A stretch of 42,384 nt of DNA from a virus. The notes beneath the pieces were generated by a model, which searched no databases, was not told where the DNA came from, and worked only from the letters and a program-made list of their open reading frames with translations. A program made the translations under genes and the position numbers. Where the stretch lies: the IMG/VR virus record IMGVR_UViG_3300044630_002302, positions 1 to 42,384 of that record; one strand, 5' to 3'. Positions within the stretch are counted from its first letter, which is position 1, and the number at the start of each line of letters is the position of its first letter. Below are positions 1-42,384 of the stretch, in pieces.

Positions 1-498
1 GATATCATCGGTCATTTTTAAACTAGACTCTCTAATACGATCCTGAATAGTAGGTTGAGGTGTTGCTGCTTTTTCTTGAACTGCTTCTTCGTCGTGATCA
101 TCAACACTTTCTTCAAGAACTCGAGCGATGGCACCTTTTAACCAAGCGACAGTACTTTTACCATTGTTAAAATCCTCACGTTCATCTAACATACCATTGT
201 TTAAACAACTAGCAATAGCACCCATAGTTAGGTTAGTACGCCAATCCCTACCATTTTTATAGATCGCAATATCTTGTTTACTATAACCGTTAGCAGCCAT
301 CCACATAAGAATAGCAGGTTTAAGATCTTTGCCACTATAGTTTGTTCTGTAATAGTACATCACATCACGGAAGTGTGCAAGATAATGATCGGTAGTCCAA
401 CCGTCGCAGTGTTCCCACTTGAGTTGACTCAGTGATCGTTTTGGATTCTGTATCGAATCTGCTAATTCTTTAACCTTGCTCTTTTTCTTTGTTGCCAT
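1..498 (-). CDS. Conserved phage protein, partial (C-terminus beyond window)
   Basis: An open frame of 166 codons starts at the ATG at 498-496 and runs off the left edge without a stop. The product starts with a Lys-rich segment (MATKKKSKVKELA), has a central part rich in Trp, Tyr and His (WEHCDGWTTDHY, about residues 29-40), and a more acidic Glu/Asp-rich tail. The general character matches hypothetical proteins of marine T4-like phages, but I recognise no enzymatic motif. It lies downstream of the membrane-protein gene at 506-730 on the same strand, only 7 bases away, so the two are probably cotranscribed from the sigma70-type promoter near 763-791. Function unknown. Confidence 0.75.
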   Translation of the reverse strand, partial: MATKKKSKVKELADSIQNPKRSLSQLKWEHCDGWTTDHYLAHFRDVMYYYRTNYSGKDLKPAILMWMAANGYSKQDIAIYKNGRDWRTNLTMGAIASCLNNGMLDEREDFNNGKSTVAWLKGAIARVLEESVDDHDEEAVQEKAATPQPTIQDRIRESSLKMTDDI

Positions 499-505
499 AT
501 GATTC

Positions 506-730
506 CTATTTTTTATTAAAAGTTTTTTCAAGTAACCAAATGATATAAACAAATGCAAAAAGATGAGCTACGTTGTACCATGCAATCATACTAAACCCTA
601 GATACATAAACAAAAAGAATCCAATCCTAACAGCAGTATTCTCTTGATCTCGAAGATCTGTTGTTAATTCTATAAAGAAATCAACAAATACTTGCCATAT
701 CTTTTTAATTAAATCTAAAATTCTATTCAT
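506..730 (-). CDS. Small membrane protein
   Basis: 74 residues. An amphipathic N-terminal stretch (about 1-30) is followed by two closely spaced hydrophobic segments (about 36-51 and 53-68) and a basic end (KTFNKK), so it is probably an inner-membrane hairpin. It is the first gene after a strong sigma70-like promoter, which suggests early expression. I recognise no family. Phage proteins of this size and shape include superinfection-exclusion proteins and membrane anchors, but nothing here separates those options. Confidence 0.6.
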   Translation of the reverse strand: MNRILDLIKKIWQVFVDFFIELTTDLRDQENTAVRIGFFLFMYLGFSMIAWYNVAHLFAFVYIIWLLEKTFNKK

Positions 731-762
731 TATTTTTACTTTATTTTTATTGTTCTAGAATT

Positions 763-791
763 ATTATACAATCTTTTATAGAAAAAGTCAA
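763..791 (-). promoter_or_regulatory. Sigma70-type promoter
   Basis: On the minus strand TTGACT (791-786), a 17-base spacer and TATAAT (768-763) lie about 33 bases before the gene starting at 730. One mismatch to the bacterial consensus with ideal spacing; likely a host-polymerase early promoter. Confidence 0.75.
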
Positions 792-793
792 GA

Positions 794-1696
794 TCAAACG
801 GCCATAGGTGCAGAAATTGAAGAATGAGATTGATAGTTATCCAATCTAAAATCGTACATGTTAAACTCTGTGATATTTTTTATCTCTTTATTCATCCAGA
901 GGGTAGGTAAAGGATAGGGTTCTCGAATTAGTTGCTCTCTTACCTGATCTACGTGATTCAAATAGATATGAGCATCACCCAATACGTGAACAAACTCACC
1001 TACTCCTAAACCACACACTTGAGCAATCATGTGAGTTAACAGTGAATAACTTGCAACATTAAAAGGTACACCTAGGAACATATCGCAACTGCGCTGATAC
1101 ATTTGACACGATAGTTTATTATCTGCACTTACATAAAATTGTGCAAAACAATGGCATGGTGGAAGAGCCATCTCATCTAGCTCACCTGGGTTCCACGCTG
1201 TTAAAATATGTCTACGACCAAATGGATCCTTTTTAATTCCTTCAATTAATTGAAGTAGTTGATCTACTTCTACAGGTTCGCTTTCGCTAGAGCTAATCCA
1301 ACGTTTAAATTGTGTACGCCAATGTCGCCATTGTACACCGTAAACCCGACCGAGGTCGCCTGGGAATTTGGACTTAGGCTTCCAATAAGGTGATAGAGCG
1401 TTGGCTGTCCAAATAGTCACTGCTCCGGTACGTTCACCGTTTTCATCAAATGATGCAGCTTTGCCGTGTGTGATTTCTGCCAATCTTCGTTCATCGCCGC
1501 TGCCTTCGATAAACCAAAGCAATTCTCCCAAACAGGCCTTGAATGCTAACTTTTTGGTAGTAACTGCTGGAAACCCTAGGGTAAGATCATAACGCATCTG
1601 CATACCAAAAACACCAATGGTGCCTGTGCCTGTACGATCTTCTCGCACTGTGCCGTTATCTAATACGTGTTGTAATGCATCTAAATATGTTTTCAT
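794..1696 (-). CDS. thyA: Thymidylate synthase
   Basis: Converts dUMP to dTMP with methylene-tetrahydrofolate and so supplies thymidine for phage DNA synthesis. 300 residues, slightly longer than the 264 of E. coli ThyA. The N-terminal part has RTGTGT and the folate-site region FPAVTTKKL; the catalytic cysteine is C181 in LPPCHCF; RRHILTAWNP (161-170) supplies phosphate-binding arginines; the block CQMYQRSCDMFLGVPFN and the terminal PMAV match the family. It overlaps the oxygenase gene upstream by 4 bases (1693-1696), so translation is coupled. This is the flavin-independent ThyA, not ThyX. Complete and probably active. Confidence 0.97.
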   Translation of the reverse strand: MKTYLDALQHVLDNGTVREDRTGTGTIGVFGMQMRYDLTLGFPAVTTKKLAFKACLGELLWFIEGSGDERRLAEITHGKAASFDENGERTGAVTIWTANALSPYWKPKSKFPGDLGRVYGVQWRHWRTQFKRWISSSESEPVEVDQLLQLIEGIKKDPFGRRHILTAWNPGELDEMALPPCHCFAQFYVSADNKLSCQMYQRSCDMFLGVPFNVASYSLLTHMIAQVCGLGVGEFVHVLGDAHIYLNHVDQVREQLIREPYPLPTLWMNKEIKNITEFNMYDFRLDNYQSHSSISAPMAV

Positions 1697-2247
1697 TTTG
1701 GTTTGGTTGTCAGTATGTTAAAGTTAATAGCACATCGAGGACCTTTTTTTGGAATGCCCCCACCATGATACAATGTTCCATCAAATATAATCAACCTTCC
1801 TTTTTTCGGACTCACAGATTTCATCACCTGATGATTCTGATCAAAAAATACAGTATCTCCGTCTGCATCATTCACATAGTAAAATACCACAGTGTGCTGA
1901 TAAGGAAGATCGATATGAGGTGAATAATGTTCTAATTTAGTTTCGTATGGAGTTGTTACAAAAATTCTTGCCTGTATAATGTCATTAAAAATTAAATGTT
2001 CTTGATTACAGGCTATTTGAGGTATAAGAGAAAAATTAGGAAGAAAAGGACTAATAGCCGATGGCGATTTAAGAATATGTGTAAAACTTAAAGGACTTTC
2101 TCCATTTTCTTCTGCGGTATCTTCATACTTACAAGTTAACGGAATTAATGAATAAATCTCATCTTCCCTACAACGACCTAATATGCTGAATTCATAAAAG
2201 TCTTGTAGGTATTGGGGAATAATATCATCATATATCTTAATGTCCAT
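1693..2247 (-). CDS. 2OG-Fe(II) oxygenase family protein
   Basis: 184 residues with the jelly-roll signature of 2-oxoglutarate/Fe(II) dioxygenases: H111-I-D113 in YSPHIDLPY, distal metal ligand H161 in LYHGGG, and a 2OG-binding arginine R171 in GPRCAINFN. The strand pattern between them (VVFYYVN, DTVFF, RLIIFDG) fits the double-stranded beta helix. This HxD...H...R layout is typical of the small hydroxylases common in marine phages. The substrate cannot be read from sequence. It overlaps thyA by 4 bases and starts where the next upstream gene stops (2247), placing it in the core minus-strand operon outside the large island. Confidence 0.85.
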   Translation of the reverse strand: MDIKIYDDIIPQYLQDFYEFSILGRCREDEIYSLIPLTCKYEDTAEENGESPLSFTHILKSPSAISPFLPNFSLIPQIACNQEHLIFNDIIQARIFVTTPYETKLEHYSPHIDLPYQHTVVFYYVNDADGDTVFFDQNHQVMKSVSPKKGRLIIFDGTLYHGGGIPKKGPRCAINFNILTTKPK

Positions 2248-2663
2248 TATTCTTTCTTAAGTAATTCCCACATCTTTTCTTTTTCAATAAGATCTTTTTC
2301 TAGTTCTACATATTGTTTACGTAGTTCTTTTAATTGATTCCAACGATTTTCAAGTTCTTCATTTGGACGAAGTATGCCCAATCTTTCTTCAACCTTATCC
2401 ATAAAATCAACAAGACTTCGATCACCAAATTTAATATCGGGATTTTCACCTGCTATAGTAAGTTGTCCGCTCACTGAATTATTAATTACAGATGATGCAG
2501 ATGATGCCCACGAACTTACTGGATATCCTATCGAACTTATTCCCCCTACAGTCATCCCATTGGAATAATAAGCTGAAGGATACCCTGAAGAATCGAGAGT
2601 GATAGTATCGTCACCAACACCGATGTTTATATCAATGTCACTTAAATCGATACTGTCAGACAT
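2247..2663 (-). CDS. Phage protein with acidic N-terminus and C-terminal coiled coil
   Basis: The frame is open up to 2804, but the internal ATG at 2663-2661 (MSDSIDLSDIDINIG) is preferred because the upstream part lies over the histone-like gene; this gives 138 residues. The first third is acidic and repetitive in Asp/Ile, the middle is Ser/Gly-rich (SSWASSASSVINN), and the last 45 residues (ELENRWNQLKELRKQYVELE) are a charged heptad-like coiled coil. It looks like a small virion or assembly protein, but I recognise no defined function. It starts 2 bases downstream of the stop of the gene before it and ends on the start of the oxygenase gene. Confidence 0.7.
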   Translation of the reverse strand: MSDSIDLSDIDINIGVGDDTITLDSSGYPSAYYSNGMTVGGISSIGYPVSSWASSASSVINNSVSGQLTIAGENPDIKFGDRSLVDFMDKVEERLGILRPNEELENRWNQLKELRKQYVELEKDLIEKEKMWELLKKE

Positions 2664-2664
2664 A

Positions 2665-2859
2665 TTAGGCTGCCTTGGCTTCTTTACGAGCGTTCTTTTC
2701 TGCTGTGATTTCGTTACGACGAGCTTTAACTGCTTTACCAACTTCTTGTAATGCTTTACGAGCACGAGTACCGGCTGCTGCATTACCTGCTGTGAACTTA
2801 GCATCTTCTGCTAAGAATGTTTCAAAAGCTGCTTTTAATTGTTCTACTGTATTTGACAT
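2665..2859 (-). CDS. Small histone H1-like (Hc1-type) basic protein
   Basis: Start placed at the ATG at 2859-2857 (MSNTVEQLK), which has a Shine-Dalgarno AAAGGA just upstream, rather than at 2907; this gives 64 residues. The product is almost all helix, rich in Ala and Lys, with the segment GNAAAGTRARKALQEVGK (about 25-42). That GxxAAGTRARKAL pattern is the core of Hc1/histone-H1-like DNA-binding proteins found in chlamydiae and many phages. Likely role: binding or compacting DNA, or modulating host chromatin. The family call rests on this motif and composition only. Confidence 0.6.
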   Translation of the reverse strand: MSNTVEQLKAAFETFLAEDAKFTAGNAAAGTRARKALQEVGKAVKARRNEITAEKNARKEAKAA

Positions 2860-2885
2860 TTTTGGTTCCTTTATATTAATAATCA

Positions 2886-2914
2886 TTGACAAGTACCGCC
2901 AACTCAAGTATTAT
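2886..2914 (+). promoter_or_regulatory. Sigma70-type promoter of the first island operon
   Basis: TTGACA (2886-2891), a 17-base spacer and TATTAT (2909-2914) precede the radical-SAM gene at 2969. Perfect -35, one mismatch in -10. A late-type motif lies further downstream (2950-2957), so the operon may be read in two phases. Confidence 0.6.
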
Positions 2915-2936
2915 ATATTATAGTATTTTAAATAGC

Positions 2937-2952
2937 AACCGCAAAAGCGGTT
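2937..2952 (+). repeat. Short perfect hairpin in the leader
   Basis: AACCGC-AAAA-GCGGTT forms a 6-bp stem with a 4-base loop between the early promoter and the first radical-SAM gene. No T-tract follows, so it is more likely an operator or 5' mRNA structure than a terminator. Its right arm runs into the late-type motif. Confidence 0.45.
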
Positions 2953-2957
2953 AAATA
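2950..2957 (+). promoter_or_regulatory. T4-type late promoter motif
   Basis: GTTAAATA, two mismatches to the T4 late consensus TATAAATA, ends 11 bases before the ATG at 2969. The same GTTAAATA occurs before the genes at 22316 and 27813. Confidence 0.5.
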
Positions 2958-2968
2958 ACAGCAAATTT

Positions 2969-3943
2969 ATGCCAATTGATTTCCAAAACATACCGTTTGA
3001 ACAGATAACTCGTTTCGGACAACGAACAATGTTAGAACGCCCCCTGTTCTCTGTTAGTTGGATCCTGGGGAGATTCTGTAACTATAATTGTAGTTACTGT
3101 TGGCCATATGCGAGATCAGACAAATTAGATTATCAAGATTTTAAAACATATACCAACGCTATCGATAATATCAAAACTCAAGCGAGACAAAATGGATTTA
3201 CAGAATTCCATTGGAGTTTCAGTGGAGGGGAACCTACCGCGTATCGAGAACTAATTAATCTCTTTGAACACTTACAAGATAATTGTTATCAAAGCATACA
3301 CATGACTACCAATTTAAGTCCTGGAAGTAAATGGTGGGGTGCCTGGTGTTATGCAACAAGAGATTTTTCACGACGAAGCATTACAGCAAGTTATCACTCA
3401 GAGCATGCCAAGGAACAAGAATTTGGTGATAAGTGTTTACAATTAATGCGTGACGGTGTTTATGTTACAATTAATCAGGTAATGGTGCCAGAACTGTTTG
3501 ATGAACTGTACGATCGTTGCAGTAGATTCCATGAACGTGGCATTAATGTTACACTCAAACCTCAGAGTGATCCTACAGCTAGTTGTGTAGTAGATGGATA
3601 TACAGAAGATATGGTACATAAAATGCAAACAGGATTCCCTCAACAAGCACTAGGGGAAGAAGTTTATCAAATCGCACTGTATGATCAAGAAGGTCAAGAA
3701 TATCTTTTCGATCAGGCAGAAAGATTTAATGCGTTTGGATTTAATAAATTTCAAGGTTGGACTTGCAATTCGGGATATCAAAGTGTCATAATAAGAAGTA
3801 ATGAAGTAAAGAGATCGTACAGTTGTCACGATCAGCCCTTAGGAACATTAACAGAAGGATTCAAACTGTTCACTATACCGCAGGTATGTATAACGCCAAG
3901 CTGTGTTAGTAGTGCTGACAGTAAAATACCAAAATGCAAATAG
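2969..3943 (+). CDS. Radical SAM protein (type A, Cys-rich C-terminus)
   Basis: Radical-SAM enzymes reductively cleave S-adenosylmethionine at a 4Fe-4S cluster to start radical chemistry. Cluster cysteines are C37, C41 and C44 (CNYNCSYC); FSGGEPT (94-100) is the SAM-binding GGEP motif. The C-terminus carries more cysteines in the order GWTCNSG, SYSCHDQ, VCITPSC and the final KCK, probably ligating an auxiliary cluster as in SPASM/twitch proteins. 324 residues. The layout matches the products at 12691 and 15792 (GWTC block, later CxxxxC), so the three form one subfamily. There is no Shine-Dalgarno before the ATG. Its stop overlaps the aminotransferase start (3934-3943). Substrate unknown. Confidence 0.9.
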   Translation: MPIDFQNIPFEQITRFGQRTMLERPLFSVSWILGRFCNYNCSYCWPYARSDKLDYQDFKTYTNAIDNIKTQARQNGFTEFHWSFSGGEPTAYRELINLFEHLQDNCYQSIHMTTNLSPGSKWWGAWCYATRDFSRRSITASYHSEHAKEQEFGDKCLQLMRDGVYVTINQVMVPELFDELYDRCSRFHERGINVTLKPQSDPTASCVVDGYTEDMVHKMQTGFPQQALGEEVYQIALYDQEGQEYLFDQAERFNAFGFNKFQGWTCNSGYQSVIIRSNEVKRSYSCHDQPLGTLTEGFKLFTIPQVCITPSCVSSADSKIPKCK

Positions 3944-5106
3944 ACTTAGATCACTACTATAAATTAATTTCTCAAAATAGCGAATTAAAAAAACATTTAG
4001 TCACTAGATGTCAAGGGCCTTGGGTCTATCACGGAGACACTAAAAAGTTAGATCTCCAAAGTGGAAACTCGGCATTTATCTACGGGTTCACCGATACAGA
4101 CCTCATGGATGCAAGAAATTCTTGTAATAGTTATTTTGTTAATAATTCTGATACAGAAACACATAATCAAATTACCAAATTAATTAATAGTTTAGAAAAA
4201 CATACAGGAATGACAGCATTTACTTGGGCAGTTAGTGGTAGTGATGCTGTTGAAGCTGCTATTGCTGTTAATGATCATTATTGGCGTACCCAAGGTAAAA
4301 ATAAACCAATTATACTGACTTTAGATAAATGCTATCATGGAACAACCTATCTATTAAAGAGTCTTAGAGGAACTGCACCCCAATTCAGGCATGTGACAGC
4401 ACATGCACCATTATGGATTAAGATTGAAGATCGAGAAGAGCAAGAAAGAATTTGTATTGAAGATATACATCAACAAATTATTACCAACCCTAATATAGGT
4501 GCTGTTCTATTAGAAGCTATACCGTGGATAGCAGGAGTATTACCATTTAGTAATAATTTCTGGTCTAATATTCGTGCGTTATGTACTCAACATAACATCA
4601 ATTTAATCATAGATGACGTGGCTGGATGTTTTGGTAAATTAGGCCATATAGTTAGCCACAGAAGTTTTCAAATCGAGCCGGACATTGTTGCTATAGGGAA
4701 ATCTTTAACAGGAGGATATGTTCCTTTTGGCGCTGCATTGGTATGTGATCGTATTAATCAAGCAGTGAAGGATGCTAAATGGGATCACACTCACACATGG
4801 TGTCCGGTTATGGATGGAATATATCTAGCCAACGTTATGATCAACAAGCTCGAACAAGATCTTCCTAAAGTACCTCAGATTGAACAACGATTTACAGATA
4901 TAATGAAAAAGCATCGAATACATTCAAAAGGTCAAGGATTATTCCAAGAAGTTTTCAGCCCTACTAAAGAAGAAGATCTGTATGAACATGGTCTACTAAT
5001 ATCTATTAGATCTGAGAATTCGGTTAAGATTATACTACCTATAATTGCCGACGATGAATATTTTGAATTTTTAGATACAGCAATATCAAAATTAATTAAT
5101 CTATAA
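3934..5106 (+). CDS. Class III PLP-dependent aminotransferase
   Basis: 390 residues, close to the usual length of class III (omega/GSA-type) aminotransferases. Visible landmarks: AVSGSDAVEAA (99-109), which binds PLP phosphate; CYHGT (133-137), the aromatic residue stacking on the cofactor; NLIIDD (223-228), the aspartate that pairs with the pyridine nitrogen; and IGKSLTGGY (254-262) with K256 as Schiff-base lysine. All key residues are intact. Related enzymes transaminate terminal amines or migrate amino groups within a substrate. It overlaps the radical-SAM gene upstream by 10 bases and is followed 1 base later by a methyltransferase gene, so the three probably act on one intermediate. The exact substrate cannot be assigned. 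Confidence 0.9.
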   Translation: MQIDLDHYYKLISQNSELKKHLVTRCQGPWVYHGDTKKLDLQSGNSAFIYGFTDTDLMDARNSCNSYFVNNSDTETHNQITKLINSLEKHTGMTAFTWAVSGSDAVEAAIAVNDHYWRTQGKNKPIILTLDKCYHGTTYLLKSLRGTAPQFRHVTAHAPLWIKIEDREEQERICIEDIHQQIITNPNIGAVLLEAIPWIAGVLPFSNNFWSNIRALCTQHNINLIIDDVAGCFGKLGHIVSHRSFQIEPDIVAIGKSLTGGYVPFGAALVCDRINQAVKDAKWDHTHTWCPVMDGIYLANVMINKLEQDLPKVPQIEQRFTDIMKKHRIHSKGQGLFQEVFSPTKEEDLYEHGLLISIRSENSVKIILPIIADDEYFEFLDTAISKLINL

Positions 5107-5107
5107 A

Positions 5108-5710
5108 ATGCAACTAGACCTAAATCATTTTCACCATTGGATGCGTGCGGTTCGACAAAGTTCTGATCCTATGCGTACCATGGACGCATTTTGGGCGGGT
5201 CAAATGAAGAGCAAATCTTGGCTGGTGAACGAACTTAAACGCCAGCGTGGCAATGTCAAATCATGGCCTACTATAGATATTCATGGCGGTTGGGTTGGAA
5301 CCTTGGCAAGTATGCTATTTCAGAGCGGTATGTATATTGATCATATTAATAGTATCGATATTGATCCGGAATGTGAAGCTGTTGCTAACACAATGAATCA
5401 AATAGAATACGAAGGTAACAAGTTTAAGGCCATTACAGCTGATATGTGCAGTTTCAAAAGTAATGCTGATATTATCATTAACACCAGTTGTGAACATATC
5501 ACACAAGAACAATACAATACTTGGTTGGCATTACAACCTAACTCGCTGTTTGTTCTGCAAAGCAACAACTACGACATACCCGAACATGTTAGAACTGCTA
5601 AAGATCTAGAAGAGTTTAAACAACAAAGCGGCCTTGATGTCATTTGGTCAGGACATCTTGAAACACAGTTGTATACACGTTGGATGATCATAGGAAAGAA
5701 AAATGTTTAA
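5108..5710 (+). CDS. Class I SAM-dependent methyltransferase-like protein
   Basis: 200 residues with a Rossmann methyltransferase pattern: motif I TIDIHGGWVG (55-64), motif II INSIDIDPE (80-88) with the acidic residue expected to bind the SAM ribose, ITADMCSF (109-116), and IIINTSCEHI (122-131) after strand 4. The motif I glycine loop is shorter than usual. The C-terminal third is beta-rich (YTRWMIIGKK). It follows the aminotransferase by one base and overlaps the next gene by 8 bases (5703-5710), so it belongs to the same operon. Target unknown; an amino or hydroxyl group made by its neighbours is a reasonable guess. Confidence 0.65.
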   Translation: MQLDLNHFHHWMRAVRQSSDPMRTMDAFWAGQMKSKSWLVNELKRQRGNVKSWPTIDIHGGWVGTLASMLFQSGMYIDHINSIDIDPECEAVANTMNQIEYEGNKFKAITADMCSFKSNADIIINTSCEHITQEQYNTWLALQPNSLFVLQSNNYDIPEHVRTAKDLEEFKQQSGLDVIWSGHLETQLYTRWMIIGKKNV

Positions 5711-6278
5711 GATGGTTCCGTGGTCTTTAGATTTAGATCTAACAGAATTTTATATCAAGGCTGAGGCTAAAGGTTTTAAGAACAATAGCACACAAAAAAT
5801 GTTGGTTGATTGTTTTGACAATGAAAGACATAAACAAACCTGGATCTTATATTATGACAACAAAGCTATAGGTAGTGTTGCGGCACACAGTTTAGATTTA
5901 CCACAATTAGGTGAAGATGCTTATCGTATCTGCGCTCGAACTTGTATATTAACAGATGAATTACCTCTTACAAGTTTACGAACTATTTCTGGAATTATCA
6001 ATCATCAAAATTATACAGCTCAATATTTAATACCAGCCTGCATTAGTTGGGCACCACCGTGGGGCGATTTATATATCACCAGCACAGAAAATGCTGTAGG
6101 ATCACAACGATTGGTTAACAGAATATTTTGTCCTGCACTTGAGGCAACAGGTGTATTAGAATTTGCAGGAAAACATCTCTATAGAAATACTGAACAATCT
6201 TTCTGGAAGGTTAACGTTAATAAATTTAACGAGGAATTAGATACACACGGTCGCTGGACTGATATAGTCTTTGAGTAA
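5703..6278 (+). CDS. Putative GNAT-like acyltransferase
   Basis: 191 residues. The order of predicted elements (WILYYDNKAIGSVAAHSL as a strand-turn-strand, then YRICARTCILTD as a strand, then a helix from LTSLRT, then GDLYITSTEN and a final strand region) resembles the GNAT fold, but the acetyl-CoA loop (Q/RxxGxG/A) is not clear, so the assignment is tentative. It is the last gene of the plus-strand operon and overlaps the methyltransferase by 8 bases. Its 3' end overlaps the convergent oxygenase gene by 42 bases (6237-6278), so both C-termini are encoded by one stretch of DNA. Confidence 0.5.
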   Translation: MFKMVPWSLDLDLTEFYIKAEAKGFKNNSTQKMLVDCFDNERHKQTWILYYDNKAIGSVAAHSLDLPQLGEDAYRICARTCILTDELPLTSLRTISGIINHQNYTAQYLIPACISWAPPWGDLYITSTENAVGSQRLVNRIFCPALEATGVLEFAGKHLYRNTEQSFWKVNVNKFNEELDTHGRWTDIVFE

Positions 6279-6815
6279 TTCTTTCAATCTCCCATAGCCC
6301 ATTCTTCTATTTTCACCAATAACCCTAACAACGATACTTACACAAAATCTTCTATGATCAGAAAGATTGATAACATCGTGTATTTCGCTAGCATTAATTA
6401 TTGTAGGTTTGCTGATTTGATGCTGATGATCTAGAGTACAATCTTGTCGATCACAGGCCCAATAGTCTGTGCCGATAGGACTTTTCATTAATTGTAGTTC
6501 TTTGTTTTCTTTAAGTTTAAACCAGCGCATCCATGTTTCGCCTTGATCATATACCCAATTCATTTTACATGCATCGGGAGGATCTATCTCGTCAAGATGC
6601 ATGAAAATATTTCCATTTGGAGGACAATAAAATAATTCCGAATGTTCTATTTCAAGATTGTTGTCATTTAACCAGTTGTAAAATTCCGGACTAATAGCAT
6701 CTTTGGGGATAACAAACTGAGCAGGAGCTTCGTCGGTAACAGGCAGCTTAGAAAAATAATCAGGATCATTCAATATATAATCAATCCCAATATTTAAATC
6801 CACACAATATTCCAT
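6237..6815 (-). CDS. Cupin/2OG-type oxygenase, single domain
   Basis: 192 residues. Putative metal site H73-L-D75 (FMHLDEID), distal H146 (ASEIHDVIN) and an arginine at 155/156 (DHRRFCVSIVV). The central pattern (MNWVYD, then METWMRWF-like strands, then PTIINASEIH) parallels the N-terminal domain of the two 438-residue oxygenases just upstream (INTSVPH and EIRTSASLQF there), so this looks like a stand-alone relative of that domain. It starts on the stop of the upstream gene (TAATG at 6815), so it is translationally coupled. The substrate is unknown. Confidence 0.65.
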   Translation of the reverse strand: MEYCVDLNIGIDYILNDPDYFSKLPVTDEAPAQFVIPKDAISPEFYNWLNDNNLEIEHSELFYCPPNGNIFMHLDEIDPPDACKMNWVYDQGETWMRWFKLKENKELQLMKSPIGTDYWACDRQDCTLDHQHQISKPTIINASEIHDVINLSDHRRFCVSIVVRVIGENRRMGYGRLKELLKDYISPATVCI

Positions 6816-7357
6816 TATTCGAGATCCTTGCGTAAAAAACTTATGATCAGAACACCTCTTACAGAATTAGTATTATTGTAAGCCCAATGATCGGTGCTCT
6901 CATCAAATATATTTAAGTCTCCATTTTTTAATCTACGATCTACACCCCCAACAACTAACCCTGTTCCGGGAAGGGTATCTAATGTTAAATGATATTTTAT
7001 CACGGTGGTTGAATGATCATCAACTGCGCTTTCATCGTGATCTTGATGTTCGTCTATTTTGCTATGTGGACGTAGGATGGAAAACGTAGCTAACAGTGGA
7101 CGCACATTTAGATCCATTAATAGATCAATAGTTTGAGAACTTCGATCTTTCCATGGTTTGTATAGATACATCAGGGGATATACCTGCCAAAAATAATCTG
7201 TATTTTTTGGACATTTTAAAAGACCGTCGATTCCGTCATCGCTGTAAGGATAATCATAATATTGATCTAAAGGAATATTTTGATATTCTTTTTGGATCGT
7301 TTCAAAATTATCTAATAATCGTTGATGATTTAATTTAGGAAAGGCGGTTGTAAACAT
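6815..7357 (-). CDS. Aspartyl/asparaginyl beta-hydroxylase-like oxygenase
   Basis: The frame is open to 7411, but the ATG at 7357-7355 (MFTTAFPKL) overlaps the stop of the upstream gene as TAATG and is chosen as start; this gives 180 residues. The core follows the AspH/LpxO family: H104-x-D106, then KYHLTLD (121-127), GLVVGGVDRRLKNGDLNIFD, then the distal histidine H157 in STDHWAYNN and R167 in SVRGVLIISF. Members hydroxylate Asp/Asn side chains or lipid A acyl chains with Fe(II), O2 and 2-oxoglutarate. The C-terminus LRKDLE is also preserved as an isolated remnant at 8775-8795, evidence that this gene was once part of a duplicated pair. Confidence 0.85.
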   Translation of the reverse strand: MFTTAFPKLNHQRLLDNFETIQKEYQNIPLDQYYDYPYSDDGIDGLLKCPKNTDYFWQVYPLMYLYKPWKDRSSQTIDLLMDLNVRPLLATFSILRPHSKIDEHQDHDESAVDDHSTTVIKYHLTLDTLPGTGLVVGGVDRRLKNGDLNIFDESTDHWAYNNTNSVRGVLIISFLRKDLE

Positions 7358-7394
7358 TATAGAATAGTTTCGCAGTTGCTGAGATCTAAAGTTA
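7355..7394 (+). repeat. 40-bp perfect direct repeat (copy 1)
   Basis: Identical to 8798-8837. It covers the TAATG junction and the last codons of the two-domain oxygenase. The two genes elsewhere differ at many positions, so this block is unusually conserved. Confidence 0.9.
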
Positions 7395-8673
7395 GTACAT
7401 CGTGTACCCAAATGTTTCCGTAAATGTGTATTCGATCTGTGTTGCTTCTGTTGTCAGTTGAATGTAGATGTGTGGTATTAACAATATAACACCAACCATC
7501 GGCAGGAATATGTAATTCTTTTCCAGCAATGGTAAATTTAGCATCTGGATCGGTTTCTATAGCTATATGAAATCTAAATTTATCGTGCCCATCTTGATGC
7601 GCAGGCAATGCCGTGCCTGGAGTATGGATTGCTATTTGTATATCATGTGGAGGTATAGGCATATTTTCAAATATTTCTAATCCGTATCCAAAGCAACACT
7701 CTCTGGCTCCTAGCCCTTGAAAATGATCCACTCTATTCTGAGGCATATCAGCATTGTATTCGTCTTTGGCAATGATCCGTAGCCAAGGAACTGGTCCTTT
7801 GGTATCGTCACCCCAGGTAAGCATTAACCATCCAGTGTCTGGCATTGCACCAGGTTTTTCTAATTTTTCATTAGGATCATTTTTCCACATGTACTTGTGT
7901 GTGCCGTATCTCCAGACCCAATCACTGTATCGTTCCATAGTTTCTTTATGCCAATCTCGCAGTCTTTCAAGGTCAATTTTAAACCACCGTTTAATGACCC
8001 ACCCTGTGTCTACAACAGGATAATCAAACACACAGTCATCTAATGTTTCAGACAATGGATTACTTTGATTATCTGTGATAACCTTAATATCTGCATTGGA
8101 TAATTTCTTTAAGATAGTTTCAAAGTCCCATGGTTCTATAAACTGCAACGATGCAGATGTACGTATTTCAGGAGCAACAATGATATGCGGTACACTGGTA
8201 TTGATCACACAAGGACCTTGATCATCCCAAATGTCTGCAGGAGTGATTCCTTTTACGTCTACGGGAATGTAGGCGGTAACATTAGGAGTAACCCAATCGG
8301 TAGATGCTTCATTACCATACATGACTGTTTTATCAACACCGGGCATATTGTAAAATTGTACCTGACTCTTATTATACGTTAACGTCCAATTAACAGCAGC
8401 CGGCAGTATTTCACCTTCCCCATTACAATCGATATGTGCAATATGTGGATCTAACGCGAGCCAATGCCAAATAACAACATTTTGAACATTGAGATCGCGA
8501 TCCTGCAACCATTTTAAGAATTCTGGATTAAGTACTTCTGGACTTAGTTTAGCTTTATGTACGAAATTATCAACAACAGGCACTGCTGTTAATATATCGA
8601 TCTTAGTTTTATCGATTAAATTATTAACATCAAATGGAATTAATGTTGAAACATTTTGTGTGTACGGTAGCAT
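7357..8673 (-). CDS. Two-domain oxygenase (tandem HxD...H...R modules), copy 1
   Basis: 438 residues with two separate dioxygenase-like signatures. The N-terminal domain has H80-I-D82 (HIAHIDC), H163 (TSVPH) and R171 (EIRTSASLQF). The C-terminal domain has H349-Q-D351 (LPAHQDGHDK), H394 (THLHSTDN) and R404 (DRIHIYG), with the AspH-like sequence KFRFHIAIETD between. The linker (about 205-300) is Trp-rich (YSDWVWRYGTHKYMW). Both sites look intact, so one polypeptide could carry out two oxidations. The start has no Shine-Dalgarno; a late motif lies 31 bases upstream. It is paralogous to the protein at 8800-10116, with a 40-bp identical 3' end. Confidence 0.75.
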   Translation of the reverse strand: MLPYTQNVSTLIPFDVNNLIDKTKIDILTAVPVVDNFVHKAKLSPEVLNPEFLKWLQDRDLNVQNVVIWHWLALDPHIAHIDCNGEGEILPAAVNWTLTYNKSQVQFYNMPGVDKTVMYGNEASTDWVTPNVTAYIPVDVKGITPADIWDDQGPCVINTSVPHIIVAPEIRTSASLQFIEPWDFETILKKLSNADIKVITDNQSNPLSETLDDCVFDYPVVDTGWVIKRWFKIDLERLRDWHKETMERYSDWVWRYGTHKYMWKNDPNEKLEKPGAMPDTGWLMLTWGDDTKGPVPWLRIIAKDEYNADMPQNRVDHFQGLGARECCFGYGLEIFENMPIPPHDIQIAIHTPGTALPAHQDGHDKFRFHIAIETDPDAKFTIAGKELHIPADGWCYIVNTTHLHSTDNRSNTDRIHIYGNIWVHDVLTLDLSNCETIL

Positions 8674-8704
8674 AGGTTATTCATCACATAAAACTATATA
8701 ATAG

Positions 8705-8712
8705 TATTTATT
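8705..8712 (-). promoter_or_regulatory. T4-type late promoter motif
   Basis: AATAAATA on the minus strand, 31 bases before the ATG of the two-domain oxygenase copy 1 at 8673. The same octamer precedes copy 2. Confidence 0.5.
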
Positions 8713-8774
8713 GACCAGTTAACGAATGTTTTATTATAGTGAACTAATAACCAACAACTATATACAATATTTCA

Positions 8775-8800
8775 CTACTCTAAATCTTTACGTAAAACAT
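8775..8800 (-). pseudogene. Deletion remnant of an AspH-like hydroxylase gene
   Basis: Directly after the stop of oxygenase copy 2 the minus strand keeps the overlapping TAATG start of a downstream gene, followed immediately by codons for L-R-K-D-L-E-stop (8795-8775). Copy 1 has the same TAATG followed by a 180-residue hydroxylase that ends in LRKDLE. The two LRKDLE coding ends differ only at codon third positions. What remains is the first bases plus the last six codons and the stop, now out of frame with the ATG (which reads MFYVKI-stop). This is best explained as an internal deletion of a duplicated hydroxylase gene. Confidence 0.75.
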
Positions 8801-8837
8801 TATAGAATAGTTTCGCAGTTGCTGAGATCTAAAGTTA
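8798..8837 (+). repeat. 40-bp perfect direct repeat (copy 2)
   Basis: Identical to 7355-7394, at the 3' end of the second two-domain oxygenase gene. After one mismatch a further 9 bases match. Confidence 0.9.
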
Positions 8838-10116
8838 CTACATCGTGCATCCATACATCTCCATATATGTGTACTCGATCTGTAGTACCTCTATTATCGG
8901 TTGAGTGTAGATATGTAGTATTAACAAGATAACACCATCCATCGGCTGGAATATGGGTTTCTATTCCGTTAATAATAAATTTAGCATCTGGATTAGTTTC
9001 TACAGCTATATGGAATCTAATCTTATCAGGTTCGTCTTGATGAGGAGGTAATTTTGTTTTTGGTGTGTGAATAGAAAACTGTAGGTCGTGTGGTGGGATA
9101 GGCATGTTCTCAAAGATTTCTAAACCGTATCCAAAACAACATTCTCTGGCTCCTAATTTCTGACCATGATCGGCTCTATTCTCAGGCATCGTGGTGTTAT
9201 ACTCATCTTTGGTGATAGTACGCAACCAAGGAACAGGACCTTCTCGATCATCTCCCCAGGTAAGCATTAACCATCCGGTGTCTGGTTGAAAACAATCTTT
9301 TAAAGTTTCTTGAGGATCGTACTTCCACATATATTTGTGTGTGCCGTATCTCCAAACCCAATCGCTATAGCGTTCCATAGTTTCTTTATGCCAGGATTTT
9401 AATCTTTCAAAATCAACTTTGAACCATTTCTTAATAATCCACCCGGTGTCTACGATAGGATAATCAAACAAACAATCAGTTAGTTGACTGGCCAATGGAT
9501 TGTGTTGCTTATGCTGAACTAATCGAAATTTATGATTAGATAATTTTTCTAATACTGATTCAAAGTCCCAAGGTTTTGCAAATTGTAAAGAAACTGAGAT
9601 TCTCATTTCAGGTGCAACAACCATGTGAGGTACACTAATATTAATTAAACAGGGACCTTGATCAGACCAATCATCTATAGGTTTGATTCCTTTAACATCT
9701 ACCGGAATATAAGCAGTGACGTGTGGAGTGACCCAATCTGCAGCCGCCTCGTTTCCGTACATAACGGTTTTATCTACGTTAGGCATATTGTAAAAATTTA
9801 CTTTACTACCGGATTCAGTTAAAGTCCAATTAATTGCACAGGTTGTTTTCGTCACTCCGGTTTCGTCACAGTCAATGTGTGCAATATGAGGATCTAATGC
9901 TAACCAGTGCCAAACAACAACACTTTCTACATCTAGATCAAGAGATTGTAACCATTTTAAGAATTCTGGATTAAGCACTTCAGGACTTAATTTTGTTTTA
10001 TGTACAAAGTTATCGCTGGCTGGGGATTCTGTTAATATTTCAATCTTAGACTTGTCGATAAGATCGTCAATATTAAATGGAATAAATTTGGAAATAGGTT
10101 GAGTATATGGAAGCAT
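8800..10116 (-). CDS. Two-domain oxygenase (tandem HxD...H...R modules), copy 2
   Basis: 438 residues, the same length as the neighbouring paralogue and alignable end to end without obvious gaps. The N-terminal site is HIAHIDCDE, ISVPH and EMRISVSLQF; the C-terminal site is LPPHQDEPDK, TYLHSTDN and DRVHIYG. All presumed metal ligands and both arginines are kept, so both copies are under purifying selection and may act on different but related substrates. The ATG lies exactly 5 bases after an AATAAATA late motif and has no well-placed Shine-Dalgarno. Unlike copy 1 it is not followed by a hydroxylase gene, only by its remnant. Confidence 0.75.
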   Translation of the reverse strand: MLPYTQPISKFIPFNIDDLIDKSKIEILTESPASDNFVHKTKLSPEVLNPEFLKWLQSLDLDVESVVVWHWLALDPHIAHIDCDETGVTKTTCAINWTLTESGSKVNFYNMPNVDKTVMYGNEAAADWVTPHVTAYIPVDVKGIKPIDDWSDQGPCLINISVPHMVVAPEMRISVSLQFAKPWDFESVLEKLSNHKFRLVQHKQHNPLASQLTDCLFDYPIVDTGWIIKKWFKVDFERLKSWHKETMERYSDWVWRYGTHKYMWKYDPQETLKDCFQPDTGWLMLTWGDDREGPVPWLRTITKDEYNTTMPENRADHGQKLGARECCFGYGLEIFENMPIPPHDLQFSIHTPKTKLPPHQDEPDKIRFHIAVETNPDAKFIINGIETHIPADGWCYLVNTTYLHSTDNRGTTDRVHIYGDVWMHDVVTLDLSNCETIL

Positions 10117-10121
10117 TATAC

Positions 10122-10129
10122 TATTTATT
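10122..10129 (-). promoter_or_regulatory. T4-type late promoter motif, 5 bases before an ATG
   Basis: AATAAATA on the minus strand; GTATA separates it from the ATG at 10116. In T4 the octamer spans about -13 to -6, so transcription would start at the start codon itself. Confidence 0.55.
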
Positions 10130-10175
10130 TCCTTTTCTAGTTACCAGATATAGAATACGCATAGAATTATTTCTA

Positions 10176-10186
10176 GACCACTGGTC
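10176..10186. repeat. Palindrome in a divergent promoter region
   Basis: GACCA-C-TGGTC, a perfect 5+1+5 palindrome, lies between the divergent genes at 10116 (minus) and 10204 (plus). A regulator-binding site is possible; nothing else supports this. Confidence 0.3.
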
Positions 10187-10203
10187 AAACAGATATATAG
10201 AGT

Positions 10204-11286
10204 ATGTTCAGATTTCACGACCTAAAAAGCATACATCTAGAGATCACTAATAACTGTCAAGCCAGTTGTCCTATGTGTGCTAGAAACGATCACGGTGGCC
10301 TACCTAATCCTTTGATCAAATTAAAGGATTGGTCTCTAGACGATTTTAAAAAAATCATTAACAAAGAAGTTCTAGCCCAAATTGAACATCTCTACTTTTG
10401 TGGCAATTTTGGAGATCCATTAGTAAACAATAATCTCTTAGAAATGTGCGAATATGTGAGAGATAATAGCGACATACTTGTCCGTATACACACTAACGGT
10501 AGCTTGCGGTCCGAGGAATGGTGGAAAAAATTAGCTAAAGTAATGCCTAAGAATCATGTGGTTATTTTTGGTATCGACGGATTGGTTGATACTCATCATC
10601 TATATCGTATAGGTACAGATTGGAATAAGATTATTGGTAATGCACGTGCTTTTATACAGGCAGGCGGAATAGCTGAATGGGCTTATATCAAGTTTGAACA
10701 CAATCAACATCAGGTTGACGATGCTCGAAAAATAGCAGATGAGGTAGGATTTAAATCATTTACAGTAAAGAACACTATTAGATTTTTAGAACCAGATTAC
10801 CCTGTATATGATAAGACCGGTGAAACAAAATATTATATTAAACCTCCTACAGACAACGCAGTAAAATTTGTAGACAAGGATATAATCAGCCAATTTAATA
10901 CCTGGTATAGTAGTGTTGAAATAGATTGCCAAGTTAAACAAAATAAAGAACTATATATTGATGCATTTGGACATATATATCCGTGCTGTTGGATGGGGTC
11001 AACTCAGTATCAATACAATAAACCAGATACCATAATCTATCCTTACAAACAACAGTCTGTAAAAGAGCAAGGTGAATGGTTGTTGGATCTAGGAGGTCAA
11101 GATGCGTTGGATCTTAACAAGGTGTCAATAAAAGAAATATTAGATTCAAAAAAATGGAAAACTATATGGGACACATATTGGCATAAGAAAAAAATGTTAG
11201 TATGTGCTAAAAATTGTGGTAACACTAAAGAGAATATGTTCTCAAAACCCAAAGACCAATTTGTAGAAAGGATTAACTTTGACTGA
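10204..11286 (+). CDS. Radical SAM/SPASM protein
   Basis: 360 residues. The cluster motif is C18, C22, C25 (CQASCPMC), and the SAM-binding region appears as YFCGNFGDPL in place of GGEP. The C-terminal half has a SPASM-like arrangement: IDCQVKQNK, then IYPCCWMG and finally VCAKNCG, enough cysteines for one or two auxiliary clusters. Proteins of this kind include peptide-modifying enzymes and others with small-molecule substrates; it is more conventional in layout than the other island members. First gene of a four-gene plus-strand operon; the next gene starts at a TTG inside its last codons (8-base overlap). Confidence 0.88.
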   Translation: MFRFHDLKSIHLEITNNCQASCPMCARNDHGGLPNPLIKLKDWSLDDFKKIINKEVLAQIEHLYFCGNFGDPLVNNNLLEMCEYVRDNSDILVRIHTNGSLRSEEWWKKLAKVMPKNHVVIFGIDGLVDTHHLYRIGTDWNKIIGNARAFIQAGGIAEWAYIKFEHNQHQVDDARKIADEVGFKSFTVKNTIRFLEPDYPVYDKTGETKYYIKPPTDNAVKFVDKDIISQFNTWYSSVEIDCQVKQNKELYIDAFGHIYPCCWMGSTQYQYNKPDTIIYPYKQQSVKEQGEWLLDLGGQDALDLNKVSIKEILDSKKWKTIWDTYWHKKKMLVCAKNCGNTKENMFSKPKDQFVERINFD

Positions 11287-12694
11287 TCAAATTTTTTGGT
11301 ATGCTAAAGAAGATACTAAGTTAGGATCATGGCAACGAAAAGTAGAAACGTTGTCAGGAAGTCCTACGTTCTGTATTTTACCATGGATACACTTCGCTAC
11401 TCGACCTAATGGTGATATGAGATTATGTTGTTCAGCCAATGCCAGCGGAGCAGGTGAGAACCACACAATAGGATTAGTACGTAACGAGCAAGGTGAACCG
11501 GCAAACTTTGGTCGTGAAACGCCTATGAGTGCTTGGAATAATGAGTACATGAAATCAGTTCGTACCACAATGCTCAACGGAGAGATTCCTGCTAGCTGTT
11601 CTAAATGCTATGATGAAGAAAGCAAAGGGGTTGCCAGCAAGCGTATGTGGGAAACAGGCTCTTGGATTCAGGATGGAATTGATGTTGAAGAACTAGTTCA
11701 ACAAACCCAAGAAGATGGAACGATCCCAGAAAAATTAGTTTATCTAGATCTACGCTTAGGACATACATGTAATTTAAAATGCGTAATGTGTAGTCCTCAT
11801 GATAGCAGCCAATGGGTTCCTGATCATAAAAAACTCTATCCTTTATTTGAAGCAAAAGAATTAAAGGAACAGATGAGATGGGACAGCACAACTTTTAATA
11901 ATAAGTGGCATGAAAATCCAGACTTCTGGAAAGAAATGTATGCTCAAATACCTAATCTTAAGCAAGTATATTTTGCTGGGGGAGAACCTTTAGTAATTAA
12001 AGAGCACAAAATGTTCCTAGAAGAAATTATTAGACAAGGGTATGCTGATAAAATACTTGTTCGATATAACACCAATGGTCTTTTAATTGATGATTCCATA
12101 ATTGAGTTGTGGACTAAATTTAAAAAAGTTAAGGTAGGATTTAGTCTCGACGGTACTAGTGAACGTAATCGATATATTAGATATGATTCGAGCTGGCGTA
12201 AAATCATGGCTAATTTGCGTAGGTTGGATGATACACCGGATAACATACAGGTCAGCATAGCTACTGCCATACAGATATTAAACATCAAACATTTGCCAGA
12301 CTTTGCCAAGTGGAAGGTTACACAAAAATTCAAAAAGGTTAACCTACAGAATATTGTAGATGGTACAGAAGCAGGTGGCGGATTATTTAACATGCACCTG
12401 TTGTACATACCAACATATCTTAGTATCAGATGCTTGCCAGAAAAAGATAAACAAGAAGTTCGAGAAGCATTTAAAGAATTGCAGATTTGGTTGTTTACCC
12501 ATTATAGACAAGACGACGACTTCTGGAAAAAGAATCCATATGGTTGGTCGCGCTGGAAGGCAGTATTAGATTTTATGGATAGCGAAGATCACACTGATCA
12601 ATTGCCTGCATTTAAAGAATATATACAACGATTAGATAATTTACGTGGTACAGACGCTAAGGCAATATTCCCAGAACTTGCTCATTTAGTATGA
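11279..12694 (+). CDS. Radical SAM protein with N-terminal twitch domain
   Basis: 471 residues. Unusually, the auxiliary-cluster (twitch) domain precedes the radical-SAM core: C32 (FCILPWIHFA), C50-C51 (RLCCSA), C107 and C110 (SCSKCYD). The radical-SAM motif is C164, C168, C171 (CNLKCVMC), followed by FAGGEPL. This order defines the N-twitch radical-SAM group. The start is a TTG at 11279 with AAAGGA six bases upstream; it overlaps the preceding stop by 8 bases. The 3' end overlaps the next gene as ATGA. It heads the left arm of the mirror-image array; its counterpart is the gene at 16693-17961. Confidence 0.88.
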   Translation: MTDQIFWYAKEDTKLGSWQRKVETLSGSPTFCILPWIHFATRPNGDMRLCCSANASGAGENHTIGLVRNEQGEPANFGRETPMSAWNNEYMKSVRTTMLNGEIPASCSKCYDEESKGVASKRMWETGSWIQDGIDVEELVQQTQEDGTIPEKLVYLDLRLGHTCNLKCVMCSPHDSSQWVPDHKKLYPLFEAKELKEQMRWDSTTFNNKWHENPDFWKEMYAQIPNLKQVYFAGGEPLVIKEHKMFLEEIIRQGYADKILVRYNTNGLLIDDSIIELWTKFKKVKVGFSLDGTSERNRYIRYDSSWRKIMANLRRLDDTPDNIQVSIATAIQILNIKHLPDFAKWKVTQKFKKVNLQNIVDGTEAGGGLFNMHLLYIPTYLSIRCLPEKDKQEVREAFKELQIWLFTHYRQDDDFWKKNPYGWSRWKAVLDFMDSEDHTDQLPAFKEYIQRLDNLRGTDAKAIFPELAHLV

Positions 12695-13656
12695 TCACAG
12701 AAATTTCTAATAACTATAAATCAGATTTTCTTCGTATAGAATATATGTTAGGAAATACCTGTAATCATAAATGTTCTTATTGCTTTCCTAATAATAATGA
12801 AGGAACCTTTCCTTGGCCTGATGTTGGAATGGTAAAAGAAAATTTAGGTCATCTATTGGATCATTATCGAGATCACGGAAAGAATACCTTCCAATTTTAT
12901 TTGGTAGGAGGAGAACCTACAATATGGAAGGATCTTCCTGAACTTACAGAATTCCTTAAAAGCAAATACAATGCCTATATTAATGTATCAACTAATGCTA
13001 GTCGAAGTTTAAACTGGTGGATTGCCAATGCTGATTATTACGACAATATTGAAATATCTGTACATCACGAATTTGTTGACATTGATCACATAATCAAAGT
13101 TGCTGATATGATATATGATCGCAAGCGTCATGTTGTTGCTAATGTATTGATGGATCCTGATCATTTTGAAAAATGTAAAGATATTGTTGAAAAGTTAAAG
13201 ACCAGTAAGAACAGTTGGGGTATAATAGCCAAGGGTGTGTTGTATAGTGGGCAAACAAGATATACAGAGGAACAGAAAGAATATTTTAATCCTGCAGAGA
13301 AACGTGCTCCTAACCTTCTTTGGTATATTCGCAGCCTAAGAGAACCCGAATACACTAGAAAAGTCTATATTATAGAAGACGATGTTAAAAAACGTGTGCC
13401 TAACGATAGTTGGATTATGTTAAACGACCGTAATCACTTTCGTGGGTGGACCTGTAATTTAGGAGTAGACTTTTTAGAAATATATCAAGACGGTACCATA
13501 TCTGGAAATTGTAGACAGCGTGTATATGGAATGGATCATTTCAATTTGTACGACCAAGAGTTTGTCGAAAAGTTTTCACCTGAAATTAAACCCATCGTAT
13601 GTCAAAAAGATACCTGCGAATGTAGCAGCGAAGTTGCTATAAAGAAATATGTTTGA
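12691..13656 (+). CDS. Radical SAM protein (type A)
   Basis: 321 residues. Cluster cysteines C24, C28, C31 (CNHKCSYC), SAM motif LVGGEPT. The C-terminal block GWTCNLGVDF, SGNCRQ, then VCQKDTCECSS resembles the C-terminus of the product at 15792 (GWTCSAG, RATCRVG, VCTRDWCTCAA) and, less fully, that at 2969. The auxiliary cysteines probably hold a second iron-sulphur cluster. It starts at ATGA on the stop of the twitch protein and overlaps the next radical-SAM gene by 8 bases, so all are coupled. Specific reaction unknown. Confidence 0.88.
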   Translation: MITEISNNYKSDFLRIEYMLGNTCNHKCSYCFPNNNEGTFPWPDVGMVKENLGHLLDHYRDHGKNTFQFYLVGGEPTIWKDLPELTEFLKSKYNAYINVSTNASRSLNWWIANADYYDNIEISVHHEFVDIDHIIKVADMIYDRKRHVVANVLMDPDHFEKCKDIVEKLKTSKNSWGIIAKGVLYSGQTRYTEEQKEYFNPAEKRAPNLLWYIRSLREPEYTRKVYIIEDDVKKRVPNDSWIMLNDRNHFRGWTCNLGVDFLEIYQDGTISGNCRQRVYGMDHFNLYDQEFVEKFSPEIKPIVCQKDTCECSSEVAIKKYV

Positions 13657-14767
13657 AATATTAGAACCCATACTTACAGATAAACCAGGATTTCATATCA
13701 CTTGGGAGTTAACTCTTAAGTGTAACTTAGATTGTTCGTACTGCGACAGTAACGGACACAATAATTCAGTCCCCCATCCCGATACAGAAGAATGTTTAAA
13801 GACCTTAGACTTTCTATTAAGATATGTTGATCTTTATATGACGTATAAAGCGCCAAGCCATAGATCGGCAATTTTAAATGTATTTGGAGGCGAAGCGATA
13901 TACCATCCTGGGTTTGTTACTATCTTAGAAGAAGCACGTAAGAGATATGAACAATATCGAAACAAATGGTATCTTAGTATCCACTGTGTTACTAATGCGG
14001 TGGCTCCAGAAAACACATGGAAAAAGATATTAGACAATGTTGATTCTTTTACAATCAGCTATCATACAGAAAGTCGTAGTGATCAACAACAACAGGTTAG
14101 AAACAATATATTAGCCTTGAAAGAAACTGGTAAATGGTATCAGTGTTCTATTCTAATGCACCCCAAACATTTTGATAACAATTTAGAAATGATCGAATGG
14201 TGCAAGGATAATAATATCCCTTATCTACCAAGGCAATTAGATCAACATAAAGATTCTGAAGATTTTAAATATCAACCAGAACAGATTGTTTGGTTTAATA
14301 ATCTTTACAAAAAGAAAGAAACTAAAACTATAGCTGTGTTAGAAGTCAAAGAAGAAAAGACCAATATATCAGAAGTAGGACGTGCTTGTTGTGGTGGTAC
14401 AGGATTTTGTGTTGATCGAGACACAGATAATTCAACTTTCTTTATTCCTGATAACAAATTTGAAGGTTGGAGTTGTTCAGTTAATTGGTTTTTTGTATTT
14501 GTTAAACAGACAGAGCGTGCTGTTTATGTGAATAAAGACTGCAAAATGAACTTCAACGGTGAAGTGGCTCCGATCGGATACTTAGATGATGCTGAACATA
14601 TCTTACAGGATCTTGAAATCAACTTAACAAATAATACAATGCCTGTGATTAAATGTAAAAAACGTGCTTGTTGGTGTGGGCTATGCGCTCCTAAAGCAAG
14701 AACTGAAGATCTTTACAACACTATGATGCTATCTAACTATATCATTCCACAACAGATCGAAGTCTGA
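13649..14767 (+). CDS. Radical SAM protein (type B, GRACCGG motif)
   Basis: 372 residues. Motif C25, C29, C32 (CNLDCSYC); the SAM motif reads FGGEA instead of GGEP. The C-terminal half has VGRACCGGTG, then GWSCSVNWFF, NKDCKM, and ends with CKKRACWCGLCAPKA. The product encoded convergently at 14729 shares GRACCGG, the W-x-C-x-V-x-W-x-F block and the CxCGxCxPKA end, so the two are paralogues. The cysteine count suggests more than one extra iron-sulphur cluster. Last gene of the left arm; its 3' end overlaps the facing gene by 39 bases (14729-14767). Confidence 0.88.
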   Translation: MFEILEPILTDKPGFHITWELTLKCNLDCSYCDSNGHNNSVPHPDTEECLKTLDFLLRYVDLYMTYKAPSHRSAILNVFGGEAIYHPGFVTILEEARKRYEQYRNKWYLSIHCVTNAVAPENTWKKILDNVDSFTISYHTESRSDQQQQVRNNILALKETGKWYQCSILMHPKHFDNNLEMIEWCKDNNIPYLPRQLDQHKDSEDFKYQPEQIVWFNNLYKKKETKTIAVLEVKEEKTNISEVGRACCGGTGFCVDRDTDNSTFFIPDNKFEGWSCSVNWFFVFVKQTERAVYVNKDCKMNFNGEVAPIGYLDDAEHILQDLEINLTNNTMPVIKCKKRACWCGLCAPKARTEDLYNTMMLSNYIIPQQIEV

Positions 14768-15814
14768 TCTTTCTTTTGCTTTCGGTATACACATACCACA
14801 CCCACAACGTTGATTAGGGCATACTATAGGAGTTGGGTTTTCTAATCTTTTTGATAGTCCAGATAACATATTTTGAGTATCATTAAGATTACCGATCGAT
14901 CCTCTTTGGCCTTCATGTTTGGCCTGACAGGTTTGATGATGATAAACAGACCCGGTATGTTGGTCAATGTGTAAGAAATACCAATCAACCATACAATTCC
15001 AATCTTTAAATTCTGTATTAACTAATTTTACTTCTTGCCATTGATCATTAACTTTACCTTGTAAACAACGTCCACCACAACATGCTCGACCTAATTGTGT
15101 TCCTGCCTTGATTTCTTCTGCCGATCCTTTAAGTCCCATTTCATCAAAGAACCATTGTTGTTGAAATTTATCATATTCGTGACTAGTACGTCTGTTGCTT
15201 CCGTCTGCATCGATAAACCATCCCGATCTTTCAGTAACTCCGTCTCCGATTGGACGGGGATTTACTTTAATCTGATGGCGTTTAAGAGAATTGTAAACAT
15301 CTATACATTCTTCCCAGTGATCTACATGTAACATAACATTGATCTGCATCCATAAGCCTGCATCTCGTAATGCTATAATATTTTTTAATACTTGTTTTTT
15401 AAGTTCAGGATGGCCTTCGGCATGATAACTAACTGTTACCCCGTGGAAGCGATCGATAATCTTTTGTGTATATTTGCTGTTCCATGCGCCATTAGTAGTT
15501 AGACTTAGTTGGAATTCACCCGATTCATTGATATGATCTACTAAATCCCAAAAAGCAGGATTCATAGTAGGTTCGCCGCCTGTGAAATTTATATTGGTAT
15601 GTGATGTAAATTTACGTTTGCCGTTGTATAAAGATGTCCACGATTTAATAAATTCAAATGTTTTTTTAAGTTCTTCTAGACTATGATGTGGACTAACATT
15701 GTCGTGACGACTAACTTCACAATAGGAACAATCGTAGTTACATCTACGACCTAAGTCCCAGGTAACCATCATAGGTTCCGGTTTTATTAATTTAATCGCT
15801 GTGGTTTTGATCAT
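14729..15814 (-). CDS. Radical SAM protein (type B, GRACCGG motif)
   Basis: 361 residues, C25, C29, C32 (CNYDCSYC), SAM motif FTGGEPT. C-terminal landmarks are LGRACCGGRC, DWNCMVDWYF, HQTCQAK, and VCPNQRCGCGMCIPKA. The arrangement parallels the product at 13649 and marks them as diverged copies placed tail to tail. Between the core and the tail lies a conserved-looking PRPIGDG segment, probably part of the substrate side. It is the last gene of the right arm; upstream lies the type A gene, overlapping by 23 bases (15792-15814). Confidence 0.88.
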   Translation of the reverse strand: MIKTTAIKLIKPEPMMVTWDLGRRCNYDCSYCEVSRHDNVSPHHSLEELKKTFEFIKSWTSLYNGKRKFTSHTNINFTGGEPTMNPAFWDLVDHINESGEFQLSLTTNGAWNSKYTQKIIDRFHGVTVSYHAEGHPELKKQVLKNIIALRDAGLWMQINVMLHVDHWEECIDVYNSLKRHQIKVNPRPIGDGVTERSGWFIDADGSNRRTSHEYDKFQQQWFFDEMGLKGSAEEIKAGTQLGRACCGGRCLQGKVNDQWQEVKLVNTEFKDWNCMVDWYFLHIDQHTGSVYHHQTCQAKHEGQRGSIGNLNDTQNMLSGLSKRLENPTPIVCPNQRCGCGMCIPKAKERSDFDLLWNDIVR

Positions 15815-16700
15815 TGATTTTAGTTAATGGAATATCGGCAGCACAAGTACACCAGTCGCGGGTACAGATAACAGGATCAGTAGGAATAATAAATGTATCA
15901 TTGTAGATATTACCCAGACTATCCCCAACTCTACAGGTTGCACGATGAACTTCACCGTCCCAATTAATCATGAGACTTTCTATACCTGCACTACAGGTCC
16001 ATCCCTTAAATTGATTCTGTTTCTTTTTAATAATATCATTAGCATGTACAATATATTCTTCATCTACACGACAATTAGGTTTAGCAGTAGCATCTTGTGA
16101 AATAAGCCATTCTAGATCTTTCCCATCATATCGCATATCGTCAAATATATTATGATCTCCTTCAGTCCAACGTATTCTACGAACAGCATATCTTATTCCT
16201 ACATCTTTTAATCTTTCCACAACAAATCTAACGTCAGCCATATGATCATGATGAGCCATGACATTTACAAAGAAATCTCTCTCAGTAGCATCGTAAAATT
16301 CGTTAATAGTTCTAAGAATACGTTGCCAGTCGTGTTCAAAATGTAAACTGAATACTAAGTGATTAAAAAACATTTCGTTGTCCAGATACCATTTTGCTGG
16401 ACGAGTTCCGTTAGTAGTTAGATTAACCCAAAAAACATCTTTTCTTTTAAAATAATCAAATAGGTCTTCGATGTCTGGATGAACCGCAGGTTCACCGCCC
16501 GTTAAACTAATACGCAATGGCTTCCCTAACGCACACAAACGGTCTACAGTGCGTTCTAATATATCGATAGGGGTATGTGGACTATAGTTGTCATGAATAC
16601 TGTCTGGACAGTAACTACAATCATAGTTACAACGTTTGCCAAGATTCCACTCAACTTTAATCTGATCTTGATGGGGCCATGCCGAAGTTATCTTAAACAT
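15792..16700 (-). CDS. Radical SAM protein (type A)
   Basis: 302 residues. Motif C24, C28, C31 (CNYDCSYC) and SLTGGEPAVHP for SAM. The C-terminal cysteine block (GWTCSAGIES, HRATCRVGD, VICTRDWCTCAADIP) corresponds closely in spacing to that of the product at 12691. It overlaps the upstream twitch gene by 8 bases and the downstream type B gene by 23 bases, so the three right-arm genes form a coupled unit like the left arm. Reaction unknown. Confidence 0.88.
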   Translation of the reverse strand: MFKITSAWPHQDQIKVEWNLGKRCNYDCSYCPDSIHDNYSPHTPIDILERTVDRLCALGKPLRISLTGGEPAVHPDIEDLFDYFKRKDVFWVNLTTNGTRPAKWYLDNEMFFNHLVFSLHFEHDWQRILRTINEFYDATERDFFVNVMAHHDHMADVRFVVERLKDVGIRYAVRRIRWTEGDHNIFDDMRYDGKDLEWLISQDATAKPNCRVDEEYIVHANDIIKKKQNQFKGWTCSAGIESLMINWDGEVHRATCRVGDSLGNIYNDTFIIPTDPVICTRDWCTCAADIPLTKINDQNHSD

Positions 16701-17961
16701 AAGGTTTAAACTCCGGAACTATGTCTAATAGATTTTGCCCACGAGATACATCTAATACTTGATTGAATTCTAAAAACTCTTTCCATAAATGATTTTGATC
16801 TTTTGCTCGTAGATAGTTGATATTGTCTTCAATTTGTCTTAGTGTGATTCCTAACAATATAGGATGTTTCTTAATGTTCTCAAAATTAGGAATACGTAAC
16901 TTCATTTGTTCTAATCGTTCGATAGCAAGTTCTTTTAACTCTTTTGGAAGTACCTGAGCTGATAATACATTAGGATAACTTACGCGATGGCTGTAAAATA
17001 CTATACCCATTTTATTAATGAAATAATCTACGCATTCTGCGGCTTGTAAAATATTACCAGCCTGTGCGGTGAAAGCACCAACCACACGTGAAACATTTGG
17101 TATAGTCTGTATTTCTTTAACATTTTTCTCAACTTCAGAAAAGTTACCATTACCACGGATATAATTGTAAACGTCATTGATGCCATCAATAGATACATTA
17201 ACAGCAACTGATTTGAAATAAGGCCAATAGTCATGTACAGTCCTTCCGCCTTTGATTCCTAGAGTGGTACCATTGGTAGCATATTTGATCTCTATATTCT
17301 TGCCATACGGTTTAAGCATGTCTAAAATTTTGTAATGCTGTGGATCCATTAACGGCTCACCACCGGCAAATTCTACCCGTCTAAAGTGCGGCAGCAGTTT
17401 TTCAAAACTTTCCCACCAGTTGTCTGTATCATCAAACGGACCTATATATTTTCCAGGTTTGCTGACAAATCTATCTACAGTTTTAACTAGGTAGTTACCT
17501 TCTTTAGCATAGAATGGTTTAACTTCATCCCAATCAGTCCAGCTGGTACTGTCTAAAGGATTACACATACGGCAGCGTAGATTGCACAAATTGTTGAGTT
17601 TGATCTCCATGGTTGGAAATTCGAAAGGCATGGTATAATCTTCACGCAGTGCGTCTAATGCGTTAGGATATAGATTGATTCGTGCTTCAGGAATCTCACC
17701 TTTAATGTGACGTTGGCGTAAACTTTCAACGCCTTGGTCTTCTAGATCAAAGCAAGGTTTGCACACTTCTGGACGCTCACCGCAAAGTACCTGTCTACGA
17801 ACTTCTCTCATATGATGACCGTTCCAAATATGTTCTAGACTATCATCTTGTATCCAGCCAATAGGTTGGCTTCGGCAGCATACTTTAACAGCACCATCTT
17901 CTCTAGTTGCTACACCTGTAAATGGATGTAAGCAGAATGTTTTGCTTTCTTTACCAGTCAT
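16693..17961 (-). CDS. Radical SAM protein with N-terminal twitch domain
   Basis: 422 residues. N-terminal auxiliary motif C10 (FCLHPFTGVA), C28-C29 (VKVCCRS), C67 and C70 (VCKPCFD), followed by the radical-SAM motif C126, C130, C133 (CNLRCRMC) and FAGGEPLMD. Same N-twitch architecture as the product at 11279 but about 50 residues shorter, mainly around the linker between twitch and core. It overlaps the gene at 17951-19366 upstream by 11 bases. In this arrangement the N-terminal module probably presents an auxiliary 4Fe-4S cluster near the active site. Confidence 0.88.
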   Translation of the reverse strand: MTGKESKTFCLHPFTGVATREDGAVKVCCRSQPIGWIQDDSLEHIWNGHHMREVRRQVLCGERPEVCKPCFDLEDQGVESLRQRHIKGEIPEARINLYPNALDALREDYTMPFEFPTMEIKLNNLCNLRCRMCNPLDSTSWTDWDEVKPFYAKEGNYLVKTVDRFVSKPGKYIGPFDDTDNWWESFEKLLPHFRRVEFAGGEPLMDPQHYKILDMLKPYGKNIEIKYATNGTTLGIKGGRTVHDYWPYFKSVAVNVSIDGINDVYNYIRGNGNFSEVEKNVKEIQTIPNVSRVVGAFTAQAGNILQAAECVDYFINKMGIVFYSHRVSYPNVLSAQVLPKELKELAIERLEQMKLRIPNFENIKKHPILLGITLRQIEDNINYLRAKDQNHLWKEFLEFNQVLDVSRGQNLLDIVPEFKPYV

Positions 17962-19366
17962 TTTTATGCCATATTGGTTTTGTTAATTCTTTAATATCTA
18001 CTGTAATTAGATCACTCGCCTGAGCAAATTTACTGTACTTATCGTAAGATTTAAACCCTTTATAGGCACGATTTTCAAGTATAACCCACGCATCAGGTAC
18101 AGTGTGTTTTAATTGCTCTATAGTTTTGTTTTCTAATTGCAGTCTATATACTAAGGTGTAAAAAATAGCAGTTGAATGATAACTAAAAACATGGCTGAGA
18201 TTAATTAATGTGTTACGATCGTTGTAACTAGGATCGATCCAATTATGTCCAACTTCTTCATGTAAGAAATCCTTGTAACAGAATTCAAAAGAAACTTTCT
18301 GTTTGATTTCAGGCCATATAGAATTCCAACCCACCGTCTGTTTAAATTCTTCCCAACGCTCTTGTAATCCGGTTTTTACACCATACCAAGTATCACTAGG
18401 CAAACCTAGAAACTCTGTTTTTTCACGACCAAATGTTTCTAAGAATTTTATATAATCGATGCCATCCCACTCTAAAAGACGTTTGGTGAATTCTAAGAAC
18501 ATCATATTGTAGTCTACAAACTTAACTCTAGTACCTTGCTCAAACCCATATTTCTTTAGATAAAATATCCAATCAAGACCGTTACAGGTTGTAATTAAAT
18601 TCTTTAAAGGACCATCTAGATCATATTCTGGTAAACTAGAAGTTCCAAACGGATTGATCCAATGCCTTGCCGCCACTGTTGTTTCTAAATAAAATTTACT
18701 TTGATGCTGAACAGGATTTCCGTCATCGGGATAAAAATATCTTTTGGAATTTCTAAAACCTTCATCAAATACCAAGACTGATAAATTATTTTCAAATGCC
18801 AAACTTAGAATATTCCATCCATAACACTTATGTTCAAAGTTTTTACGTTCGTGTCCTGATTTAACCCACAACGGAGTATAATCATCATGATAATTTTCTT
18901 CACTTCTAATAGGAACGATTTGTTCGTGATTAGTATATAAGGTCTTTTTTCCAATGTCGGGACAATCTAATCTTTGGTATTGACCTAAATTAATTACATA
19001 ACATTGTGGATGTAATTCATAATAGGCAATTTTTTTGTCTAGTATATGCCCCATTAGGAACCAGTCTTCTTTGACTTTTTGGTCTAATAAGGGATAAAAG
19101 TCTAAATAATCTCCCCAGATAGTTCCCATTAGAGCTACCACAGCATGATGGTATCCATTTACCGATGCAATTCTTAGTAGTTCATCTTCGTTATCACCAA
19201 CTAGAACATCATATCCGTTACCTGCAAGTGTGGCTATTTCAAAGTCAGCACTATTTTTAACCAGCTCAGTTAACCATGGGGTAGGATATTGATCTGTGCT
19301 ATCTATAATACAAAAAACTGTAGATTTATTTGTATCTTTAATAGATCTAAATGTTTGAAATGACAT
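17951..19366 (-). CDS. Unrecognised 471-residue protein of the island
   Basis: I do not recognise the family. The N-terminal part (about 1-130) alternates hydrophobic strands and helices (VVALMGTIWGDYLDFY, WFLMGHILDKKIAYYEL), which would fit a Rossmann or glycosyltransferase-like fold. A second part (about 260-320) has VKFVDYNMMFLEFTKRLL and EWDGIDYIKFLE, loosely like the acidic loop of a SAM methyltransferase. No clear DxD, Walker or metal motif is seen. It overlaps the downstream radical-SAM gene by 11 bases and the upstream hydroxylase by 20 bases, so it is translated as part of the right-arm operon. It could be the substrate-handling or transferase component. Confidence 0.7.
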   Translation of the reverse strand: MSFQTFRSIKDTNKSTVFCIIDSTDQYPTPWLTELVKNSADFEIATLAGNGYDVLVGDNEDELLRIASVNGYHHAVVALMGTIWGDYLDFYPLLDQKVKEDWFLMGHILDKKIAYYELHPQCYVINLGQYQRLDCPDIGKKTLYTNHEQIVPIRSEENYHDDYTPLWVKSGHERKNFEHKCYGWNILSLAFENNLSVLVFDEGFRNSKRYFYPDDGNPVQHQSKFYLETTVAARHWINPFGTSSLPEYDLDGPLKNLITTCNGLDWIFYLKKYGFEQGTRVKFVDYNMMFLEFTKRLLEWDGIDYIKFLETFGREKTEFLGLPSDTWYGVKTGLQERWEEFKQTVGWNSIWPEIKQKVSFEFCYKDFLHEEVGHNWIDPSYNDRNTLINLSHVFSYHSTAIFYTLVYRLQLENKTIEQLKHTVPDAWVILENRAYKGFKSYDKYSKFAQASDLITVDIKELTKPIWHKNDW

Positions 19367-20084
19367 TTTTACCTTTTAGACTTTTGAATATTAAATTAGA
19401 AAAATCTTCTAATCTATCTCCAATTATACATTCAGCAATCATATGGATCCTTGTTTGAGAACTATGATTTATTATAGCATGATTGCGAGTATTATTCAAG
19501 ATATAAATGCTACCTTCTTGCCAAGGTAAAACCCCACACTCCTCGCTAATCATTTCGCATCCGGTTGGATGAGTAATAGCTAGATTAATCGCTATAGTTT
19601 CATTTAATACATCTAGATCTTTAAGAGATAAATGTCGACCCCAGTCAGGTAGATCATTATGAACATCAATATATCCGCCTGGATCGAGCTTCATGAATCG
19701 TAATCTTTTAAATCCCTGTACAGGAAAATTCTTCCAAAAGTTTACAATGGTAGGAACACTATTGGCTAACTCAGTCCAATCAAAATGTTGTTTAGTAATA
19801 TCATCGTGATGTGTAGTTTCTGAGATATTGACCCCATGAACACAACAACTGCTCCATCCTTGGTGTATTTCTCCGCTACGATGTGTAACATAGTAGGGTT
19901 CGGCAGCAGTCATTTCTTGTTTAAAACTGTTGAGATCAAAATCTATATCTAATTTTAACCAACCAATTGTATCTTGTTTAAACAACCATCTGGTGGTATT
20001 TACAGGATCAGTAACATTAACATCAACAGCCCAATTTAAATTTTTATTTTGATCGGCAAAGTCTAATAAATGCTGAGGAATCAT
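19347..20084 (-). CDS. Asp/Asn hydroxylase-like 2OG oxygenase
   Basis: The frame opens at 20099, but the ATG at 20084-20082 forms an ATGA overlap with the stop of the upstream PP-loop gene and is preferred; this gives 245 residues. Core residues: H142-N-D144 (YIDVHNDLPDWG), the strand ETIAINLAIT, H192 (NTRNHAIINHS) and R202 (SQTRIHMIAE). The N-terminal 120 residues are an extra domain containing a His-rich loop (TTHHDD) and a CC pair. The layout fits an AspH-type hydroxylase with an N-terminal extension. Substrate unknown. Its 3' end overlaps the unrecognised 471-residue gene by 20 bases. Confidence 0.78.
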   Translation of the reverse strand: MIPQHLLDFADQNKNLNWAVDVNVTDPVNTTRWLFKQDTIGWLKLDIDFDLNSFKQEMTAAEPYYVTHRSGEIHQGWSSCCVHGVNISETTHHDDITKQHFDWTELANSVPTIVNFWKNFPVQGFKRLRFMKLDPGGYIDVHNDLPDWGRHLSLKDLDVLNETIAINLAITHPTGCEMISEECGVLPWQEGSIYILNNTRNHAIINHSSQTRIHMIAECIIGDRLEDFSNLIFKSLKGKNVISNI

Positions 20085-20869
20085 TGCGATAATGCCCAAT
20101 TACGTTCTTGGCACCAAAAACATTTTCCACAAGTTGGTATTGTTTGTCCCGGAACATAGGTTCGATAATCAATTCCTTCGAAGACGTCTGGAAAGGTCTG
20201 AGTATCTCCCTCGCAGGATCTCGTCTTGCTCAGTAAATTTTCAAGATTGAAATTTTTATATTGTCTGATAATCCAATCTTTAGATGTGAATCTAAAGGGA
20301 TGACAAACATATATTCCCTGTTGAAAGTCAACCAACAGATGAATATTTTCTTCAGTAAGTTCGTTATTGCGATCGTCTGGTTTAAAGGTAATACTATCCA
20401 GCGGCGGATTTTTGGTTATTCCGGCAAACCAAGCATTGATTTTTTGAGTGAAACATACATATTCAGCATGACTTCTGACACTGATTTGATCACCACTTTT
20501 CATATGACCATATTCGTCTTTGATAATCGGTCCGATATTACCGTATTCAATATCAGGAGCAATAAAGTTTTCGTGTCTGATAAACTCTATAGTAGGAAAT
20601 CTAACACATAACTCATAATAGACATTTAGTGAATCCCACTTTTGCCAAGGTCTCGTTTTCCACATACGAATGTTGCTGATAATGTGTACCTGGATTTTGA
20701 GATTATTTTTAACAATCAAGTCACAGAGTATGTAGGCCAGCATGGCCGAATCGGCACCACCGCTAATACTAACAGCGATCTTTTTCCATTCAGGATTTAA
20801 AACAAATGCTACCCCATCAATGTCATGGGTATAGTCTTTATAGGCCCAATTTTTTATTAATGTATTCAC
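20081..20869 (-). CDS. PP-loop ATP pyrophosphatase, QueC/ExsB-like
   Basis: 262 residues. SISGGADS (34-41) is the PP-loop that binds ATP and releases pyrophosphate. The C-terminus has C219 (TRSC) and CGKCFWC (C247, C250, C253), the cysteine layout of the QueC zinc site (C...CxxCxxC), although the gap between the first and second cysteine is about 20 residues longer than in QueC. QueC turns a carboxylate into a nitrile through an amide for 7-deazaguanine synthesis. No QueD, QueE or FolE is visible here, so this is probably a relative that activates a carboxylate in another substrate. It overlaps the B12/radical-SAM gene by 32 bases and the hydroxylase by 4. Confidence 0.72.
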   Translation of the reverse strand: MNTLIKNWAYKDYTHDIDGVAFVLNPEWKKIAVSISGGADSAMLAYILCDLIVKNNLKIQVHIISNIRMWKTRPWQKWDSLNVYYELCVRFPTIEFIRHENFIAPDIEYGNIGPIIKDEYGHMKSGDQISVRSHAEYVCFTQKINAWFAGITKNPPLDSITFKPDDRNNELTEENIHLLVDFQQGIYVCHPFRFTSKDWIIRQYKNFNLENLLSKTRSCEGDTQTFPDVFEGIDYRTYVPGQTIPTCGKCFWCQERNWALSQ

Positions 20870-22316
20870 TCTTGATTTCTCTAGCTCGTATAGTTAAATT
20901 ATTTTGCACTTCCCAACCATTTTCTTGTTCGTGTAACCCCAAGGCAAACTCGATACTTTCTGAAACAGACAGCATAGAAAACAATTTCCATGAATCTAGA
21001 TATCCTGGTCGAAATCTACGAATCTGTTCATCAACAGCTTCTATAGCATCATACATATTCATATTTTCATTTTCCCAGATAGTTAGATCATTAGAAAAGA
21101 AATTATGTCTATTGTATAATTCTCTTTTTTCCTGTTTCATAATTTTATATCCGTATTTTTCATAATCTTCGTCAATGGTGGATTTTTTTCCGGTAAGATT
21201 AATATTAAACGGAAAAGCGATGACATTTTGATCACTCCAATTAGTACACAACCAATCAAGTGCCAGTGCTATACTTTCCTTAGTTTCTTTTGGTAAACCA
21301 TATACCAATGAAACGGTTCCACGATATTTTTTTATTGAGCTAAGGAAGTAATCTCTAGTATCCAATAACCCTGCTTTAATCTTGTCAGGGTGCATACCCT
21401 TACCAATAGATTTACCAGTATCGTGGTTAAATGTTTCAATACCAAAATAATGAGACCAGACTCCGGCGTCAGCTAACAATTCTTTTTGTTGCGGACGACT
21501 GAATAAAATGTCCCCACGTATAAAAGCACTAAAATTAGGTTCAAAAGACAAACGTTTAGCTATATTGCCCATCTTGACTAATTTTTCGTCACGATCGTTT
21601 AAAGTTTCATCTGCGACCTGGTAGTTACTAACACCATAAAGATCATAGTTTCTTTGTAACTCGGTATAGAATCCGTCTAGGTCACGAGTAGTATCTTCTT
21701 TCACACCTAACACAGGAAAGTTACAGAAGGTGCAAGCGAATTTACAACCTCTGGATATTTCTGTAGATAAGGTTTCATTAGGATAGATAAAATCTCTAGG
21801 TTCATAATCGATGCTAAGATCACTCATCGGCCATGCTGGATAGAAAGCATTGGCATCGATATACCATCCGTTTTTTCTTGGAACGCCTTTAGGGAAAGTT
21901 CCATTGCTAAATTTATATTTTAACACTGTTAATACCGCATGTTCTCCAAATCCTCCGATAATATAATCGATGTCATCGTAGATTGGAAAATGGATACTAG
22001 GATTTTGTCCGCCTGCTAGCGTCATTATATCTGGATAATTTTCTTTGATATGTCTTAATAAATCAATCAATATTTTTTGGACTGGATCTGATGAATAATT
22101 GATCCATGTCGCACTGAAACCAACCCAAGATAGTTGCCCGGCTTGGTGTCTTATTTTAATCAGCTCTTTAAGTTGATCCAGAGTCCAATGATAGAAAAAG
22201 TCGACTACTTCAATGTCCCATCCTTCTTTTCGTAATACCGTGGCGATCCGATATGCACCACCAACACGTTCTAATCCGCCGGATCTTTCGTAGCCTGTAA
22301 ATATGATTGCTTTCAT
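20838..22316 (-). CDS. B12-binding-domain-type radical SAM protein
   Basis: 492 residues. An N-terminal Rossmann-like domain (KAIIFTGYERSGGLERVGGA, then WVGFSATWI and MTLAGGQNPS) matches the cobalamin-binding domain of class B radical-SAM enzymes, but the DxHxxG histidine that ligates cobalt is not seen, so base-off B12 binding may be lost. The radical-SAM motif is C191, C195, C198 (SRGCKFACTFC). A helical C-terminal domain of about 130 residues follows. Family members methylate unreactive carbons or join sulphur and carbon chains. First gene of the 22316-14729 minus operon; its ATG lies exactly 5 bases after a GTTAAATA motif and has no Shine-Dalgarno. Confidence 0.85.
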   Translation of the reverse strand: MKAIIFTGYERSGGLERVGGAYRIATVLRKEGWDIEVVDFFYHWTLDQLKELIKIRHQAGQLSWVGFSATWINYSSDPVQKILIDLLRHIKENYPDIMTLAGGQNPSIHFPIYDDIDYIIGGFGEHAVLTVLKYKFSNGTFPKGVPRKNGWYIDANAFYPAWPMSDLSIDYEPRDFIYPNETLSTEISRGCKFACTFCNFPVLGVKEDTTRDLDGFYTELQRNYDLYGVSNYQVADETLNDRDEKLVKMGNIAKRLSFEPNFSAFIRGDILFSRPQQKELLADAGVWSHYFGIETFNHDTGKSIGKGMHPDKIKAGLLDTRDYFLSSIKKYRGTVSLVYGLPKETKESIALALDWLCTNWSDQNVIAFPFNINLTGKKSTIDEDYEKYGYKIMKQEKRELYNRHNFFSNDLTIWENENMNMYDAIEAVDEQIRRFRPGYLDSWKLFSMLSVSESIEFALGLHEQENGWEVQNNLTIRAREIKSEYINKKLGL

Positions 22317-22321
22317 ACCAG

Positions 22322-22329
22322 TATTTAAC
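22322..22329 (-). promoter_or_regulatory. T4-type late promoter motif, 5 bases before an ATG
   Basis: GTTAAATA on the minus strand, then CTGGT, then the ATG at 22316. The spacing would place the transcription start at the start codon. Confidence 0.5.
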
Positions 22330-22348
22330 TATAGCTATAACCCCTTCA

Positions 22349-22356
22349 AATAAATA
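22349..22356 (+). promoter_or_regulatory. T4-type late promoter motif, 7 bases before an ATG
   Basis: AATAAATA, followed by TGAAGCT and the ATG at 22364. It forms a divergent pair with the motif at 22322-22329. Confidence 0.5.
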
Positions 22357-22363
22357 TGAAGCT

Positions 22364-23059
22364 ATGGAAAACTTTGAATACTATTACAATAATACGCCAG
22401 ATCACGGATTGGTTAGGAATAATCTAATCTATACCAGCTTAATATCCAAAGATAAAAAGACATTCGTACAATGGTACTATAATGATACTGAATATCATCA
22501 AGGTAAAAATCAAATAATTGATAAAGATCTTATGTCCGAAAAATGGGCAAAAGAACTCTATTTTTTAAATCAAATGTCTACAAATAAATCCGATCTGGTA
22601 CCTAAGATTTTAGATATAGATCTCAATGAAAAGAAAATCTATTTAAAGATAGACGGTGTAGATTTTTGGCAACGCAGTTTGGATAACAATTGTAACTTTG
22701 ATCAAGTATTACCAGATTGGCAAGATCAAATGTTAGCTATTTTACAAGCACACAAAGATCTAGGATTTTACAAATACAGTCTGCATCCTAGCAGTTATTT
22801 TATTATAGATGGGCAACTAAAGAGCATTAATTATTTCTTCTGCCATACCCCCGACGAACCAATGGTTCCGTTGAATCATTTCCGTAGCCATATTAGTAAT
22901 GATCGTCAGGCTAAATTAGAAGGATATTTTACTGCCCACAATCTAAGTTGGGATAGCGTATTATCATATGATATATTACAGCAAATGACTTTTGAAAGTT
23001 TTCGAAGTAACTACTCTAGTGATTTTATAGAAAGAGCAAAGAAAATTTATGTATCTTAA
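22364..23059 (+). CDS. Kinase-fold protein with degenerate active site (putative pseudokinase)
   Basis: The frame is open from 22307, but the ATG at 22364 (MENFEYYYNN) lies just after the late motif and is preferred; this gives 231 residues. The order of elements looks like the aminoglycoside-phosphotransferase/LPS-kinase fold: EKWAKELYFLNQM (59-71) as helix C, VPKILDIDLNEKKIYLKID as strands with hinge, then a catalytic-loop-like segment KYSLHPSSYFIIDG (137-150) followed by LKSINYFF. Where active kinases have HGDLHPxN and IDF, this has S139 for Asp, S144 for Asn and N156 for the metal-binding Asp. If the fold call is right, it cannot use the standard phosphotransfer mechanism. It overlaps the next gene by 11 bases. 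Confidence 0.5.
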   Translation: MENFEYYYNNTPDHGLVRNNLIYTSLISKDKKTFVQWYYNDTEYHQGKNQIIDKDLMSEKWAKELYFLNQMSTNKSDLVPKILDIDLNEKKIYLKIDGVDFWQRSLDNNCNFDQVLPDWQDQMLAILQAHKDLGFYKYSLHPSSYFIIDGQLKSINYFFCHTPDEPMVPLNHFRSHISNDRQAKLEGYFTAHNLSWDSVLSYDILQQMTFESFRSNYSSDFIERAKKIYVS

Positions 23060-23738
23060 GAAACTAGATTATCAAGTTGATATACAACCATTCTCAAAGT
23101 ATCTTAAAGATATTAAATGGGATAAAGATGGTAGATGTGCAATTAACAAACCTACCGGACATTTTTTATACGATCCATATGAGTTTCTTCCTGAATGGAA
23201 AGATACAGAATTTGAGAAATTGTATAATGATATCCCTTACGAAGTTAGTGAACTAAGATTAATCAGACTAACTCCTGGAGAATGTTATAGGTCACATAGC
23301 GATATTGATGATCGAATCCATTTAAATTTACAAGCCAGTGATCAATGTTATCTGATAAATCTCAACGATCAAGAGATGCACAAATTAGAAACAGATGGTA
23401 ACTTTTATCAAATGGATGGTTCTTATTTGCATACCGCAGTAAACTTTGGCAGCATAGATAGAATCCAATTAGTAATGCGTATACCTTTGAAGAAATATTC
23501 TGGAGAGGATTTTATCGCAATTAAAATAATCTTTAAAACTATTCCTTACAATCTTAGATACGTTGTAGATCAAACAATATCTCCATTGCTAAACAGATAT
23601 GTTAAAGATGGTAGACTAGGGTCATTCGAGTGCCCTATTACTACTGAATATGATTTATTAATAGAACCAGAAGCATTGGCCACTATTGTACACACGCTCG
23701 ATCAAGTAAACTTAGATTATGATGTTGTGAGAATATAA
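23049..23738 (+). CDS. Asp/Asn hydroxylase-like 2OG oxygenase with C-terminal extension
   Basis: 229 residues. Core motif H83-S-D85 (CYRSHSDIDD), H128 (GSYLHTAVN) and R138 (SIDRIQLVMR), with HLNLQASD and YLINLND strands between. After residue 150 comes an extra domain of about 80 residues (FIAIKIIFKTIPYNL, then SPLLNRYVKDGR) not found in minimal AspH-like proteins; I do not recognise it. It is translationally coupled to the kinase-fold gene upstream (11-base overlap) and to the next oxygenase (1-base overlap, TAATG at 23736-23740). The three together form a short plus-strand operon behind a late motif. Confidence 0.78.
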   Translation: MYLKKLDYQVDIQPFSKYLKDIKWDKDGRCAINKPTGHFLYDPYEFLPEWKDTEFEKLYNDIPYEVSELRLIRLTPGECYRSHSDIDDRIHLNLQASDQCYLINLNDQEMHKLETDGNFYQMDGSYLHTAVNFGSIDRIQLVMRIPLKKYSGEDFIAIKIIFKTIPYNLRYVVDQTISPLLNRYVKDGRLGSFECPITTEYDLLIEPEALATIVHTLDQVNLDYDVVRI

Positions 23739-24520
23739 TGATTAAAGGTATCAACGGATCCCCCTATGTAAACATCGAACCCCATATAGACATTGAGGGG
23801 TTCAGTAAACTGCACTACAAGATCTGTAGAGGATTAGTGCAGTCAAAATACAAGAAAGAAGGTAATATGGTCAAGCCAGGTGGCTGTGAAGGAGCCTACG
23901 AGTTAACATTTAAACCCCTGTATCAGGCACTAGAAGAATATCACGCTTTGCCAGAAGACCATGAGATACGAGTAGAAGGCCGTGCCATAGGTGAATACAA
24001 GAATCGCGATGATTTTATGTTGTTCTTAAAACTAGCACTTGGTGCCTATGATCCGTATCAGTTTGTGTTCTTAAAAACAGAAGCGGGCGGTTGGGAATCA
24101 CGTTTTGATGAAAAGACCTGGACTCCAGATGTGGAGCTATTTCCGGAGCTTAAGATATGGTTAGAAAATCTAGTAGAGCAGAAAGTATTCAAACATCTTG
24201 GCCGTGTTATATTCTTCAAAGCAGAACACGATTGTCTAATGCCCTTGCATCGCGATTTGATCTTACCCGACGAACACAATTACTTCCCACATAGGCACGA
24301 GTTTATACACGTGCGTCCTAATTTAGATAAACCTTTCTATATATGGGATTCCGAGACTGATCAAAAAATACTGACAGATAAGCGTGCTGTTTGGTTTAAC
24401 GATCAAGATTGGCATGCCGGTGGTAGAGTAAACAAGCAAAGTTACAGCCTAAGGATCGATGGTCCGTTCACAGATGAATTCCGTGAGCGTATTGGTGTTG
24501 CTCATCTAGACAACTATTAA
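23738..24520 (+). CDS. 2OG-type oxygenase, HRD...WH family, member 1
   Basis: 260 residues. Metal site H171-R-D173 (MPLHRDLILP), distal H216 (DQDWHAGGR), 2OG-site R229 (YSLRIDG). Before the motif there is an N-terminal domain of about 150 residues with YDPYQFVFLK and FPELKIWLENL. The product at 25132 has the same order of blocks (FPNLKNFVESL, GHHRDFNYFP, NWHGN, PEFRELIGV...YY), so the two are paralogues. Its last bases overlap the convergent gene at 24517 by 4. All expected ligands are present and the enzyme is probably active on an unknown substrate. Confidence 0.78.
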   Translation: MIKGINGSPYVNIEPHIDIEGFSKLHYKICRGLVQSKYKKEGNMVKPGGCEGAYELTFKPLYQALEEYHALPEDHEIRVEGRAIGEYKNRDDFMLFLKLALGAYDPYQFVFLKTEAGGWESRFDEKTWTPDVELFPELKIWLENLVEQKVFKHLGRVIFFKAEHDCLMPLHRDLILPDEHNYFPHRHEFIHVRPNLDKPFYIWDSETDQKILTDKRAVWFNDQDWHAGGRVNKQSYSLRIDGPFTDEFRERIGVAHLDNY

Positions 24521-25089
24521 CCTCTATCAAATCCAATATAGTGAAACATAAACTTCTGTGTTAATCCACAGTTAAATCCTAGATGCCATTCATCCCACTT
24601 GTTCCATTTATACACAGCACCTTGTTCTGTCATATGAAATGCTTGATCTTTTAAGATAAAGATCTTGCCCATAGCAGGTGGTTCAATAAAGAAACTGTAG
24701 CGCACCATACGAGGATCGTGTCTATGTGTTTGATACTCTTTAACAATATCCCAATGTAAAGGCACACACTTACCCGGACGCATAGAACTGACCCAGACAT
24801 TGTAAGAATCAGCATTGACTAGATCTCCAAACAGGTCTACAACATTAGTATCAAAATGTGTACCCGGATAATAGTTGATCCATTCCACAGTATCAGACCC
24901 CATATACCCAGCGTTGGTCCAAATATCACGCATCTCATATTTTTTCTGTAGTAGCTCTTCATCGAGTTCTACAGCATTTCCATAGGGTGTTTCTGATGTG
25001 CGAACATCACCTTGCTGTACTCGTAAGTGTTCTATTAACGAATCACAATCTATTTGATTTTTGAAATTTCCTACGTAAGTTGCGTGCAT
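24517..25089 (-). CDS. 2OG-type oxygenase, HWD family
   Basis: 190 residues. Metal site H112-W-D114 (VPLHWDIVKE), distal H169 (DEWHLGFN); the position of the 2OG-binding arginine holds a lysine (K179 in TQKFMFHYIG). The strands YSFFIEPP and KIFILKDQAFH lie between. The arrangement resembles Asp/Asn hydroxylases, in which a lysine at the carboxylate site is uncommon. It is a single gene on the minus strand between two plus-strand oxygenase genes, convergent with 23738-24520 and divergent from 25132-25995. TATAAAGA lies 4 bases before its ATG, a weak late-type motif. Confidence 0.7.
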   Translation of the reverse strand: MHATYVGNFKNQIDCDSLIEHLRVQQGDVRTSETPYGNAVELDEELLQKKYEMRDIWTNAGYMGSDTVEWINYYPGTHFDTNVVDLFGDLVNADSYNVWVSSMRPGKCVPLHWDIVKEYQTHRHDPRMVRYSFFIEPPAMGKIFILKDQAFHMTEQGAVYKWNKWDEWHLGFNCGLTQKFMFHYIGFDRG

Positions 25090-25118
25090 CGGATCTTTAT
25101 ACCTTTAAAGTTCTAACC

Positions 25119-25126
25119 TATAAATA
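25119..25126 (+). promoter_or_regulatory. T4 late promoter, perfect consensus, 5 bases before an ATG
   Basis: TATAAATA is identical to the T4 late -10 consensus. AATTC separates it from the ATG at 25132, and there is no Shine-Dalgarno. Predicts a leaderless late mRNA. Confidence 0.7.
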
Positions 25127-25131
25127 AATTC

Positions 25132-25995
25132 ATGCTTACACTCAATGGTAAACCTTTTATTACACTAGACCCTTATTTAGACATTCCTAAGATGTTAAGT
25201 CTTAGAGATGAATGGGAATTTCTACTCTGCAAAAGCTGGGATAAAATACGCACAGGTGTTTGGAATGCCGGTGGACATGCTCCCGAGGACATATATAGTC
25301 CATACGAAGTATTCCGCGAAAAAGGACTCTTATACTACGTTTACGAGCGTGCTAATGAGGAGAGAAAGACTAATCCTAAGTTAGATCAACAACTAAGATA
25401 TTTTGAAGATAAGGATGATAAGCACGGATTAAGTAGACTGCTTAAATTAAAATATGGAGCATTTGATCCATATAACATCTTAAACATCAGAAAAACTGTT
25501 AGTAGCCATTATGCGGCCGATGCTTATATTTTTACAGAAGAAGATTGGAATACTTATAGTTGGGTGGATTATGTTGATGAGTTTCCTAATCTTAAAAACT
25601 TTGTAGAAAGTTTGCCTATGGACCGTTTGGGAATCGTAACAGTGTTCTATAACGAACATTATATTCCATTAGGTCATCATAGAGATTTTAATTACTTTCC
25701 AAGAGAACGTGGTAATAAACCAGAAACATTCCCACATCGCCAAGAACTTATATGGTTCCGCTTTGACATTGATCGTCCTTTTTATCTATTTGATCTAGAC
25801 GAAAAACTAGGAACAGTTAAAAACGCTGTACCTGTTGAAGGACATGCAGCATTTTTCAACCATCATAATTGGCACGGAAATTTTGATTCTTATTCCAAGA
25901 GCAGTATAACTGTTAAAGTTGAAGGTAGATTCACCCCGGAGTTTCGAGAACTAATCGGGGTGAATAATTTGGAATACTATTTTAAAGAAGATTAA
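25132..25995 (+). CDS. 2OG-type oxygenase, HRD...WH family, member 2
   Basis: 287 residues. Metal site H183-R-D185 (LGHHRDFNYF) and distal H248 (NHHNWHGN). At the position of the 2OG-binding arginine there is K262 (SITVKVEG), whereas the paralogue at 23738 has R229. The N-terminal domain has AFDPYNILNIRK like the YDPYQFVFLK block of the paralogue. The R-to-K change may alter co-substrate binding, or the enzyme may use a different 2-oxoacid. It follows a perfect late promoter motif, stands alone on the plus strand, and its stop overlaps the convergent tail-fibre-like gene by 4 bases (25992-25995). Confidence 0.75.
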   Translation: MLTLNGKPFITLDPYLDIPKMLSLRDEWEFLLCKSWDKIRTGVWNAGGHAPEDIYSPYEVFREKGLLYYVYERANEERKTNPKLDQQLRYFEDKDDKHGLSRLLKLKYGAFDPYNILNIRKTVSSHYAADAYIFTEEDWNTYSWVDYVDEFPNLKNFVESLPMDRLGIVTVFYNEHYIPLGHHRDFNYFPRERGNKPETFPHRQELIWFRFDIDRPFYLFDLDEKLGTVKNAVPVEGHAAFFNHHNWHGNFDSYSKSSITVKVEGRFTPEFRELIGVNNLEYYFKED

Positions 25996-27353
25996 TCGTA
26001 AAGTGGAATATATTTTGTAACTCCATTAACAGTAACTTCTAACCAGCTATCGACAGTAACAGCATCTACAGGAGTATTTCCAGTTTCTCCTATTAGGTTT
26101 ATATTAGCTGTCATTAATTTACCATCTGTACCATCGAAAATCATAGTACTTGCGTCACTGAATAAGGAACCTGTTAAATCAGCTCTTAATCCACCACGTA
26201 TTATTGCATCGCCATTTACGTCTAAAGTAGCTTGAGCGTTCTCTTGATTTACACCTAATTGACCAAAACAGTCAAATGTTAAATAGTTAGCTGGATCAAT
26301 TGCATCTTCACCTACAGTAGCTACAAAGAATTTTCCTGGAAGGTGGGTTGCTGTTGGATTACCAGTAGGATCTACTTGACTACCAATAAGAACTACAGAT
26401 GCGTCACTATCAACAGACGATTGATAACCTTTAAAGATTATAGAACCTAAAGATTCACCACCATCGAAGTCAATGGAATTACCACTTATATCTTTCTTAG
26501 TAGTATAAATGTCAACATGATTCGAATCATCAATGATATCATCTATATCATTGGTTACATTTTCAGTACTGTTTAATACTATTCTAAACTGTGGTTCATC
26601 AATAAGACCATTACCTTGAACGGTTACAGGAGTAAGACCAGTAGCAATAATAAAATTGTTATCAACAGTTAATCCAACAGTTGATAACGTGTTACCAAAT
26701 AGAGTATTACTAACACCGTCTACCAACACAGTAGAATCGTCACCAAATACTGATCCAACTAAATTTCCTTGTAATGCTTCACCTACATCAATACCAATTG
26801 GAGAACCACCAATAGTTGAACCAAATGGAAGATTAACGGATGAACCACTTGCTGTTAGTACAGCATTACCTAGGTAAAGAGAAGTACCACTTAGATATAA
26901 ATCTTTGAATCTTGCTGTTGGACTACCAATGTCAAATACTAGGCTAGAACTAGGAATAATGTCGCCTTTAACTGTACCATCAAGGTTAATTTTTCCTTCA
27001 ATAGCATCTACCAATAAACTTGAATCATCAGCAAATAATGACCCCTGGAATCCATCAGCTTGTATAACTCCACTATAATCTGGTAGACTAACTGTGGCTA
27101 TAATTTGATTACCGCTATCATTATATGTGAAAGTAATACCGGAATGACCTGCATGTGTAAACAACGGTTCTACAGCATCTTGTATATCTTCATCTGAAAA
27201 ACCAGATACTGGAGTTAGTGCATTTGGCAATGTAGCACCATCACCAATATATAATTTTTTATCGTTGGTAGTCCATAACAGCTCACCTTGAGCTAATGGC
27301 ACTATCATGGCATTTTTTTCTGCTTCAGTGCCTCTGCGAATTTGTAAGGGCAT
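25992..27353 (-). CDS. Tail-fibre-like virion structural protein with repeats
   Basis: 453 residues. The start MPLQIRRGTEAEK...PLAQGELLWTTNDKKLYIGDG is the classic N-terminal block of phage tail-fibre and hyaluronidase-type structural proteins. A repeat of the form GS[LV]F-x-D-[DA]-S-[ST]-x-[LIM]-[VF]-D recurs three times (GSLFADDSSLLVDA, GSVFGDDSTVLVDG, GSLFSDASTMIFDG). The middle is Gly/Asn/Ser/Thr/Asp-rich beta, typical of trimeric fibres. It has a good Shine-Dalgarno (CAGGAG) and a late motif 36 bases upstream, as expected for a virion protein. Located between the oxygenase island and three more oxygenases, it is a plausible modification substrate, but nothing proves that. Confidence 0.85.
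   Translation of the reverse strand: MPLQIRRGTEAEKNAMIVPLAQGELLWTTNDKKLYIGDGATLPNALTPVSGFSDEDIQDAVEPLFTHAGHSGITFTYNDSGNQIIATVSLPDYSGVIQADGFQGSLFADDSSLLVDAIEGKINLDGTVKGDIIPSSSLVFDIGSPTARFKDLYLSGTSLYLGNAVLTASGSSVNLPFGSTIGGSPIGIDVGEALQGNLVGSVFGDDSTVLVDGVSNTLFGNTLSTVGLTVDNNFIIATGLTPVTVQGNGLIDEPQFRIVLNSTENVTNDIDDIIDDSNHVDIYTTKKDISGNSIDFDGGESLGSIIFKGYQSSVDSDASVVLIGSQVDPTGNPTATHLPGKFFVATVGEDAIDPANYLTFDCFGQLGVNQENAQATLDVNGDAIIRGGLRADLTGSLFSDASTMIFDGTDGKLMTANINLIGETGNTPVDAVTVDSWLEVTVNGVTKYIPLYD
26658..26688. repeat. 9-bp inverted repeat inside the fibre gene
   Basis: GTTATCAAC (26658-26666) and GTTGATAAC (26680-26688) are perfect complements separated by 13 bases inside the coding sequence. They could form a hairpin in mRNA or be a recombination spot; chance cannot be excluded. 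Confidence 0.35.
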
Positions 27354-27389
27354 ATCTAAAACTCCTGGAGTATTCTTTCCTAACTCATA

Positions 27390-27397
27390 TATTTATG
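27390..27397 (-). promoter_or_regulatory. T4-type late promoter of the fibre gene
   Basis: CATAAATA on the minus strand, one mismatch to TATAAATA, 36 bases before the ATG at 27353. The leader contains a Shine-Dalgarno, unlike the island genes. Confidence 0.6.
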
Positions 27398-27441
27398 TCA
27401 AGAGAAACAATCCATAATACTTAAAAAGTTACTATAACAGC

Positions 27442-27813
27442 CTAAATATCGCCTTTAACAGGCTTTTCATCCCAACGTTTTTTCTCAGGGCTAAACTGAT
27501 TAGTTCTAAATGTAGTGATCTGCTGATCTTCTTCCCACCATGTATTTACTACAGGAATAATACGAATTCCTGGGTGGCTTGGTGCTTCCGCTATGCTTGG
27601 GCTGTTCCAGCATCCTTCATGTAAGACTCCATTAGATTCTGATGATGTAGCTCGATGCAGAAGCCCTAGATTAACTGCTTGAGGAAATTTGCAATCTTCA
27701 AGAGTTAGCGTAATAAATCCGCCTGCCTCTGTAGGCATATACATTTCTGTAGGAATTTCAGCTGAAGCTAATGTGGTGAAAAATAGGGCAGAAAACATGA
27801 TATTTTTAATCAT
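27442..27813 (-). CDS. Secreted hypothetical protein
   Basis: 123 residues with a signal peptide (MIKNIMFSALFFTTLASA, cleavage expected after residue 18) and two cysteines in the mature part (EDCKFPQ, EGCWNSP), so a disulphide in the periplasm is possible. I recognise no family. A Shine-Dalgarno GAGGAG precedes the ATG and a GTTAAATA late motif lies 38 bases upstream. A periplasmic phage protein expressed late could act in lysis, adsorption block or envelope remodelling; the sequence does not decide. Confidence 0.7.
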   Translation of the reverse strand: MIKNIMFSALFFTTLASAEIPTEMYMPTEAGGFITLTLEDCKFPQAVNLGLLHRATSSESNGVLHEGCWNSPSIAEAPSHPGIRIIPVVNTWWEEDQQITTFRTNQFSPEKKRWDEKPVKGDI

Positions 27814-27851
27814 CGTTACTCCTCGCGGTCGAAGGTAACGATCGCTACAAC

Positions 27852-27859
27852 TATTTAAC
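27852..27859 (-). promoter_or_regulatory. T4-type late promoter motif
   Basis: GTTAAATA on the minus strand, 38 bases before the ATG at 27813. Confidence 0.45.
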
Positions 27860-27883
27860 TTTTATGATGTTAATAAATTGTAA

Positions 27884-28441
27884 CTATTTTAACGGAGGAC
27901 CCACTAACCAAGTAACAATACTTTTTCGTTCACCTGCGGTTACTGGTTCAACACCGTGCATGATGTGGCATGGAAACACTACAACCGAACCAGGCTTAGT
28001 TTCTATATATTGTTTGTTTTTTGCATCGTGCATAAAGTAAAAACGTCCGCCTTCGTAGTCGTCATTAAGAAATGCTATTGCTGTTAGCTTACGTACTATT
28101 CCCGGCGAAACTACCTGCGTGTCTACGTGGCCGTCATACTTGTCGCCGGTACCTTCATAGGTTAGTAAATCACACTGTGATACACCATAGATGTCATATT
28201 GCCAACAACGCATATTAGCCTTCATGCCAAACGAATGAAGCATCATTGCCATAAAGTTAAACTCTCCAGGATACTGTGCGGTGACTTTTCTAAACTTTTC
28301 GTTTAAATTTCCATTGCCAACATAGCCCGGAAACTCCTCTAGAGTTTCTGATTCTTTAAGAAATAGTTCAATTAAATTCTTAGGTATATGTTCTGGAAAC
28401 TCCCAGTACATAAAATCATTGTGTACGTTGTTTTCTTCCAT
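27884..28441 (-). CDS. Prolyl 4-hydroxylase-like 2OG-Fe(II) oxygenase
   Basis: 185 residues. The pattern is that of the P4Hc domain: DLLTYEGTGDKYDGHVDT with H105-V-D107, then KLTAIAFLNDDYEGGRFYF, KPGSVVVFPCHIMHGVEPV with distal H162, and ERKSIVTWLVG providing R172/K173 for 2OG. This domain hydroxylates prolines in animal and bacterial proteins and appears widely in marine phages. It starts right at the end of the next upstream oxygenase gene (28441/28442) and is the last of three oxygenase genes in a row. Complete and probably active. Confidence 0.88.
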   Translation of the reverse strand: MEENNVHNDFMYWEFPEHIPKNLIELFLKESETLEEFPGYVGNGNLNEKFRKVTAQYPGEFNFMAMMLHSFGMKANMRCWQYDIYGVSQCDLLTYEGTGDKYDGHVDTQVVSPGIVRKLTAIAFLNDDYEGGRFYFMHDAKNKQYIETKPGSVVVFPCHIMHGVEPVTAGERKSIVTWLVGPPLK

Positions 28442-29014
28442 TTAAGAATACTCCACATCTGCAGCCAATACAAATCTATAATTGTTGCTTTGAACAATAC
28501 CGGGTCTATGATAAACATTGCTAGGATATACTACCCAGGTAAAATCGCTTGGACGTATGAAAAATTTGCCTTCTCCGTTAGGACCATTTGGTGCCATCTC
28601 TGTTCCACAATAATCTCGATCGTTAACATCCTCAGGTATGTGTAGATATAAAACACCACTCATCATACTAGATCCCGGATTTTTAGGATGCCAGTGATCG
28701 TGCCACAGGTTTTCGCGATCTTCAGCACCCTCAAGATTAGTCATATAACTCCACGCCATCATGTTTGATACTTTAACTTCACGACCTAGATACATGAACA
28801 CACTAAACAAAAAGCTCATACGATACTTTAACCATACTTCTTCTGGTCGTGCAAATATATTTTCTTTGGTTTGATATTTTGGACTATTGGTAAAATAATT
28901 ACCGTCAGCTATTATATCTTTGATAATTTCGCAGGCTTCTTGATTATCTTGAGATGTGATAATGCCGCTGAAATCAAATTTGCGTACCAGTGAGTTTTGA
29001 TCGATTACATTCAT
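28442..29014 (-). CDS. Putative 2OG-Fe(II) oxygenase (PF13759-like)
   Basis: 190 residues. WHDHWHPKNPGSSMMSGVLY (104-123) matches the WHxHxHP...SGVYY signature of the phage-type 2OG oxygenases. The metal site probably uses H105 or H107 together with distal H169 (SNVYHRPGI), with R180 (NYRFVLAADV) as 2OG partner. The beta strands VLYLHIP and FTWVVYPS frame the jelly roll. The start overlaps the preceding gene by 4 bases (29011-29014). Substrate unknown; it probably acts with its two neighbours. Confidence 0.82.
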   Translation of the reverse strand: MNVIDQNSLVRKFDFSGIITSQDNQEACEIIKDIIADGNYFTNSPKYQTKENIFARPEEVWLKYRMSFLFSVFMYLGREVKVSNMMAWSYMTNLEGAEDRENLWHDHWHPKNPGSSMMSGVLYLHIPEDVNDRDYCGTEMAPNGPNGEGKFFIRPSDFTWVVYPSNVYHRPGIVQSNNYRFVLAADVEYS

Positions 29015-29568
29015 TTGAAATTAAATGCTATAGAAATTCTTACATCGTCGGACATATTTGCTTCAACGTAATGACGCATATATGCTGGAAATATTATCAA
29101 GAGTTTTTCTCTTGGGATTTGTTTTATCTTGGTTACATTATTTTCATTATTTTCGTATTCATGTATCCAATCAACAAATGAGTCTGGTCGTTCGATAACT
29201 AAGTCGCCGCAATCTTTAGGTGCTTTAACATATAGCACTGCTGATATATACGACCCTGGATGATTATGAGCAGTATTGTAATGGTATTTTTCGTTTACAT
29301 TGAACCAATAATTTCCCAATGTAGGTTCTTTGGTAATTCCTAGATCGTTATAGACTTCTTGAACTTTTGTTGTAACAGAATCGATAAGGCCGGTCATAAA
29401 AGGTTTTTCATACCTTGTGTAACTCTTACTTTGCCATCCCCCTCTGTTACTGTACGTTTCACCTGGGATTCTATTTTTTAAGTCAATTATGGCTGACTCT
29501 ATACTGGTTAGCACATAGTCTAACTCTTCTACAAATACAGCATTGGTGAAAGGTGCGATTTTAATCAT
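29011..29568 (-). CDS. Putative 2OG-Fe(II) oxygenase (PF13759-like)
   Basis: The open frame extends to 29649, but that part lies within the tRNA-Gly gene, so the ATG at 29568-29566 (MIKIAPFTNA) is the start; this gives 185 residues. Signature: YHYNTAHNHPGSYISAVLYV with H101-N-H103, distal H166 (AYMRHYVEA) and R177 (DVRISIAFNF). It belongs to the same family as the gene downstream, with the HxH in place of HxD. First of three coupled oxygenase genes. The ATG begins only 5 bases from the tRNA 3' end, so it may be released by tRNA processing of a longer transcript. Confidence 0.83.
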   Translation of the reverse strand: MIKIAPFTNAVFVEELDYVLTSIESAIIDLKNRIPGETYSNRGGWQSKSYTRYEKPFMTGLIDSVTTKVQEVYNDLGITKEPTLGNYWFNVNEKYHYNTAHNHPGSYISAVLYVKAPKDCGDLVIERPDSFVDWIHEYENNENNVTKIKQIPREKLLIIFPAYMRHYVEANMSDDVRISIAFNFK

Positions 29569-29573
29569 TTGAT

Positions 29574-29647
29574 TGGAGCGGGATAAGGGGATCGAACCCT
29601 CGCTAAAAGTTTGGAAAACTCTTGTGCTACCATTACACCAATCCCGC
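29574..29647 (-). tRNA. tRNA-Gly(UCC)
   Basis: Cloverleaf read on the minus strand: acceptor GCGGGAT with ATCCCGC, D-arm GTGTAATGGTAGCAC, anticodon loop TTTCCAA (anticodon TCC), T-loop TTCGATC, encoded CCA end. Reads GGA, common in AT-rich phage genes. Confidence 0.93.
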
Positions 29648-29652
29648 ACATA

Positions 29653-29898
29653 TTAACTGTGTCCTTTGTGAATTTTATCAAAGAAGTCTTTTCTGGTATA
29701 AAGGCCTTGTTCAACTTCTAATAATGCTGTTACTGCCGGACCGTAATTGCCACTAACTTTTGGAGTTGAACCGTGTTTTATTTCACGAGCTCTTTCTGCG
29801 GCTATTAAGATTAGATCAAATTGATTACCACCTACTACTTCCACTGCTTTTTGTGTGTCATTTGGTGCGCGATTCCTATCTATTCTTGTTAACGGCAT
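29653..29898 (-). CDS. rpoZ: RNA polymerase omega subunit homologue
   Basis: 81 residues. GGNQFDLILIAAERAREIKH (about 23-42) reproduces the conserved omega core (GNRFDLVLVAARRARQM in E. coli), and VTALLEVEQGL matches the second conserved block (VIALREIEEGL). The extra residues before the core (MPLTRIDRNRAPNDTQ) and the C-terminal helix RKDFFDKIHK are compatible with the family, which is 70-110 residues long. Omega helps assemble the beta' subunit and mediates ppGpp effects. A phage copy could replace host omega and alter transcription during infection. A good Shine-Dalgarno (AGGAG) precedes the ATG. It sits between tRNA-Thr and tRNA-Gly. Confidence 0.8.
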   Translation of the reverse strand: MPLTRIDRNRAPNDTQKAVEVVGGNQFDLILIAAERAREIKHGSTPKVSGNYGPAVTALLEVEQGLYTRKDFFDKIHKGHS

Positions 29899-29919
29899 TT
29901 AATTCTCCTAGTATTGTTG

Positions 29920-29995
29920 TGGTGCCGGGTATCGGAATTGAACTGATGACCTTCGCATTACAAGTGCGCTGCTCTGCCTGCTGAGCTAACCCGGC
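29920..29995 (-). tRNA. tRNA-Thr(UGU)
   Basis: Acceptor GCCGGGT with ACCCGGC, D-arm TAGCTCAGCAGGCAGAGCA, anticodon loop CTTGTAA (anticodon TGT), T-loop TTCAATT, encoded CCA. Confidence 0.93.
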
Positions 29996-30003
29996 GTTAA
30001 TTT

Positions 30004-30183
30004 TTAAACAGTTGTTACAGTTGTTCTTTCTTGGACCAACGCAATTCTATTAAGAATCTTACGTTTGTCTTTTTTCTTAGAAGTTTTTTCTAACATTGTG
30101 TTTAATTGATTTAAATTTAATGGACCTAGTCTAGGTTTACCTGTACGGGTCTGCATTGGGTTTGCTGTTTTCTTTGATGCCAT
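30004..30183 (-). CDS. Small basic protein (59 residues)
   Basis: The frame runs from the ATG at 30183-30181, preceded by a clear Shine-Dalgarno AAGGAG, to a TAA at 30006-30004. The product starts MASKKTANPMQTRTGKP and is basic (Lys/Arg about a quarter of all residues), with LNQLNTMLEK and SKKKDKRKILNRI forming helices. I recognise no family. The strong ribosome-binding site and tight packing (9 bases to the next gene upstream) argue that it is real; nucleic-acid binding would fit the charge. Confidence 0.65.
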   Translation of the reverse strand: MASKKTANPMQTRTGKPRLGPLNLNQLNTMLEKTSKKKDKRKILNRIALVQERTTVTTV

Positions 30184-30192
30184 AATAACTCC

Positions 30193-30495
30193 TTAATCTT
30201 TTTCTATGAATGAATGACTACCGTCGCAGTTGCCATCTGGATCTTTTGTTCTACCACAAGTACAATTACCTTGTGTTGCTTGAAGAGTTCCCTCAGCGAC
30301 TAATCTAGATATTTCACCAATAGGGGTATCTGCTGGATACACTTTTTCAACTTCGCCTGTAGATTTGTTCAGCTCAAACTCTGGTAATATTTCTTTTTTC
30401 TTTTTGCCAAAGATAGCGTCAAATCTATTGTCAAACTCATCCTTGCTGACACTAAAAGGACGAGGGCGACTGCCTTTTCCTGCTTCGTGTGCCAT
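30193..30495 (-). CDS. Phage leader domain fused to a CDGSH iron-sulphur motif
   Basis: 100 residues. The first 35 (MAHEAGKGSRPRPFSVSKD...FDAIFGKKKK) match a short protein common in phages. The C-terminus has CTCGRTKDPDGNCDGSH (78-94), the CDGSH motif (C-x-C-x(n)-C-D-G-x-H), whose three Cys and one His hold a 2Fe-2S cluster in mitoNEET-like proteins; the spacing is one residue longer than in mitoNEET. The middle (residues 40-75) has no clear fold. A redox or cluster-transfer role for the many iron-sulphur enzymes in this genome would make sense, but this is inference. Shine-Dalgarno lies within the end of the upstream small gene. Confidence 0.72.
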   Translation of the reverse strand: MAHEAGKGSRPRPFSVSKDEFDNRFDAIFGKKKKEILPEFELNKSTGEVEKVYPADTPIGEISRLVAEGTLQATQGNCTCGRTKDPDGNCDGSHSFIEKD

Positions 30496-30498
30496 GGG

Positions 30499-30663
30499 TT
30501 ACTCCTTATTATTTTCTTTAACACGTGGTCCGCGGAAAGGTTGAGATGAAGCTAACTCTGCTTGTATAAACATCTTTTTGACAAGATTGCGGTTTTCTTT
30601 AGGGGTGTTAGCGATCATCTGTTTTGCTGATTTACTTAAATTGAAGTTTGCGTTTGGTTTCAT
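30499..30663 (-). CDS. Small helical protein (54 residues)
   Basis: ATG at 30663-30661, stop at 30501-30499, 3 bases before the CDGSH gene, whose Shine-Dalgarno (AAGGAG) lies in its last codons. Product begins MKPNANFNLSKSAKQMIAN, is basic and mainly helical, ends PRVKENNKE. Unrecognised, but packing suggests a real gene. Confidence 0.6.
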   Translation of the reverse strand: MKPNANFNLSKSAKQMIANTPKENRNLVKKMFIQAELASSQPFRGPRVKENNKE

Positions 30664-30686
30664 GATACAATAATTATCCTTTTATA

Positions 30687-30959
30687 TTAAGCGGTGCGCT
30701 GAATTAGATGCCAACCAAACTGTGTTTGAACTGGCTCACTTAGACTACCAACTTCTAAACCAAAAGCAGCATCTTCAAACGGTTTGACCATTTGGCCACG
30801 ACCAAACGGTCCTAGGTTACCACCATTACTGCCACTAGGACATTTGCTGTGTGTCTGTGCGAGGGAGGCAAAATTTTCACCACTTGCAATCTTTGCTTTT
30901 AATGTATTAGCTGTGTTTAAATCTTCTACTAAAATATGACTTGCTGTTACCTGTGACAT
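30687..30959 (-). CDS. ppiC: Parvulin-type peptidyl-prolyl isomerase
   Basis: 90 residues, the length of free-standing parvulin (E. coli PpiC is 93). ASHILVED (6-13), the KCPSGSNGGNLGPFGRGQMV block and the final TQFGWHLIQ are the signature of the rotamase domain, with both motif histidines in ASHILV and GWHLI. It catalyses cis/trans isomerisation of Xaa-Pro bonds and has no signal peptide, so it would work in the cytoplasm on nascent phage proteins. A phage-encoded parvulin is uncommon. It lies between tRNA-Glu and small genes in the tRNA region. Confidence 0.93.
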   Translation of the reverse strand: MSQVTASHILVEDLNTANTLKAKIASGENFASLAQTHSKCPSGSNGGNLGPFGRGQMVKPFEDAAFGLEVGSLSEPVQTQFGWHLIQRTA

Positions 30960-30977
30960 CTGCTTCTCCTATTAAAT

Positions 30978-31053
30978 TGGTACTCCCAACGAGATTCGAA
31001 CTCGTGTTACCTGCGTGAAAGGCGGGTGTCCTCGGCCTCTAGACGATGGGAGC
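30978..31053 (-). tRNA. tRNA-Glu(UUC)
   Basis: Acceptor GCTCCCA with TGGGAGT (G-T at the first pair), D-arm TCGTCTAGAGGCCGAGGACA, anticodon loop CTTTCAC (anticodon TTC), T-loop TTCGAAT, encoded CCA. Confidence 0.92.
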
Positions 31054-31063
31054 ATTGTTTATA

Positions 31064-31768
31064 TTATACATTCAAAAGATCTTTCTGTATAATTTTTTCT
31101 TTGAAATTGGTACTAAAATCCAATGGTTCATTATCCAAAGTAAACCAATTATATAACTTGTCTGCTAATATCTGATGATTGTCTTTGGATAAATGATTAA
31201 TCCTATAATCACCGTATCCTTCTTTCTGAGAAACTTTGCTTAAAATTTCAAACTGTTCTTGGTAACTATCGCCTGGGAATTCTTTCACAGACACTTCTAA
31301 TAACGTACCCTTCTGCCCCGGAATCTCATCAAATGCGCTGAATACTCTACTACGAGCACGACTGGCTGCTATTAAAGAAAAACCAATACTACGATCTATA
31401 GCATAATCACGTTTAGCATTATCTAGATATTTTAGATATTGTTCAACAGCATTTTTCTGTTCTTTGCTGATCACATTAAAAAACAATAACATATTTTGCC
31501 AATTAGAAAGATCTGGCCTATCTTCAAAAAACCATATTCTCGAACTTTCTGTTAACTGTGATAAAACAAAATCTTCTGGTTGGTGATCGTGAATATCGTT
31601 CCAAAATAATTCGGCGATTCGTGTATTAGCGATACCACTCTCACCTCGATTCATCACCCGCTCGACACCTAATTTTTCTGCGAGTATCTTATACCAAGGA
31701 TCATGCGGTATAGTTTTATTTTTTAATTCTGTAAAACTATCACCATATAACCAAAGTGTTTTCTTCAT
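31064..31768 (-). CDS. SGNH/GDSL-type hydrolase-like protein
   Basis: The frame opens at 31876, but that part overlaps tRNA-Met, so the ATG at 31768-31766 (MKKTLWLYGDSFTELKNK) is the start; this gives 234 residues. LYGDSF (7-12) is block I with the catalytic serine; RGESGIANTRI (about 41-51) fits block II; and SKDNHQILADK near the C-terminus carries the Asp-His pair of block V. Family members are esterases, lipases or deacetylases with an SGNH triad. There is no signal peptide. Candidate roles are removal of acyl groups from host glycan or lipid; substrate unknown. Located between tRNA-Glu and the tRNA-Met gene. Confidence 0.7.
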   Translation of the reverse strand: MKKTLWLYGDSFTELKNKTIPHDPWYKILAEKLGVERVMNRGESGIANTRIAELFWNDIHDHQPEDFVLSQLTESSRIWFFEDRPDLSNWQNMLLFFNVISKEQKNAVEQYLKYLDNAKRDYAIDRSIGFSLIAASRARSRVFSAFDEIPGQKGTLLEVSVKEFPGDSYQEQFEILSKVSQKEGYGDYRINHLSKDNHQILADKLYNWFTLDNEPLDFSTNFKEKIIQKDLLNV

Positions 31769-31780
31769 ACTATCCTTAAT

Positions 31781-31855
31781 TGGTTGCGGGGGACGGATTC
31801 GAACCGCCGATCTACAGCTTATGAGACTGTCGAGTTGCCACTTCTCCACCCCGCG
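31781..31855 (-). tRNA. Initiator-like tRNA-Met(CAU)
   Basis: Anticodon CAT in loop CTCATAA. The first acceptor pair is C1:A72 (5' CGCGGGG, 3' CCCCGCA), the mismatch used by bacterial initiator tRNAs to avoid elongation, and the D-stem has A11:T24. The three consecutive G:C pairs in the anticodon stem are absent: it reads ACAGT/GCTGT. Encoded CCA. Confidence 0.85.
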
Positions 31856-31864
31856 ATAAATCTT

Positions 31865-31941
31865 TGGTGGGCCCACCTGGACTCGAACCAGGGACCAAAG
31901 GATTATGAGTCCTCTGCTCTAACCAACTGAGCTATAGGCCC
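31865..31941 (-). tRNA. tRNA-Ile2(CAU), probably lysidine-modified
   Basis: Acceptor GGGCCTA with TGGGCCC, anticodon loop CTCATAA, variable region TTGGTC, T-loop TTCGAGT, encoded CCA. The GACTCATAATC...TTGGTC layout follows bacterial tRNA-Ile2 genes (E. coli ileX) rather than elongator Met. Host TilS would be needed to read AUA. Confidence 0.75.
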
Positions 31942-31951
31942 TACTTAAAAA

Positions 31952-32039
31952 TGGCGGAAACGAAGAGATTCGAACTCTTGAAACCTTTCGGTTTGCTTCG
32001 TTAGCAGTGAAGTGCCTTCGACCACTCGGCCACGTTTCC
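31952..32039 (-). tRNA. tRNA-Ser(GCU)
   Basis: Class II tRNA with a long variable arm (AAACCGAAAGGTTT). Acceptor GGAAACG with CGTTTCC, anticodon loop CTGCTAA (anticodon GCT), T-loop TTCGAAT, discriminator G and encoded CCA. Confidence 0.93.
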
Positions 32040-32047
32040 AATTCTTG

Positions 32048-32124
32048 TGGCCTGCCCTAGTGGATTCGAACCACTGACCTACAGCTTAGAAGACTGTTGC
32101 TCTATCCGGCTGAGCTAAGGGCAG
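32048..32124 (-). tRNA. tRNA-Arg(UCU)
   Basis: Acceptor CTGCCCT with AGGGCAG, anticodon loop CTTCTAA (anticodon TCT, reads AGA), anticodon stem ACAGT/GCTGT, discriminator G, encoded CCA. First tRNA after the promoter at 32138-32166. Confidence 0.92.
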
Positions 32125-32137
32125 GTACTATATAACT

Positions 32138-32166
32138 ATTATACAGTAATTAACGAGGATTGTCAA
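32138..32166 (-). promoter_or_regulatory. Perfect-consensus sigma70-type promoter of the tRNA operon
   Basis: TTGACA (32166-32161), 17-base spacer, TATAAT (32143-32138) on the minus strand, 14 bases before tRNA-Arg. Both hexamers match the consensus exactly, so strong early transcription by host polymerase is expected. Confidence 0.85.
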
Positions 32167-32748
32167 TTACATATTACCGTTCTGAAATCCTATATTGCCA
32201 CCTTCTGCTTCGATACGCTTGATAACGTCTTCGAACAAGATAGGACGAAAGTCTGTTTGCTCTACACATACACAATGATATCTAGGGTCAATTGGTTTTT
32301 TACCAGTTTCAAAATCTATACCAGAATCCATTAACACACGACCGGTGTGTAGATGTCCGTGTATATTTGTACCAAATCGTCCTAAACTTGCTGGATGTAT
32401 AGGTATATGACTTAATATCATTCCGTTCATAACGTGATAGGCACGCAGTTCACGGAAGTGTTCACGATATTCATCGTCTCTAAAGATGTCATGGTTACCA
32501 CGAATTAAAACTTTGTCGCCGTTTAATCTCGACATGATTTTTAACGCTTTACGATTAATAACAACGTCACCTAAATGGTAAACTTTATCGTTAGGTCCAA
32601 CTGTTTCGTTCCATGCCTTTACCATAAACTCATCCATTTCATCTGGATCAGTCCAAGGGCGAATTTTAACTCCGGTATCTTCGTGCGTGAAACGACAGAC
32701 ACCAGCGTGACCAAAGTGAGTATCACTTACTAAAAATACCGATGGCAT
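32167..32748 (-). CDS. Calcineurin-like metallophosphoesterase
   Basis: 193 residues. The dimetal motifs are in canonical order: D9-T-H11 with H14 (SDTHFGH), GDV around D61, GNHD (84-87), H114 (ILSHIPIHPA) and GHLH (131-134). The length and motif form are those of small phage phosphoesterases, which act on phosphomonoesters or cyclic phosphodiesters. No signal peptide. The tRNA promoter lies at the end of this gene, so its transcript probably continues into or is boosted there. Exact substrate not predictable. Confidence 0.9.
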   Translation of the reverse strand: MPSVFLVSDTHFGHAGVCRFTHEDTGVKIRPWTDPDEMDEFMVKAWNETVGPNDKVYHLGDVVINRKALKIMSRLNGDKVLIRGNHDIFRDDEYREHFRELRAYHVMNGMILSHIPIHPASLGRFGTNIHGHLHTGRVLMDSGIDFETGKKPIDPRYHCVCVEQTDFRPILFEDVIKRIEAEGGNIGFQNGNM

Positions 32749-32758
32749 TAGAGATTAA

Positions 32759-33001
32759 TTAAATTGCGTCTTGAGAAATTAGAAGATGTTTTCCAATTTC
32801 GAATAGGCCAACTGCGCCTGGGGTGTCTAATGTGCTGACATGGATTTGTGCAAGGCCGTCTTCGTCTAATGAACACGCAATGAATTCTTTGATCTGTCCA
32901 CTTTCGATTTGTTTTTTCATGTAATTGATGACTTCGAGCATTTCATCTCTACGATGTTCCGCGGCTTTGTCTTTTGGTTCAAAACTAATAATGTTATCCA
33001 T
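32759..33001 (-). CDS. Hypothetical protein (80 residues)
   Basis: 80 residues, begins MDNIISFEPKDKAAEHRRDE with a charged helix followed by beta-type segments (EFIACSLDEDG, QIHVSTLDTPG, EIGKHLLISQ). No family recognised. It lies 10 bases before the phosphoesterase gene and 9 bases after ClpP, in a compact operon, and has a good Shine-Dalgarno (AAGGAAAA) upstream. Cytoplasmic; function unknown. Confidence 0.6.
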   Translation of the reverse strand: MDNIISFEPKDKAAEHRRDEMLEVINYMKKQIESGQIKEFIACSLDEDGLAQIHVSTLDTPGAVGLFEIGKHLLISQDAI

Positions 33002-33010
33002 CGTTTTTCC

Positions 33011-33580
33011 TTATTTTAGCAATTGATCTGCTGCACCAAATTCTATTAATTCTTCTGCTGTCATCCAAACATCAGTCGGAGGCAATAATTTATTTTTTAT
33101 CATAGCTACACTTTTGCCTGTTCCTTCTCGTAGAATATCTATCATTCTATCTACACAGTTTTCATTTTCTTTCATCTGTGCTTTAACATCATGATATTTG
33201 TCGTCGTATCCGGTACTCATCTGATGGCACATAATACCTGTATTTTTAGCTATGTATCTCTGACCTTTAGCACCACTGATAAAAATCAAGAATCCTGCAC
33301 TCATAACAGATCCAATCCCAATAGTCTTGATTTTAAGTTTGCTGGCTTTCATGATATCGATTAATGCAAATGCAGAATAAAGGTCGCCGCCTATACTATT
33401 GATATACAATGTTAGGAACTTGTTTTCTCTAGGTTGAATAATGAGATTTTCGTAGGTGATCCATTTGATACAGTCGTTCACCGTTTCCTCAGTAATTTCT
33501 CCGGTGAGGAAATAGTGAGATTTTTCCAATAGGCTAATGCCTATACGATCGCTGGCGTTGAATTCGTTGTTTTTCTTCAA
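33011..33580 (-). CDS. clpP: ClpP-family serine protease
   Basis: 189 residues. Catalytic triad S94 (GSVMSAGFL), H119 (GIMCHQMST) and D170 (LPPTDVWMTAEE) at the spacing of ClpP; YINSIGGDLYSA (59-70) is the handle of the oligomer. The start is a TTG at 33580 with AAGGTG seven bases upstream; no in-frame ATG exists near. In phages such proteases act as prohead or regulatory proteases or combine with host Clp ATPases. The N-terminus lacks a long propeptide. A late-type motif (33604-33611) and a strong extended -10 lie upstream, so it may be transcribed at both stages. Confidence 0.92.
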   Translation of the reverse strand: MKKNNEFNASDRIGISLLEKSHYFLTGEITEETVNDCIKWITYENLIIQPRENKFLTLYINSIGGDLYSAFALIDIMKASKLKIKTIGIGSVMSAGFLIFISGAKGQRYIAKNTGIMCHQMSTGYDDKYHDVKAQMKENENCVDRMIDILREGTGKSVAMIKNKLLPPTDVWMTAEELIEFGAADQLLK

Positions 33581-33603
33581 AATAGCACCTTAGGTAGACC
33601 CTG

Positions 33604-33611
33604 TATTTATC
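33604..33611 (-). promoter_or_regulatory. T4-type late promoter motif
   Basis: GATAAATA on the minus strand, 23 bases before the TTG start of clpP. Confidence 0.4.
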
Positions 33612-33614
33612 ATG

Positions 33615-33625
33615 ATTATAGCATA
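33615..33625 (-). promoter_or_regulatory. Extended -10 promoter element
   Basis: TATGC-TATAAT on the minus strand (TGN-type extended -10 with perfect TATAAT), upstream of clpP. No convincing -35 at 16-18 bases. The ATGCTATAAT string recurs in the other early promoters of this window. Confidence 0.45.
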
Positions 33626-33632
33626 CTATAAT

Positions 33633-34001
33633 TTAGAAGACGCTGACAAGATATCCAATTATCCCCACATAAGTTAGATAATGGAGACCTTGATCTGCAC
33701 CTAACCAAACCCAAAACATGCGATCAACTGTGGTTAACCCTTTGTTCAACTGCTGTTTACCCCAATCAATGTGATAGTGTAATAATCCGTCTGCTGCTGC
33801 TACAGTTACAGCATCGTGTAAGTTTTGGGCAAAAAACACACAGATTAACAAAGTAAAGGCTGCATGTAGGCCTGCATGGTGCCATCCTCCCTCTGCGCCG
33901 TATGTGCCTTTTTCACGTATCATATAAGGAAACTGTAGTAAAAAATCACAGATAAAATGCTTGATACCAAATAGTGCCAATAGTAAGATTATGATGTCCA
34001 T
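33633..34001 (-). CDS. DUF3307-like membrane protein
   Basis: Start placed at the ATG 34001-33999 (MDIIILLLALFG), which overlaps the upstream stop as TAATG; this gives 122 residues, not the 134 of the longer frame. At least three hydrophobic segments (about 1-14, 45-60, 100-120) and conserved-looking polar residues in HFICDFLLQ and HHAGLHA, the pattern of DUF3307, a family of integral membrane proteins often found in phages and plasmids. No function is established. Confidence 0.65.
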   Translation of the reverse strand: MDIIILLLALFGIKHFICDFLLQFPYMIREKGTYGAEGGWHHAGLHAAFTLLICVFFAQNLHDAVTVAAADGLLHYHIDWGKQQLNKGLTTVDRMFWVWLGADQGLHYLTYVGIIGYLVSVF

Positions 34002-34366
34002 TATGATAATTCCTGTATAACTCGATAATTGTTCCATGCTGTTTCAACTGCTTGATTTTTGGGTGACTGGCTAGGATACATATCCATCCAATGATATGTA
34101 GAATCTGGAATCCAATGTCTGTCAATCCCTTGTAATCTAGGTTGTATTAATTTGTTAAGAGCTAATAAGTCTCTAAGTGTGTCAATATAAATTTCACGAT
34201 AATTGGCATCAAGTACGGTACTGTGTATCCAGTTATCTATTATATCTTCAAGATTTCGACCTTCACGAATGCTGGTAAGACTGACAACAAATGCCACGTC
34301 CTCTACTTTAACTCGTTCGTGAGCAATATCTTCTATACACTTAGATAATCTAAATCCTATTTTCAT
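34001..34366 (-). CDS. Hypothetical phage protein (121 residues)
   Basis: 121 residues, mainly helical, begins MKIGFRLSKCIEDIAHERVK and contains the acidic block NLEDIIDNWIHS. I recognise no family. ATG overlaps the stop of the putative lipoprotein (ATGA, 34363-34366) and its own stop overlaps the next start, so it is in a coupled operon of lysis or envelope genes. Function unknown. Confidence 0.65.
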   Translation of the reverse strand: MKIGFRLSKCIEDIAHERVKVEDVAFVVSLTSIREGRNLEDIIDNWIHSTVLDANYREIYIDTLRDLLALNKLIQPRLQGIDRHWIPDSTYHWMDMYPSQSPKNQAVETAWNNYRVIQELS

Positions 34367-34845
34367 TTTAACTTATTAACTCCTCGGTGCGGCACTTTGG
34401 CCTTGGATCTATGGGCTTTGGATACTCGTTTATTTTTTGATAACTTATGGCTAGTATTCCTCGTAGAGGTTCTTCTAATTTCTTCTGTTGCGGATCTTGT
34501 AGGTTTAGGAGTCTCAATGTATTGAAAACTAACTCCGCCACTTCTTGCCAATCTTCTTTTCTGTCCATACTCCCCTCCTACATGAAAATAAGTTTTCTTT
34601 ATTCTACAAACTTTCTTATGGTCAAATATATTAAACATTCTACAATCTTTACCAGTTACCTTGTCTAAGGCATGATCAGTTAGGGTTTTACCAGTGGTGC
34701 CATAGGCCACAGCATCACCAGCAGTTTTCGCAGTATCTACGGCTTCGGCCACGGCTACAGCAGTAGCCCCTGCACCCATGTTACCTGCTATCATAGTAAC
34801 GCATCCATTTAATAAAAACATCAGTGGTAATATCCAAAGATGCAA
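34363..34845 (-). CDS. Putative outer-membrane lipoprotein (candidate o-spanin)
   Basis: 160 residues. The lipobox LLNGC places a lipidated cysteine at about residue 15, so the mature protein should be anchored to the outer membrane. The start is a TTG at 34845, directly after the stop of the upstream TM/coiled-coil gene. The middle (TAVAVAEAVDTAKTAGDA, then ALDKVTGKDCRMF) fits small phage lipoproteins. The last 75 residues are very basic (Arg/Lys/Ser/Thr) and lie in the frame overlapping the small gene at 34368-34568, so the C-terminal part could be read-through of a shorter protein. Paired with the upstream gene it resembles an i-/o-spanin pair of the host-envelope lysis system. Confidence 0.55.
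   Translation of the reverse strand: MHLWILPLMFLLNGCVTMIAGNMGAGATAVAVAEAVDTAKTAGDAVAYGTTGKTLTDHALDKVTGKDCRMFNIFDHKKVCRIKKTYFHVGGEYGQKRRLARSGGVSFQYIETPKPTRSATEEIRRTSTRNTSHKLSKNKRVSKAHRSKAKVPHRGVNKLK
34368..34568 (-). CDS. Small protein overlapping the lipoprotein gene in another frame
   Basis: 66 residues, MDRKEDWQEVAELVFN..., with ordinary acidic/hydrophobic composition, unlike the basic tail of the overlapping frame. A very strong Shine-Dalgarno (GGAGGGGAG) sits immediately before the ATG at 34568, better than that of its neighbour. Its stop is 1 base before the ATG of the next gene. Both reading frames may be used; if only one, I favour this one for the 3' half. Function unknown. Confidence 0.55.
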   Translation of the reverse strand: MDRKEDWQEVAELVFNTLRLLNLQDPQQKKLEEPLRGILAISYQKINEYPKPIDPRPKCRTEELIS

Positions 34846-35139
34846 TTATTTTTTCTTGCCTTTGCGTAATTCTAATATTGCTAATGCCTGTTTACGCTGT
34901 AGTTCTTGTGTGACTTCAAGATCTTTTTCAAGATTTTTAATACGATTTTTTAAAACATTAATATCATTTTTCAATGATAGGTCGTATGATTTAACTTCTT
35001 CAAGTTGTTTTTCTAATTTGACATTAGTCTGTCTCGATGCTTCTAACTCTATATTGAATTGATGTACACTGTAGAGTAAAGATGCTAATGATAATGCTGC
35101 CACGATAAAAATAGACCAAAAAGTGTGTCTATTAGACAT
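34846..35139 (-). CDS. Membrane-anchored coiled-coil protein (candidate i-spanin)
   Basis: 97 residues: N-terminal transmembrane segment (FWSIFIVAALSLASLLYSV, about 7-25) followed by about 70 residues of charged heptad coiled coil (KLEKQLEEVKSYDLS, KNRIKNLEKDLE). An N-terminal anchor with a periplasmic coiled coil is the architecture of Rz-type inner-membrane spanins. The downstream gene encodes a lipoprotein with a TTG start coupled to this stop, matching the usual i-spanin/o-spanin order. Transcribed from a perfect sigma70-type promoter just upstream. The role is inferred from architecture only. Confidence 0.55.
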   Translation of the reverse strand: MSNRHTFWSIFIVAALSLASLLYSVHQFNIELEASRQTNVKLEKQLEEVKSYDLSLKNDINVLKNRIKNLEKDLEVTQELQRKQALAILELRKGKKK

Positions 35140-35183
35140 TAAGTAATCCTTTCTAAATATATGATGTTTTTGTACTATAAACT

Positions 35184-35212
35184 ATTATAGCATCATATAG
35201 ACTGTTTGTCAA
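35184..35212 (-). promoter_or_regulatory. Perfect-consensus sigma70-type promoter
   Basis: TTGACA (35212-35207), 17-base spacer ending ATGATGC, TATAAT (35189-35184) on the minus strand, about 45 bases before the gene at 35139. Confidence 0.85.
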
Positions 35213-35218
35213 TCTAAC

Positions 35219-35443
35219 TCATGCCCATCTTAGTGCAAACAATGTAGCATCTTTAGGATCTTCAAAACGGAAAGCAAATCCTTTTGTGTTCTGATATCCG
35301 TGCAGATGATATCTTCCACCGCATGTGTGATCTACCCAAGTTACGATCATATTGGGATTATAGTTGGGGCTTTCTAACATCTGTTCCCATTTAATAACGA
35401 CCTCAGGCCAATCTGGTGGCGGCCATCTATCTAGTTTATTCAT
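35219..35443 (-). CDS. Small protein, F-x-F-E-x-x-x-x-A-x-x-F-x-L-R-W family
   Basis: 74 residues, ends FAFRFEDPKDATLFALRW-A. The C-terminal string FxFEDxxDATLFxLRW recurs with variations in the small genes at 35445, 35809, 36907 and 37093, while the N-termini differ (here MNKLDRWPPPDWPEV...). No known domain; the conserved end looks like a strand-turn-helix that could be a docking or recognition element. It lies directly downstream of 35445-35696. Function unknown. Confidence 0.65.
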   Translation of the reverse strand: MNKLDRWPPPDWPEVVIKWEQMLESPNYNPNMIVTWVDHTCGGRYHLHGYQNTKGFAFRFEDPKDATLFALRWA

Positions 35444-35444
35444 T

Positions 35445-35696
35445 TTATTCTCCGCACCATTTTAACATAAACATCACCTTCTTTTGCTCATCATAAAAAT
35501 CAAGGTGAATAAAGGTTTGTTCGTCAGTCCAAAAGATATCAACTTCGTCTTTGACTTCTCTACGATGTCGGCGAACGGTGAATCCAAGTTTGCGTTTACA
35601 TACATCACGAATAGCAATACTCATACCGTGCGTTCTTAACAGTGAGGGCCAAATGCGTTGTTCCCAATCGTCTGCTTCTAATTCAACTGATTTCAT
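35445..35696 (-). CDS. Small protein of the same C-terminal family
   Basis: 83 residues, ends FIHLDFYDEQKKVMFMLKW-CGE, a divergent form of the shared signature (F-x-D-E-x-K-x-x-x-F-x-L-K-W). The N-terminal half (MKSVELEADDWEQR, SLLRTHGMSIAIRDVCKRKL) is helical with several charged residues. Weak ribosome-binding site. Function unknown. Confidence 0.6.
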   Translation of the reverse strand: MKSVELEADDWEQRIWPSLLRTHGMSIAIRDVCKRKLGFTVRRHRREVKDEVDIFWTDEQTFIHLDFYDEQKKVMFMLKWCGE

Positions 35697-35708
35697 CGAT
35701 TCGATTCA

Positions 35709-35837
35709 TTATCTAGACGATGCTAATAACATTAAGGTAAACAAGAACCACCAAGGATTCCATCCACACCATCCTACCAAGTAGGCAGTACCCGCTAGTA
35801 GACTTAAATTATATACTATTGCCATAAGTAACTTCAT
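35709..35837 (-). CDS. Tiny membrane protein (42 residues)
   Basis: ATG at 35837-35835, preceded by AAGGTGG, stop TAA at 35711-35709. The product (MKLLMAIVYNLSLLAG, then YLVGWCGWNPWWFLFTLML) is almost all hydrophobic, with a Trp-rich GWNPWWFL turn, so it is probably a small inner-membrane hairpin. It overlaps the 3' end of the gene at 35809-36072 by 29 bases. Good ribosome-binding site; unrecognised. Confidence 0.6.
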   Translation of the reverse strand: MKLLMAIVYNLSLLAGTAYLVGWCGWNPWWFLFTLMLLASSR

Positions 35838-36072
35838 TAGACCACCTTGTCATAAAAATTGTTGCTTTAGTTTCGTCTTCAAACATAAACCATTCACGCA
35901 ATGGATTCGAGTCGTCATCTTCTGGCACTGGGATCACTTTGGCACCTTGTCCTTCAAACCACTGTTTTAAAGTTGTATTATATAATTCATTATCTTTATG
36001 ATCTTTAATAACATTTTTATCAAAATACTTAATAGCATTAAACCAGTATGGATACATGGATATTTTTATCAT
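35809..36072 (-). CDS. Small protein of the same C-terminal family
   Basis: 87 residues, contains WFMFEDETKATIFMTRWSNE near the C-terminus, the clearest match after 35219 to the shared FxFEDxxxAxxFxxRW signature; N-terminal part is MIKISMYPYWFNAIKYFDK. Start overlaps the stop of the phosphoesterase gene (36069-36072). The family seems to have grown by tandem duplication here. Function unknown. Confidence 0.65.
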   Translation of the reverse strand: MIKISMYPYWFNAIKYFDKNVIKDHKDNELYNTTLKQWFEGQGAKVIPVPEDDDSNPLREWFMFEDETKATIFMTRWSNEVTYGNSI

Positions 36073-36875
36073 AAATCAATGTATCGTAATTTGAAACTAT
36101 CAGCCTGCGGTTCGTGACCACTATAGCCGCGAGGGTTACACACCACACGTGTAGCACCAATCATATAGTCGAATGGCTCATGTGTATGACCGTGTGTCCA
36201 CAACTTAATCTGTGGACGATAAGCGATGAAGTCATCTAGGTCGCTGGCAAACGCACCATTCATGATCTTGTCGTGGGCATACTTAGGATGCACGCTTTTG
36301 AAGCTAGGACAATGATGCCCAACTACGATAAACTTATGGGTTGGGCGATCGTAGGTAATGTGATTGATATAGTCCATGCTCTTCTTATGAAATATAACGG
36401 TATCTTCTGGAGTTAGTCGTGAAGATTTACCCCATTCATTTAAGGTCCTAGCACTGTTCTTAATGCTCTGGAAATCTGACATCATTGAACTTACGTGATA
36501 TAAAGTAAGACTATCTTCTTCATTCATGTTGGTCCATAAGGTTACACCAATGAAAGTATACTCTCCGATATCTACAGTTTCGTCATCTATGATGTGTAGA
36601 TTGTCGTAGGCCAATTCACGTTTTAAATGTGCAGTGGTATGTTGAACATCATATGAATAGTGTTCGTGATTACCTAAAACATAGACGACTTTAGGAAAAC
36701 GCTCACAGCATTCTTTAAAAAATTTTCTATAACGAGCATCGTGATGATGTTCTCTATTTAAATGTTTAGCCACACAGATATCGCCAGATAATACAAGTAC
36801 ATCTGCGTTTTCTGTATTGTGTAGTTCTAGGGTACCAAACTCTAGATGTACATCTGATGCGAGTGCGATTTTCAT
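36069..36875 (-). CDS. Calcineurin-like metallophosphoesterase
   Basis: 268 residues. Motifs in order: D8-H10 (ASDVHLEFG), G-D31-32 (LSGDICV), GNHEH (68-72), GHH (VVGHHCPSF) and HGHTHEPFDY near the C-terminus, all metal ligands of the calcineurin-like fold. It is longer than the phosphoesterase at 32167 and not obviously its duplicate. No signal peptide. It is directly behind a perfect sigma70-type promoter, so probably early. Candidate functions are removal of phosphate from nucleotides, tRNA ends or cyclic dinucleotides; none is shown. Confidence 0.9.
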   Translation of the reverse strand: MKIALASDVHLEFGTLELHNTENADVLVLSGDICVAKHLNREHHHDARYRKFFKECCERFPKVVYVLGNHEHYSYDVQHTTAHLKRELAYDNLHIIDDETVDIGEYTFIGVTLWTNMNEEDSLTLYHVSSMMSDFQSIKNSARTLNEWGKSSRLTPEDTVIFHKKSMDYINHITYDRPTHKFIVVGHHCPSFKSVHPKYAHDKIMNGAFASDLDDFIAYRPQIKLWTHGHTHEPFDYMIGATRVVCNPRGYSGHEPQADSFKLRYIDL

Positions 36876-36881
36876 AATACT

Positions 36882-36910
36882 ATTATAGCATCTTTTGGTT
36901 GATTTGTCAA
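36882..36910 (-). promoter_or_regulatory. Perfect-consensus sigma70-type promoter
   Basis: TTGACA (36910-36905), 17-base spacer ending GATGC, TATAAT (36887-36882) on the minus strand, ahead of the phosphoesterase gene at 36875. Its -35 lies within the last codons of the upstream gene. Confidence 0.85.
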
Positions 36911-37092
36911 CTGCCCCAACGGAGCAGAAATACTGTTATTTGTTTTTTATTTTTAAATTGGAATTGATCGTATGATGTTCTACGACCACAGTTATGTTCT
37001 TGACACCATTTTTGAATATCATCTAATTCTTCATCAGAGCCAAGCCATTCGTTAGCCACTAAACATAAGGGTTTCTTTTCAACCCAATGCAT
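36907..37092 (-). CDS. Small protein of the same C-terminal family
   Basis: 61 residues, ends YDQFQFKNKKQITVFLLRW-GS, the family signature with Lys/Asn in place of the acidic pair. N-terminal half MHWVEKKPLCLVANEW with an acidic helix (GSDEELDDIQKW). Its 3' end holds the -35 of the promoter for the next gene. Function unknown. Confidence 0.6.
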   Translation of the reverse strand: MHWVEKKPLCLVANEWLGSDEELDDIQKWCQEHNCGRRTSYDQFQFKNKKQITVFLLRWGS

Positions 37093-37410
37093 CTACGACC
37101 ACTTAAGAACGAACAATGTAGCATCAGATTCGTTTTCAAAATACCAAATACGATACCCGTCTATGTTTAGATCACGAAACTTGTTTTGGCAGTTTTCTAA
37201 ACACCAAGTAAGTTTTTCTGGAAAGTCGTCATCTTGTAATTTAACAGGATGATAGTTTTCTAATAGCTTCATTAATCGATCATCTTGAGCGAGATCGTGT
37301 TCTGCTTTTTGTGCTTTAGATATCCAAGAAGGTCCTCCGCCTCCAGCACCACCTAAGGTGATTGGGTAACTACTAGAACCAGCACCACCTGAAGAAATAT
37401 AAGATGACAT
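37093..37410 (-). CDS. Gly/Ser-rich small protein of the same C-terminal family
   Basis: 105 residues. N-terminal 27 residues are Gly/Ser-rich and flexible (SSYISSGGAGSSSYPITLGG), then helices, then the signature FENESDATLFVLKW-S at the very end. It is the longest family member, with an added disordered head. Stop is adjacent to the next start (37092/37093). Function unknown. Confidence 0.63.
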   Translation of the reverse strand: MSSYISSGGAGSSSYPITLGGAGGGGPSWISKAQKAEHDLAQDDRLMKLLENYHPVKLQDDDFPEKLTWCLENCQNKFRDLNIDGYRIWYFENESDATLFVLKWS

Positions 37411-37682
37411 TATTTGTTAGTCCTTAACAACCACTCTGTAAGAGCAGCACCTTGTAGTTTTGCGTATATGACAAATTTATATCCGTATTCGTGTTCGTCT
37501 GGTTGGTGATGATAATATGGAGTGTCTATACTGTTATTAATAATCCATTGTCCTTCTTCACTTTCCTGCCATTTTAATAAAGGATCAGCAGCATAAATTT
37601 CTGGATCTTCAACATCACCTATGATAAATTCGTGAACTAGTATAGTTCTTATTGGTTCACTATCCTGGAACTTTCTGCTCAT
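37410..37682 (-). CDS. Small protein, distant C-terminal family member
   Basis: 90 residues, ends YKFVIYAKLQGAALTEWLLRTNK, a weaker form of the family signature (F-x-I-Y-x-x-x-x-x-A-x-x-x-W-L-L-R). Acidic N-terminal half. The start lies within the end of the upstream RHH-like gene (overlap 23 bases) and the stop overlaps the next start by 1 base. Function unknown. Confidence 0.55.
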   Translation of the reverse strand: MSRKFQDSEPIRTILVHEFIIGDVEDPEIYAADPLLKWQESEEGQWIINNSIDTPYYHHQPDEHEYGYKFVIYAKLQGAALTEWLLRTNK

Positions 37683-38169
37683 CTAAAACTCTAGTTAACA
37701 CGCTTTCAACATATTTGTTTAGTGTCATATCATGTTCGTGAGCAACTTTCATCAACAGATATAATTCTTTTTTCTTAAGATCTAACGGTACTTGTATCCT
37801 TGTGTCATATTTCTTATCACGAGCAATAGCACGGGCTTTTTCAAGAATGTCGTCTTCAACTTCAATGTCTGTGTATTCTTCTTTATCCCAAGCATTCTTA
37901 AAATCTACACTACGCTTCTTACATTCTTTCTTGTAGTCAGCAATGTAGTCAGGATTGATCCAACGATAAATGTTATTCTTCTTGTAGTCGATAGCAGTCA
38001 TTTCAAACACAGTCTGAGTCTGCTTGTTAAACACAACCCCAATGTCATATTTGTTAAGCACACTGCTGTCTAGCATATATGCTTCGGGGCCATAACAGTT
38101 CCATTGATAATCAGCGCCTTCAGTAATCTTATGATCGATTGCTTCTAGATAATCTTTTAAGGTAATCAT
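37660..38169 (-). CDS. Phage protein with C-terminal ribbon-helix-helix-like domain
   Basis: 169 residues. The last 50 residues (TRIQVPLDLKKKELYLLMKV, then HDMTLNKYVESVLTR) fit a ribbon-helix-helix DNA-binding motif: strand, helix A, then helix B with the LNKYV...VL pattern of Arc/MetJ-type proteins. The N-terminal 110 residues form a separate, probably globular domain (YGPEAYMLDSSVLNKYDIGV) with no recognised fold. It may be a transcriptional regulator of the early minus-strand operon. Translation is coupled to the upstream small gene (stop/start overlap at 38169). Confidence 0.6.
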   Translation of the reverse strand: MITLKDYLEAIDHKITEGADYQWNCYGPEAYMLDSSVLNKYDIGVVFNKQTQTVFEMTAIDYKKNNIYRWINPDYIADYKKECKKRSVDFKNAWDKEEYTDIEVEDDILEKARAIARDKKYDTRIQVPLDLKKKELYLLMKVAHEHDMTLNKYVESVLTRVLDEQKVPG

Positions 38170-38330
38170 TATCTACCCCTTCCGGCTGATTTCTTTGCTG
38201 GTTTGTGTGATGCAACTTGATCTTTAACAGGTCCAGAGTCTGTGTCTGCTTTGCTACCTTTCTTGCCTTGACCTTGCTGTTGTTTCTTTTTTTCTAATGC
38301 TGCTTTAAGCATATCGCTATACGCTGACAT
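38169..38330 (-). CDS. Small basic, disordered protein (53 residues)
   Basis: Start placed at the ATG 38330-38328 (MSAYSDMLKAALEKKKQQQ) with AGGAG upstream, not at 38384; this gives 53 residues, Lys/Gln/Gly-rich and probably disordered (QGKKGSKADTDSGP, KPAKKSAGRGR). Ribosomal or nucleic-acid-associated roles would fit composition; unrecognised. Confidence 0.6.
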   Translation of the reverse strand: MSAYSDMLKAALEKKKQQQGQGKKGSKADTDSGPVKDQVASHKPAKKSAGRGR

Positions 38331-38338
38331 ATGATCTC

Positions 38339-38506
38339 CTAATGTACTTTGTTGGGTAATATTACTTCTGCAGAAATTTTCCAATCGTTAACTTTGGTAC
38401 TTTTAACTAAATCCATACCGTTTGTTGCTGCTTTGGTTAATAACTCTATTAATAACATATTATATAAGTCATCCGATACTTCATCAATGTTTAATTCGAT
38501 TTTCAT
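38339..38506 (-). CDS. Small acidic protein (55 residues)
   Basis: ATG 38506-38504 to TAG 38341-38339. Product MKIELNIDEVSDDLYNMLLI... ends EVILPNKVH, with alternating strand and helix. The stop contributes to the AGGAG of the next gene; the start lies 1 base after the stop of the 275-residue gene. Packing and composition support a real gene. Unrecognised. Confidence 0.6.
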   Translation of the reverse strand: MKIELNIDEVSDDLYNMLLIELLTKAATNGMDLVKSTKVNDWKISAEVILPNKVH

Positions 38507-38507
38507 A

Positions 38508-39335
38508 TTAGGTCCAAAGACTTTGTCTAATTTTGATAAGACGTATCATCATTGCTTCATCTTCTTTAGCGTAATCTGCTTCAATCTTTTGTAGTAGCTT
38601 GTGTGATTTGTCACTCATCTTTTTAAGTTCAGGTGTCCTGTCGTTGCCGCTCCATCCTAACTTTCCACCACGTTCTTTACGGCTCGCTTCGCAGTAAGCT
38701 GACCAACCACTTACTTCATATGGATCCGGACGATTTCGATAGGTAACCGTCCACCAAGTGTACAGCTCAATAATTTCTTTAGCACTAGTGGCTTGATGAG
38801 TTGGTTCTGAAGCAACATCTTCTTCAATACAATCTCGATTAGTAAGAGTAGTTGCCCACTTTAAGTATTCCATACCTGCTTCAGGACTGCGCCAAGTTCT
38901 CCAACGTAGCCAACCACTGCGCCACCATGGAGTTTTAAATTCAGTCTTAGCTTCGTCACTCCACATGCAGTGATGCCACGCTTGCTCTATTTCCACAAAG
39001 TCTACGAGCTCATTGAACATGCAAGGAAGAAAACGATTGCCCACATCTGACCAAGCACCAGGCTTGATATCTCTAGGATGAGCAGTAAGAGCATGAGAAT
39101 GACTAACCCAGCGGTTGTTAATATAGTATCTGATGTCATTTAGTCGATCTGGTATATAATAGACAATTGTTTGAAGATAGTCTAATCCTTCTTCTGTGAT
39201 CCACCAACGCACAGGATGTGCAGTTTTTGCAGTTGCTTCCCAAGCATCCCACTCTTCACAGGTGCCACACTTAGGCTTAGGCGTACCACGAAGCCAATCT
39301 GCAAATTTTCCAATCGACCAATAATTGTTGCGCAT
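38508..39335 (-). CDS. Conserved Trp-rich phage protein (275 residues)
   Basis: 275 residues with unusually many Trp (WSIGKFADWLRGTPKPKCGT, then HPVRWWITEEGLDYLQT, WLRWRTWRSPEAGMEYLKWA). I recognise the general sequence as a protein found across diverse tailed phages with the opening FADWLRGTPKP, but no function is established. No catalytic motif is evident. First gene of the large minus-strand block, behind a near-perfect sigma70-type promoter. Probably early. Confidence 0.75.
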   Translation of the reverse strand: MRNNYWSIGKFADWLRGTPKPKCGTCEEWDAWEATAKTAHPVRWWITEEGLDYLQTIVYYIPDRLNDIRYYINNRWVSHSHALTAHPRDIKPGAWSDVGNRFLPCMFNELVDFVEIEQAWHHCMWSDEAKTEFKTPWWRSGWLRWRTWRSPEAGMEYLKWATTLTNRDCIEEDVASEPTHQATSAKEIIELYTWWTVTYRNRPDPYEVSGWSAYCEASRKERGGKLGWSGNDRTPELKKMSDKSHKLLQKIEADYAKEDEAMMIRLIKIRQSLWT

Positions 39336-39358
39336 TTTTATTCCTTTAATATACGTGT

Positions 39359-39387
39359 ATTATAGCATTAAAATTAGATGGAGTCAA
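39359..39387 (-). promoter_or_regulatory. Sigma70-type promoter
   Basis: TTGACT (39387-39382), 17-base spacer ending AATGC, TATAAT (39364-39359) on the minus strand, ahead of the gene at 39335. One mismatch to consensus. Confidence 0.8.
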
Positions 39388-39390
39388 GAG

Positions 39391-39397
39391 TTAAATA
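39391..39397 (+). promoter_or_regulatory. T4-type late promoter motif
   Basis: TTAAATA, 25 bases before the ATG at 39423, which has its own Shine-Dalgarno (AAAGGAG). Divergent from the early promoter at 39359-39387. Confidence 0.45.
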
Positions 39398-39422
39398 CAA
39401 ATATAACTTAAAGGAGCAAGAA

Positions 39423-39704
39423 ATGGGCGAAATTTTTAAACTAATTGGCGATCTAGGATTTCCAATAGCTATGGCATTAGCAGGTGGGTATTTTGTTTAT
39501 CTAACTATCAAACTATTACTTGGTGGGGTTTTGAACAGTATCAAAGGAATGGCTGGTATCATCACATCCTTGGATAATCGTGTAAAAACAATGAATCACG
39601 ATGTTGTCCGTATTGATACAATCGTAAGCAACGCCTTAGGATTAAAACCGGATGTTGATCGTATTGCTCGTGCAGACGGCAAGAACGATGCACGACGCGA
39701 CTAA
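39423..39704 (+). CDS. Small membrane protein, holin-like architecture
   Basis: Start chosen at the ATG 39423 with AAAGGAG upstream (the frame opens at 39378); 93 residues. A single hydrophobic segment (GFPIAMALAGGYFVYLTIKL, about 12-31) is followed by a cytoplasmic-looking amphipathic part (TSLDNRVKTMNHDVVRID) and a basic, charged end (DGKNDARRD). One-TM proteins of this size with a charged tail are found among phage holins, but no test of that is possible from sequence. First gene of the plus-strand late operon. Confidence 0.65.
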   Translation: MGEIFKLIGDLGFPIAMALAGGYFVYLTIKLLLGGVLNSIKGMAGIITSLDNRVKTMNHDVVRIDTIVSNALGLKPDVDRIARADGKNDARRD

Positions 39705-39787
39705 TCGACATGTTCAAGGTACTAGCTATCGGACCGGTAATTAGTAGGATTAATATTTTAAAGTTGTAGTACAAATAGGAGCGAATT

Positions 39788-40576
39788 ATGGCAATAAACA
39801 TGAAACCATTTCCGGAGCAGGCAGCATTCTTTGCGAAATGTAGTGAACTAGCATATCTTGACAGTAAACAAGGTATTCCAAAGTTTAAAGAATTAGGGTT
39901 TGATGCTAATTTTATTGATGTAGATGGTAGTCAGGCATATTTTTTAAAAAATAATGACGACTTGGTTTTTGTTTGTCGGGGTACTGAACCTACAGAATTT
40001 AAAGATATAGCTGCTGACCTAAAAGCATTCCCAGTTCCTAGTTCAACAGGCATTGGTAAGGTACATCGAGGATTTAAAGAATCAGCAGATGATGTTTGGG
40101 ACGAATTAAAAGAAAAAATAGATGATTACGGTAAGACTCGCACTATTTGGATTACTGGGCATAGTCTTGGTGCTGCTATGGCAACGCTGATATCTTATAG
40201 ATTACAACGTTCAGAAGAGTTACCTAATCCACAGGCGTTGTTTACATTTGGATCTCCAAAGGTAGGTAATAAAGAATATATTAAAGGTATTGAAGCAAGC
40301 GGTATATTACATTTCCGTTTTGTAAATAATGCCGATATTGTAACAAGAGTTCCACCGTGGCCTTACAAACACTTTGGTGGTATGTACTATATGAATCACT
40401 GGGGTAATATCAGAGCCGCTAGTGGATTACAATTAATACAAGATAGGTTGCGTGGATTTATTAAAGGATTACAGAAGGGTGAGATTAATTTTTTCAGCAA
40501 TCACAGCATACCTCGATATGTGGCTAACTTAGAACGTTGGGCGGCCGGAGAAGAAAGATCCCAAGATCAAATTTAA
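39788..40576 (+). CDS. Class 3 lipase-like alpha/beta hydrolase
   Basis: 262 residues. Nucleophile elbow WITGHSLGAAM with S126, then D183 (NNADIVTRVPP) and H239 (FFSNHSIPRY) in the order and spacing of class 3 lipases; oxyanion-type FVCRGTEP (about 61-68) precedes them. The catalytic triad is complete. No signal peptide, so it is cytoplasmic or released on lysis; it may degrade host membrane lipid. Good Shine-Dalgarno (GGAG). It heads a run of membrane-associated genes, which suggests an envelope role. Confidence 0.88.
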   Translation: MAINMKPFPEQAAFFAKCSELAYLDSKQGIPKFKELGFDANFIDVDGSQAYFLKNNDDLVFVCRGTEPTEFKDIAADLKAFPVPSSTGIGKVHRGFKESADDVWDELKEKIDDYGKTRTIWITGHSLGAAMATLISYRLQRSEELPNPQALFTFGSPKVGNKEYIKGIEASGILHFRFVNNADIVTRVPPWPYKHFGGMYYMNHWGNIRAASGLQLIQDRLRGFIKGLQKGEINFFSNHSIPRYVANLERWAAGEERSQDQI

Positions 40577-40588
40577 GGAGAAGGATAA

Positions 40589-41146
40589 ATGGCTTTAACA
40601 GACACAGTGATGAAGATGGTCACACGCCAACCCAAGGACGGTAAGGAACCAGACCAATCAGTTACAGAAAAAATGATCAAAAGCAAAGCTGGATTGGTGA
40701 TCAATATCTTTGCGGCACTACTAGCTTTTAACATGTGGTTGCAAGGTAGTCTACACAGCAAGGTAATGAACAACACCATACAGGCCAATGACCTTTGGGC
40801 GTTCTATCAAGCCAAGAGTATTAAACAAACACAGTATGAGTTGGCTGCACAACAAACTACAGATTCTGCTAAGGCTAAGAAGTTTAGTGAAAAAGCCGCA
40901 AGTTACGAACTAGGTGAAGAAGGTAAGCCAGCACTATACAAAAAAGCCAAAGCATTAGAAGCTGACCGCGATCATTACAAACAACAACTACCATGGGTAG
41001 GTTATGCGAGTACAGCATATCAACTCAGTATCGTATTACTATCAGCAAGTATCTTAAGTGTTAGCATGGCTTTGTTCTGGGGTAGTTTTATCCTAGCTGG
41101 TGCTGGAATAGTGCTGATGCTACAAGGTTTATTATTATTTTTATAG
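40589..41146 (+). CDS. DUF4337-like membrane protein
   Basis: 185 residues. Transmembrane segments at about 34-51 and two near 145-185, with a soluble part between that has QANDLWAFYQAKSIKQTQ, the block typical of DUF4337. Its family has no known function. Shine-Dalgarno AAGGAGAAGG precedes the ATG. It follows the lipase gene by 12 bases and probably works in the membrane with its neighbours. Confidence 0.72.
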   Translation: MALTDTVMKMVTRQPKDGKEPDQSVTEKMIKSKAGLVINIFAALLAFNMWLQGSLHSKVMNNTIQANDLWAFYQAKSIKQTQYELAAQQTTDSAKAKKFSEKAASYELGEEGKPALYKKAKALEADRDHYKQQLPWVGYASTAYQLSIVLLSASILSVSMALFWGSFILAGAGIVLMLQGLLLFL

Positions 41147-41158
41147 AGGATTGATAAG

Positions 41159-42025
41159 ATGGGATGGAATCCGTTTAAAAAGAGCAGTTGGAAAAAAGTA
41201 GGCAAGGATATTAACAAAGCTGTAGTACAACCGGTGGCTAAAGCTGTAACCAGCACTGCTAATCTTGTGGCAAAAGAAACTACCAAAGCCGTGAATGTTG
41301 CAGGTAAAACTATCGTTGACGAAACCGGTAAGATTACTAAAGAAGCAGAAAACCTTGCTAAAGACACAGTTGGTACTATACAAAAAGAAGTGGTCAGCGA
41401 AACAGTTAAAGCCTACGCTGACACTACTAAAGCTGCATTACAGACAGCTAAGGTTGCTGATGCTGCTATCAATGATATTGAGGCAGGTGCCAAACTTACA
41501 GGAAAGGTCCTAGAACAAGGTGTTCAGGAAATTGAACAAGCAGGTGAACTTGCTATTGAATGGATGGATGACAACTATTGTCAAATTGGTGTTAGTGTCG
41601 CATTAGGCACAGTATTTGCTGCAATTTTATATCGTCCAGAACCAAGCAGTCAAGCAACAACTACAGCCGCGACAGCACCATTGAGTGCTACTGCTATTGC
41701 TTACCTTGCTGCTAAAGAGACTGTTGGTGCTGTGGCATTGGGTACAGCATGTGATTTAACTGCTAAAGCATTCGTTGATTTAATCTGGGCGGCTCCAGAC
41801 ATACAAAAAGCCATTGGTAATAAGAACAAACAAATTTTAACAGACGCTATAGCGTTTACCCTAGCCAAGTCAATTGACAAAGCCGCAGGTGCTATGATTG
41901 TTCCACAGAGTTGTGCCGCTGTTGTTGCTGGTATTGTAACAACATTAGTAGCACAATTAGCCTGTGAACAAACATTACCAAAAGGTGCACGTGAGTGGGC
42001 CTCAACAGGAGCAAGTGGACTATAA
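41159..42025 (+). CDS. Ala-rich amphipathic protein with hydrophobic C-terminal half
   Basis: 288 residues. Residues 1-140 are a long series of amphipathic helix repeats rich in Ala, Lys, Thr, Val (VAKAVTSTANLVAKETTKAV, then TIVDETGKITKEAENLAKD), resembling apolipoprotein- or LEA-like membrane-surface helices. The second half contains hydrophobic segments (IGVSVALGTVFAAILY, then SCAAVVAGIVTTLVAQLA). Such a layout could bind or insert in membranes; a pore or toxin role is possible but not shown. Shine-Dalgarno GAGGA. I recognise no family. Confidence 0.65.
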   Translation: MGWNPFKKSSWKKVGKDINKAVVQPVAKAVTSTANLVAKETTKAVNVAGKTIVDETGKITKEAENLAKDTVGTIQKEVVSETVKAYADTTKAALQTAKVADAAINDIEAGAKLTGKVLEQGVQEIEQAGELAIEWMDDNYCQIGVSVALGTVFAAILYRPEPSSQATTTAATAPLSATAIAYLAAKETVGAVALGTACDLTAKAFVDLIWAAPDIQKAIGNKNKQILTDAIAFTLAKSIDKAAGAMIVPQSCAAVVAGIVTTLVAQLACEQTLPKGAREWASTGASGL

Positions 42026-42062
42026 TGAAAATTGCTCTAAATTGGATCGTTTGGTTAGCATT

Positions 42063-42233
42063 ATGAACCGAGAATTAATCAAGGCATTAATAATAGCATT
42101 GTGGGGTACCTTGTTAATGTGGTTTATTGCTAATTATTTTGACAAAGGAATTACTGTTACAGCACCTGTTATTAATGTTACTCCAAAAATGAATGAACAT
42201 AACGAACAAAATAAGAGGGCCTTAAATGAATGA
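42063..42233 (+). CDS. Small single-TM protein (56 residues)
   Basis: The frame opens at 41964 inside the previous gene; the ATG at 42063 (MNRELIKALIIALWGTLL) is preferred. One transmembrane helix (residues 6-24) and a hydrophilic tail (PKMNEHNEQNKRALNE). A 13-codon ORF at 42024-42065 ends exactly at this ATG (ATGA), possibly a leader peptide. Function unknown. Confidence 0.55.
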   Translation: MNRELIKALIIALWGTLLMWFIANYFDKGITVTAPVINVTPKMNEHNEQNKRALNE

Positions 42234-42384
42234 TGAACAAGAAAATCGCTTGGTTGTAATGAAAGACAATCAAGTAAAGAATTTATTAGCAAGTCTACTT
42301 ATCGCCGCAGTAGGTTGTTTGGCCTTTTGGGCCTATGACGCACAGGTACGTGTTGATGAGTATAATGCCAAAGTAAACAGTCTG
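42226..42384 (+). CDS. Membrane protein, partial (C-terminus beyond window)
   Basis: ATG at 42226, inside the last codons of the preceding gene, reads 53 codons to the window edge: MNDEQENRLVVMKDNQVKNL followed by a transmembrane stretch (LLASLLIAAVGCLAFWAY, about 20-37) and a polar part. Looks like the next member of the small-membrane-protein operon. The cysteine is not in a lipobox context. Function unknown. Confidence 0.6.
   Translation, partial: MNDEQENRLVVMKDNQVKNLLASLLIAAVGCLAFWAYDAQVRVDEYNAKVNSL

Follow-up and report, generated by a model that had tools for sequence, protein, structure and literature searches.

A conserved radical-SAM and Fe(II)-oxygenase gene set beside phage tail-fibre genes, shared in part with Bdellovibrionota and probably directed at a surface molecule

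The DNA studied comprises positions 1-42,384 of the IMG/VR virus record IMGVR_UViG_3300044630_002302 (the window, that is, the whole stretch of 42,384 nucleotides), in which an island at 2969-29568 holds radical-SAM (rSAM) genes, Fe(II) oxygenase-type genes and several partners. Gene co-occurrence is counted in two sets of loci bounded by 10-kb flanks, one of 37 non-redundant viral loci with RS_16693 as anchor and a second of 19; further counts refer to 22 island records and, for the small-ORF test, to 49 islands. The MAG contigs L183 and L190 look phage-like despite their matches and were left out of the chromosomal count. The features of the island are listed below, with fractions giving the loci that hold each gene.

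2969..3943, plus strand: RS_2969, short radical SAM, core; PF04055; 26/37 viral loci
3934..5106, plus strand: AT3_3934, class III aminotransferase, accessory; PF00202, 141 bits; 0/19, 3/37 loci
5108..5710, plus strand: MT_5108, class I methyltransferase-like, core; conserved GGW.G and SIDIDP.C; 18/19, 26/37
5703..6278, plus strand: GNAT_5703, possible acetyl/acyltransferase; PF21926 sub-threshold, 15.1 bits; 30/37
6237..6815, minus strand: OG_6237, probable oxygenase; HxD motif, no Pfam match; resembles the OG_7357 N-terminus (BLASTP E 0.001)
6815..7411, minus strand: OG_6815, Asp_Arg_Hydrox-type oxygenase; PF05118, 65.5 bits
7357..8673, minus strand: OG_7357, possible two-domain oxygenase; PF05118, 33 bits, C-terminus
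8800..10116, minus strand: OG_8800, tandem paralogue of OG_7357 (73% identity); PF05118, 43.1 bits
10204..11286, plus strand: RS_10204, radical SAM with sub-threshold C-terminal SPASM, core; PF04055; 34/37
11279..12694, plus strand: RS_11279, N-terminal-twitch radical SAM, core; NF033640; 37/37
12691..13656, plus strand: RS_12691, short radical SAM; PF04055; 26/37
13649..14767, plus strand: RS_13649, short radical SAM; PF04055; 13/19, 4/37
14729..15814, minus strand: RS_14729, short radical SAM; PF04055
15792..16700, minus strand: RS_15792, short radical SAM, core; PF04055; 37/37
16693..17961, minus strand: RS_16693, N-terminal-twitch radical SAM, most conserved core gene; NF033640
17951..19366, minus strand: u17951, predicted GT-A/nucleotidyltransferase-like and class I methyltransferase-like domains; AlphaFold2, Foldseek
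19347..20099, minus strand: OG_19347, Asp_Arg_Hydrox-type oxygenase, often adjoining u17951; PF05118, 37.6 bits; 15/19, 16/37
20081..20869, minus strand: QueC_20081, PP-loop ATPase with C-terminal Cys motif, not canonical QueC; PF06508 sub-threshold
20838..22316, minus strand: RS_20838, radical SAM with B12-binding-like N-terminus, accessory; PF04055; 1/19, 9/37
22307..23059, plus strand: u22307, kinase-fold-like, core; profile match to TTK kinase, E 1e-4; 19/19, 33/37
23049..23738, plus strand: OG_23049, Asp_Arg_Hydrox-type oxygenase, core; PF05118, 27.5 bits; 37/37
23738..24520, plus strand: OG_23738, probable oxygenase by motif; conserved HxD...H...R; 32/37
24517..25089, minus strand: OG_24517, oxygenase; invariant HxD...H, hhalign; 31/37
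25132..25995, plus strand: OG_25132, paralogue of OG_23738 (30% identity, E 8e-26); HxD...H...R
25992..27353, minus strand: tail fibre (Mtd_N), island context and possible acceptor; PF18454, 34.4 bits
27884..28441, minus strand: OG_27884, 2OG-Fe(II) oxygenase, not a conserved member; PF13640, 56.4 bits; 0/19, 1/37
28442..29014, minus strand: OG_28442, oxygenase-like, not a conserved member; PF13759, 20.9 bits against a cut-off of 27; 0/19, 0/37
29011..29577, minus strand: OG_29011, 2OG-Fe(II) oxygenase, not a conserved member; PF13759, 82.4 bits; 0/19, 1/37

All nine rSAM genes counted in an earlier sequence-only reading exceed the PF04055 cut-off in a Pfam search of the island ORFs, with one match apiece. 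The cluster and metal motifs, described there as intact in most, are also borne out: CxxxCxxC is invariant across the nine, and HxD...H is invariant in OG_24517 and conserved in OG_23738 and OG_25132. The rSAM paralogues comprise a short group (2969, 12691, 13649, 14729, 15792), a long N-terminal-twitch group (11279, 16693), RS_10204 alone, and RS_20838 of the B12-binding type. RS_11279 and RS_16693 score 405.9 and 317 bits, respectively, against the NCBIfam twitch-domain model NF033640 (cut-off 170), and RS_20838 reaches 26.1 bits against PF02310 (B12-binding), below the 32.1 cut-off. Further invariant Cys in the alignment of RS_14729, which has homologues in bacterial MAGs, suggest auxiliary clusters. 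The nearest rSAM relatives of solved structure include the peptide-modifying YydG and SkfB. A viperin-type antiviral rSAM was considered and rejected, the best NF038283 score being 55.7 bits against a cut-off of 180.

Twelve genes had been read as Fe(II) oxygenase-type. Seven pass a Pfam cut-off (6815, 7357, 8800, 19347, 23049, 27884, 29011), and OG_24517 is joined to the Pfam-confirmed OG_23049 family by hhalign (E 6e-6). The evidence is weaker for 6237, 23738, 25132 and 28442, and hhalign gives no support for the oxygenase assignment of OG_23738 and OG_25132. Since OG_6237 resembles the N-terminus of OG_7357, both OG_7357 and OG_8800 may have two oxygenase domains each. A thirteenth oxygenase-type gene lies at 1693-2247, just beyond the island edge. 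Oxygenases of the OG_29011 type are ordinary in cyanophages, with 182 GenBank phage records matched.

Among the partner genes, the class III aminotransferase is clear, as first read, while the methyltransferase and GNAT-like calls are supported by motifs and by the sub-threshold PF21926 match, respectively. MT_5108 has no Pfam match, and its homologue in Pelagibacter phage Mosig is annotated as a methyltransferase. The PP-loop part of the QueC-like claim holds, as QueC_20081 carries an SGGADS motif and a CxxC motif near its C-terminus, but it has no canonical substrate motif of QueC. In its family of 15 sequences, SGGxDS occurs in 15/15 and HP in 14/15, and C(x)8CxxCxxC, YxQxHxxE, VPxRN and YPDC occur in 0/15 (motifs from PMC13329287), so that canonical QueC or 7-deazaguanine membership is rejected. 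The family shares the SGGxDS loop and a C-terminal Cys cluster with QueC, QatC and Cap9 (PMC13329287), and its long C-to-CxxCxxC spacing is similar to that of the QatC variant; unlike them, it has the invariants RxWKTxPW and TRSCEG of its own. The AlphaFold2 models of the two u17951 domains have pLDDT 86 and 82, and Foldseek matches NNMT (E 3e-4) and a xylosyltransferase (E 6e-4) at low TM-scores (0.2-0.4 for the GT-A call). The catalytic Asp of u22307 is apparently replaced. Neither these two genes nor the Mtd_N tail fibre inside the island had been mentioned in the sequence-only reading.

Radical-SAM enzymes in number are rare in phages, and proteins related to those of the island are nearly absent from 50,697 GenBank phage records: RS_20838, RS_14729, RS_2969 and OG_23738 have no match there, and RS_16693, RS_11279 and MT_5108 have weak matches only. 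Even so, the same gene set recurs in the same order in dozens of independent viral contigs, which argues that the island is more than a chance assembly. Relatives of RS_16693 occur in at least 537 IMG/VR stretches, and the conserved set is found partly on bacterial chromosomes. RS_15792, RS_11279 and OG_23049 accompany RS_16693 in every one of the 37 viral loci, and RS_10204, u22307, OG_23738, OG_24517 and the QueC-like and GNAT-like genes are each present in 30-34. RS_15792 is the next gene to RS_16693 in 35/37 loci, and the QueC-like gene lies directly upstream of RS_16693 in 29/37. Conserved gene order had been named beforehand as a check, and a syntenic set is what was found, not homologues that are always dispersed.

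The proposal that the whole interval forms one system holds only in part: five of its genes are not conserved, namely the aminotransferase 3934, RS_20838 and, past the tail fibre, the oxygenases 27884, 28442 and 29011; the interval 2969-29568 is therefore a core plus accessories. The core consists of RS_16693, RS_15792, RS_11279 and RS_10204, usually with RS_14729, RS_12691 and RS_2969, together with MT_5108, the QueC-like gene, OG_23049, OG_23738, OG_24517 and u22307, and often OG_19347 and u17951. Hundreds of uncultured aquatic viruses hold the conserved block, and some predatory-type bacteria hold it in part.

The island adjoins tail-fibre genes, and so does the analogous island of the isolate Mosig; in the relative G015 it is placed between tail/baseplate genes and tail-fibre genes. 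Mtd_N is present in 13/22 island records, and the tail proteins neighbouring the islands are diverse. The T4-like label of the sequence-only reading is not shown by the 42-kb window, in which no Gp23-type capsid protein is encoded, but six island-bearing contigs of 145-364 kb carry Gp23. Nucleotide-sugar genes (epimerase, DegT) also occur in the islands, and a GT-A-like family that conserves a DxD-type motif is present in phage and Bdellovibrionota loci. The G015 island further holds genes for a Trp halogenase and a thiolase, and inspection by eye adds genes resembling those for a nitroreductase, an AMP-ligase and an amidinotransferase; a halogenase is above cut-off in four further records of the 22.

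Part of the core is found on Bdellovibrionota chromosomes, with no evident tail genes, which argues that a tail fibre is not needed. RS_2969 homologues occur in 17/291 Bdellovibrionota genomes at about 46-51% identity, and several islands there hold RS_11279 homologues (43-49% identity) and RS_10204 homologues. In two genomes the island adjoins serS and is accompanied by an EPSP-synthase-family gene and a SIS-domain gene. The RS_16693 peptide pattern has no match in bacterial genomes; a distant RS_16693 homologue was reached through RS_14729 in the Bdellovibrionota islands, and a virus-only system is thus rejected.

The conserved block probably builds or decorates a surface molecule. The best explanation, tentative and at somewhat less than even chances, is one tailoring cluster whose target is a glycoconjugate of the envelope or of an adhesin, the core being a conserved tailoring system, presumably a single pathway, kept in the phage tail-fibre/host-recognition region. 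The rSAM enzymes would perform C-H chemistry on glycoconjugate sugars or amino-acid substituents (epimerisation, deoxygenation, C-C or C-S bonds), which the oxygenases would hydroxylate. The unit would then be methylated and acylated, with the PP-loop ATPase making an amide link, and a GT-A-type enzyme would move it onto an envelope glycan or adhesin, a role that the N-terminal domain of u17951 would fill here and stand-alone glycosyltransferases in some relatives. In phages the outcome could be altered host recognition, a changed infected-cell surface or virion decoration, and in Bdellovibrionota a change of the cell's own surface.

The glycoconjugate reading is hinted at by the predicted GT-A/methyltransferase fusion u17951 and co-occurring glycosyltransferases. 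Synteny and co-occurrence, the epimerase, DegT and GT-A-like genes, the Mosig island, the location in G015, the serS-adjoining Bdellovibrionota islands and the rSAM and GT8 genes near PagP in Vibrio phage K566 all support it. Against it, no Pfam-recognised glycosyltransferase is present in the window, the GT-A call for u17951 is a low-TM fold match, and the GT-A-like family of the relatives matches nothing in Pfam, PHROGs or PDB (PDB profile search included). In addition, a glycosyltransferase candidate from the reference set is present in just 12/19 and 9/37 loci, though these end at the 10-kb flanks; in a further count, candidates occur in 8/9 loci. A peptide target is indicated just as much by the oxygenases of Asp/Asn-hydroxylase type and by the kinship of the rSAMs to RiPP maturases. 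A more far-reaching reading, possible though on the unlikely side, is a new multi-enzyme pathway that Bdellovibrionota have in common with tailed phages (up to at least 364 kb): 5 to twenty-odd rSAMs, alongside Fe(II) oxygenases and a QueC-like ligase, would make an unprecedented surface or adhesin modification for recognising or altering Gram-negative cells.

Direct side-chain modification, in trans and RiPP-like but precursor-free, of a virion protein for which the neighbouring tail fibre is the simplest candidate, is rather unlikely. The tail fibre within the interval, the frequency of Mtd_N, the PF05118 families and the kinship to YydG and SkfB speak for it. The virion protein, first proposed as one possible target, is less compelling now that Bdellovibrionota hold part of the core with no evident tail-fibre gene. 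Moreover, the neighbouring tail proteins are diverse, while RS_16693 keeps 70% mean column identity (19 sequences), no common precursor spans the islands, and the tail-fibre region of related phages is, in general, a hypervariable site of insertion (PMC7029224). Production of a diffusible small molecule (signal, inhibitor or cofactor) in the infected cell is improbable: the G015 extras and the recurring halogenase fit it, but these extras are sporadic, no NRPS, PKS or exporter was apparent among the core genes, and no precursor is linked. A little less credible still is a loose pile-up of auxiliary genes with no common pathway. Its accessory genes (3934, RS_20838, 27884-29011) do turn over freely, and the pelagimyophage host-recognition cluster is a known hypervariable site (PMC7029224), but the invariant trio, the fixed neighbours of RS_16693 and the joint recurrence of part of the core in Bdellovibrionota go against it. 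Hypermodification of phage DNA or RNA is very improbable. In its favour, rSAM, methyltransferase, GNAT-like and PP-loop genes are also known from such pathways, and a thymidylate-synthase-like gene (794-1696) and tRNA genes are nearby; against it, no 7-deazaguanine pathway (as first read) or queuosine pathway is recognisable, and the canonical QueC motifs are absent.

Oxygenases and B12-rSAM enzymes occur in RiPP radical-SAM/SPASM clusters as well, and the island resembles these also in rSAM enzymes with auxiliary-cluster Cys. Unlike them, it has no common precursor family, in line with the initial claim: a single family turned up among the small ORFs (22-139 aa) between the genes of 49 islands, in 11/49 loci, and none is general, and sequence outside ORFs of at least 140 aa makes up just 1.1% of 855 kb of island. 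Known RiPP maturase models score far below their curated cut-offs in the 7/9 rSAM proteins scanned.

The system had been called possibly undescribed, which holds in part, since rSAM-rich phages have already been remarked on (PMC5332604, PMC7029224, PMC12390700) but not defined as a system. By published description, the T4-like TARA_ERS488813_N000010 has 12 rSAM genes (PMC5332604) and Aeromonas phage 332-Vera (PQ474292) has 8 among structural genes (PMC12390700); the passages on these two phages define no conserved gene set or partners. The pelagimyophage host recognition cluster holds radical-SAM cassettes whose function that paper does not analyse (PMC7029224). In Vibrio phages K566/K567, GT8 genes are interleaved with five rSAM-type genes that are remote homologues of RS_16693/RS_11279 (22-25% identity), but no oxygenase, QueC-like or short-rSAM core was detected; the K566 cluster lies near an annotated PagP and, with two GT8 genes above the Pfam cut-off, is the sole confirmed GT8 case.

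Should the core work as one pathway, it would offer a wealth of C-H functionalisation enzymes that are as yet uncharacterised, with Fe-S radical chemistry used during infection and a testable chemical layer in phage-host recognition. Part of the question is accessible in the cultured Mosig (EXVC030M; Pelagibacter HTCC1062). It has fewer rSAM genes, of more distant kinship, and none of RS_14729, RS_16693, RS_11279 and RS_2969 finds a match in it at E 1e-5, but its island similarly lies between VrlC and the tail fibre and holds a MoaA-like rSAM, the MT_5108 homologue and Asp_Arg_Hydrox genes, the annotations there being MoaA-like, ArnB-like, carbamoyltransferase and methyltransferase.

Genes of the island (window 2969-29568) recur together across IMG/VR loci in nearly unchanged order, as would be expected of the single modification system proposed in the sequence-only reading. 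IMG/VR was scanned with four proteins of the window and one alignment, and copies from the same virus (L009, L012, L045, and L078-L081) were excluded from the counts. Two sets of loci were compared: 19 non-redundant loci anchored on RS_14729, and 37 loci of at least 18 kb anchored on RS_16693 (handles give the start position, with RS_ for radical SAM (rSAM), OG_ for oxygenase-type, MT_ for methyltransferase, and u for other genes). These sets overlap by a few contigs, and each anchor is present by construction. With homologues assigned by best BLASTP hit, so that names may swap between paralogues, the rSAM genes RS_16693, RS_15792, and RS_11279, together with u22307 and OG_23049, are each found in all 19 loci of the first set, followed by MT_5108 and OG_23738 (18/19 each), RS_12691 and RS_10204 (16/19 each), and the QueC-like PP-loop gene and OG_19347 (15/19 each). 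Under the same assignment, RS_15792, RS_11279, and OG_23049 each occur in 37/37 loci of the second set, RS_10204 in 34, u22307 in 33, OG_23738 in 32, the QueC-like gene and OG_24517 in 31 each, the GNAT-like gene in 30, and MT_5108, RS_2969, and RS_12691 in 26 each. Moreover, RS_15792 directly follows RS_16693 in 35 of these 37 loci, and the QueC-like gene directly precedes RS_16693 in 29. Membership does not extend to the whole island: the class III aminotransferase gene at 3934, RS_20838, and the three oxygenase-type genes beyond the tail fibre (27884-29011) are not conserved across loci.

All nine rSAM genes attributed to the window are present, each above the PF04055 cut-off and each with CxxxCxxC. 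Five of them form a short family and two an N-terminal-twitch family (NF033640), while RS_10204 and the B12-binding-like RS_20838 each stand apart. The count of twelve oxygenase-type genes stands in part: seven exceed Pfam cut-offs and 24517 gains support from its invariant HxD...H and from hhalign, but the remaining four are weaker. The oxygenase match of 28442 is sub-threshold, the N-terminus of 7357 resembles 6237 in sequence, and 23738 and 25132 have the oxygenase motif alone. Among the other genes, u22307 has a weak match to protein kinases (E 1e-4), and its catalytic Asp position appears to be occupied by another residue. A family search gave no match for u17951. Its folds were read from AlphaFold2 models, in which the C-terminus resembles class I methyltransferases (NNMT, E 3e-4) and the N-terminus resembles GT-A or nucleotidyltransferase folds, with a cytidylyltransferase as the best match (E 4e-4) and a xylosyltransferase at E 6e-4. 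As the TM-scores are low, these matches give a fold-level hint only that u17951 may join a GT-A/nucleotidyltransferase-like N-terminus to a class I methyltransferase-like C-terminus.

The island genes are tightly packed and often overlap, which leaves scant space for small genes. A gene for an Mtd_N tail fibre lies within the island interval. Seven tRNA genes, two of them with Met (CAT) anticodons, lie directly past the oxygenase end of the island (window 29574-32124).

Relatives of RS_16693 are encoded in at least 537 IMG/VR stretches. GenBank phages gave weak matches to RS_16693, RS_11279, and MT_5108, and none to RS_14729, RS_20838, RS_2969, or OG_23738. Gp23 is encoded on six contigs that contain the island and are 145-364 kb long. 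A 117-kb viral contig, G015, encodes 22 rSAM genes; its island is flanked by baseplate and tail-fibre genes on one side and further tail-fibre genes on the other, and additionally holds Trp halogenase and thiolase genes. The larger islands, of G015 (L083-L088, at about 44-105 kb; 22 rSAM genes) and G014 (L099-L102; 21 rSAM genes), include Trp halogenase and genes that, judged by eye, are amidinotransferase-, AMP-ligase-, sulfotransferase-, and nitroreductase-like.

The suggestion that the system is undescribed holds only in part. Phages rich in rSAM genes have been noticed before: 12 rSAM genes are counted in a T4-like environmental genome in PMC5332604, rSAM cassettes in a host recognition cluster are mentioned in PMC7029224, and PMC12390700 terms the presence of eight rSAM genes within a structural cluster highly unusual. 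The conserved set and its partners have no description in the open-licence literature searched.

The product of the island is possibly a glycoconjugate, a reading drawn tentatively from gene content and neighbourhood. The following features favour it. The clearest glycosyltransferase link to related rSAM genes is that of Vibrio phage K566. Nucleotide-sugar genes are present in several relatives. The isolate Pelagibacter phage Mosig (L287, MT647606) has an analogous rSAM/aminotransferase/carbamoyltransferase island in the corresponding location, between VrlC and the tail fibre. No precursor family is common to the 49 islands, in agreement with the sequence-only reading, to which no RiPP precursor was evident, and the canonical QueC motifs are absent from the QueC-like protein. 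Direct modification of a protein by the island enzymes is the next most probable reading after a glycoconjugate.

In the K566 locus (L286, OZ196521), two GT8 genes are interleaved with rSAM-type genes, and these lie close to a gene annotated as PagP, the lipid A acylation protein. Separately, a family of ORFs of 57-82 aa, KFMEIQRQNVVL-like, is conserved in island gaps at 11 of the 49 loci (L049, L128, L130, and L150 among them).

Part of the gene set is also found in bacteria: a profile search with RS_14729 returned matching loci in bacterial MAGs. On a 936-kb Bdellovibrionia contig, the RS_14729-type locus adjoins serS and an EPSP-synthase-family gene, and a second Bdellovibrionales contig has serS, an EPSP-synthase-family gene, and a SIS-domain gene near the locus. 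Two integrase genes lie past the island of the 936-kb contig, and thus a mobile origin of this island is possible. The RS_2969 profile matches 17 of 291 Bdellovibrionota genomes (E 1e-40 or better). At the Bdellovibrionota loci examined, RS_2969 is usually close to homologues of RS_11279, RS_10204, and MT_5108, and often to a GT-A-like gene. The bacterial genomes concerned are MAGs whose completeness is unstated. Some accessory genes of Mosig are closer to the Bdellovibrionota locus of G116 than to the viral set. Fatty-acid-desaturase-like genes lie near rSAM genes at some viral loci (L019 and L035) and at one Bdellovibrionota locus (L273, also G116).

Follow-up and report, generated by a model that had tools for sequence, protein, structure and literature searches.

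Host-takeover early regions of T4-like and jumbo phages contain tiny, tightly packed, overlapping genes whose function is unknown. The mini-gene arrays studied here resemble such small-ORF clusters in the size, packing and overlap of their genes, and one array of the phage record G018 lies among replication genes. They differ in that one recognisable module stands at the protein ends, that this end often encodes the ribosome site of the next gene, and that the N-terminal parts (heads) include capsid fragments. Some head segments are homologous to the capsid protein gp23 (PF07068, phrog_138), but such heads hold only 35–60 residues joined to an unrelated module, and intact gp23 is a separate gene. 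Termination-reinitiation is known at ATGA overlaps (PMC10666635). The arrays share with it a short stop/start overlap and a Shine-Dalgarno sequence within the upstream gene; unlike the known cases, the same conserved protein ending provides the site, junction upon junction.

The window (the whole stretch of DNA analysed, 42,384 nt of IMG/VR record IMGVR_UViG_3300044630_002302) contains six small ORFs at 35219–37682, all on the minus strand, which a preliminary description had singled out. The explanation that we consider probable is one of tandem cassettes with a common C-terminal module and variable heads, the module end being conserved on two counts, in the protein core and as the next ribosome site; the window would then hold a short piece of a widespread phage system of this kind. 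The family is large, widespread in phages and so far undescribed, and full-text literature searches found no description of it.

The window genes and their relatives

Membership was assessed with a profile built from 105 IMG/VR relatives, none of them from the window, and therefore independent of it. Among 9,914 ORFs it matched p1 (E 3e-18), p5 (E 8e-12) and p4 (E 3.5e-5). In total 367 of the 9,914 ORFs matched at E<1e-3 and none of the same number of reversed ORFs matched, which places the family signal above chance. When the search was restricted to the six genes, p3 scored E 1e-5, p2 E 0.0079 and p6 E 0.096. A wider profile, trained partly on window proteins, was run against all 244 window ORFs and gave 9e-4 for p2 and 1.6e-3 for p3; both are called borderline because an unrelated ORF (13649–14764), at 9e-4, scored equally well or better. 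With an E of about 560 in that search and an hhalign probability of 5.9%, p6 was rejected as a proven member. The proposal that all six genes end in one common signature thus stands for p1, p4 and p5, is borderline for p2 and p3 and is unsupported for p6; the C-termini of at least three genes proved related by profile.

p1 (35219..35443, 74 aa, motif at 35225–35272) belongs to a W-P-P-P / G-R-Y-H-L-H-G subfamily, and its relatives in other contigs are full-length with 39–93% identity. p2 (35445..35696, 83 aa) carries the motif F-Y-D-E-Q-K-K-V-M-F-M-L-K-W at about 35457–35498. p3 (35809..36072, 87 aa, motif at 35842–35889) overlaps with its start the stop of a metallophosphoesterase gene (36069..36875, minus strand; phrog_1649 3e-53, PF00149 1.5e-10), which sits within the array and is not a family member. 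p4 (36907..37092, 61 aa, motif at 36916–36963) has an N-C-G-x-R body of a type found elsewhere beneath GRQxGKS heads. In p5 (37093..37410, 105 aa, motif at 37099–37143) the module comprises residues 62–104. Its residues 1–30 are unlike the counterpart in a sister phage. They had looked like a phage virion N-terminus, but residues 1–37 gave no tblastn match in named phages. p6 (37410..37682, 90 aa) is a conserved small phage protein with an 18-row family of its own relatives, some ending in L-K-W or L-R-W. The gene upstream of the array (37660..38169, minus strand, 169 aa) has an N-terminal look-alike, judged by eye, that adjoins an array in G018.

In 50 records, picked for carrying the motif, there were 1 to 41 copies per record, often in tandem arrays (50/50 records, which is not a frequency given this choice); the largest record was 436 kb. 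Single module copies occur in Alphaproteobacteria chromosomes. Searches of named phages by tblastn yielded nothing for p1, p6 and one relative; a second relative had one weak match (E 1), to Sinorhizobium phage Phosso. Agrobacterium phage Atu_ph07, the nearest culturable carrier with a name, gave six profile matches at E<=1, the best at 2e-6.

The C-terminal module and its predicted fold

The common part is a C-terminal module of about 50–60 residues, longer than a short tag, whose end carries F-E-[DN]-x2-D-A-x2-F-x-L-[RK]-W. Conservation extends to the F and D-A upstream of L-R-W and to a Trp helix. The statement that the N-termini differ completely is only partly correct: the 50–60 common residues take in this helix, and it is the parts before them that differ and are exchangeable. 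Family-wide, a conserved C-terminal element on diverse heads was confirmed by swaps of heads and bodies and by some heads made of gp23 fragments. Large phages carry many small genes of unknown function, and the module marks a whole class of them, which makes it possible to count and group them and to test them as a single system.

Two structure models (pLDDT 82.6 for p1 and 83.4) gave the same order of elements, beta-alpha-beta-beta-alpha. The motif is predicted to form the last strand and helix of the module and to be part of the protein core. A fold search against the PDB gave no match at E<=0.001, which does not show that the fold is new. In BFVD, 1 of 416 matches reached E<=0.001, and most top rows were unnamed proteins of uncultured phages. 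The ferredoxin-like folds of RRM, ACT and DCoH have a similar element order, with best VIA-align Z scores of 5.0–5.8 (RRM rows 3.9–5.3) that fall within the range of common arrangements; they run beta-alpha-beta-beta-alpha-beta, whereas the final strand is missing in the models. Pfam searches with p1–p6 gave no RRM hit and no hit at E<=10, and PHROG gave no significant family for them (best E 0.051). Matches at E<=0.001 among 140 members involved only five PHROG families, of which the two most frequent were head proteins.

These data bear on the idea, which we find unlikely, that the heads are cargo and the conserved end an exposed tag that serves docking or localisation and has a single common partner. 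The attraction of this idea lies in the diversity of the heads and in the extreme C-terminal position of the motif: among the matches listed from a motif scan of IMG/VR, covering 119 stretches, a stop followed within 10 codons in 128 of 128 and the tail was one residue in 93 of 128. However, the similarity reaches 50–60 residues upstream and in both models a strand and a helix of the fold contain the motif, on which grounds the tag was rejected as the main explanation; the codon bias described below also accounts for part of the terminal conservation at the DNA level. Tag and docking signal are doubtful terms for a motif that is predicted to end a folded domain and whose last codons often form the ribosome-binding site of the next gene.

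Terminal codons and the ribosome site of the next gene

At array junctions the terminal L-R-W is written YTG-AGG-TGG-NNATGA, and the ATG of the next gene overlaps the stop. In most long arrays YTG-AGG-TGG reads as the Shine-Dalgarno site of the gene that follows. Codons were counted among 492 unique members (unique meaning distinct in the last 60 residues), from which 51 were first dropped for lack of a locatable F-x-L-x-W or closeness to the locus end; a further 15 of 441 were dropped in classifying starts and overlaps. An ATGA overlap with a downstream ORF was present in 204 of the 426 classified members, and only 109 of these 204 downstream ORFs were recognised members. In counts that pool related genes and are thus not independent, the Arg codon of the motif was AGG in 123/164 cases with an ATGA overlap and downstream ORF, in 66/116 with another near start downstream and in 4/17 with no following start, the background being 164 AGG among 2,010 Arg codons. 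Across three phage records, AGG was used in 0/101 internal Arg-Trp pairs; phage by phage, the motif had AGG in 12/19, 8/11 and 11/12 against 0/54, 0/45 and 0/2 for internal pairs. GAGG stood upstream of 104/204 family ATGA overlaps versus 20/239 other ATGA overlaps. Since the last codons often double as the next ribosome site, part of the terminal conservation is explained without any partner.

The Arg or Lys codons of the motif in the window genes are mixed (AGA, AAA, AGG, CGT, AAG), so that support for a ribosome site comes from arrays outside the window. p1 ends in CTA AGA TGG GCA TGA, where a relic ATGA is followed by no gene. Within p3, the R-W codons AGGTGG lie 4 nt before the ATG of a putative 42-codon ORF (35709..35837, minus strand) and are a possible ribosome-binding site for it.

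The strong AGG bias at junctions would also be expected if the L-R-W end were conserved as DNA only, with no role in the protein. We regard this as very unlikely, as 27 members without a close following start still carry the motif, other Arg or Lys codons also occur in it, the upstream F and D-A are conserved as well, and single copies stand in Alphaproteobacteria chromosomes. The cassette explanation instead has the end kept for two reasons, as the predicted core of a beta-alpha-beta-beta-alpha module in each small protein and as the next cassette's ribosome-binding site in the DNA. The coupled-cistron layout, with a stop/start overlap and an upstream ribosome site, is present in the arrays, and we infer translational coupling between neighbouring cassettes. 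Every such cassette would supply the start signal for whatever comes next, and cassettes could therefore be gained, lost or given new heads. An end that serves in both ways offers a concrete design for arrays that gain and lose members. A cassette indel was seen between sister phages, with 975 bp in one and 123 bp in the window phage, and includes a member with a so-called spine head.

Heads, selection and possible roles

One head was found on different bodies and one body under different heads. A gp23 match (PF07068, E down to 1e-12) was present in 9 of 140 head-bearing members, a subset of the 212 that remained after grouping, and a separate count gave at least 14 gp23 heads in 306; p1–p6 of the window had no PF07068 match. 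The other 131 of the 140 heads lacked a gp23 match and most heads had no recognisable parent, recognition being biased to conserved parents such as gp23. The matches fall in three conserved segments (T4 91–128, 254–309 and 441–456). The open frames that contain fragments above the Pfam cut-off are 120–165 aa long, short of the roughly 400–520 aa of a complete shell protein; those of intact gp23 measure 391–422 aa, and G018 and G031 carry both gp23-headed members and a separate intact gene. An assembly artefact was rejected because related chimeras (L011 and L021, 72% identical, dN/dS 0.15) occur in different metagenomes.

All 13 tested pairs, one of them the phosphoesterase, were under purifying selection (dN/dS 0.02–0.25), and the suggestion of fast evolution is not supported for these pairs. 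In the window the values were 0.23 for p1, 0.12 for p2, 0.09 for p3, 0.02 for p4 and 0.12 for p5; gp23-headed pairs gave 0.12–0.25. An array could also be a graveyard or nursery for gene fragments that recombination has captured and that do little or nothing, but this is quite improbable. The occurrence of gp23 pieces in different combinations, including one composite of two gp23 segments, and the cassette indel would suit that idea, but the frames are open, the low ratios hold in every pair including the gp23-headed ones, and related chimeras recur across metagenomes.

The match to three conserved gp23 segments could mean that gp23-headed members take part in assembling their own phage's capsid, as subunits with a minor or regulatory role. 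This too seems unlikely to us: in G018 the gp23 gene (283 kb) lies a long way from the arrays (51–58 and 200–205 kb, one among replication genes), and a capsid part is absent from most cassettes. Under the cassette explanation the module would serve as scaffold and the head would confer target specificity, some heads being captured gp23 fragments. The products may be small proteins that bind and act on host or rival-phage proteins, and some could be capsid decoys; early action is plausible, given the array among replication genes. Capsid-derived heads would compete with the capsid protein for its partners.

In T4 gp23, a Gol region of 29 residues is reported to bind EF-Tu, and a stretch of roughly 100 residues in the first quarter to bind more stably (PMC3014915). 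The N-arm heads (T4 gp23 91–128) lie within that quarter, a likeness to Gol/Lit exclusion placed by quarter for heads known from sequence. The prophage tail assembly blocker Tab is reported to stop the assembly of other phages (PMC10884400); its likeness to capsid-fragment heads would be an analogy of function only, illustrating one possible use of capsid fragments. Purifying selection on capsid-derived heads raises the question whether phages use pieces of those of their proteins that are sensed, either to harm rivals or to blind immunity. More speculatively, and with rather low probability, the arrays may be an evolvable decoy library, in which self-priming cassettes take up short, conserved parts of late proteins of the same phage. 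Made early as small folded fusions, these would occupy host sensors (Lit/EF-Tu-like, CapRel-like or Avs-like) or poison rival capsids or packaging before the late proteins appear. The pieces meant are the three gp23 segments and possibly the terminase P-loop.

Without their strongest members, the spine heads gave an hhalign probability of only 62%. The GRQxGKS head profile scored the one TerL of the database at E 0.52, and an endolysin-like stretch competes as the origin of these heads (phrog_181 in 1 of 140). By BLAST against 10 TerL proteins (Q-motif and Walker A, P-x-Q ... RQxGK[ST]), the best GRQxGKS match was 1.4e-5.

Small genes of the window and their relatives

The window, a virus record of 42,384 bases from IMG/VR, contained seven tRNA genes and, at 35.2-38.2 kb, a run of small minus-strand genes. 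All six ORFs of the preliminary description were present on the minus strand: p1 (35219-35443), p2 (35445-35696), p3 (35809-36072), p4 (36907-37092), p5 (37093-37410) and p6 (37410-37682), with a metallophosphoesterase gene (36069-36875) inside the array. Pfam and PHROGs recognised neither p1-p6 nor the C-terminal module. Among the matches listed, window region 30000-42384 had no DNA in common with named phages except a tRNA gene.

IMG/VR was scanned for DNA encoding F-E-[ND]-x2-D-A-x2-F-x-L-[RK]-W, a motif derived from the finding itself, with no stop codon required. At least 119 stretches were found; among the matches listed, an in-frame stop lay within 10 codons past the motif in 128 of 128, and the tail was exactly one residue in 93 of these. 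We built a profile from 105 IMG/VR C-termini, with window sequences excluded, and searched 9,914 ORFs. Matches at E<1e-3 were obtained for 367 ORFs and for none of the reversed ORFs. The relation among C-termini proposed earlier was borne out by this HMM check against phage ORFs for p1, p5 and p4, which were clearly recovered; p2 and p3 were borderline, and the common ending was unsupported for p6. Alignment of p6 relatives placed p6 in its own well-conserved small phage family, members of which lie close to arrays in numerous contigs and in some cases terminate in L-K-W or L-R-W.

In bacterial and archaeal genomes (257 Gb) the pattern occurred in only 7 stretches, mostly from Alphaproteobacteria, 6 of them with a stop within 6 codons. 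One Microvirga genome gave six profile matches at E<=0.1, and 7 of the 31 genomes searched in the genus had a match at E<=0.001. Judged from these pattern and profile matches, the module occurs in cells too. Two alphaproteobacterial MAGs encoded a 90-aa module protein with the same neighbours in both; it may be a cellular relative of the family seen in phages.

Comparison with the sister phage gave dN/dS values of 0.02-0.23 for p1-p6 and 0.08 for the phosphoesterase; six other family pairs, including gp23-headed ones, gave 0.10-0.25. By these values (0.02-0.25) the genes are maintained rather than debris. The same range does not favour the suggestion that they are fast-evolving; diversifying selection was not evident over whole gene length.

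Module fold and origin of the heads

Residues shared in an alignment of 48 diverse members were an upstream Trp, a Phe in the strand and, at the terminus, F, L and W; this conserved stretch (about 50-60 residues) is longer than the C-terminal tag first described. AlphaFold2 models were made of p1 (pLDDT 82.6) and of one member whose head is related to gp23 (pLDDT 83.4). Both had the element order strand, helix, strand, strand, helix, with the motif as predicted last strand and helix; in the second model the head formed one long helix. Among solved folds, ferredoxin-like ones (ACT, DCoH, RRM) came nearest, with a best Z of 5.0-5.8, the range of common arrangements.

The proposal of diverse heads on a conserved end held for the family as a whole. 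Members of the P-D-A-W-S-R-W body group carried the gp23 N-arm, gp23 A-P-Y-I-P or neither as head, and the G-R-Q-x-G-K-S head was found on two bodies, one p4-like. The parent of the latter head may be a terminase or an endolysin. Among 140 head-bearing members, 9 matched Pfam Gp23, 9 matched PHROG major head protein, and one each matched an endolysin family, phrog_2803 and phrog_38228; for most heads no parent is known, and the more conserved a parent is, the easier it is to recognise. Reversed heads, used as control, gave no matches. Direct comparison placed the gp23 head parts at residues ~79-131 (core 91-128) and 254-309 of T4 gp23, with a third, short match at 441-456. Two contigs (L021 and L011) had two gp23-headed genes each, one per segment (first and second), adjacent in L021. 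Records G018 and G031 carried an intact gp23 gene alongside the fragment genes. A spine-headed group matched gp23 at 97% in hhalign, and at 62% without its strongest members.

In another motif-bearing record (G017), the terminase large subunit appeared to be interrupted directly past the Walker A motif (frame of 874 aa vs 520-563 in the other nine) by a stretch that we take to be intein-like.

Gene ends as putative ribosome-binding sites

The motif was followed by a one-residue tail in 337 of 441 members with locatable motif. The last bases of 174 of the 337 were NNATGA, with the ATG overlapping the stop, and for 164 of these an ORF of 40 codons or more started at that ATG. The motif Arg was AGG at 123 of 164 ATGA-overlap junctions, counted here for tails of any length and downstream ORFs of 35 codons or more. 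The share was 66 of 116 for members that had a different start nearby and 4 of 17 for those without a near start; the background in the remainder of the same genes was 164 of 2,010 Arg codons. Within three single phages the motif Arg was AGG in 12/19, 8/11 and 11/12 cases, and internal Arg-Trp pairs used AGG in 0/54, 0/45 and 0/2. GAGG lay within 18 nt before the start at 104 of 204 family junctions vs 20 of 239 other ATGA overlaps. Median predicted pairing with the 16S tail was -10.4 kcal/mol (174 family junctions) vs -3.6 (227 controls). The AGG bias, the GAGG excess and the predicted pairing indicate that the gene end very probably doubles as the ribosome-binding site of the next gene. Within the window, AGG-TGG was found in p3 only, where a 42-codon ORF has its ATG 4 nt further on. 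Coupling by stop/start overlap is an established phenomenon, with enrichment among genes that encode complex subunits (PMC10666635).

Arrays and their possible role

Copies ranged from 1 to 41 per record in 50 records selected for carrying the motif. Four records, read piecewise, had 30 (G018, 364 kb), 23 (G041, 192 kb), 26 (G012, 69 kb) and 6 (G009, 51 kb) members, mostly in dense runs. The first G018 array was flanked by helicase, glucosyltransferase, exonuclease, primase and replicative helicase genes, and these replication-type neighbours suggest a putative early or replication region. One array stretch measured 975 bp in the sister phage vs 123 bp in the window; the sister phage had four extra ORFs of at least 58 codons there, the last being a spine-headed member ending beside p2.

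In the mechanism we propose, the module would be a common scaffold and the head the specific part, and the array would be an operon of cassettes in which every gene supplies the start signal for the following one. The most conserved part of gp23 is reported to be its 29-residue Gol region, which binds EF-Tu and activates the Lit protease; EF-Tu is bound more stably by about 100 residues from the first quarter of the protein (PMC3014915). T4 gp23 segment 91-128 falls within this quarter. CapRel is reported to be triggered by capsid protein, and terminase or portal to be sensed by STAND systems (PMC9712102). Fragments of such sensed proteins, if made early, could therefore be decoys. Alternatively, they could be poisons of assembly in rival phages; Tab, acting by other means, sets a functional precedent (PMC10884400).

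Two genes of the 192-kb record adjoined its array (L152:2942-4156 and 4934-5476); the first had no PHROG match, and we presume them to be a bacterial-type porin and a peroxiredoxin-like gene. By eye, a ClpP-like serine protease ORF lay near the array of the window (33011-33580), and an ORF cluster at 2969-22316 had radical-SAM-like cysteine motifs and an aminotransferase-like gene, which is unusual for a phage.
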